Source: Ceratodon purpureus (Eukaryota; Streptophyta; Bryopsida; Pseudoditrichales; Ditrichaceae). From it: a stretch of DNA of 64,000 nt. Below are positions 1-64,000 of this stretch, one piece after another. The notes beneath the pieces are model-generated. The model saw only the letters and a list, made by a program, of their open reading frames with translations, had not been told where the DNA came from and ran no database searches. The DNA lies in the NCBI GenBank assembly GCA_014871385.1, contig CM026426.1, positions 101,821,393 to 101,885,392 on the forward strand, given 5' to 3'. Position numbers and translations under genes: made by a program. Numbering within the stretch: the stretch's first letter is position 1; each line of letters opens with the position of its first letter.

Positions 1-3000
1 TGACAATCTTACAAGCACTGAAGACCTTAAGCGCTTTTACCTGCAAGTGCGTTATTTCCTTTTTGGCATTTCTTATATGTTTTTTAAGTTTGTTGTAAGC
101 TAGAGTTGAAATTTGCAATCTTTTACTGTTGGTGGTGTATCTGTCAATGATTTATAGTACCGGTGAGTAGTTTTGGCAGTGTTAATTGGTTCTTGTGATT
201 GACTGTCATTCTAATATTATGTTACAGCAGTACATATTTTCAGCCTCGTGATTTTGTCTTGCCTCTAGTATTCGTTTCCTCCATCTTCTGTAGGAGAAGT
301 GGGAAGGATTGGTGCACCAAATAGGCGAGAAATAGGACATGGAACACTTGCAGAGCGGGCTTTAGAGCCTATTATTCCTGATGACGATGGTTTCCCATAC
401 ACCATCCGGGTGGAGAGTTCCATTACAGAGAGCAATGGCTCATCCAGGTGATAATTGTTTTTTGTGCATCGCATTCCCAGCCTCTTGCTGAAAGTATCGA
501 TGATAGTTCGACTTTAGATATCTGTAAGAAGTGAAGATTTTCTTGTGAACTTACCACCTCTTATCCTGTTTGTGCTTGTAGTATGGCTTCCGTATGTGGA
601 GGTTGTCTGGCCATGCTGGACGCGGGTGTTCCTCTCAAAGCGTCGGTGGCAGGAATAGCCATGGGTTTGATTCTTAACACTAAAGACTGTGGAGGGGATG
701 GAGAGCCACTGATATTGAGTGACATCTTGGGATCGGAGGATGCTTTAGGTGATATGGATTTCAAGGTAAACATCACTTCTTTTTCAGTTCTAGTTTTCTC
801 GTCATGTTTGGTTTTGCTCTAATTAATTTTCCTTCGGTACTCCACTGCGGGCAGGTTGCTACTAGAACACTATTTGTGTGTTCTTGTTAAAAATTGGAAG
901 ATTAAATATGATTTCGGCACTGCTTACCATATTGCAGATATTGTTCTCAAGATTATACTTGGCCTTATTCGCAATAGATTCTGCGTGTGAAGATGTTGCT
1001 AACTAACGCCACTCATGAAATTTTGGATATTGACATGTTCTGGCAGGTTGCGGGGAATGAGACTGGAATAACTGCTTTCCAAATGGACATTAAGGTTTGT
1101 AAATTGTCAAACTTGGAACGTTGATATGTATGTCAGTCCATCGATGAATAGCTTCCTAGCTTGGATGTCCCTAATGACGCAGGCTCTGATGGGAAGAGGT
1201 TTCGAATTTGGGCAGGTAGAGGGTATCACAGTTTCTGTCATGAGAAAGGCGTTGGAACAAGCCAGAGTTGGCCGGCTTCACATTCTTGGTATGGCTTCTG
1301 TCACGCAGTGTTCTTTCGATTAGAGTTCTGGTTCATATGCTTGTTGTAGATTAACGTCAGTGACGGGAATTGAGGCTATTGAATTTGTGCTTGGTCTTCT
1401 CAGGCTATAATGAGCACTTTATGTGTATAAAATTTTTCTTGAATTTGCAATTGATAAAGTACGATGCTTCTAGTAGTTAGCACTTCGACGTTTAGCATTT
1501 CAGTTGTTAATAATTAGCAAATCTAAAACTAACATGAAGTTTCTTTTTCCTTGCTCGAAAGTTTTAGTAGCTGACCTTGTCTCTCAAATTATTACGGTTA
1601 ATATCTATTTAACAGGTGAAATGTCCAAAAGTGACCCTCCTCCAGCTTATCAGGTGTCAATACACGCTCCACAAATCACTATGTTTAAGGTAATCCGGTT
1701 GATTGTTGTTACCTTCTACGTTTCTTGAGTTAGTCACTGGATTTCGATGAATTAAGTTATGTGACAAATGTCACTCTTCTAACTTGATAGATGCACGAAT
1801 GCCAGTGTTTTACATTCTATTGGCTGTTCCTTACCAAAGTCAATTCATGTAGAGCAGGTGGATACCGACAAAATAAGTTTAGTTGTCGGACCTGGAGGAA
1901 AGACTATCAGAGGGATTATTGAATCCTCTGGAGTTGAGTCGGTGGATGTTAGTTCGGACGACGGTTCTGTAAGTCTTGCGTCTTTACCTGAAGGACTTAC
2001 TTCACTAGATTGTGTTTGTATTTATTATTAATGCTATCTTCTGGTAGCTTGATTTTACTAAAGAAATATGTGACTTCCAAAGCAGCCCTGAGTATAATCT
2101 TACTATTGTTCCTGTGCATTGCTGTTGCAGGTTAGGATTGTAGGGCGATCCGTCCAAGGCATAGAGGCTGCCAGGGTGAAGATTCTAGGTTTGACTTCTG
2201 TTCCTACTGTGGGAACTGTGTACAGGTGTGTGACCCTAAAGTATATCTTGTTTCCTGAAATGATCGAAGTTGTCCGAAGTGTCATGAAATGTCTGGCAGT
2301 TGTCTCTGAAGAAAGAGGACTTTTAAGACCGAAGCAGTTCTTGACGTTCTCTATTTTCAGTTATCGTTACTTGAAGATGCAGGCTCTATTTCTGAGGGGA
2401 TTCTTTTTATTCAATTCAATTTTCAACTCATTTTGGATAATGATCATATATAAATTACCTGCATAGAGGATACTTATTTAAGAGGGTTGTCTTTTGAGCT
2501 TTCGAATCATGCTCTTTCATTTATGTGCAGGAATTGTAAGGTGAAGACAGTGACCACTTTTGGGTGTTTTGTAGAGATAGCTCCAGGGAAGGAGGTCAGT
2601 GCTTACGTCGTTGTGCCTTATAAATCACAAAGTTGTTAGATTTTCCAATTTTGTGATGCTCTAGCGTTCCTGCGGTGTCTTATTAACTTTGGCAAGGAAT
2701 GAGTGATGGTGTCCGTGATTTGATTAGACTACTATTCTGTGCTGTCTTTTGAACAGAGACAACCGATTAAGTCTTGGGCACTGTGATCTAGTTAAATCTA
2801 ATCTGTGTCCTTTACATGCAGGGTCTATGTCATATTAGTGAATTGACAAGTGCCAAGAAATTGGCACGAGTTGAGGATTTTGTGAATGTAGGAGATTCTT
2901 TAGATGTCAAGCTAATTGAGGTACGTCACTTCTTTTTTTGCTTTGTTCATTACCTAAGTTGATGTATTCCTTGAAAGTGCTTTTGGACCAGGAAGGACTA

Positions 3001-3289
3001 CTTTCGTTGACCAGATGCTCGTAATCTATAAAGACAAACAAGCCACTTGCGCCTCATTCTTGTGATTGGACGAGATTATAAGAATCGTATTTTAAAAATT
3101 ATTTGTTAATGAAGTCTCGAACGAATACCTGCTGACTTTTAGGTGCCTTGCACATCGTTGTAATTCATGTTACAGATCAACGCTAGAGGTCAGCTACGTT
3201 TGAGTCATAAAGCATGTTCTGAGGACCATAGTATGCAAGCGGCAAGGAGTGCACCAGAGCTTGCGGGTGTTAGGAAGGAAAACCCCTAG
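1..3289 (+). CDS. Polynucleotide phosphorylase, chloroplast type (3' part)
   Basis: This is the 3' part of a gene for PNPase, a phosphorolytic 3'-5' exoribonuclease and RNA polyadenylase of organelles. Eleven exons are readable: 2-46, 269-447, 582-765, 1047-1094, 1216-1288, 1616-1689, 1858-1968, 2131-2225, 2531-2594, 2822-2920 and 3176-3289. All junctions are GT-AG and keep phase. The second RNase PH core shows the phosphate-binding [12 protein letters not shown] and the acidic catalytic run [20 protein letters not shown] domain follows, with GPGGKTI as its GxxG loop, then an S1 domain ([20 protein letters not shown] to GQLRLSHKA). The sequence resembles plant plastid PNPase more than the mitochondrial form. 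The first core lies upstream, outside the window. The stop is TAG at 3287-3289. No interruption is seen, so this looks like a working host gene. Confidence 0.95.
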
Positions 3290-4541
3290 AATTCTACTTG
3301 GCCTACTTTTTAGAATCTCTGCCAATCCTGCACTCAGTAAGTTTTCCTGGATGCATGGTATGATTGACACCACGAGCTTATTAGTCCGACTCTTTTCTAG
3401 TAAAATCTGCCGATAATGAAGATTAAGGGGGAGCAATTTTGCAGTCTTAGCACCCGGTCTTCGTTTTATACAGTGAAACAGCTGAGGCTGGGTATCTTTG
3501 ATTACAGTACCTCTATATAATACCATCTTTTTTTTATACTATCTAAAACAAGTTCTTGAGTTGAAATTCTGACTCTTCAGAATTATGTATCCCACTCTAA
3601 ACAAACCTTTTAACGTCCGTCCACAATGAAGCAGGGTTTTTATTTTAAGTAGTTTCTGTCTAACCTTAGCCCTTACGCAGTGGTTACACCCATGGTCGAA
3701 TGAGAATTGCGAGTTAGACCACTTACTACTAAATCAGCGTTTATATTTTGTTTTTCTGGTGGCAGTGCGACTGGCACCTAGGAATGAAGCCAGGTAAGAA
3801 AAATATGTACAAATTCATCCATTTGAATGTACTCATCCATAAAATTATCTATAATAAGAAACTTTCATCCGAACAATGGTGAATTTGGTTATTTTTGTAG
3901 ACAATTTTGGTGATTTCATCCAGTATTTTGCTCAAATTTTCCAGTGTATCAGTAGCCAGCACCCAAACCAGGTAAGATTCTGGCGAAAATTCGCCAGCAA
4001 AATAAACGCTATACTAAATGCTTCGGCGATCAACAGCACTGTCAGACGGCGAAATAAAATCCCTGCCTGATAGTAACAGTTGTATATTTGGTTGTTGCTA
4101 TAATCCTAAAACGCCCATCACATGTGGAATCTCAAAACTGTGATTTTCCACTTCTTACAATGAAAGGTTTTCTGAAATTTTGATTGAAGTCTTGGAGATT
4201 GACCATATGATCTTACAACGAACATGACTGCCGAGTATGTTTCCATTTTTTGACCGTTGATACCTCTTCATTGAAAAGATTAGGACGGCTGAATTGGGCC
4301 AAATTTTCCTTTTTGATCCTCCCGGGAGTAAAATGTGACAATGTTTTATCCAAATTCAATGATTGTGAAGTTTGTTGACGTTATCCAAATTCAATGATAG
4401 TGAAGTTTCTTGACGTTTAGGAGTGAAAATTATATGGAAGGATGAAATACATAGTATATGTTCCAAACATGAGCGTGTGATTATATGTGTAGCATTTCTA
4501 GTAGAATGTATGTTTTGAAGGGAGTCAAGCTATAGACATAT
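3290..4541. other. Intergenic region downstream of PNPase
   Basis: AT-rich DNA with no convincing coding sequence. A short stretch at about 3767-3794 has an acceptor-like GGCAG before it and CCAG/GTAAG after it, but nothing continues it. PNPase 3' UTR probably occupies the first few hundred bases. Confidence 0.5.
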
Positions 4542-5568
4542 CACTAGTGGAAAACCTATGTAAATATATTAGAATCAATACCAAAAATTTGGTTATACAT
4601 GGTACTCAACAAATGATGTAATGGCATTCTCGACATAGTTGAACATTGTTTAGGACTATTTTCGAAACTTCTAATTCATGCGAGATTTGGTTCTCTGATC
4701 TCTCGCCTAATTTGGATATGTAGGTTACACGTAGGAGTTACCTCTGCTCATTTGCTCCTAATAAACAGATATTTACACGAGGTAAAACTAAGACAGATGG
4801 ATGTCGCGGGACAATAAATCTAGCGATTCAGTAATTTAATTGTTACGGTAAATTATCGGATGTTGTTGATCATATGGACAAAGGTTGATTACATTCATCG
4901 TAAGGAAAATCATGATGGGAGGATGAAATTCCCATCGGATTTACTAGGGTTCTTAAAATCACTCAATCTACAGAGATTGATTTGCTCCCTATTAAGTATG
5001 TATCTACATGTGAGGGTTGAAATGAGTGGGAGTCTATATGTATCCGAGGATTGACATTTAGTACACAATGCTTATGGGACATATGCTCCCAAAGATGAAT
5101 CTGTGATTGTTTCACTTGTGTGTAAAACTCTAGTAACCTCCCACAGGATTGAGGAAAGTAAATTGAACCTCAGTTATGGCCCGGAAAGGCGAATGTATCT
5201 GATTGGCCGGAATGTGAATATAATAACTTGGTATTATTGTTCAGCAAATCAGCTTTTCATCTTCTAGCCTGATTCTCCGGCAGCCTACCTATTCTTAGAA
5301 TGAGAAACTGAAGTTCTGCAGAATTCCCATTTCTAGAAATTCTATAGATTGCAAAACCTGAAAATAAGGTCATGAACATGTACACCAGTGGTTGATAAAG
5401 TAGGAGGACAGATTGGGACGAAAAATAGCAAAAGTGGAATAGTGCCATTTCACTGGTTACTCTGAGAATTGTTCTGCGCCAATCGGTACGTTATGCCAAA
5501 AAAAATGAACACGAGTTTGTAATTTGAGTGTAGTCTCTCGGTGTAGTTGAAGCATGTTTCTACTAGTG
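4542..5568. mobile_element. Possible non-autonomous CACTA-type element
   Basis: The left end reads CACTAGTGGAAAAC and the right end reads TTTCTACTAGTG, so the termini match inversely as CACTAGT-GAAA. The span is 1,027 bp with no transposase sequence, which fits a deleted CACTA derivative. The 3-bp flanks (TAT on the left, TGA on the right) do not match, so no target duplication supports it. A second copy of the right-end sequence follows at about 5667, so the true end is unclear. Confidence 0.35.
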
Positions 5569-5670
5569 TGATTACAGTGAAAATTGTTCTGCGCCAATTA
5601 AAACGTAATGCAAGAAAAAATGAACACCAATCTGTAATTTTGGTGTAGTTGAAGCATGTTTCTACTAAGG
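5461..5670. repeat. Tandem duplication of about 105 bp
   Basis: Two diverged units, about 5461-5568 and 5572-5670. Both share TTGTTCTGCGCCAAT near the start, AAAAAATGAACAC in the middle and GTAGTTGAAGCATGTTTCTA near the end. They look like duplicated subterminal sequence of a CACTA-like end. Confidence 0.7.
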
Positions 5671-5863
5671 GTTGTCATAACGGACGGACATGGGCAAAAT
5701 TTCCGGTCACAGACGGACAAACCGGTAGGTCCAGGGTGAAAATCAAACATTGAAGGGAGAAGGAAAATTACTAGGTTAGTTTTTTTTTTACAACTTACTT
5801 ATAGGGGAAACATACTGATGACATGGACAACCAACGCTGAAGGGGAATTCCACATATGCAAAA

Positions 5864-6028
5864 GGGGCGCCAGCGTGTTTAGAGGGGGGGCGCGAGCGGG
5901 TTCAAGGGGAGGGGGGGAGGGCGCGCGAGCGGGTTCCGTGAGGGCGCGAGCGAATTCAGAGGAAGCGCGAGCGGGTGAGGGGGGCGCGATCAGGTTTGAG
6001 GGGGGCACAAGCGGGTTCAGAGGTGCGG
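5864..6028. repeat. G-rich array A1 (GCGCGAGCGGGTTC units)
   Basis: Degenerate tandem units of roughly 20 bp built on GGGGCGCGAGCGGGTTC, with G runs between them. The same unit recurs in arrays A2 to A5. The array starts about 275 bp beyond the last codon of the RING-H2 gene piece that ends at 6302. On the minus strand it is C-rich and is followed about 60 bp later by a TATAAGT (5797-5803), but no gene is recognised to the left of that. Confidence 0.85.
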
Positions 6029-6301
6029 CCCACTTTGTAGATATAGCAAATTTTTGACATTGCAAAAAAAACTAACATTTCCATCAGAATAATATATTGG
6101 GACTAATCGCAATGACAACTGTGTAAATTTAGCATAGGAAAAATGAGATACTCGTCATACATGGACTTTGCATTGTTGTCTATATTTATGAAAGTAAAAG
6201 TATTTCATTACCATTTCAAACCAAAACATTACAAAAGTTGCGGTATACGAAAGCTAGTGGCTTATTACTAAGTTGTAACTATTAGTAGTACTCTGCATCT
6301 A

Positions 6302-6353
6302 CTACGCCGTGCCACTTGGTCCCGCTCCATCGTCCAGCGTCAAGGTGCGCCTC
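6302..6353 (-). pseudogene. 3' end of the interrupted RING-H2 gene
   Basis: Directly outside the left CACTA end, after the 3-bp target duplication, the minus strand stays open for about 15 codons in the frame of the gene piece that ends at 31800, then meets TAG at 6302-6304. The arginine-rich tail seen at 31.8 kb continues here as ARRTLTLDDGAGPSGTA. This supports the 25-kb insertion having landed near the 3' end of that gene. The reading is inference from frame continuity and the matching duplication. Confidence 0.6.
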
Positions 6354-6366
6354 CACTAGTAGAAAT
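6354..6366 (+). repeat. CACTA left terminal inverted repeat
   Basis: CACTAGTAGAAAT, the outer 13 bases. It pairs with 31787-31799 with two mismatches (positions 6 and 12). CTC precedes it. Confidence 0.75.
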
Positions 6367-7478
6367 CGTGGTCCAATATGATGTTGGATACATTCTGCAG
6401 CGGTCCTAGGTGACTGACGGATGCCTTATGGTAGGGCCCCTGCATCACATCATCCTCCGTGTCATTTTGCGTCCTGGATGACTTGGTCATATTGGGTAAT
6501 GACTGGAGTCTCTCATCACAACGGACTGCATCGTCATCTGCTTGCTTCAATGATCCATAGATTCATAGGCAAATGTAAGTTGTGGCTGACTCAGATGTCT
6601 TGTTGTGAACTCCCGTTTGATGTACTTTTTACTTACATTTGGTTGTAAACGCGTAGCTGTAGATTTCGGCGTTGATTATCCAATTCTGAGTCTTCGAACC
6701 CAATCGCATGCATAATCCCCTGACGGATTACATGCATGTGTCTGTTCTTTGACTGCTACTGGTACATTTTGCTTAGGTTGTCGTAGTTTAGGCGAGTCAT
6801 GTGTGAAATGTCTGCTTCTTTCAGTCATCTACGATTGAATTACTTAGGTTTGAAATAGAGTCAGCCATTCACCACAGAATGCTTCCGAAAGACATGGTAA
6901 TTATTTAATTGGTTGCGAAAAAAACACAGACGTGGCTGATATGTTTTCCTGCTGTTCTACACCGTTAAGTCAATTTGGACCCACGACGATAACAACTTCG
7001 AAGCAGACCAACTTCTGAACATGCACACAGTGTCCACACAAAGCTAAACTGGAACAATGTGTTAACCATCTGAGGCTTGATCTAGGAGAAGGCAATGAAG
7101 ATCTATCTACTAACTCCATTGTATACATGACCAGCAAAACTATGTATTGAGGACAGTACCTTGCCCCGATAGCGGATCTCCTAATGAGACATGGAAAAGC
7201 AAAGTAGCAAGCATTTTCCAATAGCAGTCTCTATTGCAGTAATTCAAAAACGGATCAAATGTGGTCATGCATACATCACATTGAGGCTTGTGTCAAAGAC
7301 ATCCACTTCATGTAGTTCTATTCATTTCAAGTGATGGTGGATCCAGTCGGTATAAATTGCATTCTTAGTCCTCAATTCTGACTATCTGTTCAGAAATAGC
7401 TGCATGGGTAATTCACATCAAAGTATACCTCTAGAGTATCACTGTACGCTACTAGTAATCTCAAAACAGACAATATCG
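6367..7478. other. Left subterminal region of the CACTA element
   Basis: About 1.1 kb without convincing coding sequence. CACTA elements keep transposase-binding motifs in such regions, but no clear repeated motif was picked out by eye. Confidence 0.5.
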
Positions 7479-8060
7479 TTACTCTAGTTCTTTGTCTAAG
7501 GCCACTCCACACTCAAGAGTTGGCTCACCTATCTCATTGTTGAATGAGGTCGCCACCTCCAATTTCCGTTTGCTGGCCTTACAGGCTGTCCAATCGTTTG
7601 TTGTCACGTTCTGTCTGCGGCGTTCTTTCGTGTCAGAGGAGTCGGAATCACTGGGGGTGCCAGGTTCCGGGCCAAACCTCTTCCTCTTGAATGGAGCAGC
7701 TCGTAGTCTTCGACCTGTTAGTCCCTTCCGAGGTTGCGGTTTCTCCCCAGAATCTCCTCTTGCATCTTCCTTCGTATCTTGTGGCGTTTCTGTAAAAGAT
7801 GTTTCTCCATTGCTGGATACCACGTCTTTGGTTCCAAGAGTAGGATTACTGTCATCTGCAGGAACGCGACACACGACCGAAAGAATGCCAATACTATCAC
7901 AAGAAGTGCCATCCGGCTTACCATGCCCTTCCAAAATATTGTCAAACGTCTCTCCCTTACCGTCGGGGTTGTCCTCACCTTCGGCAGCCATGGAGTTGCT
8001 TGCCAAGTCCCTTTCCTCTTCTACTTCTAACATCTCATCAAGCATGTGTCTTAGAATCAT
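7479..8060 (-). CDS. CACTA accessory ORF B, unknown protein
   Basis: A 193-codon frame from ATG at 8060 to TAA. The product is hydrophilic and low in complexity, rich in D, E, S, K and R, with a basic stretch (FKRKRF) then TKERRR and KASKRKLEVATSF near the C terminus. These may be nuclear localisation signals. No known domain is recognised. The tail resembles ORF A (8847-9512), which has TKEKRRR followed by NAKARLQVVTSF at the equivalent place, so A and B may be diverged duplicates. An upstream exon is possible. Lying inside the CACTA ends, it is probably element-borne cargo or an accessory gene. Confidence 0.5.
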   Translation of the reverse strand: MILRHMLDEMLEVEEERDLASNSMAAEGEDNPDGKGETFDNILEGHGKPDGTSCDSIGILSVVCRVPADDSNPTLGTKDVVSSNGETSFTETPQDTKEDARGDSGEKPQPRKGLTGRRLRAAPFKRKRFGPEPGTPSDSDSSDTKERRRQNVTTNDWTACKASKRKLEVATSFNNEIGEPTLECGVALDKELE

Positions 8061-8846
8061 CTCAATGAACGTTCCGTGCGCACCTTAAATGAGACATCGC
8101 AGCACTGATGGGCGTAAACAATTCCATGCGTGAGAAATGGCAAGGAAAACTGCGAAACAAAAGCGTAAGGTGCGCATCACTGTAACTGGGACATAACCTA
8201 GGGATTTTAATGCAGATCTGCTGTTGATGGCACTTAGGATTGGAGTGCACTTAGGTGCTGTATAATTGCTGACTGTATGAATTTTTGAGCTTTACCAATA
8301 CAAGATACCTCTACACTGTCAGCAAACAACGAATCTTATTTTTTAAATTCAGTCTCATCTTCCATAACCGAAAGCTCGCAAAATAAAAGTGGAAGGCAGT
8401 TCATAAAATTTTTATTGAGATTTGCTCCACTTACATGAATGAAGATTTTGCACTCACAATGTGGCATAGTGTGTTGATACTACGGCCAATTTATCACCAA
8501 TTGTTCCTGTTGTACAAACAGGGATCGGTAGCCGGAACATTACACCGTCTAATGGACAAACCTCTCTTTGATATCTATGTCAAATCCGCTGCCCATTCCA
8601 TTGTAGCGTATGGCATTCGACGACTTCATGCAGATCCATAGACATAGGAAGGTATTGGAGAATAATAAATACGCAGTAAAAATATATGCAAAGAAAACCC
8701 CAAAAAAAAAAAAAAAAAAAAAAAAGAGAGAGAGAGAGAGAGGGGGAAGAATACGATGAAGTAATTTGTCATATTTTGCAATCATGTAGACATGCCCGTA
8801 ACTGATGTCACTTGACACTCACTGTGTATAGGAGAGCAACATCCTG
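8061..8846. other. Noncoding spacer with poly(A) and GA tract
   Basis: No coding sequence is supported. It holds an A25 run followed by (GA)n and G5 at about 8704-8746. Confidence 0.6.
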
Positions 8847-9512
8847 TCATCCCTTGGTGGCCCAATGTGCTTCAAGGGGTGGCAACTCGTCAGGCAGAAC
8901 GTTATACTCACCACGAGTTTCCGCGGAAGGTAGAGTGATAGACTCTCTTTGCGCAACACCTCGGTCATATGCTGGTTCTTCCGAGGGCGTCAGATCTTTA
9001 GGATGACATAAGCCCGACCCCTTGCATAAAGGACATTCGATGCAATTCTCTGTCGGAGACTCTGGATCGCCAGCTGGTGCTTGTTCTGAAATTCTAAAAG
9101 ACGTGACGACCTGTAGCCGAGCCTTCGCATTTGGAATTGTCATCCTAAAACTCCTTCGATCGTCACTTCCAACTCTCACAGTGCGCCTCCTCTTCTCCTT
9201 TGTTTGTCGTCGACCTATGATTGGACGGGACGGTGTATTCTGCATCGGACCTGAATTGTAAATGGATGAAGATACAAGCGGTGTCTTCTCGGAAATAGCA
9301 CCCCGATTCACCAAAGCTTGCTCATATTCAGGGGAGTTGACCTGTTCCTTGAAATCACTTCCACCATCTGTCGTCTGCTTCGTATGTGACATGTTCTCCA
9401 ACGCCACTGCAGGTTCTGTTACATACTCGACGTGATCGCAGTCACTGTCTCCCTCTTCCTTACTGGCATTGCAAAAAACAAACGACGATTGGACGTTTGC
9501 CGGGTTAGCCAT
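8847..9512 (-). CDS. CACTA accessory ORF A, unknown protein with Cys motif
   Basis: A 222-codon frame from ATG at 9512 (MANPANVQSSF) to TGA at 8847. The frame is open further upstream, but that part runs through a poly(T)/poly(A) tract and translates to Phe repeats, so the internal ATG is preferred. The product is acidic in its first half and has a basic patch, TKEKRRRTVRVG, near residue 120. Then comes CIECPLCKGSGLC near residue 175, a possible small metal-binding knuckle. The TKE-basic-LQVVTSF region resembles ORF B. No known family is recognised. Confidence 0.5.
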   Translation of the reverse strand: MANPANVQSSFVFCNASKEEGDSDCDHVEYVTEPAVALENMSHTKQTTDGGSDFKEQVNSPEYEQALVNRGAISEKTPLVSSSIYNSGPMQNTPSRPIIGRRQTKEKRRRTVRVGSDDRRSFRMTIPNAKARLQVVTSFRISEQAPAGDPESPTENCIECPLCKGSGLCHPKDLTPSEEPAYDRGVAQRESITLPSAETRGEYNVLPDELPPLEAHWATKG

Positions 9513-10405
9513 ATTCACAGAACTGAAATGAAATAAGAAAAAAAAAATGAAAAAAAAAAAAAATGAAAAAAAAGAAGAAGAAGACAACAGGCAAATAAAA
9601 CACATTTGAGCGATACTCACAGACGTCACATATAGTGACCTCTGGAAAACTTCTCTAGTACTATTGAAATGTGGTCAATAGCGAGATACATTGATAGAGG
9701 AACTGAACCGTGAACTGATCTTATAGAATGAAATGTCATCTTAGAGACAGTGGGTGACCGATGAATTCCGAAAACGCCGTGAGAAGAAGTGCTGGTATTA
9801 AGAGGGAGTGGAATTGGCGAAGTTTCTTGCCGTCATCGCCCATACCGATGACGTCCACATTGCGTCTTCCGTAACTGATAAAGCATCTGCATCATTTGTT
9901 GCCAATTTCACCATGAGTCTAATTAAGGGACACAGACCGAGCACTCTACATGCCAACTGGTGTTTCCGTTCCGTTTCTATTATACGTCTACATGTAGACG
10001 ACTGTGGCAGTAGTAGTTACACATATCCTAGTCCAGTTCTTCTTTATGGATATATGGATGCTTGTCAAGCTCACATAATCTAAAGAATGAAGCCTGTATT
10101 GCTGAAACTTGAGAAAAGCACATCATCTCCTTGAAGATAGAATTCGAGTAAAAACGGGGGCGTCTTACGTTACAATTCCTCCCGTGCATTGTATCCATAT
10201 GTTCAAATAAACTGCAATAAAAAAACGCAACGCATTAAATGTTCCAAAACGTTTCTATATTGCACATGAATATCAGAATGTGAACACAACGCTGCCGATG
10301 ACAATATGGGATAAAAGAAACTGCCGTAATGGCAATTCTTCATCTTCAGCATCCGGAGAGTAGCACAATTCTGAAACACTCAAAACTTCTTATGTCAACT
10401 CTGAA
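9513..10405. other. Spacer between accessory genes
   Basis: Begins with A/T homopolymer runs (about 9538-9580). The rest is ordinary AT-rich sequence with no supported gene. Confidence 0.5.
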
Positions 10406-11117
10406 TTACTCTCTAGAATCAGATGATCTAGTAGCATCCAGCACGAACTTTGCGAAATCGACAATTGGTCCGTGACAGTCAATTAGAGCTAAGTCTGCTA
10501 GCGCCCTGTTCCTCTCCAATCTAGAACCCTGCATCACTATCTTGTGTTCCAATAAATCTCTTCTCTCTCTATTACGCCAGGCCTGATGGTTTGCAGCGGC
10601 TTTTCTCAGTCTCGCAGCTGTTACTTGTCGAACCTGTGCGGACATTGCTCGTTCAATGGCTTCCTGAGAATGTACATAGCGTGGGCTTCTGAGCCTAACC
10701 AACAACTCTGCCAAAACATTAAGTTCATGGTTGTAGTCGGCCCGTGCATCCATACACTCTTGTTGCATCCGCCCTACGGCAACTGTAGCGAGCTCGTCCC
10801 GAAGATTCTTCATTTCTAGATCCGCTAACCATACCGCCATTTGCGCATTTTCTAACCGCTTAACAACCTGCACCACCACGTCAATCACAAAATCAGTCAT
10901 GATAAAAGTGGCACAGATTCAAACCATACGCATACACAATCACATAAATTGCACATAATATACCCTTGTTGTTGTTGGGTTGAGTCCATTTATAATGCTG
11001 CGACATGCACAGAAAGGTTTCAATTTTGGAATTGCATGCTACTTCAAATACCTGCTCCACATGTGTACGATAGTCCTGAAAATTTGCACTTATACTCAGT
11101 CTTTTCATGCAACTCAT
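10406..11117 (-). CDS. CACTA accessory gene C, small coiled-coil protein
   Basis: A two-exon gene. Exon 1 is 11117-11052 (22 codons from ATG, donor CAG/GTATTT). Exon 2 is 10867-10406 (acceptor GTGCAG, phase 0), giving about 175 residues. The protein is strongly helical: LENAQMAVWLADLEMKNL, then an Arg/Ala-rich heptad region with AQVRQVTAARLRKAAANHQ. It is likely a coiled coil. No known domain is recognised. Proteins of this kind in CACTA elements can be DNA-binding partners of the transposase, but nothing here proves that role. No internal stops occur, so it may still be intact. Confidence 0.55.
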
Positions 11118-12104
11118 CCGCTTAATAGAGCAAGAATGTTGTTAGGGACTGTGTGTGCCATTTATTCGTCATTGTGATCTCAGTGGTAATCAAAAATTAA
11201 AATTCCAAGTGAACGTTTCAATTCAGCGTTCACTGCCAGATGTCCTATTACGTTCAGTAAGTGACAGCTTGAATTCACAGAAAACACTGTTGGGAAAAAA
11301 AGAAATAGAGACATCAGCGTCTTGAGTATATACCTATCTCCCGATTTGAATGACTCCATGCTGAGGCTTCATTACATCATAATGTATGCCATATGATGTT
11401 GTCGTTCTCATCAATAGCTAATGATACATAATGTCCGTGCTCCGTATACTCAATGAATGTGCCCTCCCAGCATTCCTACATCACTCATTACTGTCGAGTA
11501 CCATTTGTCATTGCTTTGTAAATGATCACCTATGTCATATGAAATCTACGTTTCTGCTGGTCCATCACTCTGATGATTAAGTAGTATTATAAGAACGTTT
11601 GATGTGATTTTCTACTGCTCTCATTCCACTCTTAAATACATTCATCGAGTTTTTTTTTAATCACAAACTGATAACCATATGTACATGGTTTACTCTAATT
11701 CAGAAACGCTGATGGGTTATTTAAATTGTATTAAACAACTTTCGATCTCATTGGTAGTGTTTACGGCTATTCCTTTTCCTCCACTGCTCGGATCATAGTT
11801 CTGCTACTCTCTTACCGATTACATAGTCTACTTGTTTTGTTCACGCCTTGTAAGTGTACATCAATTTCAGATCGTATTGTTGCACATTTGTTTTGCATTT
11901 GCGATAAGATACTCTTTTAATGAACTCCGATGGACTTTACTTGCCGGGCTCCCCACTCGTCCTCATTTACGTCGCTTTATTTTGTAGAACAGGCTACTGT
12001 GATAGAATGAATTGAAGCACCATCAAATTATAACACTAGCTTACCTCCTCTGACCTTAGAGTGGCTTGTTTATTATCCTGTGAACTCGTCGAACTTCACC
12101 ACAG
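11118..12104. other. AT-rich spacer
   Basis: No coding sequence is supported until the exon at 12105. Confidence 0.5.
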
Positions 12105-15100
12105 ATTTCAAACGGTAGAGCCAACGCTCATTTCAGAGAGTGGAATCAAGTCGAAGTGGATTTCCATTCTAAATTTGCGTACTTCATTGCTGTAAGTCTC
12201 ACTCTTTTATTCATCTGTCCTCCTATGTAGGTCGCATACCTTTTTAAGTTTTTTTCTGTCTGGTTTTAGAACGGTGCATTGTTTTGTCAATCGAGAACCG
12301 TACATACTACTCTGACGTAGAACCTGATAGACTTGATTTGGTTACTGTTCACGGTTTCTGATCCGTATAAGACGATAATGGCATCACCTCCTGTTATTCG
12401 GTAGCTGCTTAGTTTTTAACCCCTAAAGGACCATTGTCCTAGAATGGGCTTTTTTAAAATTTGGGCAGGTACCTAGAATGGGCTTTTTTAAATTTGTTAA
12501 ATTTGTCCTAGAATGGGCTTTTTTAAAATTAGGTTTTTTGAACCATGTCAGTCCTCGTAATAAAAATAATATGTTCGAATAATAAAGTTCTTTGACTATG
12601 TTCCTAGGAAGTTAGTCTAAAACTGCCGTTTCTGTGACATAGGATGTTAACGGGAAAAAAAAGTTATTTTTAGACTTTCAACCGTAGGATCTTTAAAATA
12701 GATTGAACTTTAGAGAGCTAGTTTGACCGTACGGATTGGTAGATTATAGCATTTGAAGTTCAAAGTATTATTTTTTGGAAGGGTGCCCGAACGGATCAGC
12801 AAGGTTTGACTCCATTTGCTTTGAGATTTATACACTACCAAATTTGGCATTTTTTGATATTCAAAATGAATGTTATGTTAGGTACAAGGGTACCAAATTT
12901 GAGACTTATTGGACAATTATAACGTACCCAAAAAAAGGTTGCAATTACAAGATATCTAAATGTCAACTTCTTCAAATTTTTTTTGTTTTATATTTTTTCT
13001 CACTCATTTCTATAGAACTTGACAATCCAAATGGTCAAATTTTTTCTCATATCATTGACTGCAAAATGAAAAAAAAAAAATGCAATCGCTGCCACACAAC
13101 TAGAGATATGAATTAAAACGTAAAAAAAGAAAAATACAGTGACTGGGCAGGGATTACAGTCCCAGGTCGCACTTGCAAGGGCGACCCCAGCGGGGCACAC
13201 CCTGCGGTGGAGCCGAGGCCCCTGCCTCAGCCCGCTCTCACTCCGCGACCGGGTCACTGCCCCGCTCCCAAGCAGGCGGGATCAGAGCCCGGCCTCTGCT
13301 CCCAACCCCGTTGGTCCGAGGGCAAGGCAGTGACGCCTCTGTCCCGCCGGCACTGCGACCCCCCCTTCGCTGTTTCGTGGAACTCCGCCCCCCCCCCCCC
13401 CCCCCCCCCCCACACAAAAAAACATTCCCCCCTCCAGCGTGGCTCTCCCTCCTCCCTTCCTTTAAGGCCGCTCCTTCCCTTCCTTTCTCTTCATGTACCC
13501 CCTTCTCCACTGCCACTTCAATGAAGGCCATGCTTGAAGGGCCCTTATCCCACCACCTCTCCCAATCGCCCCTAAACCCGTCTCTGTATTTTAGAACATG
13601 GCTGTGAGCAACCTCTCCATGTAACATTTTCTCTAGACTAACCTTTGTACAACCAAACTCAACAATTGTTTTTGGTATAATTCATACTTTTCTAACTTTT
13701 CTCAATTTATAACCCCGCTTTCTTAGTTGTTCAATGTATTTGCCCTTGTAAGGGAAAAGGACAATTCATGAATATATATTCACCTCCTATTGGAACGCAA
13801 GAAATGAACTTGGGTGAAGAAAAAAAAAAAAAAAAAAAAAAAAAACATTATTATGTGGAAAAAAAAAATGGTTTGAATAAAATGAACATTCCGAAAAATA
13901 TAATTCATAATGGTTCTAAGAAGTTCAAATACAATATAATAGCAACATAATTACACACATTGATGTTGTGGACTTACATTTCGTGGCAAATGTTCCCGAA
14001 GAGCCGCATGATATTCCTCAAAACAAGTCCCATTCTTGAAACACATGAATTTGTTATCACATGATGAACAAAAATAATGTGGCCTCTTCCCTTCCGCTGT
14101 CTTTGACTTGTTGCATACCACGCAAGGATTCCATTTCTTTGAATATGAAGGAAAACATAATCCCCGTCTTTGTGGTGGGGTTATGAGGTTATCAATTTCC
14201 CGTCCTCTCCAATTACGTAGTAAAGCCTTGCATAATTTTGTCCTGAACTGTAAGTGGGTAATTGGCTTCCGGATTGGAATTGCATTTCTGCATTTGTCTA
14301 CATAAATCAAAAACATGTTGACAACCGTCATGTCAATCAAAAAGAAGAAAATGCGATGCCACGACTTATGTGACCGGTTCTGCATACAATAAGATGCACG
14401 TAGTTGATCAGCTACATCTACTCCCCGCATATGCGTTGTATATTCCAAATGCATCGGTGATGTGGGAATATCCTCCCGTACTGCTCCACTTCTACGGGGT
14501 ACGGGTGGTACAAGGGAGCCTGGAGCAGTTGTTGGTTGTGCATGTGTAGATAAAAGAAGAACAGGTTTCTTATCCTTCCATACCACTGAAAACATTGTCC
14601 GGGATTCATGCATCCTCCAATCCATCCATCCTTGCTCTCTATTCTTATATGCCTTCGTATTCCTCAATACCATAGGAACTCCAATGCGATTTGACCTCAT
14701 AGTTCCTGTGGCATAGATATCCCTCTGTAGTAGATCCTTCAGTAATCCAACACTGATAAAGAAATTATCCATAGCAATAACATGACCCTTCCCTCCAATA
14801 TCACTAGTCAACTCTACAACCACGTTATGAGCTAGTTTTGGCTCCCCCCTTGCCAGTCGAGGTTCCTCTGCAACTACTCGACTTTTACCACAGTAAACTT
14901 CAAAATTCCACACGTATTTAGAAACTGAGCATGCCAAACACCAAACCTTGATCCCCCATTTCTATGGTTTTTGTGGCATGTATTGTCGCAGAGGACAATA
15001 AGAGCCTTTGTACCGTATCATCATTTCGTCGATGGTGCAGAATTTACCCAATACCCATGCGCGCTTACAGTTATCCCTAATTCCTTCTATCAACCACCGT

Positions 15101-18100
15101 ACGTGCCCTAACTTATCATAACCTGGTAAATCTTTGTCTCTCACATAGGTTGCAGGATTGGTGATATGAAGACATTTAGTCAAAACCATGAAACGCGCAC
15201 GGCTCATAACATTTGAGATAATAGAGCAATGAAAAATGGATCCCTTGTTATGCCAATAAGATTTGATATTTGGTTGTCGCTTCATAGCCATATACAACCA
15301 AATTGCGAGAAATGCCTTCAATTCTCTCTCCGTAAATTCATCCCACCCTGCCCCTCCCCTGGCATTTCCATATCTGTCATACTCCGTGGCATAACAATTA
15401 GACTCCCGTACAATATCCCGTAAAATTTCATGTGTCCAGAAAATCTCAAATAATTGGAGCATGGTGGGAAATATCCTCCCATCAAAAAATGACATTGACC
15501 CCCCATTGAATTCTCTTGGCGTTGGATCATATGTGAAATGTGTCTTATTCCATGTTGCATCACGATACATGTACTTGACACTATTATGATCCCCAAAATC
15601 TCCCTCCCCCTCTTCTTCTTCACTAGAAAAAAAGTCATCCTCATCAACATCACTTCCACTCTCTAGTGTTGGCACTCCATAAATTTGCCCCATTCGGTTC
15701 CTGCGTACATTAGGAACTCCTTCATATTCTTCTCTTTCATAACCTCCATCCAAATATCCAGGAGACCCCCCAATAAATCCTCCATCATCCCCACCCACAA
15801 ATTCCCTTTGTAACTCCCTCTCTGTAGCCCCATTCCTCCCTCTGCCCCCAATCCCCATCTCCCCGAATTTCCCAGGGCCTCCATCTCCATGAATAACCGC
15901 ATCCTCCATGACCCCAGACCCGCCCTCTAGAATTCCCTCCCCAACCTCAATCCCCACTGCCCCGTCCCCCATTGCCCCTGACCCTACCGCCATCCCCTCA
16001 GCCCCAGCCCCCATCCCCGCAGCCCCCATCCCCGTAGCCCCCATCCCCGTAGCCCCCATTTCCGCAGCCCCCAACCCCGCAGACCCGACCCCCGTCATCG
16101 CCTCCCCGCCCCCCATACCCGCACTCCCTACATCCGATCCACCAGCCCCGCCCCCCATGGCCGTGGCCCACCCCAGTCCCGCATGAGTTCCCTCGGGCTC
16201 CCAGGCGCTCCCTGTAGGCTCACCATGAGTGCCGTGTGCCACAGGCTCTGCTCCGCCCGACGTCTCCCTGCAGAGCGCCTCCGCGTCGGCCTCTTCGATG
16301 GCAGTGGACGTCTCCCCGCAGACATGCGATTTTTGAGATCTCCTTGCTCTCAATTGTTTTAGACGCTACTTCCTACTCTTTCGTGCTCTTTCATCGTATC
16401 TCTCAATGTTGTATTGCGTTTCTGCAGGCCACATTAAGTCCTCCAAAGATCTGGCCTCATCAAATGCATACTCTCCTTCATCAATGCTGTCCTCACTCGG
16501 TTCCTCACAGGAGCTCTCCCTCCCATACTCTTGTAGCAATTCTTGGCTTTCTAAAAAATCAGGGTTCCCTTCACCAATTGCTGATGCCAACAGTGTATAA
16601 ATGTCATCTTCACAATCATCTTGTTGTAAAGGAGGTGCAGATGGAGGTGTTGCACTTGAAGAAGGAGGAAGGGGTGATGATGGTGGTGTAGGAATGTGTG
16701 GGAGTATTGGATTTGAGTTAGAGGATGGCTGCAAACTCTGTAACCTGCTGCTGCGTCTTGGACGCTCCAAAAAACTCTCCTACACAATTCAAATAACACA
16801 TGTGTGAGTATGGGTATGTAGACACAAATTCATGCATAATGAAAGACTATATTCACTGCTGAAATTGGCTCTCACCTCCTTCCCCTTCCATGACAAAGCA
16901 CCCTTGCGTGGCATTGCAATGTGCTTCAATATACAAACACAAGAGACTATGACAAATGCAAGTGTGAGAGTGCAATGTGAAGAGCTCATTTTATAGCTCC
17001 ATTTTCCATAGAAATTACTCTCTCATTTCACATTTTAGAGTACTCAATCAGTTTACATCAACATGATGCCATGATCTCCAAGCAAAGGTGGGCGAAATTG
17101 AATGCGCACGAATTTTTTTGTGGACTAAGGAGGTGTGAATCAACATCAAATTTTTTTTAGCAACCTACTGTCTGTGCATACAGACAGCTGAGATCAATGC
17201 CGCAGCTAAACGGGCGGGGAGGCGCAGCCATGGCCTCATGCTTCCCATGCAGGGAGGAGCATGATCAGGCGGCGGGCCCCCCTCGCCTTGTCCTCGCTGC
17301 AGTAGGGGCATCAGCCTCGCCCCCGACCTTTGCCACCTGGGCGCCTGGCCTTACAAGGCAGCCAGGTCCAGGCTGGCAGGCGGGGTCAAAGCCCGCCCCC
17401 CATCCCGACCAAGAGCTTCCCAGTCAAGAGCCGCGTTGGCTCCCTCGCCCTTTCTCCATCAGACCGGGCCCGCCCCTCCCCCTCCCCTCCCCCGCCCTCA
17501 CTCCCGTGCCCGACCCTTTGGAACTCTGCAACCCTCTCCCTCTCTACCGGCCCTCCCCTCTGAGACTTCTTTACTGTTCACCTGCCCTACTCCAAAAGTC
17601 CAACTCATTCTTGAAGCTCATTGGAGCATGAGATGGCCCATTTTTTCCAATCAACAGCTTTTTGTGCTCAGGCCCTTATAACTTTCTCATTAAGTGTCCA
17701 AATTAAAAAAAAAAAAACATCTCCATGTAGCTCTTGTAATGGCCTACCTACAATAAAAATTTCAAAAAATAACAATTAAAATTGAGACCGTAGGTACCTG
17801 CCCAAATTTTAAAAAAGCCCATTCTAGGACAATGGTCCTTTAGGGGTAACGTAGGCGGAGTACTAACTGAATTCTTTTTTATTTGAAATTAACAAAGTCA
17901 CAGATCATTGACGATGTTCAACCGGAGAAAAAAACATCTGCATCATACAAACCACGAAGACTAGTTCTTCATGATTACTCCTCAGACGACGACAAAGACG
18001 TTCCCCATTGTCTCGATGAAGAAAGAGAGGAAATTCAATCTGTGAGTAATATGTATCTACTCACCCCCTCTTTCATCTGCATTTGCGTTTTCTACATCTT

Positions 18101-19110
18101 CTCCACACATGGGCATTTACTGCGGAGAGATAGTTTTACATTATTAACAAGTTCCAAAATAGGTTCCTTGACAAATGAGTTCATCCTTTATGTCGAAATG
18201 AGAGCTGAGTCGGTACCATATGTTGTGTCCGTGCAAGTCACTATCCAAATGTCTTGATTCATATCCCCTTCCATTGGCAGATGGTATCTGAAATATGTGC
18301 ACAGGATTTACCATCAGTTATTTTCCTTCCATGGCGTGAAAACTGGCAAAGACACAAGTATCGGAGTCACAGTTGCTGATATTTTGGTACAAATCTTGGC
18401 ATGTCGCTCGATCTTTGGAGGCGTTTGACTGTGGTTCTTATATCGCTCAGACGGAATGGGATCCTGTTGATACATACGCTTCGTCATGGGGTACATTTTC
18501 AGACCAGGAAAGTCCGGTGTCGCAGGTAGCGGATACTTGCCTCAACCCATGGACTGCATACGTTCGCGACTTAGATGCATCAAGGAAGCACAGAAAGAGA
18601 GTGAAGAGAGCACTTAGAAGACAAAGGCTTTTCAACATGAAGGATGAGTTCTTCCTCTCAGTTCTTCGTGCTCGCCAGGAGGTGTTCGAAGTCAAAGAAA
18701 AACGTCGACTACAGGAACGCCAGAAGGCTGCCGAGAAACGCTTTCAGGAAGAGTGTGAATCAAAGCGAGCTAAAGTTTTGGAGCAACTACAATCATGAGA
18801 ACTGTCGCAGGTTTCAAACAAATTTGAACATCACACTTTTTTTGTAGAGAAATTAGTATCTAGCAGGGAAGCGTCTATTACGGAGAATGTACTGACTACT
18901 GTGAAGACGGTTATCAACAAATATGTTCCTTACCAACAGAAAACGCAGGTTCTTAGAGAATTAGGAATTCTACCTCTAAAACCTCCGGGGCAATGTTCAA
19001 CGAGGCCTGGAAGAAAACGGACAAGGGAGTGCGTTGGGGAATGTATACCTGGTTCAGCCGATTCCTCTTTCCAGAACACAAGGTCAAAGGGCGTTGCAGA
19101 TTCGAAGTAA
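12105..19110 (+). CDS. CACTA accessory gene D, split by piggyBac; exon model incomplete
   Basis: Exon 12105-12191 (acceptor CCACAG, donor GCT/GTAAGT, phase 0) encodes ISNGRANAHFREWNQVEVDF and 9 more residues. Exon 17904-18041 (acceptor TCACAG, donor TCT/GTGAGT, phase 0) encodes an acidic and basic 46-residue segment with VLHDYSSDDDKDV. The intron between them contains the whole piggyBac element. Further candidate exons lie at 18281-18420, 18400-18810 and 18848-19110. The second ends in a highly charged helix (KEKRRLQERQKAAEKRF) and the last is open to TAA. Phases among these later exons do not all agree, so the 3' model is unsure and may be degraded. No known domain is recognised. Confidence 0.4.
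12420..12473 (+). repeat. piggyBac left inverted repeat
   Basis: 54 bp, the exact reverse complement of 17793-17846. It contains CTAGAATGGGCTTTTTTAAA, which recurs twice just inside. Confidence 0.95.
12472..12537 (+). repeat. Subterminal copies of the piggyBac TIR core
   Basis: Two further direct copies of CTAGAATGGGCTTTTTTAAA, at about 12473-12492 and 12509-12528, are found only at the left end. They may be extra transposase-binding sites. Confidence 0.85.
13951..16914 (-). pseudogene. piggyBac transposase (PGBD4-like), two in-frame TAG
   Basis: Cut-and-paste transposase with a DDD catalytic core. Exon 1 is 16914-16876 (MPRKGALSWKGKE, donor GAG/GTGAGA). Exon 2 is 16779-13951 (acceptor GTGTAG, phase 0), about 955 codons in all. 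An acidic N-terminal part is followed by a Gly/Met/Ala repeat (MGATGMGATGMGAAGMG) and the DDE_Tnp_1_7 core. Catalytic aspartates are in TIDEMMIRYKGS (about 15029), AMDNFF (about 14768) and RGVDVADQLRASY (about 14417). A Cys-rich C-terminal finger has CVVC, CSSC and CF motifs. TAG interrupts the same frame at 16366-16368 and 14962-14964, with no frameshift. The second lies in MPQKP-KWGIKVW, where the family has a continuous sequence. CAG-to-TAG change is the simplest explanation. Confidence 0.92.
16010..16100 (-). repeat. Minisatellite inside the piggyBac transposase
   Basis: Units of 18 bp related to CCCCCATCCCCGTAGCCC encode the Gly/Met/Ala repeat of the transposase N-terminal half. Confidence 0.8.
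17793..17846 (-). repeat. piggyBac right inverted repeat
   Basis: 54 bp, starting GGTACCTGCCCAAATTT and ending CCTTTAGGGG. It is the exact reverse complement of 12420-12473 and is followed by TAAC instead of the expected TTAA. Confidence 0.95.
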
Positions 19111-19594
19111 GGCAATATACTTTTCGCTGTAGATCCCGACGTATGGAAACCAGAAAGTGAGGAAAGACTACGCTCTTGTATAGACTATTACTCGTGGACA
19201 ATCACGCCATTAACCTTGCCCTGTTTTGAAAACAGTTTCATGGTTTTTCGCTGTTATGTATATGTCATTTTTGTATTTTTTATTTTTCCTCAACTTTTAC
19301 TCTTCACCAATCGGTAAATGGTATCTGATATTTTCTGTAGGAATACCATTTGCCGTTAGGACACGATTGCATTGAGGAACTACATACACTCTCGTCTTGA
19401 CCAAAACAGTAGGCAGATAACAGTTCTGAAACTTCTGCTAAACATGTTGCACGATAACACTGCAATACCATAAAGGCTCCTACAGAAGACAGTATGCGAG
19501 TACTATATAGTAGTGCAAATTATTATTGGAAATGCATACACATTGTAGGGCAATACAAACAGTGCATGTACCGAATTAAACTATACCATGAAGT
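19111..19594. other. Spacer between gene D and the TNP2 gene
   Basis: AT-rich, with the 3' ends of two convergent genes on either side. No gene is seen. Confidence 0.5.
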
Positions 19595-22500
19595 CTACGA
19601 TGTCTTCACATCTGGATAGTCTGCCATGGCAAGTCGGTTCTCATCGTCCGTGAGTTCTGTTGCAAACCCCGCTTCAGCAGTACACGGTATATTGCTCACT
19701 AGGGGTGGGGCTAGTCCTGGTGCCTCTGCAGAAGTAGTTATGATTTCCTCGTCTTCTAAGACCTGCACCACTCGACGAGATCGGGAGTCCTTTCGCATTA
19801 CAACCTGCCAACCATGACGTCTTCTCTCTTCCGAGAAGAAAACGTGCGTACATTGCTCTGGGAATACGAACGGGTCTTTATGTCGTGGCTCTCTATGTCT
19901 AAAATTCACTATCAGAAATCCGTCGCGGTCCCTCATGTACGTTGGGTTTCCTCTGTTGTCTGATGCCTTTACCCATGTACATCTGAATAAGATAATAGGA
20001 GTGAAAAGCTTTCCATAATTCAGTTCCAGGATATCTGTTATCTCACCGACAATATATTTTTTCACAATCTCACCATCTTCAGTGACCCATTCATGTAAGA
20101 CCACAACCCCACTGTCGTAGGTCTTCAGCTGCTCCGTCAAGTCATCTCTCACCCAAAAATGGTTGCCAAAGGCTTTAATCTTTCGGAACCTTCTAGCTCT
20201 AACGTCTGGTTTGCTACAAAGTTTCACAGCATCCAGATCATCTGCGCTAGGATTTCCCGTATGACGTTGAAAAATTACTCTCCGCAGCCATTGTTCGTAT
20301 GGTGCGACATTGTTGTCATTCCTTTGGAGCTCTTCCCATTGGCTGCAAAAAAACAAACACTACATCAATGGACGAGCATTTCAAACATGCTATCAATGCA
20401 ATCAAATACAGTCACGTAAAGGCATATAGAACTATCAATGATACAGATTGCGTTGCATTTGAAAGTCATGCTCGTGATGAAAAAATTGTGTGTGTAGGTT
20501 CTTTTTTCTTGTCTTCATCATTCTCAAATTCTCAATTGATTCGGGATTAACAGGGTGTGAACTACCATAACCACTGCAACTGATGTGTAGATTCCATTTG
20601 TAAAAATATGAAACTAATGAATTTTGCACTTACTGGAAATAGGGAGCCAAGATTGAGGAGTTACGTAGCACGTAATTGTGCGCTGTTGAATGGTCCTGCT
20701 TGTTAAATCTCCATGAACCTCATCGACCTTCAAGAACTTCATAAGTGTCTTCGTCGTCATCCTCGGGATCCCATAGCCTAGTCGATACAGCTTTTACTCC
20801 ATATATGTACTCCGTGACGAATCCGTTACTGGCATCCTCGATATATCCTCTAGTAATTGACCCCTCGGGTCTAGCCATATTCCTGACATATTTTTTCAAA
20901 GTTTTGTTGTATCGCTCGACAGGATACATCCATCGATTTGATATTGGTCCACATAGGTGAAGCTGTTCAACCAACTCCAGTGGAAAGTGAGACATTACAT
21001 CAAAATAAGCTCGAGGAAATACAATCTCCAGTAAACATTCAGTGACAGCAACATCGTGTCGCAAAGAATCAAATTCCTGTGGATCCCATACTTTGCAGCA
21101 TAACCTTCTAATAACTCGACATAGTCGCATGACAGCTAGTCGTGGAATGGGTTGCATGAGCCCTCTCAATGCCAAAGGCATCAGTCCCTGCATGAGAATA
21201 TGCCAATCATGTGATTTCAAAGACCCCCATTTCCTCTTTCGAACATTGTCCGCCAGGTTTGCACCCACGTATTTCGACGGTGTCTTTATTTTTTCAAAAG
21301 TCGAACAGAATGTATCAAATTCGTCTGACCTTAACACATACGGAGCTGCAGGCTTCATCATTCTCCCGGGCTACCTCGGATGAGGCTGCAGAAACAAATG
21401 TCGTCTTTGTTCAAGTCCCATTCTTTTTAAGTCTCTCCTCACTTGCACCGTGTCTTTGTCACCCGCCAAATACCCTAAAGTATTTAAAGCCAAATTCCTT
21501 TCGCAGTGCATAACATCAAGGGTGTTTCGGATTTCCAGATGCTGCACAGACAGGTTTAATAAATCGTATATCTAAGTCGTTATGTACAATCACGAGTACT
21601 CTTGACAACGACATAGCCTCTGTAACTAAACCATTGTGAAATTGTTTTATATGACCAACGGCTGTAATTACAAGCATATATGTTGGAATTGATATAATTA
21701 ACCATCACTGTTTCCTCTAGTCTTATTTAAAATCACAGCGAGCAAACGTTTAGAATGACAATGTCATGGATTATTCTCAGTTCATAGTTTTCCCCTTAGA
21801 AAATGCGGTGATCTTTAAACCTGATATATGAACGGAAGTGCAATCACAGCTCTGTCGAAATAAACTAATTTGCAACTAAAACAATTTATCTTAAACAAAG
21901 AACAACAAACAGATAGTCACTAACCTCCCAATAAGGAAGATCGAACAGTATACTCCGCCTCTTCATTCCGTGAGTCTTCGAAGGATCCGGGGGATCGTTC
22001 TTACCCCGGAAGTTGTGAGTTAACCACTCTTCATACTCAGCTGCTCCTTCCAATTGTTGGCGCGCCGTCACATGAATTGGACGGGGTCGGTGTTCTGCGA
22101 CTCCATCGAAGAACTTTGCCGCAACCTCAGAATGGTACCCATGACCAGGTTCGAGCCATCTCCTTGCTCCTGTGTATACGAACTTATTCAATTCATGTGC
22201 CCATGTACCCTTCATCTGGGGACCGCACGGCGGACATGCCACACCTCCTGAATGCGCTGTCCCTGCCACCATGCCGTACCCAGGCAGATGGTGTATGGTC
22301 CATATAACCATAGCGCGTAAGCTAAAATCCGTGTTTTCAGATTCCGGGTACGCATCAAAACAGGGCACTCCTTCCCACAAATCCAGCAGCTCCTCCACTA
22401 AAGGCTGTAGGTACACATAAAACTTGTCATCTCTAACGGCTTCTTTTCCGGGGATCAGTAATGCTAGTATAATAAAAAAATTCTTGGTCGTGAGCCAAGG

Positions 22501-23724
22501 TAGGATGTTGTAATTGAATAATAGAACTGGAGTTGTTGACCACGTAGACTTGTATAACTTGTAGGGGCTCATACCGTCAGCTGTAAGTGCCAATGTCACA
22601 TTCCTTGGGTCTCCATGGAACGGTGGCTTGTCCGGAAACACCAATGGGAACTTTTCTTCGGCCAATTTCCAAGCTCTACAATTGGCTGGAAATCTCACTT
22701 TCCCGTCAGTGCTTCTATAAGTATGGTGCCAACGTTGTAGCTCTGAAAGAGACGGGGATCGGTATGTTCTTTGCAAGTGCGGAATCACAGGAAAATGCCG
22801 AAGTACCTTTCTTGGGAATTTTTTCTGTGTCATGTCCCAATATCTAGGTTCACCACATCTTGGGCAACGATCCAGGTCTGTGAAGTCTTCTGTACCTGAT
22901 CTATTTCTGTGAAACAGCACACATGCCCTCACACAGACGTCAATGTTCCTGTATTCCAGACCTAGCCTCTTAATAAGGGTGGACATAGCATGTTTAGTTT
23001 TAGGCAATGTGTTATTAGGCGGGAGAAAATACTTATGTAGACTTGCCAGAAGGTCCTGAATAGACCTATTTGTAACCCCATGCACAGAAAATAAATTTTT
23101 GAGGAAGATGGTTGCACCCAGTTGGGTACAAGGAGCTCCTTCGTATAAATCTTGTATTGCCTCCTCCATCGCGCCGGGGTCAAATACTTCGTCGTCACCG
23201 CAAGCAGCTTCTCCCCTAGGACCTTGCTGTTGGAATTGCCCTTGATCATTACGTCGCTGATGTGCCACATTGTCTTCAAAATCGCTATCAGCATCGTCTT
23301 CTCTCTCGCCTACGTCATCAGCAAAATTCAGAGCGTCGACTGCTATATCCTGCACCCGATCCTCCATGTCTACATGCTCACGCATAAAGTTATTTTGGAT
23401 CATTGATCGCATGTCCATGCCTTCATCACGGTGGGGATGAATTGGTCTCTACGCATGGAATGCTTCCCACTCTGCATCGGAAGAGTCGTATTCGCCTCGA
23501 CCCTTCCACACACGAAATGCAGGGGAACGTCTGTCCCGTATAAGATGAGTCCTGACCTTGTATATCTTGAGCAATCGTTTACCATTGCATACGGTACAAG
23601 GGCAAGGCATGTTTTTTAACCTGTACATCCTATACCGCGCAATCTCTCTGCAAAAGAGACGATCATCTCGAAGCCTCTGCCTAATAGGATCAGTGAAGGG
23701 TAACTTGTGAGGATTCAAACCCAC
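19595..23724 (-). pseudogene. CACTA transposase, TNP2 type
   Basis: The main transposase of the CACTA element, which would cut and join its ends. Three exons: 23724-21925, 21541-20634 and 20342-19595, with GT-AG sites and phases that agree. The start is ATG at 23724 (MGLNPHKLPF). A transposase-associated Cys region (MPCPCTVCNG) precedes the Transposase_21 core: CVRACVLF near residue 264, CPRCGEPRYWD near 287, TADGMSPYK near 382 and GVACPPCGP near 494. Exon 2 opens with NTLDVMHCERNLALN, matching the family's LDVMHxEKN, and runs through a DUF4218 region to AHNYVLRNSSILAPYF. Exon 3 is a DUF4216 region. In-frame TAG occurs at 23449-23451 and 21371-21373, and TGA at 20720-20722, without frameshifts. 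Intended end: TAG at 19595. Confidence 0.9.
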
Positions 23725-24401
23725 GATTGTCCGCTATGCCAAACCAGCTTTGAAAACAACGTCCAGTTATACCTAGATTCACAGCGAGTAGACATCAGTT
23801 GTCAAATAAAAACATCAACTCGTAGTGATGATTTCTATGTAAGTCATAATCAACCTCTACATGCTTCATGTCGTGCTCATTATTTTTCCAAATGATATCA
23901 TGAACTCGTATTGGATTTAATCACAGGCCTAACAAACGTATTTTTCCAGTACCAAAATAACAATAAATGGTGTTCGACAGAAGGACGATGTAGGTTAGGT
24001 ACATCCTCAGAACATGATAACGATATTAAATATGACACAAACAGCTATGGTTCAGAGAAACACATACGACAGGATGGGAAACATAAATGAAAAAACGGCG
24101 GCGGGAACAACTTGGGAACATATGACGACGTGTAGGATGTACGTTAAGGCACAGTTACCAATGCGCAGCCACGACAACAGACAGTAAGAACATTGGCCCC
24201 TCGTAATGAGACGCACCCAACAATCATCCACTGCAACGGGGGTCTCACAGTATAACTCTCTAAACCAGAATGCAGGGTTTCTATGTGACGTTCATATTAC
24301 CGGCAGACGGAGTCTAGCAGAAGTCCCAAAGGTATTTGTAACAATTAGAACCCCGTAGTCAATTGCACCGTGGCAACGTTGCGTATGTTTTTTATGTTGC
24401 A
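23725..24401. promoter_or_regulatory. Divergent promoter region of the two CACTA genes
   Basis: About 680 bp between the starts of the TNP2 gene (-) and the Ptta/En/Spm gene (+). It must hold both promoters if the starts chosen are right. No sharp motif was identified by eye. Confidence 0.4.
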
Positions 24402-27400
24402 ATGAGTTATTCTAGTTCATCTAGATGCAACAGCAGTGACATGAATCCAGAGATGCAAAAGAGAGAAGACAATGAGCCTTACGAAGAGAATAAGTACTTG
24501 CAGGAGAGAAATCGGCGGGTGGCAGAGCTCCGTGCTCAAGTCGCTCCCCTTGAAGAAGCGGCAAAGAATTTGTAAGTCCTCCTACAGAGCATTGATAGTG
24601 AGATGCAACAACCGAAGCCCTGCCACGTGCCTTGCTTTTAGATTACGATGTTCATACTTCTAAATTCGTGGTATTACTGCTATTGTGTGTCGCTGAAGTG
24701 ATCGCTCCTCTTACCAACACGCATGCGGAGTCCAAGTTCATGTTCCCTTTTTTCTCCATAATGTCATAGTTAACAAGTATGTACTGTGCGCAGGTTTGAT
24801 GGAATTTGCCAACCGAGACATGGTAACCTGTGTACTATTCGCCCGAAATTGCAGGGTGTTGGCGAAGACGTGCGCAGGAGTCCGCGGCTGAAGAGCGCCC
24901 AAGTTTCTCCTAAACCCCCTCGGAAGCAGACGGCGAATAAGAAGATGGAACGCGAAGAAGCGGGGCTGTCGACAGGGAATACGAACGGTACTCGTCGAGC
25001 AGGTGCAGTCTTCTAGCTCTTTCCATACCACCTTCTTCCCAGTTTATGAATGTTAATAGAGCTGTCGAGGTCGATGGTAACAAGCGTTGTAAGCGTCTAA
25101 AAGTCTGTGTTGTGCGCTTCTTTGTTCTTCTAATGCTTGTCTGTTCTGATATTACTGATTCTTTTGTCTCTTTCGTAGTCGATACAGTGGAAGTAAGGGT
25201 TCATGGTTTATTGTAAGTCGGGGTGGGGCAGCGATTACCTCCTAAAATACTACGGAACTAAACTAAACGTTTGTTTATAAGATGAACTAGATGAAGTCAT
25301 GGTAAATTTGTTGTCGCCAATTGCTCTAATGGAAACCCTAAAATTATGTACTATGTTTAGGGTTATCAATATCGAATATCATTACGACTCACAGCTGTTT
25401 TTGTTTCTTCAAATCCTGTTTTTTGAGATATTTTGAGTCTAGAGATAGGAGTCTCCATGCTTGAGCGAGGCTGGTATCACTAACATGGTACACGCTTTTC
25501 CGTATACCTAACCTCAAAGGAATGCGTTGTTTGTATCATAAATGCTAACATTGTACATGTATTTCAGTATTTTTACTCTTAATTTTTATTTAATCTTTTC
25601 TTGACGAATTGTGTGCGTAGGATGTGTAGACATTCCAGATGTGCATGAGGTCCGTACACCGTCTCCAGGGAACGCATTTCAGCAACAGCCAGAGGATGCA
25701 GCGGGTGTAAAGTCGAAGGCGCACACAACAACTGAAGTTGGACAGACTTCGACAGTACGGGAGACCTTCGTTGCTGCTGATGTGAATCCCGAAGGAGCGA
25801 CCGCTTCCCCGCCCTTCCAACATCGACAGGAGCAATGGCAGTACGGAATGCACCCTCCTTCCCAAGGATGGGGATATACTCAACAATGGCCACAGCAGCC
25901 ACCTACTCCACGGAGCTGGAATCCACACATGCAATGGACAGGAGGCACGAGTCAGCAGATCCATTACGAATTGCAATCAGCGGATTCGCAACGTTGGATG
26001 CCGACATCAACTACTGGATTTTCCGCCTATCCGTATCCTTACCAGGCGTCTGATCCGCGTCAATTTGGACTTTATCCTGGACCTCCACAGCAACCATACC
26101 CTTCTCCATGGCATTCGAATGTGAGACCTGGCAGCATGACCCCAGTGCAGCCAGAAATCCCGATTAGAGAGCCCACTCAAGATGTAATTGATACCTCACA
26201 CAGGCCTGATAGAAGGAAACCCGAATCTGTGTGTCGCTCAGATAGGAGGTCTCAGAGGAAGAAGATGCTTGCTTTTGCGAAAGAACGAAGAGAGAAGGGA
26301 CTTAAACCATATTTGGTTGTGCTAAATGAGGGCGGCGAGGTGGATGGCGCATCAATTGGGAAAACCTTCTGGGAATCCGCGCTAAGACAGTACATTCCAA
26401 AGATGTTAGACATTAGCTGTGTCAACTACTTGAAACAGGACAACGATGGAGGCAAGCAGCTGAGGGCAGCGTTGGAAGAAGAGTTCGAGTTTATAGACAA
26501 CACTCTGGATGACGAAGGCTACCACAAGCACGTAGCCAATTGGATAAATAAGGAGCGCGCTCGATTGAAGGAGATATATATGAGAGAGAAAACAGAGAAG
26601 AAGAAACGGAGGGAGGACATAATATGCCCTTCGCATATTGAGAAGTGGCAGTGGGAGGCACTGAAGGATTATTGGGAAAAGCCATCGACACTGGAAAAGG
26701 CGGAGGAAATGAGGTATGCAAGGTCTAAAGTTAAGAATGTCAATCGCACTGGTCGGAGGGGATATGCTGGAGTGGCTGCGGACATGGTATGCATTTCCAC
26801 CAATGTTGTTACTGATACTAGGCAGTGATTTCACCACGGTAGTAGGCCGCTCACATATTCAGCTGAAATAAATGAACTAGAATAGGATTCATGTTTAATA
26901 TCTGACATGGTCTACTGTCCAATGATTCCACCACGCTAGATGCGAAGTGAAAAACATAAATCAGTGCAAATCTGTGAGTGAAAACACGTGAAAATACATG
27001 ATCTTGAAAGCATTTAAAACATCGTTCTAATTTCAACAATACAATGTATGTGTAGAAGAGGACGCGTGAATCCAGTCCGGGGATTTCTGACATGGGAGAC
27101 ATAGTACAAGAGCTAAGTACCGAGAGAGCAAAAGAATCATCGGTAAGAGTCCATCTATACGGTTTTCCAGTCCATCTATAGGACAATGTTTTTTTCCTAT
27201 TCGTGATGTTACTGCTACGTAACTTGCACACAATATGATACTTTGTTTGAGTCTTCTAATTAGAGTTATGTAATGTTATTAAACTCGGAGTTTATAAACA
27301 TTTACTTGGAAATCAGATTTTTTCGAATTGAGAGTCAATAATTCCACATTTCAAAATTCTAACCACTTCTGCACGGTAATTTATCAAATTCAGTGTTTGT

Positions 27401-29524
27401 CTTTACCTACTTATATTAGACATATAAGTTTGATGTGCGAACACTTATTTAGAATAATCTCACCATTCCAATATCAATTATACAGTAACCTAGGTAGATG
27501 ATTTTTTATTTTATTTTCTTGATTTCATCATGATGCTGTTGTTTCTAGGGAGTGTCGAGTAGGTCATTGACGCGTATAGCTTCATTAGAAAGAACTTCGA
27601 AAGAACAGGAGGACACAATGAAAACAATAGAGGACAAGCTAACACAAGCAATTGAGGTAGGAGCAACAAACACTGACGCTACTCGTAGAGTGGAAGGCAT
27701 GCTAGTGCAACTCATGAAAGGAATGAACCTCCCTTTCCAAGGATTGTCGGAAACATTGGGTAATTCGGACACAGGTGCCGGTGCTTCTGTTCTACAAAAA
27801 GAGTGGAATGTACAGAGTCAAGGAACTACCGGTAATGCAAGTGAAGAGGAACAGTAAGATAGGGATGTGGGTGATGATTGGGGAAGACAGAATCCGGGTG
27901 ATGACGTCGTTGCAGAAGAGAACATGGCGAACAATGTATTGCGGACTGAAGACGTCGCCGATGAAGACGAAGCTAGCGCACAAGATGTACCGGCCATGCT
28001 ATCACAGTCCCGATCGCACCGCAAGGAGGCGCATTCTATGAGAGAGAAATCGGGGAGAGTATCTTCAATGAAGACCAGAGGTGGCTTAAGAGGGAAGGAG
28101 ACCCAGCAGAATCCCGTGGAAAAGCACAAGAAAGAAACAAAAGAATGAAAATTTCACCAACAAGACAAGTGTTAACAGTCCTCCCGAGGTGAGTGCCAAA
28201 TTAGACCGAAGAGTCGACAATGGCCTATCCGTCGTTCGCAAGTCGTCCCTTTTGCTTGTGCTCAGTATTCAGGGGACATTGTTGGATGCGATTCCAAATT
28301 CCGAAAAACATGAAAACGCCAAGCGTCGCGTGTCGTACCGGTCTAGCGTAAGACGGTACATATTCAGGCCACTCATGGCTGAATTTCTCAGTCGATGTTT
28401 TTTAAGGTTCACTGTTGCATTCTTGAGCAATGGGGACGAAACGTACATGAGAGAGATGTGCGATATCTTATATCAACAGTGCTCATCAAAAGAACTCTGG
28501 ACTAGTAACTTTAATGTAGGATCCCCGGTCCATGAATCCCTCAGTAACTTTCAGAACAGTCCCATAAGTGGAGAAGTTGGTCAGAATGCTGTAATAGACC
28601 ACTTTGCGGAACTAGGCCGTGACCGAGGTACGATATATGTCCTCCCTTGCGTTGGAAAGGGCACTGTTCCTAGAGATACTTCAAATACGTTGTGGCTGAG
28701 CGTGTTTGAAGCGAGAGACCTAGTTCAAAATGGAGAAGACAATGAGTACCTCCTGCAGACAGTGTGGCCACGATTGGAGCGCATTGCCGATACACACAAC
28801 AGAGCAAATACGACTCGACAGAAGTTCGTGAGAAAATCTCAGTCGTCGCTGCAGGTGTGCAGTGGCAAAATAGATGGTCCACGTATTTCATTTGTTATTT
28901 GCTTATTGCTTGAGAAAGAGTCGTTGCGGTGATACACATAAATACTCATCTTGGGAAATGGTATGCTGTTGTTTGCGTTCTGCTCTGTTCTCTTCAGGAT
29001 GTCGAAGAAACGGACCCGGAATGGATTGAAGACACCGGCATTTTGAAGAAGAAAGCAAGAGAACTGCCTGTCACTCTAGCGCAATTCAACAAGCCTTTAG
29101 AAAAGACGGGGACAAAAAGAGAGGTAAATTTCTATTCGATATTTCATTTTATACAACTGCAACATATACAATAAAGACTCTTTTTTGTTTGTGTACAACA
29201 CATTAAATAAGAATGACAGTGTGATTGATCTGAAATCCTGGACTACAGATCAGAATCAAAGACAAGGTGTATTTGTTGGACCCTAGAAATACATCAATTA
29301 GGATTGCTGTTGGGAGGATTAGCGGCACAGCCAAGGGTAATGGCGTATTTCACTTTCATCCGGTTCCGAAGGGTTGGTATAAAATTGACGTCACGGAGGT
29401 AATGGAACCAACTGTCCCTCTCATGTGTCCTCAAGAATTTGCTGATCAGTACACACTAGGTGACACAGCAAACGGTAACACGCTATGGAAGGAAGAGAAC
29501 TTATCAAGATACCTAGTCGACTGA
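24402..29524 (+). CDS. Ptta/En/Spm (TNPA-like) second gene of the CACTA element
   Basis: Likely the DNA-binding partner of the TNP2 transposase. Clear exons: 24402-24571 (ATG, coiled coil), 24794-25002, 25621-26786, 27549 onward, up to 28854, 28998-29123 and 29249-29524. The third exon has a Q/P-rich half, then a Transposase_24-like domain ending WQWEALKDYWEKP and SKVKNVNRTGRRGYAGVAAD. The 27549 exon is a coiled coil (LTRIASLERTSKEQEDTM). The last exon starts with KDKVYLLDPRNTSIRIAVG and has the C-terminal fold common to plant En/Spm second proteins. Between 27857 and 28189 the model is unsure: a TAA (27855-27857) and a TGA (28146-28148) lie in frame, then the reading frame changes, so there is either an unseen intron or decay. 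Confidence 0.75.
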
Positions 29525-29976
29525 AGTAGAAGTCAAACGACACCAGGCATTATTATCATGTACATACCGGAGGTAACGTCTATAAATGCTTCTAATTTGA
29601 CTTTGTTTTTAAATTGCGAACTCTGTGCGTAGCTTTCATAATCCATAGTAACAGCTCGATCATACATACTGGAAGGTGGGGTCGTAACGTTCTTTATTTG
29701 AATGAACTCGCTGGGAATGGCAGCTGACACCTAACATCTGTAGCGTTCGAGCCAAGAATTCCAGAATGCAGCATTTTATCTTATATTCTGAAATTTGAAA
29801 TGACTCCTTTGGTTTCATGTCTAGGCTTGGTCTCTATCCCAATATCTCACTTTTATTATCTTCATATCCATTCTAGTCTTACTTTCCTTCCCGAATCTTC
29901 CCTTTTATATGTTAATGTCGTTTCAATTTATCTGATATCTTTCCTTTTCTTTTCTTTTTTTAAATTTTTTTTGCCC

Positions 29977-30019
<43 letters not shown>

Positions 30020-31786
30020 TTGCACTTAGAGAGGGGGATCGGGATTTCTCTGTACCCTTATCTAGCTTATATTTTATTTTTTTTCTCTTTTTTTTTGGCC
30101 CATTCTATTAATGTTCTGTTTTTTGTAGTTGTAGTTCCTTTACATCACTTTGTATCCGAACATTAATAGAATTTGCGTCTGTGTATGCTAAACCTACATT
30201 AAATTCATGTTAAGTTATGGACTACGATTGCCGATTTGGTGCAACTATTATTAAAAAGTAGTTTTCTGATGTTCAATGTGTGACAGGCGTGAATACTGAG
30301 TTTGACGACATTGGATTACAACAGAAAACATGAAGGTAAGAAATTTTGAGAATCCGTCATTGATACATTTGCTTCACCATATATATACTGAGATCGTCAG
30401 AATATGAAAGTTAATTATGGGATATTTAACTTTTCTAGTTTTGTAGTGCCTTGCACATGCTTACTATTGCTCTGAGATCACATTTTTATTTTTTCTGCTA
30501 ACAATTCTTCTTCCTTCTCATTAATTCTCTTGTGATTTATCTGTATTGAAGTATAACGCTTCCACAGTACAAATGTTTTCTAAACGAAAAATTAGTTGTG
30601 CCGCAGATTTATTTAAATGACGAAAAGCCCAAAGCCATCTCAACAAAGCAGTTATGGACGTGGGGTCCTCCGAGGTGGACTAGGTCAGTACCTGCATGAG
30701 CAATGTCATATTTTTAGACTCAAGTTTCTACTGCGACGTAGGCACTATAGTTACATGGTTCATTGGTTCCCTGTTGGGATTCCGATGTTATGTTGTCGTT
30801 AGGAAGGAAAACCAACTCCGTTTCAAAGACTGCCTGGTACCTTCTTAAACACCTCTGAAAGACTGCATATTTGGCTATTTTGATATTGTAGAACCTTGTA
30901 TTCATTTTTACTTCCAGAATACAAATTTTTGCGTACATGCTGCGTTTAGGCGCAGATTTAGTATACTTGATTTCATTGGCTGTATTATGTATTGTTGCAC
31001 ACACTATCACTATATATCTCTCTCTCTCAATCCCACCCCTTTAAATCTCTTCCTTCCAATTTTTAACACAAAATGGTTACGTCCACACTAATATAGCGAA
31101 CATCTCCTACAACAACTGACCCACACTATTTGATCATAAAATACCGTGCCGAATAGAATGAATACATCTATCCAATCGAGAAGCATTAAAAATAGAAATG
31201 TTTTTGTACAATTATTAATCCAAATCGAATTTTGGTTTTTTAAAATTTAATAAAAATTTGAAAAGTTTAAATACAAGCCGTCTAGATCAATGGCGATGAT
31301 GGACTACATCTTCACCAACGGCGAATGGGGAAAATACAGATGTAGATGTCTCCGACCAAATGGGGCCCCTAAAGAGTCGGGGGAAGCTTAAGTTTAATAC
31401 CACGTGTACTGTCACGCGTACTCAAAAATTAAACACCGTACGAAGATTTTAGAACATACACACTTCGAACGATATGTACGTCCGCGAGTACAGTATCACG
31501 TCAAATTAGACATTTCCATTTGGTCTCAAATGTATGTCGCACACTAATATAGAACCTCCAAATCAGACATGCTCGAATGGGTGATTATCTACATCAGCGG
31601 GTACATGTGAGATGAACATAACCTGTCCTGAACGACTCAGTCGAGTACAGATTTTTGACCCGTATGACATGGCTCGTCGCGACTCACGTGTCCCACACGA
31701 GATGCTTTGGGCGACTGTGTCGTCCAACTCAAAAACTGACCCACGCGACTTGCTTTTGCCCCGTTTCAGCAATCGTTCAGGACGGC
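29525..31786. other. Right subterminal region of the CACTA element
   Basis: No gene is supported. It contains a T33 run at about 29979-30011 and other T-rich tracts. CACACTAATATAG occurs at about 31085 and again at about 31540. The repeat may be a subterminal binding motif, but two copies are weak evidence. Confidence 0.5.
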
Positions 31787-31799
31787 AATTCTAGTAGTG
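31787..31799 (-). repeat. CACTA right terminal inverted repeat
   Basis: The plus strand reads ATTCTAGTAGTG at the end. Inverted it is CACTACTAGAAT, pairing with 6354-6366. CTC follows directly, identical to the left flank. Confidence 0.75.
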
Positions 31800-33617
31800 C
31801 TCGCTCTCGTCCGAGTCCGCCAAAATGGGCCATCGATTTCACTGAGAGCACGCAAAATTTGCGAGTTTCTCAATTGTGCCAATGTACGCAATGTCTGTGG
31901 AGAGTGTTCCTCTAGAAGAAAGTCAACAGCTTCATTTCTGAAAAGATACTTCCACTCCAAAAGAGACATTTGGACTGCCTCTCGGGCGGTCAGAGTGGCG
32001 AGACCTTCATTGTCTGTAATCAAGTTCCCATCCTTGTTCCATATGAGGCCTTTTGGGTGCGTACCAAGTTGGAATTTGTTGTGCTTCCCATCCCAATATC
32101 CATTCAAAGTCTGATACAATAAATTTCGCTTCCCTTGGTCCTCCTTCGCAGATCCAATTATCTTCTTGCACACCCTCACAATCGCCTTGTGGTCATCCTC
32201 CCACCCCAACTCTTCACTGACATTGCTCTTGAAGACCGATTGAGTATTGGCCCGCCAACTCCAAATCAAATCTTCACCCCACATATTGCGGCAACATTCG
32301 CCCAGGGTGTTTTCAAGATTTCTCTCATGGCTTGGTGGCATGTATGGAGTGAGTCCAAAAACCTCGTACAAGCGTTCACGGAACGGGGATTTGCACACCG
32401 GACAAAATCTCCTAACCAAAAAAATGTTAATCAAACACATTGGATGGAACATGTGTGAACATCCCCCCTCCGAACCAAATGGATTTAGACACACCATACA
32501 TGTTTCAAAACCATCCAACACCCATGGTCGAGGATTTGGCCAAAGCTTTCTACTTTTGACTCCTTCCTTCATTTGAAGATCATGGCACGAAGTTGCGTTC
32601 TCTACATCAAAATCCAACTTTGCCCAATCTATGAGTTTAGAATCCGATTCTTGCATTGGCAGAGTGGATGGAAACATATCATCTGCATTAGTCCATGAAG
32701 TGAGGCCAAAATCCCTTCGTCTATTGTGTTGCAAGTACAATTCGTCGATCTTCTTGAACTCTGATGCGATCTGGCGACCACGATCAACGCTGAGAATGGT
32801 TGCCACTTTCCACTCGTAGTATGATTTAGCAAACTTTGAAACAAGGAGCCGCAATTCATCATTGGCTCTCCTCGATGTCTCTACTTCTTTCATTTGAGCG
32901 TTGGGTGGAAATGACAAGGAATCTTGACTAAATGGTCCATCAATGTCCACATAGGGTCGCGCGTATGGGCCTAGTGGAGGCAATATCACTCCAACCCGTC
33001 GTCGTTTTGCTGGTGTGGAAATATTCTCTAACACACCGGCCGTTGCAACATCAACCGTGTTGTTGATGTAAGATTCATCCACCAACATTGGATCTTGAAT
33101 TACAGGTATATCATTGGCTTGAGAAGACTAAAGTCTTTCTCGTTCTTGCAAATGATTGCGCAAATTTGTTATTACAGCATCTTTTCTTGTTGATACCAAT
33201 AGTAGTTTTTGGATGGTCTCTTGTAACTCTGCAATCAAACCATCCTTTTCTATAATCTTTAATTGCAACTCCTTGACCTCATCGTTCTGGTTATCTCCAA
33301 CTAGAACCGGCATGCCAAGAACCATCGTAGGTCCAATTCCGACCACCTTCAAATTAGCTGCCGGATTCGGATCGTTTTCTACAAAGTTGATGTACGCATC
33401 AACGTGAGGTTCTGTAACATCTGCTGGATGGTTGATTGGAGGCACTACAGCCATATTTGTCGGTGTTGCAACTCTACGTAGCATCCTTTCTCCACGATGA
33501 CCATCGGAATCAGAATCTAGTTTTGATTCTTTCGTCTTAGGCTCTCTCTGCTATGGCTTTAGTTCATTTTTTTCCCCAAGCCACCATCTGGGTATATTCT
33601 TTCTTTGGGAATGTCAT
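31800..33617 (-). pseudogene. RING-H2 gene, middle piece
   Basis: The main part of a gene for a RING-H2 protein, possibly an E3 ubiquitin ligase. The frame runs from about 33600 through a coiled coil (NDEVKELQLKIIEKDGLI, then ATPTN upstream of it) to the CACTA end. The finger lies at about 32393-32500: C-x2-C-x9-C-x1-H-x2-H-x2-C-x10-C-x2-C, starting CMVC and ending CPVC, so all eight ligands are present. In-frame TAG occurs at 33128-33130 and, in the most protein-like frame, at 33551-33553. Both would read Gln if CAG. The LTR element at 33618 and the CACTA at 31799 bound the piece. The family was not recognised beyond the RING, and the C-terminal 200 residues match nothing I know. A similar finger with the same x10 spacing is at 59.8 kb. 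Confidence 0.75.
33613..33617. repeat. Target duplication of the LTR element, left copy
   Basis: GTCAT here and GTCAC at 44420-44424: four of five bases agree, as expected for an LTR insertion of some age. Confidence 0.6.
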
Positions 33618-34229
33618 TGTTAAAGGGTGATTTAGCTCACCCTTTGAAAGCTAGTTTACTGTCCAAGAGAAAAAAATGAAAACCCTCAAAAATTTCTAGT
33701 AACCACCTAGTTCCTACCCCCTCTTACCAATCTGCTCCTGGACTATACCAGTATTCTGTAACTTCCGCCCCCATAACTCTCATCAACGCGCCTACCCACA
33801 ACATAAATCTCCCTCAAACCCTAGCATTCAATGTGCACACAAACTCAATTTGCTCAAAAGAGTCTTGGTTTCCTCGTTAATGGCTGCCTCATACAATCAA
33901 TCCTGCCTTGTACAGTCCTGTCCTGCCCTCATAACTCCTAACTTCCTAACCACGCCTCCTAATCTCCATAGCCACAGCAAACTCTGCAAGAGAGTGAGAG
34001 AGAGTGAGAGCCGCCAAGGCCTCACTCCTCACTACCCCCCAAACCCTAGTCGTCGTCATCCAATCTGTCCGTTTTTCATCCAAATCAATTTTTCATCCGA
34101 CTCACAAAACTTCACTCAAAACGCAGTAACTAGTTACAAGACGGAATACTGTTTTACTGCTCCAGGCAGTTTACTGTTCTTGCTCCTAAATTACTGCTCC
34201 TAGGTGAACGGTAAAAAATCCCTTTAACA
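33618..34229 (-). repeat. LTR, left copy (3' LTR of the element)
   Basis: Bounded by TGTTAAAGGG and CCCTTTAACA, which are inverted to each other. A purine-rich stretch (AAAAGGGCAATAA, minus strand) lies just upstream in element orientation and may be the polypurine tract. Confidence 0.92.
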
Positions 34230-34365
34230 TTATTGCCCTTTTAGTCTGCATCTGCCCCAGATGCTCCGGCTTCTAGTTTTATGTAGTTAGTAAAAAATAA
34301 AAAAGTGTCAAAAATTAATAAGAGTCTGCTATTGGTGCTACCAGTACTCTTCGTGAAACTACCCC

Positions 34366-36890
34366 CTAGCCACTAGTTGGTGAAGCTTCGGTGACTATCT
34401 TCTCTGGTTCTCTTGGTGTCGCAACTGGTCCTGGTGGTGTCCTCGTGGCTACTGGTCCGGAGCCTACCGGTATTGATCCCGCACGTGGCCCTGCAGTAAT
34501 TCCCCAATGGCCAGCCACCTCATTATCTGCCTTTATGACTGAAGGGTCCGTCGTGGATACTTCCAATTCATCAGCCCCCTCCTGCTCCTCGTCTGACCTG
34601 TAGGTGAATGCTGGAAAAGCCTCTGCAAAACGCAAGAGATACCTGTTCTATCTCTCCTGATCCTCGTTGTATGCCTTGATCTCTTTCCCCACCTGCTTCT
34701 TCGTAGTGGTCAGGACATGCCGTTGTAGCCCCCGGTTTGATGGAGTAGAGCTACTGGCCGCTACCTCCAGTTGTCGTCTCAGCTCCTAGTTCTCCACAGC
34801 CAGTTTGTCAAAATCCCTGAGCCTAGCATTGGTGGCTATCTCTAACTCAATGCGCTGTTTCTTCGTCTCCTCCATCTCTCCCCCTATGGTTGTCCACTTT
34901 GCCCACTCCTTCTGCTGATCTTCAGTGAAGGTCGTTAGCTTTCTCCTCGTCTCAACCCAGGTGGCCCTGAGATCTCCAAGTTCCTTGTCCTTCTCCTGCA
35001 GCTGCTGCTCCAACCTCTTGACCTTTTTCTCCTGCTCTTGGCTTAGGACCAGTAACTGCTCATATGTCGACTGAATCCCGTCTTGTTGCTCCTCGATGCG
35101 CTGGAGACGTTCGGTCTCTGTGACCGCCAACTGCATCTGTCCCACAAGTTTCCCAAATCCCTCAGATGATTGCATCCTCACCCCCCTACTATCCAGGAAT
35201 GCCCCCCCTAGGTTCCTTGGCATTAGTATCTCTGGGTTGAGATTCTCCCTGCCCTTTTGCACCGGTTCTTCCATTGGAAGATCGTGTTCCTGGTCCTGCT
35301 GCCGAAGGTTGATGCTGTCTGGTGTCTCCTTGGGATTAGTCGCTCGGTGGGAGGTCCGCAAAGTCAGCAAGGTTTTTGAGGCCTCAACTAGTGTCTCTGC
35401 CCCCTGTACCCGTTCCTCCATACGAGCCTTCTTCTTTGCCTTGGTGTTGGGGGTTCTCCTCCCATCCGAATTGATGGCGCCACGCTCCACCTCTGCTGCT
35501 TCCTTGGAATCCAGAGATTCCGAGGAACTGTCCTTGTATTTCAGGCGATGTTCCTGTTTCCGCAGCCTCTTCAATGTTGCTCCCTGGGCCCTTGGGGTTC
35601 CTCGGGTTTGCTTCCGCTTCCTCTTCTTTTGCCTGGTGATCCTGGGCTGTCCAGAGCTTGATGATGACTTGTGCTCTTCCCCTGGCCTTTGGACAGCTAT
35701 ACCCTTGGTAAGGGCCTGGTCGCCTGCTCCTCCTGATCCTTCACCACTCACTACATCCAGGGCTAGGTCACCTCCTGGTCGCACTGGTGTTGCATCTGGC
35801 GGTATCTCACTGCCATCATCCACCTCTTCACTTTCCTGTACTGGTTCCGGCTTCACATACTCCCCTTCATCGGGGAACCAGTTTTTCAGTAGGGCGTCTA
35901 TCAGTTCTGTCCCTTTAATCTCCCAAGTGGGACTGGTGTGTACCCGTATCAGCATCCTCCTAAGACTTGAAAGTATCAAGGGGGCCCAATTATGGTCTCC
36001 TCGCTTCACTGCCGGGTACATGTTCTCCAATAACTCATTACTGGCGTAGTGGGACTTCTTCTTGATACACATGATCTCCACCAGTGCTTTGACCCTGTCC
36101 TCATACAAATCATCGAACCCCTTGATCCTGGTCCCATCCAAAGTGTGATTTGCCCGAGTTAGTCCAAACATCCTCATGTACCTCGGGTCCATGTCATTCC
36201 TGCTCTTCAGAATAGCTGATATCCTGGTCCCTTCGATACCCAAGGCCTGCTGAATGGTCCAAGCCGTGATCTCTACTGCTATCCCTCTCACCGGGGATCT
36301 GATCGGTGTGGTGTACTCAGTCTTCTCCCCCTTCACATACTGGAATCCCTCCACAAAATCCGACACTAGCTCTATCCTAGGGGCTGGCCAGGTGTATTCG
36401 TAAAATGGACCCAAACTCACCTTCTCTGCCTAGTGGTCATCCTTCAAGTCTTTCCACCCCTTCCAGAACTCGAGGGGGATAAATGTGAGCTGAATTGCTC
36501 TATTCCTCTTCCTCTCCATTATGACCCTCTTTGGTGCTCTAGCCAAGGTCTCGGTGGTCTTCCTCCTGGTGACCCCGGTCCTCTGAATTCCTCCTTCAGC
36601 TCCTGGCCCTTGCTCTCTGTCTGATGTCCCTTGCGTTGGTAGTGGTGGTGCTTCTCCACCTTGTGGCTGGATCTCCTCTTGCTCCGGCTGAATCTCCAAC
36701 TGCTCAGGTGGAGCCCCCTCCTGCTCTGGCCGAACCTTTGCCTGCTCTCCTCTCGCTCCAGTCTTCTCCATATACTCGTGAAGGGTTCCTTTCACCCCTG
36801 CTCTAGCTGGCTGTGTGGTGTCCTTGCGGCCTGTACCCCCGCTAGTGGCCATTCTGTACCCCCTGTCTGTTCTATCCGACTGTCTCAACT
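34366..36890 (-). pseudogene. Extra 3' reading frame of the LTR element (fossil)
   Basis: A long open region downstream of the integrase part in element orientation. It resembles the protein found as an additional frame in many plant gypsy-type elements (putative plant transposon protein), with a folded part around ENMYPAVKRGDHNWAPLI, then a charged, Lys/Glu-rich part and a coiled coil near the end. Its role is unknown. It is broken. Confidence 0.6.
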
Positions 36891-37299
36891 AGTCGTCCTC
36901 TTCCTGTACTAATGCTGCTCTTCTCCAGTCTCCGAATGTTAGTTTTGGTTCTTCAGCTCCATTCCTTCGACTGTTTCCTAAATCTGGCGACTGAATTCTC
37001 TGACCTACCGGTCCCTCCTGTTCTATTTCTTCCCTTTTTACTCTAACTGCTCTGTTACCTTCTACATGTTCTCTTTTTTTCTGATTTATTCTCTTTTCTC
37101 TTTCTAAAACCCTAATTTTTCTCCACTATTCTAATTCTTTCCTTACTGAACTATCAGCTCCCGAGAAGCTGTCTAAACCAAATTGAAAACTTCCCAAATA
37201 ATCTAAAGTTCCTAATAGAACCTGGTCATGGCGGTCTTGTTGTTTTCGATCCTGCTGTTGCGATCTTCTTCCTCCCTGTAGCTGCTGCTTGCCGTTGGT

Positions 37300-38130
37300 T
37301 TGAATAGCTCCTCTTCCTTCGAACTGCTGCTCGCCCTCACTCGTCCCGGTGACAATGTCTCCTTGCTGCTCGGGGTGTCGTCTTCGGTCGCTGTTCGCTT
37401 CTACCCCTTGGTCGTTTTTTGGCCAGCCTTCTCCTTGGGTTTTGCTGGTCTCCCTGCCGCCGTGTCTCTTCTCCCACTGCCGTCTTTGGTGCTCGTCCAG
37501 CCGCCCCCAATGTTCTTCTATTTGTCGTTGGCGTCCTTCTTCAACTCCCCTTTGATGCGCCTCCTCAGGCTGATGTTGCTCCTCTCTAGTTCGGTGGTGT
37601 CGCCTTCCTTCGAGCTACTGTTGCTGCCTTTCTTCAGGCTGCTGCCGCTCCATCTCGGGCTGGTTATGCCATCTCCCCTCGAGTTGCTGTTGCCGCCCCT
37701 CTTCAAGCAGCTGCCGCTCCTTCTTGGACTGCTGGTGTTGTCTTTCCCCAAACTACTGCTGCCGCCTTCTTTCAAGCTGCTGCCGCTCCTCCTCAGGATC
37801 TTGAGTTGCTTCTTCTCTCAGCCCTTGATGTTCCCCTCCCATTGTGCTTGCTGCGCCGCCACCTTTTGGATACTCGGCCCTTCGTCCAGCCTCTCTCCAG
37901 CTCCCGCTCGTCTTGTGGTTCACTTGGCAACTCCAAAAAGAGTTGACCTCTCTCCTCGACTCCTCCATGTGCTCTCGGGTTTCATCCGAATGGGATGGAT
38001 TTCGTCGGCTCTTTTCTGTCCATTTGTTCTGGATGAATGACAGTCTCTGTCCGGATGAATTCCATCCATCCTCCTTCTTAATGGGCCGTCTACTTAACTC
38101 TCCCATCCTCTTCTCCTTCATCATTACAGT
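37300..38130 (-). repeat. Purine-rich (minus strand) repeat region in the LTR element
   Basis: Imperfect units of about 60 bp with CTGCTGCCGCTCC and TTGCTGC on the plus strand, between about 37600 and 37810, within a longer pyrimidine-rich stretch. It is a noncoding-looking minisatellite between integrase and the extra frame. Confidence 0.6.
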
Positions 38131-38389
38131 TTCTACTACCCCACATCCAATGTCTACTTACTCTTTCTTTTCTTTATTTTTTTCCTTTCTCTGATTTTTT
38201 TCATTTCCTTTATTTTTTTCAATCACCTCCTCCATGTCTCCTTCTTCTGACTTCTGTCCTTCCTCTTGCTCATTTTCATTTTCCTTTTGATTTTTCATTT
38301 TTCTCTCACTGTTTTCTTTACCCCTCTACTGATTTATTGCTTCACTTGCTTCAGTAGATGACCAATCACCTTGTTTGTTGATTCTGCCT

Positions 38390-38950
38390 GGCCATTACTT
38401 TGGGGGGTAATAGGTCGTTGATGTACGATGCTGGAGCAGAAAATGCTCCACCAAGTGTTCTATAGCCTCATTTATAAAATGAGAACCCTGGTCACTTACA
38501 AGAGTCAAAGGACACCCGTATCTTGAAAGGATTTGCTCATACAAAAACTTAGCAGTAATTGCTGCTGAATTGGTTTTGAGCGCCCTTGCCTCTACCCACT
38601 TGGTAGCATAGTCTGTAGCCACCAGTATGTACCTGTTCCTTGTTCTGGATGTTGTTTGTTTAATGGGCCCGATAAAGTCCAATCCCCATTTCATAAATGG
38701 TTCTGTTGGCATACTGGCCACTAATGTAGCTAAACCAGTATTTGCCATACCCCCTACCCGCTGGCATCTGTCACACGCCTTGCAGTATTCTGAAACATCC
38801 CGATATATCGCTGGCCACCAGTATCCGGCGTCCAGTACCTTCCTGGTGGTGATATCTTGCAAAAAATGTCCACCTGCTACTCCATTGTGCATCTCCTTCA
38901 ATACTACCTCTGCCTGTACTGGGTCCACTACCCTTCTGACCACCAGATCA
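38390..38950 (-). pseudogene. Integrase part of the LTR element (fossil)
   Basis: Shows the H2C2 zinc-binding region (ACDRCQRVG) and the start of the rve core (MKWGLDFIGPIK, then ATDYATKWVEA and LVSDQGSHF). These identify a gypsy-type integrase. Confidence 0.9.
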
Positions 38951-39036
38951 TGTCCTCGCTTGTGCAGAATTCTCTAGACCAATGTATAGGGCATTGACTT
39001 CAGTATCAGTTTCTTCTGCTCCTCCTTCGACAAGTC

Positions 39037-39590
39037 CTATCGTACAACACCAGATTTCAGGTAAGAACGAACATCCTCTAACCATTCTGGTTTAACATAA
39101 AACAAACTGGCATCCTTGTTCTGGTCCTCAAGACCAGTTGCTGGTTCTCCATTGGGCAGTCTTGACATCGCATCTGCCACTCCATGATTTTTTCCTGGCT
39201 TATACACCACGGTAAAATTGTACTCTTGAATCAGCAGTAGCCATCTTGCTATTCTTCCTGACACCTGCGGCTTATTGACCAGATACACCAGTGCCATATG
39301 GTCAACATAAAAAACAAATTTATTGCCTAGCAGATAATGCCTATACTTCTTCAGAGCATAAACCATTGCTAAGGCCTCCCTTTCAGTAGTACCATAATTC
39401 CTCTCAGCAGAATTCAGAAGTCGACTGGCATAAGAAATGGGCTCGTCACACTTCCCTGTTGGATTTTGGGCCACCATCACTCCTTCTGCTATATTTGAAG
39501 CATCCGTATGCACATGGAACTCCAGCTCCCATCTTGGTGCAATGAGAATTGGCGCATTCTGGTACTGCTCCTTGATTTTGTTCTAGGCCT
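39037..39590 (-). pseudogene. RNase H part of the LTR element (fossil)
   Basis: Contains HTDASNIAEGVMVAQ, YGTTEREALAMVYALKKYR and the closing GKNHGVADAMSRL, the usual marks of Ty3/gypsy RNase H. Confidence 0.9.
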
Positions 39591-39966
39591 GCTCACACTG
39601 TTCTGTCCAGATGAACACCTCGATGTCGCCCTCCTCAAAGTTGTAGAAATGATCTAAGTAGGCTCGCTCTGATCCCCCCTCTTGTCCCTGGTCCTCGTCC
39701 TGGTTCTTCGCCTGGCTCTTGATCTCGTCCTCGTCCTTGTTGTTGTCTTGGTCCTTGTTCTGCTCCATTCGAGGCAGAGTGACTGTTTCAACGGCCAGTA
39801 AGTCCTGCTCACTAGCTAACCACAAGGCTTCCTCCTCATCTGTCAGCCCTTCAATAAAATTATAACAGACTAGGACTTCAGGTAACTTAGGCTTGGGCCC
39901 CTTCCTTTGACTGACTGAGATCGTTTTTATAATACCATTACCTCTAATAGTGACCAAGTTATTACC

Positions 39967-40450
39967 CTAGTCGTGATTTACCTTAGCATCAATCAACCAA
40001 GGTCTGCCTAGCAACATACTATAGGCTTCATTAACTTCTTTATTTTTTATAACAGTCAAGGTAATAAGGTAAGGAATACCATGGATGTGAATTTTCACAT
40101 TACGAATCATTCCCACCAAGTCAACAACTGTCTGGTCCGCCATTCTTAATCTGAAAGGTTCAGGTTGTAAGTCCTTCAGGCCCAGTCTTTTACGCTCCTC
40201 CTCAGTTATCAGGTTCACACCTTATCCTCCATCCAATAGGACATTCTCCAAAGTCCCATTCCCTACCTGCACAGTTAAGACCGGCAGTTCCCTGTCAACA
40301 TCAATGGCTAGAGTGCCGATTAAATCAGTCTTACCTGGTTGACTGGTGGTTGGTCTCTTGCTTGGTGCTGGCTCTGGCTGAGTGTCTTGGTCTGGTGCTA
40401 AGTCCGGAAACACATGAGCTTTCACGAATTCTGTCAAGTTAGGGGCCATC
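39967..40450 (-). pseudogene. Aspartic protease part of the LTR element (fossil)
   Basis: LENVLLDGG followed by VNLITEEERKRLGL and then AYSMLLGRPWL is the retropepsin-like pattern of plant gypsy elements. Confidence 0.85.
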
Positions 40451-40929
40451 TTCAGTAACTAGCCCAAAGAGACTGTAATGGGACTGTCCAATAACTTTTG
40501 CCCCACTATGGTTGCATAATGCTGTCCCTGGTTGTTCTCTTTACTGGTATCCCCTTCTGTGCCCAATTCCTACTGTATGGTTTTGGAGCTGTAGTCTAGT
40601 GTGTCCGAGTCTGAGAATCCTGCCCACTCATTATCCAGTACCTCGTCATCTCCTTCCTTCACTGTTGTTTTTAAAGTCGCCTTAAGTCTCTCTGCTTCTG
40701 CCTTCTCCTGCTCCACTTGAAGCTGAACTTCCTTTTAGGTTCCGAGCATAGACTTCCTGATTTTTTCTTCCTCCTATGTGTCCTCCTTTGTTCTGGCCTT
40801 TCTTGGATCAGGTTCCGTTGATTCATCCTGGATAGGTAACAGTCCTGCCTTCGACCGCCGGGCTCTGGTCATGGTAGCTACCGCCACTGACTCTTCACGT
40901 TCTTCTATTAGCTCAATCTCCACATTGCT

Positions 40930-42950
40930 TACATGGTGATCCTGTTTCTTGTTGGTTTTCTCCTGGTCAGCCAAAAATTGATCCCATTGTGCCTTCTTGG
41001 GGCAGTTCCAGCTTCTGTGGTCTGCTCCTCCACACAAGAAGCAACACGGTGGTTGATCACCATAAGTCCTCTGTTGACTACTGCCTGCCCTGCGTTCGGT
41101 GGTCGCTGGTACCCTTGATGTAACTGTAAGTTCCTGCAGGTTTAGAAGCAGATACTTCATTGACACAAACAGGTTCTTCTCCTTCCTTCTTCGCATATGA
41201 TCCCCTCTGGTTGGTTGGGTTATACCAACGGTTGGCATCGTCATGGCCCAGCTTCTTACAGACTCCACAGGCTTTCCTTGGAGCCTCCTGGCCTGGTTCC
41301 TTCCTGGTCACTGTGGCTTCCTTACTATTGGTCTCCACTTTCTTCACCTCAATCTTAGTGGGTTTACCACTAGAGTAAGTGCAGTTCTCCTCGCATCTCA
41401 AGGCTGCATCCACTAACTCTGTCAAGCTCTTGACTCGTACTTCACTAGTAATAATCTTGATATACTCCAGTAGTCCTACTCAAAAATTAGTGATTAAGAA
41501 CCCTTCTCTTGGATCAGATTGTAGACATTTCATTAGTGTCATGAACCGATCATAATAATCTTGTACCTTCTCTCTGTCCCGATGTTTGAAGGACTTCAAT
41601 TCTCTATATACTGCCTCATCCGTGGTCTGGTCTCTGTACCTCCTCCTGAAAGCAGCTTTAACATCCTCCCATGAGCGGTAGACATGGTTCTCTAGGAAAT
41701 TCTCATACCATGCACCAACCTTGTCCAGGAAAGTGGTACCCATCAAGTTGATTATCACCTGCTCATCAATTTCTCCGTTGTGCCATAGGGTCCTCTCAAA
41801 CTGCCGTATATGAGCATCTGGATTTGTCCCCTCCTTGTACTTGGAGTAGGTCAGCGGCTTCCTTTGTGCCACAAGGACTGGTCCTGTGGCTGGTGGTACT
41901 CTGGGTCTAGTAGCTGGTGGGTAGGCTGGTGGACCATGCCTCACTGGATAACTGCTATCCATTGTATCCTCTGCTACTCCTATTCTCGCAGGTGGCCTAG
42001 TATCATACGGCATCCCTCTCATTATGTCCGCCGGCCTTCGGTATCCTGTTCCTGTATCAGGAACTCCTGCTCTGGCTTCTGCTCCTCCGCTTGGCCAGTA
42101 TGCAGTTCTGTTGACTTCCGGTCTGTAGTCATCACCTGTGAGATGATCCACATAGGTAGAATGTTCCCCTCCTCCTCCTGTTGGGCTCACTCGAGTCCTC
42201 AAGGTTGGGAAATGGTCTGCCCCTGGTCTTCCCGGCATAGCAGATGTGGTGTATGGTGCTCCCATCAATTCTGCTTCCCTCAATTGACCTGGTCTGTCCC
42301 CCTCGACCACTGAATGGTCATATGCTGCCCACGGATCCGCCCTTGGTTTGGCGTGGAGTTTTTGGCTCTCTTCCCTCAATATCTCCTGCCATTTGTAAAG
42401 GGTCGCTTGCCGGGTAGCTTCTTTCATCTCTTCCTCCTTCTTCTTATGGTCCTCCAATCTCTGTGCCTCTTGTAATAAACGTTGAGCCTCCTGCCTTAGC
42501 AAGTCCTGCTGCATCGCTTGTTTTCTTTCAGTTGCCTGCTTCATTTCCTCCCTCCTTTGAGCCTCCTGCCAGGTTCTAAGAGCCTCCTGTCTCTGCTTCA
42601 TCTGGTCCTGCTCTTCGAGTCTCTTTGTTTCTTGCCATAGCTTCATGGCTTCCTTCATTTTAATCTCCTCCCGATTCTTTTCCTCCCAAGCCTCCATTGT
42701 TTCTCTAAACCTGGCTGCCTGGCCTAGCTCCTCCATCTGTCTCCTGTACAGGTCCTCCATTGCTTGCTAGGTTCTTCGCTCTCTCTCTTTGCTTGTCTTC
42801 TAGCCTGCTGTTGAGCCTTTAACTCCTCCAGCTGTCTTCTGTCTTCCTCATCTTCCTCCAGCTCCATTCCTTGGAACTGCTCTTGTGCAAAATGTACAAC
42901 TGGTCTCCTGGTATTCACTTGTGCTCGCTTACCCGTCTTGTACATTTCTG
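40930..42950 (-). pseudogene. gag part of the LTR element (fossil)
   Basis: A Glu/Gln/Arg-rich coiled-coil start, then a retrotransposon gag core (KYKEGTNPDAHIRQFERTL, AWYENFLENH, YRSWEDVKAAFRRRY) and a CCHC knuckle, CFLCGGADHRSWNC (C-x2-C-x4-H-x4-C), at about 41003-41048. Confidence 0.9.
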
Positions 42951-43789
42951 ACAGTGTTGCTGCTCCTGTCTGTATTCTATTCCAGTGTGAACTTCTTCCA
43001 ATTTTTTCTTCAGCGTTTCCAATGTCTCCACCAAATCAGCTGGTGTTTTCTCCCCTAGTTTCGGTGTGTTTGGTCTGCTGCCTCCTTTCTTTTACTGTCC
43101 ATTCATTTTTAATTTTAACTTTTCAATTTTCCCATTTCTCATTTTTCTTCTTAAACCACTTACTGTTTTCTTAACTCATTTTTACTGTTTGCATTTTTAC
43201 CCTTAGTTTCCACTATTGCCTTTTACTACTAGACTATTTTTACTGACTAGTAACTTTTCAATTTTTTATCGCTATTTATTACTGCTCGAATGTTTTTTAC
43301 TAGCTAGTAACTTTTTGATTTTTACTGCTACTTTTTATTGGTCGTTTTTCACGCAACCTGTTGTTCCTTTCCTAACTGTCTGAATTCAACAGCGGTTTGA
43401 AACATACCTAAATAACTGCGACTATCCTCCCTCTGCTTTGGAGCTGTCCTCAGCTCCTGTGCCGTTGACAGCTTGGGCATTGGCTCCTCTCCCACGAGAT
43501 TCTGGAACTTGGTACCCTTAGCTTCGAAATGTGCTCCAACTGCAGCATCTGTGGTCCTCCTGTAACGTTGACTGCTCGGACATTGGCTCCTCCTCACTAG
43601 ATAATGGAACCTGATCCCCTGAGCCTCGTACTGTGCTCTTGCTGCAGCATCTGTAATAATCCTGTGACTGTAATCCTGTGACAGTAACCCTCTGAGTGTA
43701 ACCCTCTGCCTTGGCCACTGTGCCTGTCTACCTGTTCCAAACTCTCCTGCACTATACGGGTTCGCAGCAAGAGCCACCTGGTTTGTACT

Positions 43790-43806
43790 TAATGCATGGT
43801 CGCCAA
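43790..43806 (-). other. Primer-binding-site candidate
   Basis: Directly after the 5' LTR in element orientation the minus strand reads TTGGCGACCATGCATT. This is where a tRNA primer site lies in LTR elements. The tRNA was not identified. Confidence 0.45.
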
Positions 43807-44419
43807 TGTTAAAGGGTGATTTAGCTCACCCTTTGAAAGCTAGTTTACTGTCCAAGAGAAAAAAATGAAAACCCTCAAAAATTTCTAGTACCCACCTAGT
43901 TCCTACCCCCTCTTACCAATCTGCTCCTGGACTATACCAGTATTCTGTAACTTCCGCCCCTATAACTCTCATCAATGCACGTACCTACAACATAAATCTG
44001 CCCACAAACCCTAGCATTCAATGTGCACACAAACTCAATCTGGTCAAAAGAGTCTTGGTTTCCTCATTAATGGCTGCCTCATACAATCAATCCTGCCCTA
44101 TACAGTCCTGTCCTGCCCTCATAACTCCTAACTTCCTAACCACGCCTCCTAATCTCCATAGCCACAGCAAACTCTGCAAGAGAGTGAGAGAGAGTGGGAG
44201 CCGCCAAGGCCTCACTCCTCACTACCCCCCAAACCCTAGTCGTCGTCATCCAATCTGTCCGTTTTTCATCCAAGTCAATTTTTCATCCGACTCTCAAAAC
44301 TTCATTCAAAATGCAGTAACTAGTTACAAGACGGAATACTGTTTTACTGCTCCAGGCAGTTTACTGTTCTTGCTCCTAAATTACTGCTCCTAGGTGAACG
44401 GCAAAAAATCCCTTTAATA
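43807..44419 (-). repeat. LTR, right copy (5' LTR of the element)
   Basis: Nearly identical to 33618-34229 over its whole length. Followed by GTCAC, the partner of GTCAT at 33613-33617. Confidence 0.92.
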
Positions 44420-44888
44420 GTCACGTACTCTCAGCATCGTAACACTCTTCATGGTTTTGATGGAAGACCAGTCCACCACTTTGTGAAGCACCACCTCAGC
44501 ATACATCATTCTGCAAATGATCAATGGTGCTTCATTGCGTTCTACAGATCGTTGCTTGTATAGATGCTGATAAACTTGTATACAACGTTCAACAAACTCC
44601 GCATTGAAGCAGAAGTAGAGGTTTGCCTTGTCTGAGGTCCTGTGATTTCTGTGGCGCTCGTGCGGAAATAGTTTTGTGATGTGGCACCACTCAATGAATT
44701 CCTCGCATGTGGAATATTTCCATGGTTGTGGCTTGTCTTCCCAACGTCTAAATGCCAACTTTGCAGGATTGTTCAACACATGAAGCCGCTTCTTCATCGT
44801 CTTACCACCACGCTTCCGTTCGCGATCTTTGATTCGCTTCCTTTCCCCCTTGGTGAGTGGCACTGCCGGAGGGGGATTCTCCTCCATG
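44420..44888 (-). pseudogene. RING-H2 gene, 5' piece
   Basis: Begins with ATG at 44888 (MEENPPPAVPLTKGERKR) after a CACACCACC leader. The first 40 residues are basic (RERKRGGKTMKKRL). A folded region follows with FRRWEDKPQPWKYSTCEEF, FNAEFVERCIQVYQHLYKQ and CRMMYAEVVLHKVVDWSSI. The frame is open up to the LTR element. The last segment resembles IARALVSEVCHHNLMNW in the second RING-like gene (about 59.1 kb), which supports common descent. A TATA box and G/C array lie upstream. No function beyond RING-family membership is claimed. Confidence 0.6.
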
Positions 44889-45006
44889 GTGGTGTGCTGG
44901 GAAAGTTTAGTGTGTTTAAAAACACACCAACTACTCAAAACTTTGCCCACATGGTTTTACAAATCTCCTATGTGGTTGATTACGATATTGTAACGATACT
45001 TTGTGG

Positions 45007-45167
45007 CCCACCCAAGTATTCAGCAATAAGCCACCGTGAGGTAGTTTAGGGCCCAAATTCCCGGATGAACGTACAAAATAAGGTTGAAAGATGGTACGTG
45101 GCGTTGTCAAAATACTGTAGACCCCACCCAAGTACTCAGCAATAAGCCACCGTGAGGTAGTTCAAGG
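45007..45167. repeat. Tandem repeat, period about 116 bp
   Basis: Two copies of a 45-bp core, CCCACCCAAGTA...CAGCAATAAGCCACCGTGAGG..., at 45007-45051 and 45122-45167. They lie in the presumed 5' leader of the RING-H2 gene. Confidence 0.9.
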
Positions 45168-45221
45168 CTTGAGTGCCAAGGTGGAGCTAAAAAAAGTGAG
45201 GGGAGGAGGGCGCCTACTTCA

Positions 45222-45229
45222 CTTATATA
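45222..45229 (-). promoter_or_regulatory. TATA box of the RING-H2 gene
   Basis: TATATAAG on the minus strand, about 335 bp upstream of the ATG at 44888 and immediately downstream of array A2. Confidence 0.6.
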
Positions 45230-45230
45230 G

Positions 45231-45310
45231 TCTTGGGGGAGGAGGGGGGGCGCGAGGGGGTTCGAGTGGGGCGCAAGCGGGTTCGAGGGGGGGCGCGAGT
45301 GGGTCAGGAA
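45231..45310. repeat. G-rich array A2
   Basis: Units such as GGGGCGCGAGGGGGTTCGAG and GGGGCGCAAGCGGGTTCGAG. The array is C-rich on the strand of the RING-H2 gene and ends within a few bases of its TATA box. Confidence 0.85.
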
Positions 45311-45454
45311 GCTTGAGCAAGGCTCAAGCAGGGTTTCCATTTTCTTTTTTTTGAATGATGTAGACATCAAGTTCGAAGATTAATAAACAGAGGATATTAG
45401 TAAAATGTTTAAGGAAATGTTTTTTTAAAAAAAAAAAAGATTGAAAAACTTTTG

Positions 45455-46181
45455 AACCTTAATATTGGAAGAGACAAGCAAAATCATAAAATCAACAAGC
45501 CTATCTACTCAGTTCGTAGCGGAGTGTTTGTTTTATTTTGTTGTCAAATAAATTCACCATTTGCTTCAAAAAAATAAAAAAAATAAAAAAAATCAATAGA
45601 GTAGCGTTGAAGAAGGTTGCAAGAGAAATATATAAACAAATAATTAAATAAGGAATAATGCACAAAAAAATTTAGGGATGAAACAATAATATTGGATAAA
45701 AAGAAATCATGAATATTGGAAGAGATTGGGGATAAAGAGGGATGAATAACATGGGACGGAAGAAGTTATGAAGATAAATAAATCTCAGAATGATTAGAAA
45801 ATGAATTATGCCATAAACGAATAATGTTCTAACGAAGAACTAAAATTAAATGGTGGACATTAAAAAAATAATACATTAATATTACAAGAGATGTGAAAAA
45901 ATAAAAAACATCAAAATAGGTAGAGAAACGAGCATAAAATTAAATCAATAACATAGAATGGAAGAAGGTTCGAATAGAAATAAATAAATTAATCTATATA
46001 TTTTTTTGTACAAAAGAATTAAACAATGCTCTAACATATAATTAAAAGTATAAAAAACCGTTATGAAGAGGCCAAACAATTGAATTGGGAGAGAAAGGGA
46101 ATAGATTGAAATCAATAGCAAAGGATGGAAGACGGTTGGAAGAGAGACTATGCATATATAAAATCTCAGCAGATTCCACTT

Positions 46182-46182
<1 letters not shown>
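45455..46182. repeat. Degenerate AT-rich satellite, four units
   Basis: Four diverged units of about 150-200 bp. Each has an AATATTGGAAGAGA-like start (about 45462, 45712, 45877, 46083) and a GGAAGAAGGTT...AAATAAAT end (about 45609, 45757, 45959, 46126). Some copies finish with AAATCTCAG. No coding sequence. Confidence 0.65.
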
Positions 46183-46230
<48 letters not shown>

Positions 46231-46293
46231 AAGCAATGGGGACTTTATTCTACTGCAAGAGAAGAACACAAAACACCGCCGCGCAACCAGGAA
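46183..46293 (-). other. Possible short retrocopy with poly(A) tail
   Basis: Read on the minus strand, AATAAA (46249-46244) is followed 14 bases later by a run of 47 A. GCAGATTCCACTT left of the run and GCAGAGTTTCCACTT at 46294 may be a decayed target duplication. The body is only about 65 bp, so its source cannot be named. Confidence 0.35.
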
Positions 46294-46364
46294 GCAGAGT
46301 TTCCACTTCTTTCAAAAGAAAATAAAAGAAAATATATAAAAATAAAATAAGGAAAGTCAAAATG

Positions 46365-46470
46365 CGGGGGGAGGGGCGCGAGCGGGTCGGAGGGGGGGAG
46401 GGGGGGGGGGGGGGGGGGGCGCGAACGGGATGAGGGGAGGGCACAAGCGGGTCAAGGGAGGGGCGCGAGC
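46365..46470. repeat. G-rich array A3
   Basis: Units such as GAGGGGCGCGAGCGGGTCGG and GGGCACAAGCGGGTCAAGG plus a run of about 18 G. It is G-rich on the strand of the kinase-like gene, the opposite of A2 and A4, and ends about 20 bp before a TATA box. Confidence 0.85.
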
Positions 46471-46489
46471 TTCTGCGCTTTCCACCCAC

Positions 46490-46497
46490 TATATAAA
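46490..46497 (+). promoter_or_regulatory. TATA box of the kinase-like gene
   Basis: TATATAAA within CCACCCACTATATAAAGTGG, about 165 bp upstream of the ATG at 46663. A separate G-rich run (about 46604-46626) lies in the leader. Confidence 0.6.
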
Positions 46498-46662
46498 GTG
46501 GGGAGACGCTCTCTTACCCCACACTCCTTTCCACAGCGGCTCCTTGTCCTGACGTGTGAAAACACGCCTTGCTAAGAACTGCTCACGTGGAAAGTCTTCA
46601 TTGGGGGGGGAGGGGGGGGGGGGGGGATAATTGTTGATTATTTTATAGGATTTCATCTTGCG

Positions 46663-48243
46663 ATGTCTTCTAGGCAAGGCTCCGGCAAGCGGCCTATCTA
46701 GGAAGATTTGGATGCTCCAGATGCGGTGGACCCTATTAATTGTGTAAGAGCTGAATCGCATACTGGTTCTATTCCTTCATCTAGCTCGAAGGGGAAGAAG
46801 AAGAAGAAGAGTATTGGGGGGCACGAGAAGGATGAGGGTTATCCACCATTGGAGTATACGCATTTCATCAGGAAAGTGACCGTCGAATACTACAAGGCCC
46901 GTAGCATAAGAAGTTTGAAGGCAACTTACCTCGATCAAGGAGAAGCTGGGATCTTCGCCCTCCAACGTGATTTGGAAAGGGAATTCTAGAGCGCATTGGA
47001 AGGGTCAGAGTTCTACATGGGTTGTATGAAGTATTATCACAGCCCAAAGTGGTTGACACAACAAGTGAGCAGTGCTACGACAAATGTCATTCATGTGTTT
47101 GAATCACATGTGAAAAAACCACAAGGCGAAGAATGGAGCAACCAAGACAAAGTGTTTCTTGAGAAACTGAGAACGGTTCAAGATGCATGTCAGAGATTTT
47201 CCAAGGGGAAAACGAAGATTATGCCTTGGAATGAACAAGCGTTGAACTCAGCATTGGAAGCACACATGTATGGTTCACTGATTGGGATTCCGAATGTGGC
47301 CAAAGTTGTGCTATTATCTGGCTTCAATGCCAAAGGGGGGTATGGCAAAGTGCGGAAAGTGCGAATAGCCAATATGAAGCGTATTCCAATTCACATCGAA
47401 TTTGCGGGAAAAATGTCCAAGGCTAAAACTGAAGAGGATAAGCAAAAGGAACGAGCGATTGAGGCCATGGTTTGCCCGGTAGAGCATCCGGGTGTGATAA
47501 AATTTTGGGCTTGTCACTCAAAGACCATGGAAGCTTATACGCTGAGGTGGAACGGAGATTGCCTCCGCAACTTCCTCAAATTAAATGAGAAGGCGTCAGA
47601 GGCAGCAAGTTACAAAGAAATTTTGAAGCTGCCCAAAATGCCCATGGAAGACTGCCAGAAAATTGTTGCCTATCGAAAGAACCGAGGAACGTTGGCCTGG
47701 AGTCTCATCTACGTTATGGACATAGTCCATAAGGCTGAAATCCTCCACAACGACTTAACGCAATCCAACATTCTACTCCACTTTCCACCTCATGACAAGG
47801 ATAAAGTATATATTGGTATGTGCGATTGGGGTATGGCAAGCAGAGTTGTTGAGAAGAAGGCCTCCTCTTATGGTTTGAGAAACTCCGATGATCTACAACG
47901 ATTAAAGGAGAGGAGGGTAGGAGTTGCGCCGTAGTTGTTTTTTTTATATGGCGTCAAAGATGACGAGGAACGCAATTTGGAGAGCATGAAGAGGATGCAT
48001 CCATGTACGACGGAATCTGATGCATTTTCGGTAGGCCATTTGGCAAAGAAGATATGGAGCAAGGAGAAATGCCCGGAACTCTTCAAGGATCCTATATCAG
48101 AGATAGTGTTCTCATCAAAGTTGGATGGCTTGGTTAACGAAGATCCCGCAAAGAGGCTTTCACTTGCAAGAGTTGTGGATGATTTGATGAGTCCCCCTTA
48201 CAACTTCCAAGCTCCCACTGGTTGTTTTAGATACACATTGTAG
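46663..48243 (+). pseudogene. Protein-kinase-like gene, three in-frame TAG
   Basis: A 526-codon single-exon frame from ATG (MSSRQGSGKRPI) to TAG at 48241. The second half is a protein kinase fold: glycine loop AKGGYGKVRKV (about residue 225), AGK lysine (about 250), catalytic loop LHNDLTQSNILL (about 362-371), CDWGMAS in place of DFG (388-390), an AP motif at the activation segment end, SDAFSVGHLAKKIW as helix F, and DPAKRLSLARVVDDL near the end. HND and DWG differ from the usual HRD and DFG, but the key Asp and Asn are kept. The first 200 residues match nothing I know. TAG interrupts at 46699-46701, 46987-46989 and 47932-47934, with no frameshift, at places where Gln would fit. Arrays A3 and A4 flank it. 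Confidence 0.85.
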
Positions 48244-48439
48244 TTCCATAGTGATTTACGTTTGGAACATTTTGATTGCCTACGTGGCCTTGTTTGCACG
48301 ATTCTAAAATTTTAATAAATATTTTTTTCGACGTATATGTGCTCTTGTGGAACATGAAATGATATTGCTGGTTTGGTAATGGAATGAAAAAAACAATTAA
48401 AAAAAAATTAAAAAAAAATGTATGACCCATTCACCGAGA

Positions 48440-48999
48440 CTGCCCCCTCAGAAGCTCGCGGCCCCCCTTACAAAAGCTCGCGCCCCCCCCCCCCTCCGCT
48501 AATGCTCTCGCCCCCCCTTCCCCATAAGCACTCGCCCCCCCTTCCCCTGGAGTGTTCGCCCCCCCTCAGAAGTACTCGCCCCCTCCTCAGAAGTACTCGC
48601 CCCCTCCTCAGAAGTACTCGCCCCCCCTTCCAAAAGCTTGTGCCCCCCCTTCCACTGATGTTCTCGCCCCCCCTTCCCCCGAAGCACTTGCCCCCCCTTC
48701 CCTTGAAGCACTCGCCCCCCCCCTTCCCCAGAAGTACTCGCCCCCCCTCCCAAAGTCACGCGCCTCCTCCTCCCACAGGTTCTCAGCCCCCCTCAGAAGT
48801 ACTTGCCCCCCTTCCAGAAGCACTCGCCCCCCAAAAGAAGTAGTTGCCCCCCCCCCCCCCCCCCCCCCCCTCCAGAAGCTCGCGCCCCCCACTCGCAGAA
48901 TCTCTCGCCTCCACTTAGAAGTTCTCGCCTCCCCTACCAAACACTTTCCCCCCCATGTGAGAAGCTCTCGCCCCCTCAGGAGCTCGCGCCCCCCCGCTC
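48440..48999. repeat. C-rich array A4
   Basis: More than twenty degenerate units of about 18-25 bp, mostly CTCGCCCCCCCTTCCC with AGAAGTA, AGAAGCA or AGAAGCT between them, plus a run of about 26 C (48847-48872). It is the longest array of the window. It begins about 200 bp after the kinase-like gene and ends at the TATA box of the hAT gene. Confidence 0.9.
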
Positions 49000-49004
49000 A
49001 CGAG

Positions 49005-49010
49005 TATAAA
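49005..49010 (+). promoter_or_regulatory. TATA box of the hAT gene
   Basis: TATAAA within CACGAGTATAAATGCC, directly after array A4 and about 205 bp upstream of the ATG at 49212. Confidence 0.55.
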
Positions 49011-49211
49011 TGCCATCAACTTAGGCCAAGCCTAATTTCATTTCAAATCATGGCCTCTAGTCCCGGAACTCCTTGTAGGCTCCTTGCTTGAGACTATGTG
49101 CATCACATTGGCCTGTGGTTGATGTCTACACATACCATTTTTTTTTTCTCACATGTGACATACTAACACTTGCAGACAAGAGATCATTGAACTTTTTCAG
49201 AGACACGGAGA

Positions 49212-52200
49212 ATGACAGGTCAACAGCGTCAACCGACGTCTGAGTAGGCTCCGTGGTGGACGTTCCTTGATAAGGACCATGTTAAATGTGTGTGGTGCAA
49301 TGAGACTTTTCGTTATAAACGACAAAGAGCTATGAAGCACTATGGATGGGGTGAAGGTTCAAGCAAGAGTCATTGTTCCAAGGCTCCTGCTCCCGTGTTT
49401 AGACGCTTTGCCAATTGTGATAATGTAATACCAAAAAGAATGACACATGCGAAGATCTATGGCACTAACGGTGGTGATGGCGATGCAACCTTCATACCAT
49501 GTTCTAGCCAGTCTATGCCTGCTGAGCAATCTACGGAAGTGCCTCAAGGAACGGAGGAGGTCCAAGAGGAGAGGAATTCTCAAGTTGAACCGTCCTAGTC
49601 AACTCCGATTCTCAGCAGAGGCGATTCCTGTATAGGAAGATCTATGCGGCAACAAAGTTTTACAGAGGCCTATCAGATTAGAAAGCGCAATGATTTGGAT
49701 GAGAAATGGGTGGCCTTTTTTTACGAAGCGAATACGCCTTTCAATGTGGTTAGACATCCAACTTTCATCGCAGCAGTGGATGCAACCTCGAAAGCGGGTT
49801 TTGTCTACCGTCCACCAGCGTATAACGCAATGCGAACCAAGCACATCCAGCCAGCAAAGCAGCTTGTCAAGACGAAAATAGAGGAGAAAACCAAGCAATG
49901 CATTAGCTTGTACGGGGCAACTATTTGCTCGGATGGATGGGACAACGTTGTTCGTCGGCCGTTGATGAATGTCATGCTTGTGTGTCCAGCTAGAGATATA
50001 TTCCTTGGTTCCATTGATACAATGGGGAACAAGAAATCAAAAGCATACATAGCTGGGAAATTGAAAGAGTACATCAAAGAAGTTGGACCAAAGAATGTGG
50101 TACAGATTTGCTCTGACAATGCTAGTGCGATGTTGGGAGCCATGGACCAGGTGGTAGAAGCTTACCCACCCATTTACAAGCAAGGATGTGCAGCTCACAT
50201 CATGGACCTCTTACTGGAAGATTGGGGGAAGGAAGCAACCTTCAAAGAGCTGATTATCTTGGCAAAACGCATACCAAATTTTATACGTTGCTGTCATGTG
50301 ACCATGGCTTTGTTTCGCCAATTCAGCCCGAAGTTGTCTTTGTTGATACCCGTGGTGACAATATTTGGATGCCAGTACTTGATGATCGTTCCATTGCTTG
50401 AGCTGAGGGAGGCACTAATTCAGGTGGTAGTCCATCAGAAATGGGACGAATACGTGGGTACTTTATTCAATCGCCAAAACGGGCAACGTTTTCATGCCTT
50501 AGCAGGTCTAGTACGGAGTACCATTCTCGATGAGACGTTTTGGTTACGTTCTGAGAATCTTGTGCATGTTATGAAGCAGGCTGTTGTGACTTTGAAGACC
50601 TTTGATGGACAAACACCGGCAATGGGAGGGCGTGGTTGGCCATGAGTAATCTGAAGAAACATGTGTTCCGTCTACGGGGTGACCCTTTTTTCCTAGACCC
50701 CACTATAGCAGGGCGCTTTGAGACAGATTTTATGAAGAGATGGAAGATGATATTGACAGATCTCCACTACGCAGGTGCCATGTTGAATCCCTATATTTTC
50801 CCGGAGAGCCACGAGCTATTGACTATTGGTGCTGCAAGGCGTGCACTCCTGCAAGTGCTAATTCATTTAAGTGAGTGCCTTGGAGTGGACCATGATGCTG
50901 TGATGTTCGAGCTAACACAGTTTGAGGAACGCACCGGTCCATTCAGCCCTTTGGAGGCCCCAAACATTCGAGAGACGCGGATGCTACCCCATCAATGGTG
51001 GCAGCGGGTTGGGGCGATGCGTTGCCCTTGATAGCGAAGCGCATCCTTTCGTTAACATGCTCGGCATCATCATGTGAGCGAAATTGGAGCATGTATTCCT
51101 TTGTTCACAATAAGGTTCGCAACCAATTGGGCGTGAAGAAGGCAGAGGACTTGGTGTACATTTACACCAACAGCAAGCTCCTTCAAGAACCACGTGGAGC
51201 GGATCCGGTTAATTGGTACAACAACCGACCGTTCTCCGAAGACTCGGATGAAGAAGTTGCAGCCATGCACGACGAAGAAGTATGTGATAATGATGGAGAT
51301 GAAGGATTCAACGATGGAGTTGAAGATAATGGAGGCGATGGTGACGACGGTGGTGTTCATGTATATCATGGTGGTATGGATGATGAGTATCCAGAGTTAC
51401 CCGTGGACAATGCTGGTGGTGACATGCCACGCAATGAACCCGTTAACCAGCCGAATGGGGTTTTTGATTGGGCAAGATTTGATGAAGAGCCAGCTACTTC
51501 GCCTCACCACGTTGTCAATGAAATACGAACTAGAGGCGTGGTTGCATACGATCGAGCAGACGATGATATTGACGATGAATTTGAAGTTGAAATGACTCAG
51601 CATCAAAACAACGATGGTGGCAATAATGATGACATTCACCTCGTTCGTAGCGTTTTCAACAATGACAATGAAGGAGGGGGTAACAACGGTGGAGTGCAAA
51701 TTCCAATTCCACAAGACGTTGAAGGAGGAGAAGAAGTTGAACAACTCCAAGGCGCTTTGCTAGAAAATGTTGAAGAAACAACCCAGTCCGGAGGTTTGAA
51801 TGAAAGCCCTCCAAGAAATGAACATTCAGAGAGAGTTCAGAATGGACAGGAGGATGAAATTGCTGTTGGCCAATTGTTTCAAACGCCTGTGCCCCAGAAT
51901 ACACCTTCAATCGGTGCAGTACTTGCTGGGTTAGGTAGACCTCCCCCACCTCGTTCAAGCAGATCTACTGGGCATGGTTCAATTACTCCAACACTGAATA
52001 TAAGTGTTTTGCTCACTTCTTCTGGAGCAGGTCTACCGGCTGGACCTTCTACGACGCGTCGTGGAGTGATGCGGTCCAGTAAAGGTCCAAGAAACGTTCG
52101 TCCATTTTTTTCAGGATATACTGTTGGGACTACCTTGTCTTTACCTGTGGCTGTGGATAAACATAGATTACCCGTAATCAATGAGGACGGGATCACCGAT

Positions 52201-52519
52201 AAGACCAAAAGACGGAAGGTCAAAAGAATTGTGACTGCGGTGTTGGATGGTACAATTTGACCACGAACTGCGCAACATTCATTCCACAGTGGAGGAGTAT
52301 GCGCCTACTAATTATGGAGAAGAGGACGCAGTATGCGGAGATGACAAGGGCTCAGATGGTTCGGAAGATAGTCGTGCAGAGGCACCTGATGATGAAAACA
52401 TTGTTCTAAGAGTACCATTGGGGAGGCACGGTACTCGAAAGAATCCGGTGCAGCGCATCGCCAGAAAAAATAAAAAAAGTAATGCATCTTTCAGCATATT
52501 ACATATAGAAGTTATATAG
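49212..52519 (+). pseudogene. hAT transposase with BED finger and DUF659
   Basis: hAT-superfamily transposase. From ATG at 49212 a BED zinc finger is seen (WWTFLDKDHVKCVWCNETF, then RAMKHYG). A DUF659 core follows: VDATSKAGF, YGATICSDGWDN, VVQICSDNASAM and GCAAHIMDLLLEDWG. The C-terminal hAT dimerisation region has RILSLTCSASSCERNWSMY and NKVRNQLG near 51040-51130. A long acidic Asp/Asn/Gly-rich extension continues to about 52260 and on to 52519. It is interrupted by TAG at 49245-49247 and 49596-49598, and by frame changes near 50640, 51015 and 52250. No 8-bp duplication or terminal repeat was found by eye, so it could be a domesticated-type gene within an array module instead of a complete element. 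Confidence 0.88.
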
Positions 52520-52747
52520 ACAAAGTATAATATATATGACTCCAAAAAAATAAAAATAAAAATATATAAATAATATGTATATTTATACGTAGATACTTAT
52601 ATGTTAACCTTAGTCAATGTCCATAAAACATTAACTAAGGCTATGGAATGTATTTTTGTCTCGACATGAATTGAAATTTCTCTCATTTATGTCACTATGA
52701 AAACTTCACTCATGTCTTAATTTCCTTCAATGCCTGATTTTTGGTCC
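52520..52747. other. Short AT-rich spacer after the hAT gene
   Basis: Contains TA-rich sequence (52530-52600). No gene. Confidence 0.5.
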
Positions 52748-52890
52748 CGCGGACACTTGCGCCCCTCCTTCACAGGCGCTGGCGCCCCTCCCAGTCGCTC
52801 GCGCCCCCCTTCCCCAGACGCGCACGCTCCCCTCTTAGCCGCTCACGCCCCCGTCCAAGCCGCTGGCGCACCTCCTCCCCCAAGGCGTTA
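52748..52890. repeat. C-rich array A5
   Basis: Units related to GCTCGCGCCCCCCTTCCC and GCTCACGCCCCCGTCC, more diverged than in A4. It includes GGCGCTGGCGCC at 52775-52786. It starts about 230 bp after the end of the hAT reading frame. A weak TATATG follows at about 52931. Confidence 0.8.
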
Positions 52891-53146
52891 ATGCCCTACC
52901 TCTAAGCTACGTCATCCTCCGTGTCAACTCTATATGTGGAATATTTGGTGACATGTCAGACGCGTGGCATCCTAGGTGGCCAAGGTAACTTCCATTTCAC
53001 CATTTGGACGGTCAACCGTAAGTCTCGGTCAAACGGACCTCCCTTGACCCTTAACGAACGGAGGAGCGGACCGGACGGTCTTTCGGACGGAGAGGTCCTA
53101 TGAACAACCATGATCAGGATTGGTCAATGGCGTCTTGGTGTAGTAC

Positions 53147-55097
53147 TTGTCCCGCTATCTCTACGCATTTTTCGACTGGGACTGCACGGGAGTTACAAAA
53201 TGGAGCAGTGACTGCGTGTATTTCCAACCCGATATACAAGCATTGGTCCACAACATACCATCGATGGAAGACGGCCACTACGACGTCTTTGCTCTGGGCA
53301 CGGTCCTCGCCAATCCATGGTTCTCCCACATTCGAGGTATTATGTCGCAAGTCTTTTTTAAAAACAATTGCAACAGTGTCAGTGTTGAGCAGCTTACCTT
53401 GAATATAATGGCTGACAATGGCGAAAAGATCAATTGGGGTCTTTTGGTTGACGAGAATTTTCGGGTGCACCTTCATGCTCACCGCCACAATCCGGAAATC
53501 TCCAGCCCAATTGGTCCTTTTCTCTCTGCCTATGTCAGCCATTACATCGCGTATCACCAGCGCACTGGTCGAGCACTCGTCATGGGCACCTTCTTGGACC
53601 TGCAACGTGAATTGGCACTCCCGGCAGACCCTGCATCACCCGCCCTCAGAAGCAAACCCTAACGATTGCTGGAGCTTGAAACCGGGGGGGAGATCGCCAA
53701 GGACCTCACATACGGGCGACACACGAGCCAACTCCACAGTTATGTGACAGCAATCAAGACGAGCCTGGAATCATTGGTGGACTGGGCACACATAGCGGAA
53801 CAAAAGAAGGAAGGGCTGGCAACGACTCACCGGGAGATGGAGGAGCGAGCTCGGCAAAAAATTTCCCAAGCTGTTCAGGCAGCGCAGCAGCAGGTACAGA
53901 TGACGATCGCAGATGCCAAGGCGGAGCTCCAGCAACAGATTGAGGAAGGTCAGAGCACCCTGCACAATCTACGACAGAGATTGTCTCACGTAGAATTAGA
54001 GCTTAGCAACAGCCAGGACCAAGCAGACGTCCTCGCTAAGAAAAAACAGTTGATGAAAGAGAAGGTCAGGAAATTAGAGGTACAAAATACTGAGGACCAG
54101 GCTAGATGCAAGGCCCTGGCGGAGACAGCCACACCCATGGGACAACCCGCAACCTTGGACATGGCCAACATCCAGCAAGAAAAGTTAGCACTAGAACATG
54201 CTCAGGCGAATTTCGAAGTAAACAAGAGCGGGTGGATTCAAAATGCGGCCTACACCATAGCCACCATAGCGTACCGCATCCTTCGAAATTCGGAGCAAGC
54301 TACTGAGCCTCCACAACACTTTTTGGACAGATGCATGGATGAGGCCATAGCAGCATTAGACAAGGAGCAGTGAGATGGCGACTAGGAGGCCATGAATAAC
54401 GAGTTCCTCAGCTTCATCGACCAGTCTTTCGAAGATACTCAAGGAAAAGGAAAGGCCCCTTACTAGTCTCCTCCTCGATCCACTAAAGTTGCTCCCTTGG
54501 TGGTCATGGCGTCAGGATCGTCTCAGCTAGCTGCCTCCTTTCCGCCACATGTGGACCCCGCGGAACATGTCAATATACCAGAGCACATTATCGACATCGA
54601 TCATACGCCGCCACAGTCGCCTCCGCAGCCTACGCCCCATCCCGACAAGCCACGCCAGCTCACGGTAATCCCTAAATCCCAATCTTCGAAATTCCAAAAA
54701 GATGCTTTGAAGAAGTTAGAGGAAGAAAACAACCTGGAAGTGCAGGCCAGCAATGGCAGCGATGCCAAAGAGGAGCTAGAAACCGCAATTAGCTTGGTAA
54801 AGAAGTATTTCCTAGACAATCCAGACTTGGCTGCTCAATACACAGATCCGGAAGCTGACCAAGTATTTTCCCCTGCATGAAATAAGAGCCAGGGTAAAAT
54901 TGTATATGATGTGTATGCTCAAGCCACAACCTCTAGGTCTAATCACAATTTAATGCACCAGGTGTGGGTGCAGCTACAGCAGCCCTCTACGGTGATCAAG
55001 CCCTGTCCAGACGACGCGCACAGGTACCACGGGAGGAGACTCGCCGAGATCGCAGGCCCGCCCACCGACGCTCCAGAGCTTGACAACCCAACAATCT
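53147..55097 (+). pseudogene. Coding fossil of an LTR-type element
   Basis: A long region that keeps one protein-like frame. The first part (about 53147-53660) resembles the putative plant transposon protein frame seen in plant gypsy-type elements (KINWGLLVDENFRVHLHAH). A long Gln/Glu/Lys-rich coiled coil (about 53750-54200) and a Pro-rich tail follow. It looks old and is broken about six to eight times. It is probably the extra 3' frame of a degraded element whose 3' LTR is at 55132. Confidence 0.5.
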
Positions 55098-55131
55098 GAG
55101 GACAGATTGCTATCTTCAAAGGATGGTAAAA

Positions 55132-55733
55132 TGTTACACCCTCAGACAACATTGAAGGGGCACTAGAGTCAAGGACGGCAAAGAAGTAAACATCGGTAGT
55201 GACTAGGAGTCCTAGGAGACAATGTAGGAAAGAGCAGCGTATAAGGTCAGGGACGGCCAAGGAGTAGTCAGTTGTTTTGTTAGGTTGTTACACTGTAGCT
55301 CGACTCGGGTCACCAAACCCAGGACTTTCCTCTTTTTGTAATACGGAGCTATCTCGCTCTCTCTGACTAAGAATTCTTATTCCACTCTTATGCTTGACTC
55401 GACCCATTACTTGTATGCATGTTTGTTTGCTATTACTTTGCCCTCGCTATTCTCCCCCTTGCCTTCTGAGAAGACTCACCTCTAAGACATCCAAGACGAC
55501 TCTGCTTTCCTCTCTCGGCCATAGCTCATACCTCTCCTGCCTCGGCCGTTGGCGTCCAGTCCTTAGGACAGCCTCGCCTTGCTTTCACCCCACGACCGTC
55601 TCTCCCCTCCTATTACCATAGACTTTGGTAACTTGCCCTCTCTACTCTTTCTTCCCCGCCTCTCTATGGTAAACAAGTCCTGACTTTCCCAGACCGTGAC
55701 TTTCACTCACTCCATCCTGAATTCCAGATAACA
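55132..55733 (+). repeat. Candidate 3' LTR
   Basis: Starts TGTTACACCC and ends AGATAACA, giving TG...CA ends of about 602 bp. A purine-rich stretch (AAAGGATGGTAAA) lies directly before it, as a polypurine tract would. No partner LTR is found in the window, so the element is incomplete. Confidence 0.45.
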
Positions 55734-56590
55734 ACGATCAAGGAATTTCATTGTAGCACCAAAAGTAACGTTGCCTTGGGTTGTATGATTGTACTGATCA
55801 CCAAGATACATGTGGAGTGGAAATCTTGGATTATCAAAAGATCACTAACCAAGAAGGATTGGCAATCTTATACAGAAGCAAGAGAAACAACTACACTACA
55901 TAATTATTTCCTAAGCTAATTCCAAATTCGTCCGGGCATGGCCGCCACTCGCAAGAGCATTACTAGGAGCCGATATTAGACATTATTACCAAACCAAATT
56001 AATTCAACTCACCAAAGGTTCGTTTTGACATTTTGTACAAGAAAACTTGAAGAATTTTTCTAGGGCAGTTCCAAAGTTAGTTGCCACTCGACTGCTCTTT
56101 GATCAAATCTAAGATTCAACAAATATGCGAGCAGCAGCTGGGTGACAGCTCTTAACAGATCAACAAGTCACATCCAAATGATACCCGTTGGGAATGCTCA
56201 AATGCAACAATTAAGATTTTATCATGAACGTAATATCAATGACAACTCACTCTCAGAACTACTCATTGCCGCTTGATAACTAAGTACTTATCTCGTGATA
56301 GCTAGATATTATTATAGACTGCTCTATGTGATACCTACTAAGTTACTTGAATACGTGATTCTTATTTCAACGGCCCGATTTTCACTTTGCAAGCATGAAC
56401 TTATTGTTTACATGAAGAGCTATTATTGATTACTCATCATTACTCATTGCTTGCAATGTTTTCAAAAAACGGAGCAGGATTAACCACTGGGCTTGGGAAT
56501 ACGAACTAGTTTTGGTGCAGTTCAGAAGACATTCAATCTCAAATACCAACCGTCGATGGCGTTAGTGATGTTCTTTACTAACTTGGTACT

Positions 56591-56602
56591 GGCGCCGGCG
56601 CC
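56591..56602. promoter_or_regulatory. GGCGC palindrome 1
   Basis: GGCGCCGGCGCC, a perfect palindrome in AT-rich DNA. Related sites are at 52775, 56972, 57156, 61546 and 62631. Confidence 0.5.
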
Positions 56603-56971
56603 ACAAGAGTCTTACGAGTTTTGACAATTCTATCTTGGGGTCGCCTTGATTATGTCATGGCCCTCTTTTCAGTATGAAAATATTAATGTTGGCGAGACTG
56701 AATCTCAGAGTATTAGGAATGTGACAAGAATATTCAATTTCTAATGTAAAGTATATTTCCTTTCATGTGAATGTAAATTTAAAAAACTGAGTAGTCAATC
56801 CCAGTGCGCACACCCTGTAATGTTTCGTTGAAAACATGAGTATGTCAACTAGTAGCATAATGAAATATCATTGCAAGAGAGAATTATGAGTCCTGAGGCC
56901 ATTCCAGGTTGATTTGGATACGTGGCTTCTTCAGTAGTATTTACCGGATACTAAGGGTGTGCACATTATCC

Positions 56972-56983
56972 GGCGCTGGCGCC
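56972..56983. promoter_or_regulatory. GGCGC palindrome 2
   Basis: GGCGCTGGCGCC followed by AAC. Confidence 0.5.
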
Positions 56984-57155
56984 AACAGACGACAATGTAA
57001 GCGCGTCCGACTTTATCTGAAATAAATTGTCAGCCTCTTCTACGTAACTCAGTTCGACTAGTGATTTTCATCGTTGCGGGATATTGAACTTTGATTTTGT
57101 GTTTTGAAAGGCAGAGTTTCTTCAACTGTTATACATCCTATCCGCCTGCTGTCTC

Positions 57156-57169
57156 TTGGCGCTGGCGCG
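57156..57169. promoter_or_regulatory. GGCGC palindrome 3 (partial)
   Basis: TTGGCGCTGGCGCG. The last arm is diverged. Confidence 0.45.
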
Positions 57170-57873
57170 ATCAGAATGCCAACACCGTAGTTTTAATTCT
57201 CTTTGTTCTCGCACGCCCGAAGTTCGCAAAATTGTCAAAAGTTGAATGATCGATCCACAAATATGAGGTAACTTAATTCTTACCGCCCAAATGATTGTTA
57301 TTTGCAATATATTTAAAACAAAGATGCAATCGGTTTAATTGATTTATTAACCGATTATTTTTTTCATTAAAATACTAGTCTCCTGCCCATTAAGATGTAC
57401 CAGTTTATTTCAATCGTAAGCTGGTTATAAACGTCCACTAAAGTAGAAGGCTCAATAAGGGACCATCTAAAGGCTTGTTGGCCTTTTTCATGTATTTTCT
57501 TAGGCGGGAATATTATTATCTCATCTTTCAAACAAAGAGGAATTGATAATAGCCTTTTGATGTTGTGGCTGTGTAGGTGGAGAGCAAATGTAAGAAAGGG
57601 TTGGGTGTGGAGTGGCGGTAAAGAGCTTGAAATTACGTGAATGGAATTCTCTCACTAGGCTTTTGTGCAATTGCTTACATTTATAAATGCTAAGATTGGT
57701 ATATTGCTCCAAATAGTGCTTTCATGACTGTTAATTGTTTACATCTCTATAAATGTTAACTTTTCTCTACTACCAAGGATTATTATTATTTTCTTAATTT
57801 ATTTGTTTATTTATTTTTTGACACAAAGAATTATTTTTCTTTTTTGATACAAATCATATTTTTTTTTAAACAC

Positions 57874-57911
<38 letters not shown>

Positions 57912-58805
57912 TTTGCCACAAATAAATGGATGATCATTTATAGTGGGTAGACTGTGCTCACGAAATAATAATATAATGAATTTATTGGGATGTAGATATA
58001 CTGAGAGCTTAAATTATTACTATAATAGCCAGGATTATTTTGTTTTCAGTAATATTCATGATGGTTAATAATCCAAATTTCAGACTCGCGTTATCAACTA
58101 TATTACAGTTGAATTTGATTTCGCGGATATACAGGTAGAAAGTGAGGCAGCCCCTTATATTCGACCAGTAACCAAACTTATCTAATGGCTGCTAGAAGGA
58201 CTTGGAAACAAGACCACCATGGCTCTCAAACATCTTTAACAATTTTCAATTGAACTTGAATTGAGTTTGTCTGTCGGTATCTTGGAATCTTCCTTCACTG
58301 AAGGCCCGTTTTCTCACAGTGTAGATTTTTTCATAAGCTGCTGCTCAATTCTGCTATTGGGTTTTTTTTTTCCCCTTCAAACAATATATACTTTGTCCAA
58401 ATATATACAAGTGTATCCATAAACATCAAAGCAATCATGAGGGCGGAGTAATCCTACGACTCCCGTAATGTAGAATTTAGCACATCCCTTAAATACCGAT
58501 ACAAGAAGTCACGTAAAATTAATTAATATGAGGGTGGTAATCAAGGAGGAGAATGATCACGCTGTTTATCTGAATTCATGATAGTCGAATTCAACTCATT
58601 GATTGAACACCGTTACAAGTTGTGACGTCAAAATCGCTACTTAGTAATCCTACGTCTCAGATTGAACTCACATCTTTGAGATTGGAGTAGTGAATGATCC
58701 AACCCAGCCTCACATAAACGACCATGCTATTGATATGTTCTTCTTCCATCACCTGTCATTTTGAGGTATTTGCTAATTTTCACATAGTCGAGGCGTCCGC
58801 ACAAT

Positions 58806-60278
58806 ATGGCTGAGGCGGAGATGGAAATGTATTTTGCGGTGAAGATAGGTTTGCCGAATGTCGGCCTCGATCCAGCGATGAATTGTAGCCACATTCGAGA
58901 TGAGGAGTTGGTTTTAGTCTTTGGTGAGAAGGTGCGAGACCATGGATATAAGTTTGTGGAAGCTAAACCCGGGAGAGTTAGGGACCGTGCCCTGGAGCTG
59001 ATACCTGCGATCTGGTAGTGAGAGTTGACACCAAATATTACCGTGATACCCGAGAGCATTGCGAGGGCTCTGGTCTCTGAAGTGTGTCATCACAACCTCA
59101 TGAATTGGGCTAGATATGCTGCTCTAAGTAGCACGGGGGATTTTTCGAAAGAGGGTAACAATGGGGTTTTTGTTTACTTTCGCCACGGCCTCAGAACATT
59201 CACTGACTTAGCTATGGTTAGAATTCGGGAGGAGATTGATGCTAGCGTTGAGGAGTGTCATTTTGCAGATAGAGCGCACGAGTTGAAGCTGACTGAGGTG
59301 GATGCTCTGAAGGCGAAGGTGGATGCTCAAGAAGCGAAACGACTCGATCCTCCAGATCGACTAAAGGTGCAGCTAGAAGTTCAATGCTTGAACGAAAAGC
59401 TAAGACATGCGAAGGGGCCTGTGGAGTTGTGGCGGTCGTTGCAGAGCACCATCAAGGAGTGTGGGAACGACGGCCTCAAGATGTGGTTCAAGGATAAGAT
59501 TTTGGAAGAGATTCAGAATATTTCTACACTAGAGGCAGCTATTTTTGCGAAAGATGAGGACTGATTGGAATTGAGCAATGCTCTTCAGGAAGCGACTGAT
59601 GAAGAGAAAAGCCTGGGAGCCACAAGTCTTCAGTTGACTGCAAATGTTGCTGGGAAAAAACTGAAACTCCAGAATCTTCTGAAGAGATCAAAGATTCCTT
59701 TGACCAGGACTCCATACCCCTATATCGTCGACGCTCAACCCCTCAATGATGTGCAAGAGATTATGGTTCGACCATGTGCAATGTGTGCATCTGGATTTCC
59801 ACTGTTCAACATTGTAGTTGCTCCATGTGAGTGTCTTTATCACCCTTGGTGCGTTGCGATGCATTGTTGGATTGACGATTGATGTGCGAATCCTTTTTGC
59901 GAGGAGGTATTTCCAACTGCTTGGCTTCAGAGCTTTGGGCTACACCAGATTGAAGGTACATTTCCCATACCGAATCACAGATCGAATGCGTTTGATTGAT
60001 GTTTCAAAATTACTGAAGTTTAGATTTGACTAAACGAACTGCGTACAGAATATCATTTGTACGTTTTTAGATTACTGAACTGTGCCAGTTACATTTTTGC
60101 TATGTCTAAGAGCTGGTCGAACAGTTTAATGTTTGTTTTTTTCGTAGAACCGCGTGAATACGAGCCAGCCATGGTGGAAGAGAAGAAACAAGCGCATTTG
60201 AACTCGGACATTGGAGGAGTTAATTATCTCCCTACTATGTCAGGCCGCAAAAAATCTAGAAAGCATCACAATAGTCTG
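58806..60278 (+). pseudogene. Second RING-like gene with coiled coil
   Basis: One frame from ATG at 58806 (MAEAEMEMYF) to a donor at about 59933 (CAGATTGAAG/GTACAT), then exon 60148-60278 (acceptor TTCGTAG, donor CTG/GTAAGT). The region IARALVSEVCHHNLMNW resembles part of the RING-H2 gene's 5' piece. A helical Lys/Glu part (LTEVDALKAKVDAQEAKR) precedes a RING-like finger at about 59776-59900: C-x2-C-x13-C-x1-C-x2-H-x2-C-x10-C-x4-C. It starts CAMC and ends CANPFC, and shares the x10 spacing with the RING at 32.4 kb. In-frame stops are TAG-TGA at 59016-59021, TGA at 59562-59564 and TGA at 59880-59882, with no frameshift. It is probably a decayed member of the same family. Confidence 0.65.
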
Positions 60279-62063
60279 GTAAGTATTGTATAAATTTGAT
60301 GAAAGTTCGCTCTGTCTTTTTGCCCTTAACGTTGTTCGAACCTGAACCTTAATTGTTAAACCAAATTGTCCCTTGACATTTTATACTTCATAGTGTTTCT
60401 GACTGTAATTGCATTGGAAACCATGCTTGTCATGTTTACAGTTGTGTAGTGTTAATCCCAGAATATTGTAACCTAGGCAATTCCGTCCAATTTAAAATTT
60501 GTGTGAGGAATTCTTGTAGTTTACATCTTTTAATATGTAGATATTACGGTTCGCATTTCATGCTTTAGAATGTGGTAATGAAATCAGAATGTACTGTTGA
60601 TATTTTTGATTTGCAGGTGTGAGTTCATGTATGCTTGGATCTGGTGGATTCAAGCTGTGCATGTCGACGTTGAAACACATTTACTTTTGAGTGTGACGTC
60701 AGTATTGTTATCTCAATCGATAGTTTCTTCTCTTCTATCCGGAATGAGTTCTAAAACGGACCTACATGAATGGACAGTAAAGAAACATTCTTTTTGTCGA
60801 GCCAAACCGTGACTTCTGCACAAAGGTCAAATCGACCATTTTGATATGTATATTGTAGCTTTTCGATGCCAACTTATTGTCGCATTTGATATCACTCAGT
60901 TTTCAAGCTTATTATGTTCAATGTCATTGCGTCAAACATTGTTCTTCAGTGGGTGCCGTCGTTAGCGTCAGATGATATTCTACGCATTGATAATTGGGAT
61001 GTTAAATACTTTTTGATATTTGGAGGTTTTAGGTTGTTTAAGCTCTTTGGCAATTCTGTGATGGACTCAATACTTAGGATGGAATCGAGAGTCTGATATA
61101 ATCAAAACAATTGTCTTGTAAAGGTAGTTCTTTTTGTTGCAACTTATCGTATTCCTCATTATACATGTTTTCCTTTTTTTCTCTCTTTAATGGATGCTAA
61201 TGGCGCATGTGCCAGTTGTATTCTGTTTTTGAGTTATGTTGTTATTGAGTGGTGTTGTTTTTGAGTCGTATCGGCTACATATTTGTTCTTTTGCCAGAAG
61301 TATTTTGAATTGATCGAATGGGACTTTGATACTGTTTCATAGCGAGTATCGTTAGGATTGAGTGACCTTATATCAGTTATTATCATCACAGATATGAACA
61401 ATTTTTCAGTGAATTCTCTTCGGTAGTTAATCGAAATGTGCAGTGTAACCAGGATTGTAATTTCAACAGAATGGTATCCATGCATGACTAATTGAATGGT
61501 TCGTTGAGTATATAGTCGCAATATGTGATGTGTGTCGTCTCCGATTTGGCGCTGGCGCCAACCTCTTTGACTGCTCTCTCATTTTCGGACATTGCAACTT
61601 CTTTAGGAGATTTCATCTCAGCTCTATGCTTATCATGTGGGCTTCGCAGTATAGTTTGATTTTTGAATCCCATTTAAGTTTCTTCTGTGTTTGGTTACAG
61701 TCCTAATTGCATGCATTCTCAAATTTGTTAATATGCTTATGGAATTTCACTTATAGATGACCACATTTATTGATATATCGAGTAAACCAGGTATAGTCAT
61801 CATCAAATCTGAGTCATTTGTCGACACACACTACTGTGCATTCGTGTTCAAATTGTTGAGGTTAATTGTGAATGTGTTGATTTTCTGCTCAACAACTTCA
61901 TAACGTTTTTCTTTTTGATTCCTCCTTTAAAATTTAGTCTTGGTTGGTTTGTAATACCCAGTATCTGCATATCACGCCTTCTTGAATGATTATAATGTTT
62001 CCTACGATATTATTTGAAAAATAAAAAGTGAGTATATTTGCTCATGTTGGAGCTCCTGTTTAG
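60279..62063. other. Intron or intergenic DNA
   Basis: AT-rich with no supported exon. A possible acceptor lies at about 60616. It contains the palindromic site at 61546-61561. Confidence 0.45.
61546..61561. promoter_or_regulatory. GGCGC palindrome 4
   Basis: TTGGCGCTGGCGCCAA. Together with the preceding T it contains TTTGGCGC, which fits the E2F-type consensus TTTSSCGC. Confidence 0.5.
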
Positions 62064-62193
62064 GGTTCCATTGTGTCAATGGGCTCCCATATCCGCCGAT
62101 CCCGGAGGCGAGTTACGTCGGGGTCCATTGATTTCACTCGTCCCCCGAATGCTCGTAGAGATGGGGGTGCCCAGTTGACGGAGTTGTTTGCAG
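62064..62193 (+). CDS. Candidate exon, basic peptide
   Basis: Acceptor CTGTTTAG and donor GCAG/GTTGAG bound 130 bases that are open in phase 0, encoding GSIVSMGSHIRRSRRRV and then DFTRPPNARRDGGAQLTELF. Its base composition is richer in G and C than its surroundings. It could follow the exon ending at 60278 in phase, or be a first exon from the ATG at 62079. No domain is recognised. Confidence 0.35.
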
Positions 62194-62630
62194 GTTGAGG
62201 GTATTTATTTACTGCAATTGTTTTACCTCCAACCAATAAGAGATATTACTAGAAAATACTCTCGGAACTTCTGCCCAGACAGTTAATCCGACGAATCTGT
62301 CCCCTATCTAAGTGTCGTTTACATTTTGGCCTGTGAGATCTACACATGTCTAGATATTGCGCCGTGCCTATGAATCCAGAAATGCAACAAGGCAGGCCAG
62401 GATTCACAAACGCGTGACCATGAAGTATTCGAACCATCTTCAAATTAGTTTTTCGTTTGCTGTTTACAAAATTAATTTCTCGGTTGATACTGTATTCGGA
62501 GTCATAATGCATTGATTTTGCGTGCTTTGTTAAGAGTTCGATCTTCACAAACTCCAAGTATGGAGGATATTTGAAGTAAATGTATAGTCATTGCGATCAG
62601 GTGGAATGCGTCAGAGGTTTCAGTTTTTGA

Positions 62631-62646
62631 TTGGCGCTAGCGCCAA
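62631..62646. promoter_or_regulatory. GGCGC palindrome 5
   Basis: TTGGCGCTAGCGCCAA, a perfect 16-bp palindrome. Confidence 0.55.
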
Positions 62647-62853
62647 GCACCACAAACAGGATTTGCTGCTCATGTTGACATCGTCGTTGGGTTGATTCTT
62701 CTTCGAATATCAGCTTCTCGTCATCTTTCACGTTTTTGGATTAATGTACAGTTTCCTCATCGTATGTGTATTTTTTGAACCCTGAATCGTATCTATAGAA
62801 CCAATGGCCGACGTATTCATCCGTGTGTTGATGTGAAGTGGATGTCTATAAAT

Positions 62854-62914
62854 ATGGTATACGTATTTGATATACGTATTTGGTATATGTAATTGGTATA
62901 CGTCTTTGGAATAA
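62854..62914. repeat. Short tandem repeat of GGTATACGTATTTG
   Basis: Four imperfect copies of a unit of about 15 bp (GGTATACGTATTTG, GATATACGTATTTG, GGTATATGTAATTG, GGTATACGTCTTTG). Confidence 0.85.
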
Positions 62915-63784
62915 ATCTGTAGTTATATTGTATTGATGTTTTACTTTAGTACGATGGACATGATGAACATTGAGCTATTTTTTCCGTTACTGTTTCGTTT
63001 ACATCGCTAGGACTTCAGCATTGATTACTGACTTTATGGCCTATTTTCCTCCAGAAACAGCCTATATAAGTACACACACACCCTAGATTGCGTACTTTGA
63101 AAAACTGTCCTCCACGAATTGGTATTACCGAAATAAGATATGCCGCTCATAATCATGTTTACTTCAATATTTAATTTACTGTGAATTTTTAAAGCCATTT
63201 TTTGGTAATACATACCACCGTTATGTAGGCCCACCAAAAATTGACCAACATGACACCAAAACTTGACCACTCTACTACTACCAGAAGATTCCCTTACTAC
63301 CAATCATGATTCATACTTTTTTCTAGATTTCCCAAGATTTTAAATCTGAAAACTTGTCGGAATTGGAGAAGTCTACTGATCGGTTATGGAGACCCTGTCA
63401 CCTATGGGTGCCTCAACCTTTTTCTCATTTTCCCCTGACAAGCAGGATGTTTCTGGACATGACCGGGATCGGGTCCCTATAAAAGGAACTTAGCACGGCC
63501 ACAGTCCACAAAGACTTAGAATTCACCAAATTTGTGTCACGTATTGAACGAACAAGTGTAATCTTCCATACCATAGGACAAATTAAATTCTAAGCAGGGA
63601 AAACTTTTTATATGGTTCAACTCGGATTACATCTACATCCATACACAATGAAAGAATATCATAAACTAAATATCGCCCCCCAATTCTGGAACGTAACAAG
63701 GATGTCAGAACCTACCAGGTGGGCGAGGGAACTCATAGACTTAATTCATAATCTATCGGGTTGGCGAGAGAACCCAGACTTAAT

Positions 63785-64000
63785 TCATACTACACAGCTT
63801 GGTCCCTTGTCACACGATTGCATGAGCTCATGCTGGAACCTGGCATAGAACACCTCATCAGTCGGCTTCAACAAATAGGCCAAAGGCAAGGAGATATTAC
63901 GTTTCTTGAGGAACTGATACCTTGGTCTAATTCTACACTCAAGACTATACCCGAAGTACTGAGGAAAAGCCTTGAGGTCGTCCAGCCCACGCCCCATTTC
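63785..64000 (-). CDS. mTERF-family protein, C-terminal end
   Basis: The last 71 codons of an organelle-targeted mTERF protein. These are helical-repeat nucleic-acid-binding proteins that act in chloroplast or mitochondrial gene expression. The frame enters from beyond the right edge and ends with TGA at 63785. The diagnostic stretch is LKAFPQYFGYSLECRIRPRY, followed by LPLAYLLKPTDEVFYARF. This matches the FPxYxxYSLExRIxPRx ... LxLxxxLxxTDExFxxRF end common to plant mTERF proteins. No interruption is seen. Which mTERF member it is cannot be told from this part. Confidence 0.9.
   Translation of the reverse strand, partial: EMGRGLDDLKAFPQYFGYSLECRIRPRYQFLKKRNISLPLAYLLKPTDEVFYARFQHELMQSCDKGPSCVV

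Follow-up and report, generated by a model that had tools for sequence, protein, structure and literature searches.

The 64,000-nucleotide stretch of Ceratodon purpureus DNA analysed here (the window) contains five G/C-rich arrays placed next to TATA boxes and unrelated genes, which raises the question of what kind of unit they belong to and what they do there. A sequence-only reading had suggested a mobile or amplifying module, or a shared promoter type, which it could not match to a known family.

Identity and ends of the element

The five arrays are parts of one large DNA transposon of the hAT superfamily and not five modules (Table 1). It carries three genes, encoding a RING-H2 protein, a protein kinase and a DUF659/hAT transposase, measures about 10-11 kb without insertions and ends in short inverted repeats of the CAGGG type, CAGGGTTGTC.../...GAACAACCCTG. 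The element fits a known superfamily after all; the mobile unit does exist as a high-copy transposon the arrays of which mark three promoters, but it is a single element rather than several modules. In the window it is split by two nested insertions, of which the CACTA-type one is missing from the inverted copy and from five full copies.

Table 1. Positions of the hAT element, its parts and the insertions within the window
Feature	Position	Strand	Remarks
Left terminal inverted repeat AGGGTTGTCATAACGGACGG	5668..5687	+	read in 11 copies
Array A1, G-rich on +	about 5864..6023	+	about 200 bp inside left end, 262 bp past RING stop
RING-H2 last codons, truncated by CACTA insertion	6285..6353	-	position inferred from L007 alignment (stop 1860, junction 1927)
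Nested CACTA-type insertion, CACTAGTAGAA.../...TTCTAGTAGTG	6354..31799	.	3-bp duplication CTC, tnp2 transposase; foreign to hAT element
RING-H2 middle and C-terminal part	31800..33615	-	zf-RING_2 22.6 bits, cut-off 27.3
Nested LTR retroelement	33616..44417	.	614-bp LTRs, 96.7% identical; foreign to hAT element
RING-H2 N-terminal part	44417..44887	-	start codon at 44887 by eye
RING TATA box TATATAAG	45222..45229	-	
Array A2, G-rich on +, C-rich in RING sense	about 45235..45309	+	
Array A3	46365..46472	+	upstream of kinase gene
Kinase TATA box TATATAAA	46490..46497	+	
Protein-kinase gene	46664..48243	+	Pkinase E 4.3e-09; broken in window copy (stops, frame change)
Array A4, C-rich on +	about 48443..49003	-	between kinase stop and transposase promoter
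Transposase TATA box TATAAATG	49005..49012	+	
hAT transposase gene	49051..52475, end approximate	+	DUF659 and hAT dimerisation region; broken by frame changes in window copy
Array A5, C-rich on +	about 52755..52872	-	about 240 bp inside right end
Right terminal inverted repeat ...CTATGAACAACCAT (other copies ...GAACAACCCTG)	53094..53111	-	

The left-end pattern yields 504 matches across the 362-Mb genome, in which the end matches of the family number in the hundreds and its gene copies in the dozens. L009, which is the window itself, was excluded throughout, and L010 wherever the longer inverted copy served. Exactly at the left boundary (query base 29) start 31 of 39 other scored copies, the remainder starting at 21-38. 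C before AGGG at the left end and G after the right end are each present in 10 of 11 copies; the first base of the window copy is A where C is usual. Among the 11 copies of which both ends were read, an 8-bp target duplication is exact in five, agrees at seven of eight bases in one and at six of eight in two, and is absent (two to four of eight bases) in three, the window copy among them. The places and strand order of the arrays are the same in all seven copies compared (window counted). Partial elements occur at some loci, e.g. L074 and L082, which are left ends only, and might be taken to indicate that array, TATA box, gene and following array form independent modules, each moving or amplifying separately. 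Yet full copies possess one gene order, a single pair of ends and 8-bp duplications flanking the whole element, which renders this explanation extremely improbable.

The MULE transposase domain PF10551 reaches only 13.7 bits in the window (cut-off 27.6), hAT and DUF659 being found instead. A literature search covering titles and abstract openings retrieved no paper on this element.

In the outermost 2x150 bp the motif CGGAC/GTCCG reaches 23-50 per kb, compared to 0.3-0.6 per kb inside (five copies; copy E6 was left out because its right end was mis-trimmed). It is distinct from the array motif and lies apart from the arrays, and the CGGAC repeats rather than the arrays are the likelier end-recognition sites. 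The arrays might nonetheless be the subterminal sites used by the transposase for synapsis and cutting, as AAACGG is in Ac, with the copies at promoters providing simple autoregulation. A1 and A5 are indeed oppositely oriented and located 200-260 bp inwards of the left and the right end, and the Ac transposase binds hexamer repeats in the terminal 200 bp according to excerpts of PMC3260210. We consider this unlikely, however, since it is CGGAC/GTCCG and not the array motif that is concentrated at the very ends, and since arrays also fill the internal intervals.

Arrays and promoters

All arrays have a G/C core in common, which recurs with a period of 21-22 bp on both strands (1080 units, overlapping loci included). 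Allowing at most two mismatches, the array unit gives 986+1156 matches genome-wide and its reversed control 0. At the same threshold the window contains 44 core matches, whereas 20 shuffles confined to blocks of 200 bp gave 5-20; local G/C richness thus explains some matches, but fewer. The view that five arrays of one degenerate unit are present is thus right as to their reality and common core, but the spacer of A4 differs from that of A1-A3. The arrays occupy the non-coding intervals and are G-rich in the left and C-rich in the right half. Their orientation relative to the gene varies, as they are G-rich in kinase sense but C-rich in RING and transposase sense. The sequence-only reading had noted arrays beginning roughly 200-275 bp past the stops, and a distance of 200-280 bp is borne out: 200 bp for the kinase gene in the window, 271 bp for the transposase and 279 bp for the RING gene in copy L062.

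That three arrays end just before the TATA boxes of the RING-H2, kinase and transposase genes holds across copies. Rows having both TATA box and array number 35 of 37 for the kinase promoter (33 of 35 distinct loci), with the last core 14-19 bp upstream of the TATA box, 30 of 32 for the transposase promoter (29 of 31 loci), with a gap of 7-11 bp in 25 of the 32 rows and of up to 79 bp in the remainder, and 21 of 26 for the RING promoter (20 of 25 loci), with a gap of 3-28 bp. The copies are 8-15% apart, and the constant spacing owes partly to common descent. A random scatter of arrays relative to TATA boxes and genes is not what the copies show. The TATAAGT formerly associated with A1, by contrast, is present in only two of 27 complete left ends and so marks no conserved promoter; none lies beside A5 either. 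The array motif before each promoter is probably a shared control switch.

Unit number differs greatly among copies and long runs of G or C are common, which is in line with the arrays being functionless, slippage-prone G/C minisatellites, i.e. mutational by-products tolerated only in non-coding intervals. Against this, one core recurs in five intervals in fixed strand order, and the TATA-side edge stays put while array length changes, the exact array-TATA junction being found genome-wide 160 times for the kinase and 59 times for the transposase gene (control 0). We regard such an origin as quite improbable. Improbable, too, is that the arrays are bound by a host factor only, the element having amplified a G/C-box-like activator or insulator site of plants. 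An array edge at every TATA box and the G/C-rich core would suit it, but at 28 of 28 sampled array loci the hAT element adjoins the array, single host sites lying outside such sampling; accordingly, the array does not emerge as a general component of host promoters. A Pol III B box in the array unit (GGTTCGA) was also considered and rejected, as the CC which follows this motif in the consensus is missing.

The three genes and their selection

The RING domain, which stays below cut-off in the window, is recognised in copy L007 (zf-RING_2, 30.7 bits, over cut-off). An intact kinase frame of 526 codons is present in copy L089, to which 39 other scored kinase copies are 96-99% identical; judging from these sequences, the family includes a young subfamily. 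A pattern search for the kinase glycine loop gave no match in L089. EGGYGKV is visible there by eye. Sequence searches of the PDB returned nothing at E 0.01 for the window kinase and four weak matches for that of L089 (best E 0.002), three of them to PRP4 kinases in the region of the catalytic loop and the fourth to a designed repeat protein, while a DNA search of a phage collection with the kinase stretch gave no match. In the window transposase, DUF659 is over cut-off (E 1.6e-32) and Dimer_Tnp_hAT slightly under it (E 0.00047, 20.3 bits, cut-off 21.4; copy E5 15.4 bits). A BED-type zinc finger at the N-terminus of hAT transposases is common, not universal; a Pfam search of this N-terminus detected neither a BED finger nor another DNA-binding domain. 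By eye only, a CxxC...H pattern is discernible in it, and the gene likely has an intron ending at TACTAAC...CAG near 49177.

Comparison between copies gives a dN/dS of about 0.4-0.6 for most segments of the RING, kinase and transposase genes. Pooled values (L031 and L002 dropped as overlaps) are 0.49 (0.40-0.60) for the kinase, 0.41, 0.49 and 0.56 for transposase pieces and 0.50, 0.51 and 0.58 for RING pieces. Non-coding controls gave 0.99, 0.90, 0.75 (a spacer frame) and 0.68 (interval 0.39-1.16), a short control stretch 1.31, and wrong frames 0.79 (kinase shifted) and 0.75 (RING). That the controls do not always reach 1 speaks against selection, as does the RING stretch 33128-33550 of the window at 1.00. 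Depending on the region, 5-16% of majority CpGs show TG/CA, compared to 2-7% per site for non-CpG transitions, and this decay is raised in coding parts but hardly so in the spacer and the 5' region of the kinase gene. The dN/dS and CpG-decay sets exclude copies in which less than 30-50% of the query was aligned. Hypomethylation of the arrays, sought via CpG decay, left no clear sign, the array figure being biased by the match threshold.

Proposed role of the arrays and comparison with known systems

On the sequence evidence we favour, with moderate confidence, a single three-gene hAT element the arrays of which are putative protein-binding sites controlling all promoters, with kinase and RING as accessory proteins under selection. 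The arrays would provide dense, phased (21-22 bp) sites for one DNA-binding protein, perhaps encoded by the element itself, which would control the three promoters jointly and would either drive or autoregulate transcription or else shield the CpG-rich promoter regions from host silencing. The ends, by analogy with Ac, would be recognised via the inverted repeats and the separate terminal CGGAC repeats. Kinase and RING proteins, presumably retained by selection, may target either the transposase or the silencing apparatus of the host. More tentatively, the element may have evolved its own sequence-specific anti-silencing or self-activation independently of VANDAL, one element protein reading the CpG-rich array at each promoter while kinase and RING E3 act on transposase or silencing machinery. 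If true, a hAT family in which kinase and RING genes are under selection would show how a DNA transposon coordinates several genes, and promoter-edge arrays may help a transposon to resist host silencing. Variable unit number, a fixed TATA-side edge and a young subfamily make the array idea directly testable in moss.

Descriptions of plant hAT elements usually present them as transposons with a single gene. In En/Spm, a CACTA element, TnpA binds repeated motifs beside the promoter and controls this promoter and its methylation. The control by an element protein through promoter-side repeats proposed for the moss arrays would resemble this, although CACTA is another superfamily with a 3-bp duplication and a tnp2 transposase. 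With Ac/Ds of maize the moss element shares CAGGG-type ends, the 8-bp duplication and a DUF659/hAT-dimerisation transposase as well as, according to the available part of PMC3260210, terminal repeats of a short motif (AAACGG in Ac, ACGGAC in the moss element). Ac, however, has 4.6 kb and a single transcript (same excerpts), compared to 10-11 kb, three genes with their own promoters and G/C arrays in the non-coding intervals of the moss element. In the accessible portions of PMC5735166 and PMC10398659, the Arabidopsis MULE family VANDAL, with its anti-silencing protein VANC, is described as having target arrays of an element protein in non-coding intervals. Several genes and dense, same-orientation, family-specific, fast-varying repeats confined to such intervals (same portions) are features it shares with the moss element, which differs in its hAT ends, 8-bp duplications, hAT transposase and an array edge fixed at the TATA box. 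VANDAL elements are moreover non-TIR, as stated in an excerpt of PMC13317346, whereas inverted ends are present in the moss element. By analogy, we read the moss arrays as acting like VANC target arrays, i.e. as putative sites for a factor driving or de-silencing the three promoters.

A single hAT transposon with two nested insertions

The sequence-only reading had described separate modules, each running from array to TATA box, gene and array. This arrangement was not borne out, as the arrays and genes are parts of one element which is interrupted by two nested insertions. We compared the window with eight array loci and 29 kinase loci and took the junctions from the matches listed. Among these, window positions 6352 and 31800 adjoin each other in other loci, as do positions 33616 and 44417-44440, and both intervening stretches are absent from five full copies as well as from an inverted copy of this region. 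Without the inserts, the element measures about 11 kb in the window, compared with 9.9-11.1 kb for the inverted copy and the further copies E1, E2, E5 and E10, and about 10.6 kb for copy E6.

Features of the element and its insertions (window coordinates)
Feature	Position	Strand	Remark
Left end of element	5668
Right end of element	~53111
CACTA-type insertion	6354-31799		25 kb; inside end of RING frame
tnp2 transposase of CACTA-type insertion	21889-23448	minus
LTR retroelement	33616-44417		in RING gene; LTRs 96.7% identical
RING-H2 gene		minus	zf-RING_2 above cut-off in copy L007
Protein-kinase gene		plus
Transposase gene		plus
RING TATA box	45222-45229	minus
Kinase TATA box	46490-46497	plus
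Transposase TATA box	49005-49012	plus

The CACTA-type insertion harbours a piggyBac-type transposase (DDE_Tnp_1_7, 13954-14961, with further frames upstream), either nested or captured. The LTR retroelement is flanked, by eye, by GTCAT and GTCAC, resembling a 5-bp duplication in which one base has changed. Immediately beyond the element's right end, window 53144-54880 contains open frames of 172, 236 and 137 codons, partly coiled-coil-like by eye; a Pfam search with the first of them gave no match.

The element is a hAT transposon, a superfamily which is itself already known. It begins with CAGGGTTGTC at the left and terminates in GAACAACCCTG at the right. Both ends were read in 11 copies. The 8-bp target duplication is exact in five of these, retains 7/8 bases in the inverted copy and 6/8 in two others, and is absent in three, the window copy included. 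The transposase matches DUF659 (E 1.6e-32), its match to the hAT dimerisation region lies just below cut-off, and a Pfam search of its N-terminus found no DNA-binding finger.

The inverted copy (C6:101789215-101807251, L039-L041) is a segmental copy of window 5668-60061 which lacks either nested insertion; about 20 kb separate its left end from that of the window copy. Both are 97-99% identical and have 7 kb of right flank in common; only the piece comprising A1, the leftmost array, and the left end diverges (84%). Since the right flank is shared and yet the left ends are only 84% alike, the sequences suggest an exchange at A1 in the window copy.

Array anatomy and promoter junctions

All five G/C-rich arrays (A1 to A5) claimed from sequence were found in the window, and the three main TATA boxes lie where they had been placed. 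A fourth, proposed near A1, is not conserved, occurring in 2/27 complete left ends. In this window, a given array end has a chance of about 0.09 of lying within 30 bp of a TATAWR site, both strands being counted. Genome-wide, the array unit has 2142 matches with up to two mismatches (reversed control: 0). The array core is GGGGCGCGAGC, while the spacer varies from array to array; on either strand the commonest core spacing is 21-22 bp (1080 units), about two helical turns. In all seven copies from which the layout was derived (window, inverted copy, E1, E2, E5, E6 and E10) the cores of the left half are G-rich and those of the right half C-rich, with three stray opposite matches. As exceptions in layout, E1 has A2 and A3 fused, E6 retains just single matches of both, and E10 lacks A3 as well as the kinase promoter.

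The last core stops short of the kinase TATA box by 14-19 bp, and TATA box and array are both present in 35/37 rows. At the transposase promoter the distance is 7-11 bp in 25/32 rows (both features in 30/32), and at the RING promoter it is 3-28 bp (both in 21/26). Rows lacking the pair are copies in which the TATA box is mutated or the promoter is missing or not aligned. Exact array-TATA junctions number 160 (kinase) and 59 (transposase) in the genome, with controls at 0. The element adjoins the array in 28/28 array loci read outside the window, namely the eight best matches and 20 loci picked by hand from the genome-wide list rather than drawn at random. At loci L074 and L082 only about 220 bp of its left end lie beside the array. 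Between RING TATA box and start codon, window 44988-45078 and 45104-45194 form a 91-bp direct repeat (75% identical). The RING and kinase promoters are separated by an AT-rich spacer (window 45626-46220), a stretch of which, about 200 bp long, is repeated in tandem at loci L018, L024 and L037.

Copies, genes and selection

The left-end pattern, allowing two mismatches, occurs 247+257 times in the genome (control: 0), and some of these matches are probably short derivatives of the element. Two left-end matches at C6:33729625 and C6:33730198, with about 600 bp between them, are oriented towards each other, as would be expected of a short non-autonomous derivative in which both ends are alike. 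In genome searches with the kinase and the transposase, the best 40 of 383 and of 607 first-look candidates, respectively, were scored, and these matched. The window lies at C6:101821393-101885392 in an assembly of 362.5 Mb and 151 contigs, of which C6 makes up 110.5 Mb (30%). For Ceratodon purpureus, passages of PMC8000587 put the genome at about 360 Mb and each of the sex chromosomes, U and V, at more than 100 Mb, about 30% of the genome; we infer that C6 is a sex chromosome.

At locus L089 (C1:28464200-28466700) the kinase frame is intact over 526 codons, with HND...N, DWG and APE motifs. The 39 other kinase copies scored (best of 897 first-look candidates) are 96-99% identical to it, which argues that part of the family is young. 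Members of this L089-type subfamily lie on many contigs, and their array-TATA junction, which ends in TATATAAGG, is nearly uniform. The zf-RING_2 score is below cut-off in the window and in two other copies.

Pooled between copies, with codon-bootstrap intervals, dN/dS amounts to 0.49 (0.40-0.60) for the kinase (36 copies). For three pieces of the transposase it is 0.41 (0.29-0.57), 0.49 (0.35-0.70) and 0.56 (0.41-0.75) over 13, 27 and 6 copies, and for three RING pieces 0.51 (0.36-0.72), 0.58 (0.40-0.85) and 0.50 (0.35-0.71) over 10, 25 and 13 copies. Another RING stretch yields 1.00 over 7 copies. The three frames of the spacer control yield 0.99, 0.90 and 0.75, and their intervals extend above 1; a second control gives 0.68 (0.39-1.16). 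On balance, these sequence comparisons point to purifying selection on all three genes during the spread of the family, for which the kinase offers the strongest evidence and RING weaker evidence.

Proposed working and known systems

Searches of open-licence PMC papers showed no element that combines three genes, each with its own promoter and two of them accessory, with a common motif array next to every promoter. The transposon annotation of the species' genome may already list the family. Beyond family, ends, genes, layout and signs of selection, all demonstrated by the present comparisons, we propose that a protein, perhaps one that the element encodes, would bind the phased array cores and, once bound, might act jointly on the three neighbouring TATA promoters. 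In five copies the density of CGGAC/GTCCG is 23-50 per kb over the outermost 150 bp of the two ends, versus 0.3-0.6 per kb inside. According to a passage of PMC3260210, the binding sites of Ac transposase are AAACGG hexamers no more than 200 bp from the Ac ends. Given this terminal concentration and the position of the Ac hexamers, CGGAC appears more likely to be the site at which the ends are recognised, and the G/C arrays would be regulatory.

In contrast to VANDAL elements, the element has inverted ends and a hAT transposase; for these reasons, and because Pfam gave no match to a MULE domain above cut-off, it is not a VANDAL. As to its working, the closest model is the VANDAL/VANC system, in which, as passages of PMC5735166 and PMC10398659 describe it, a protein of the element is guided by arrays of equally oriented motifs in the non-coding intervals and removes silencing.
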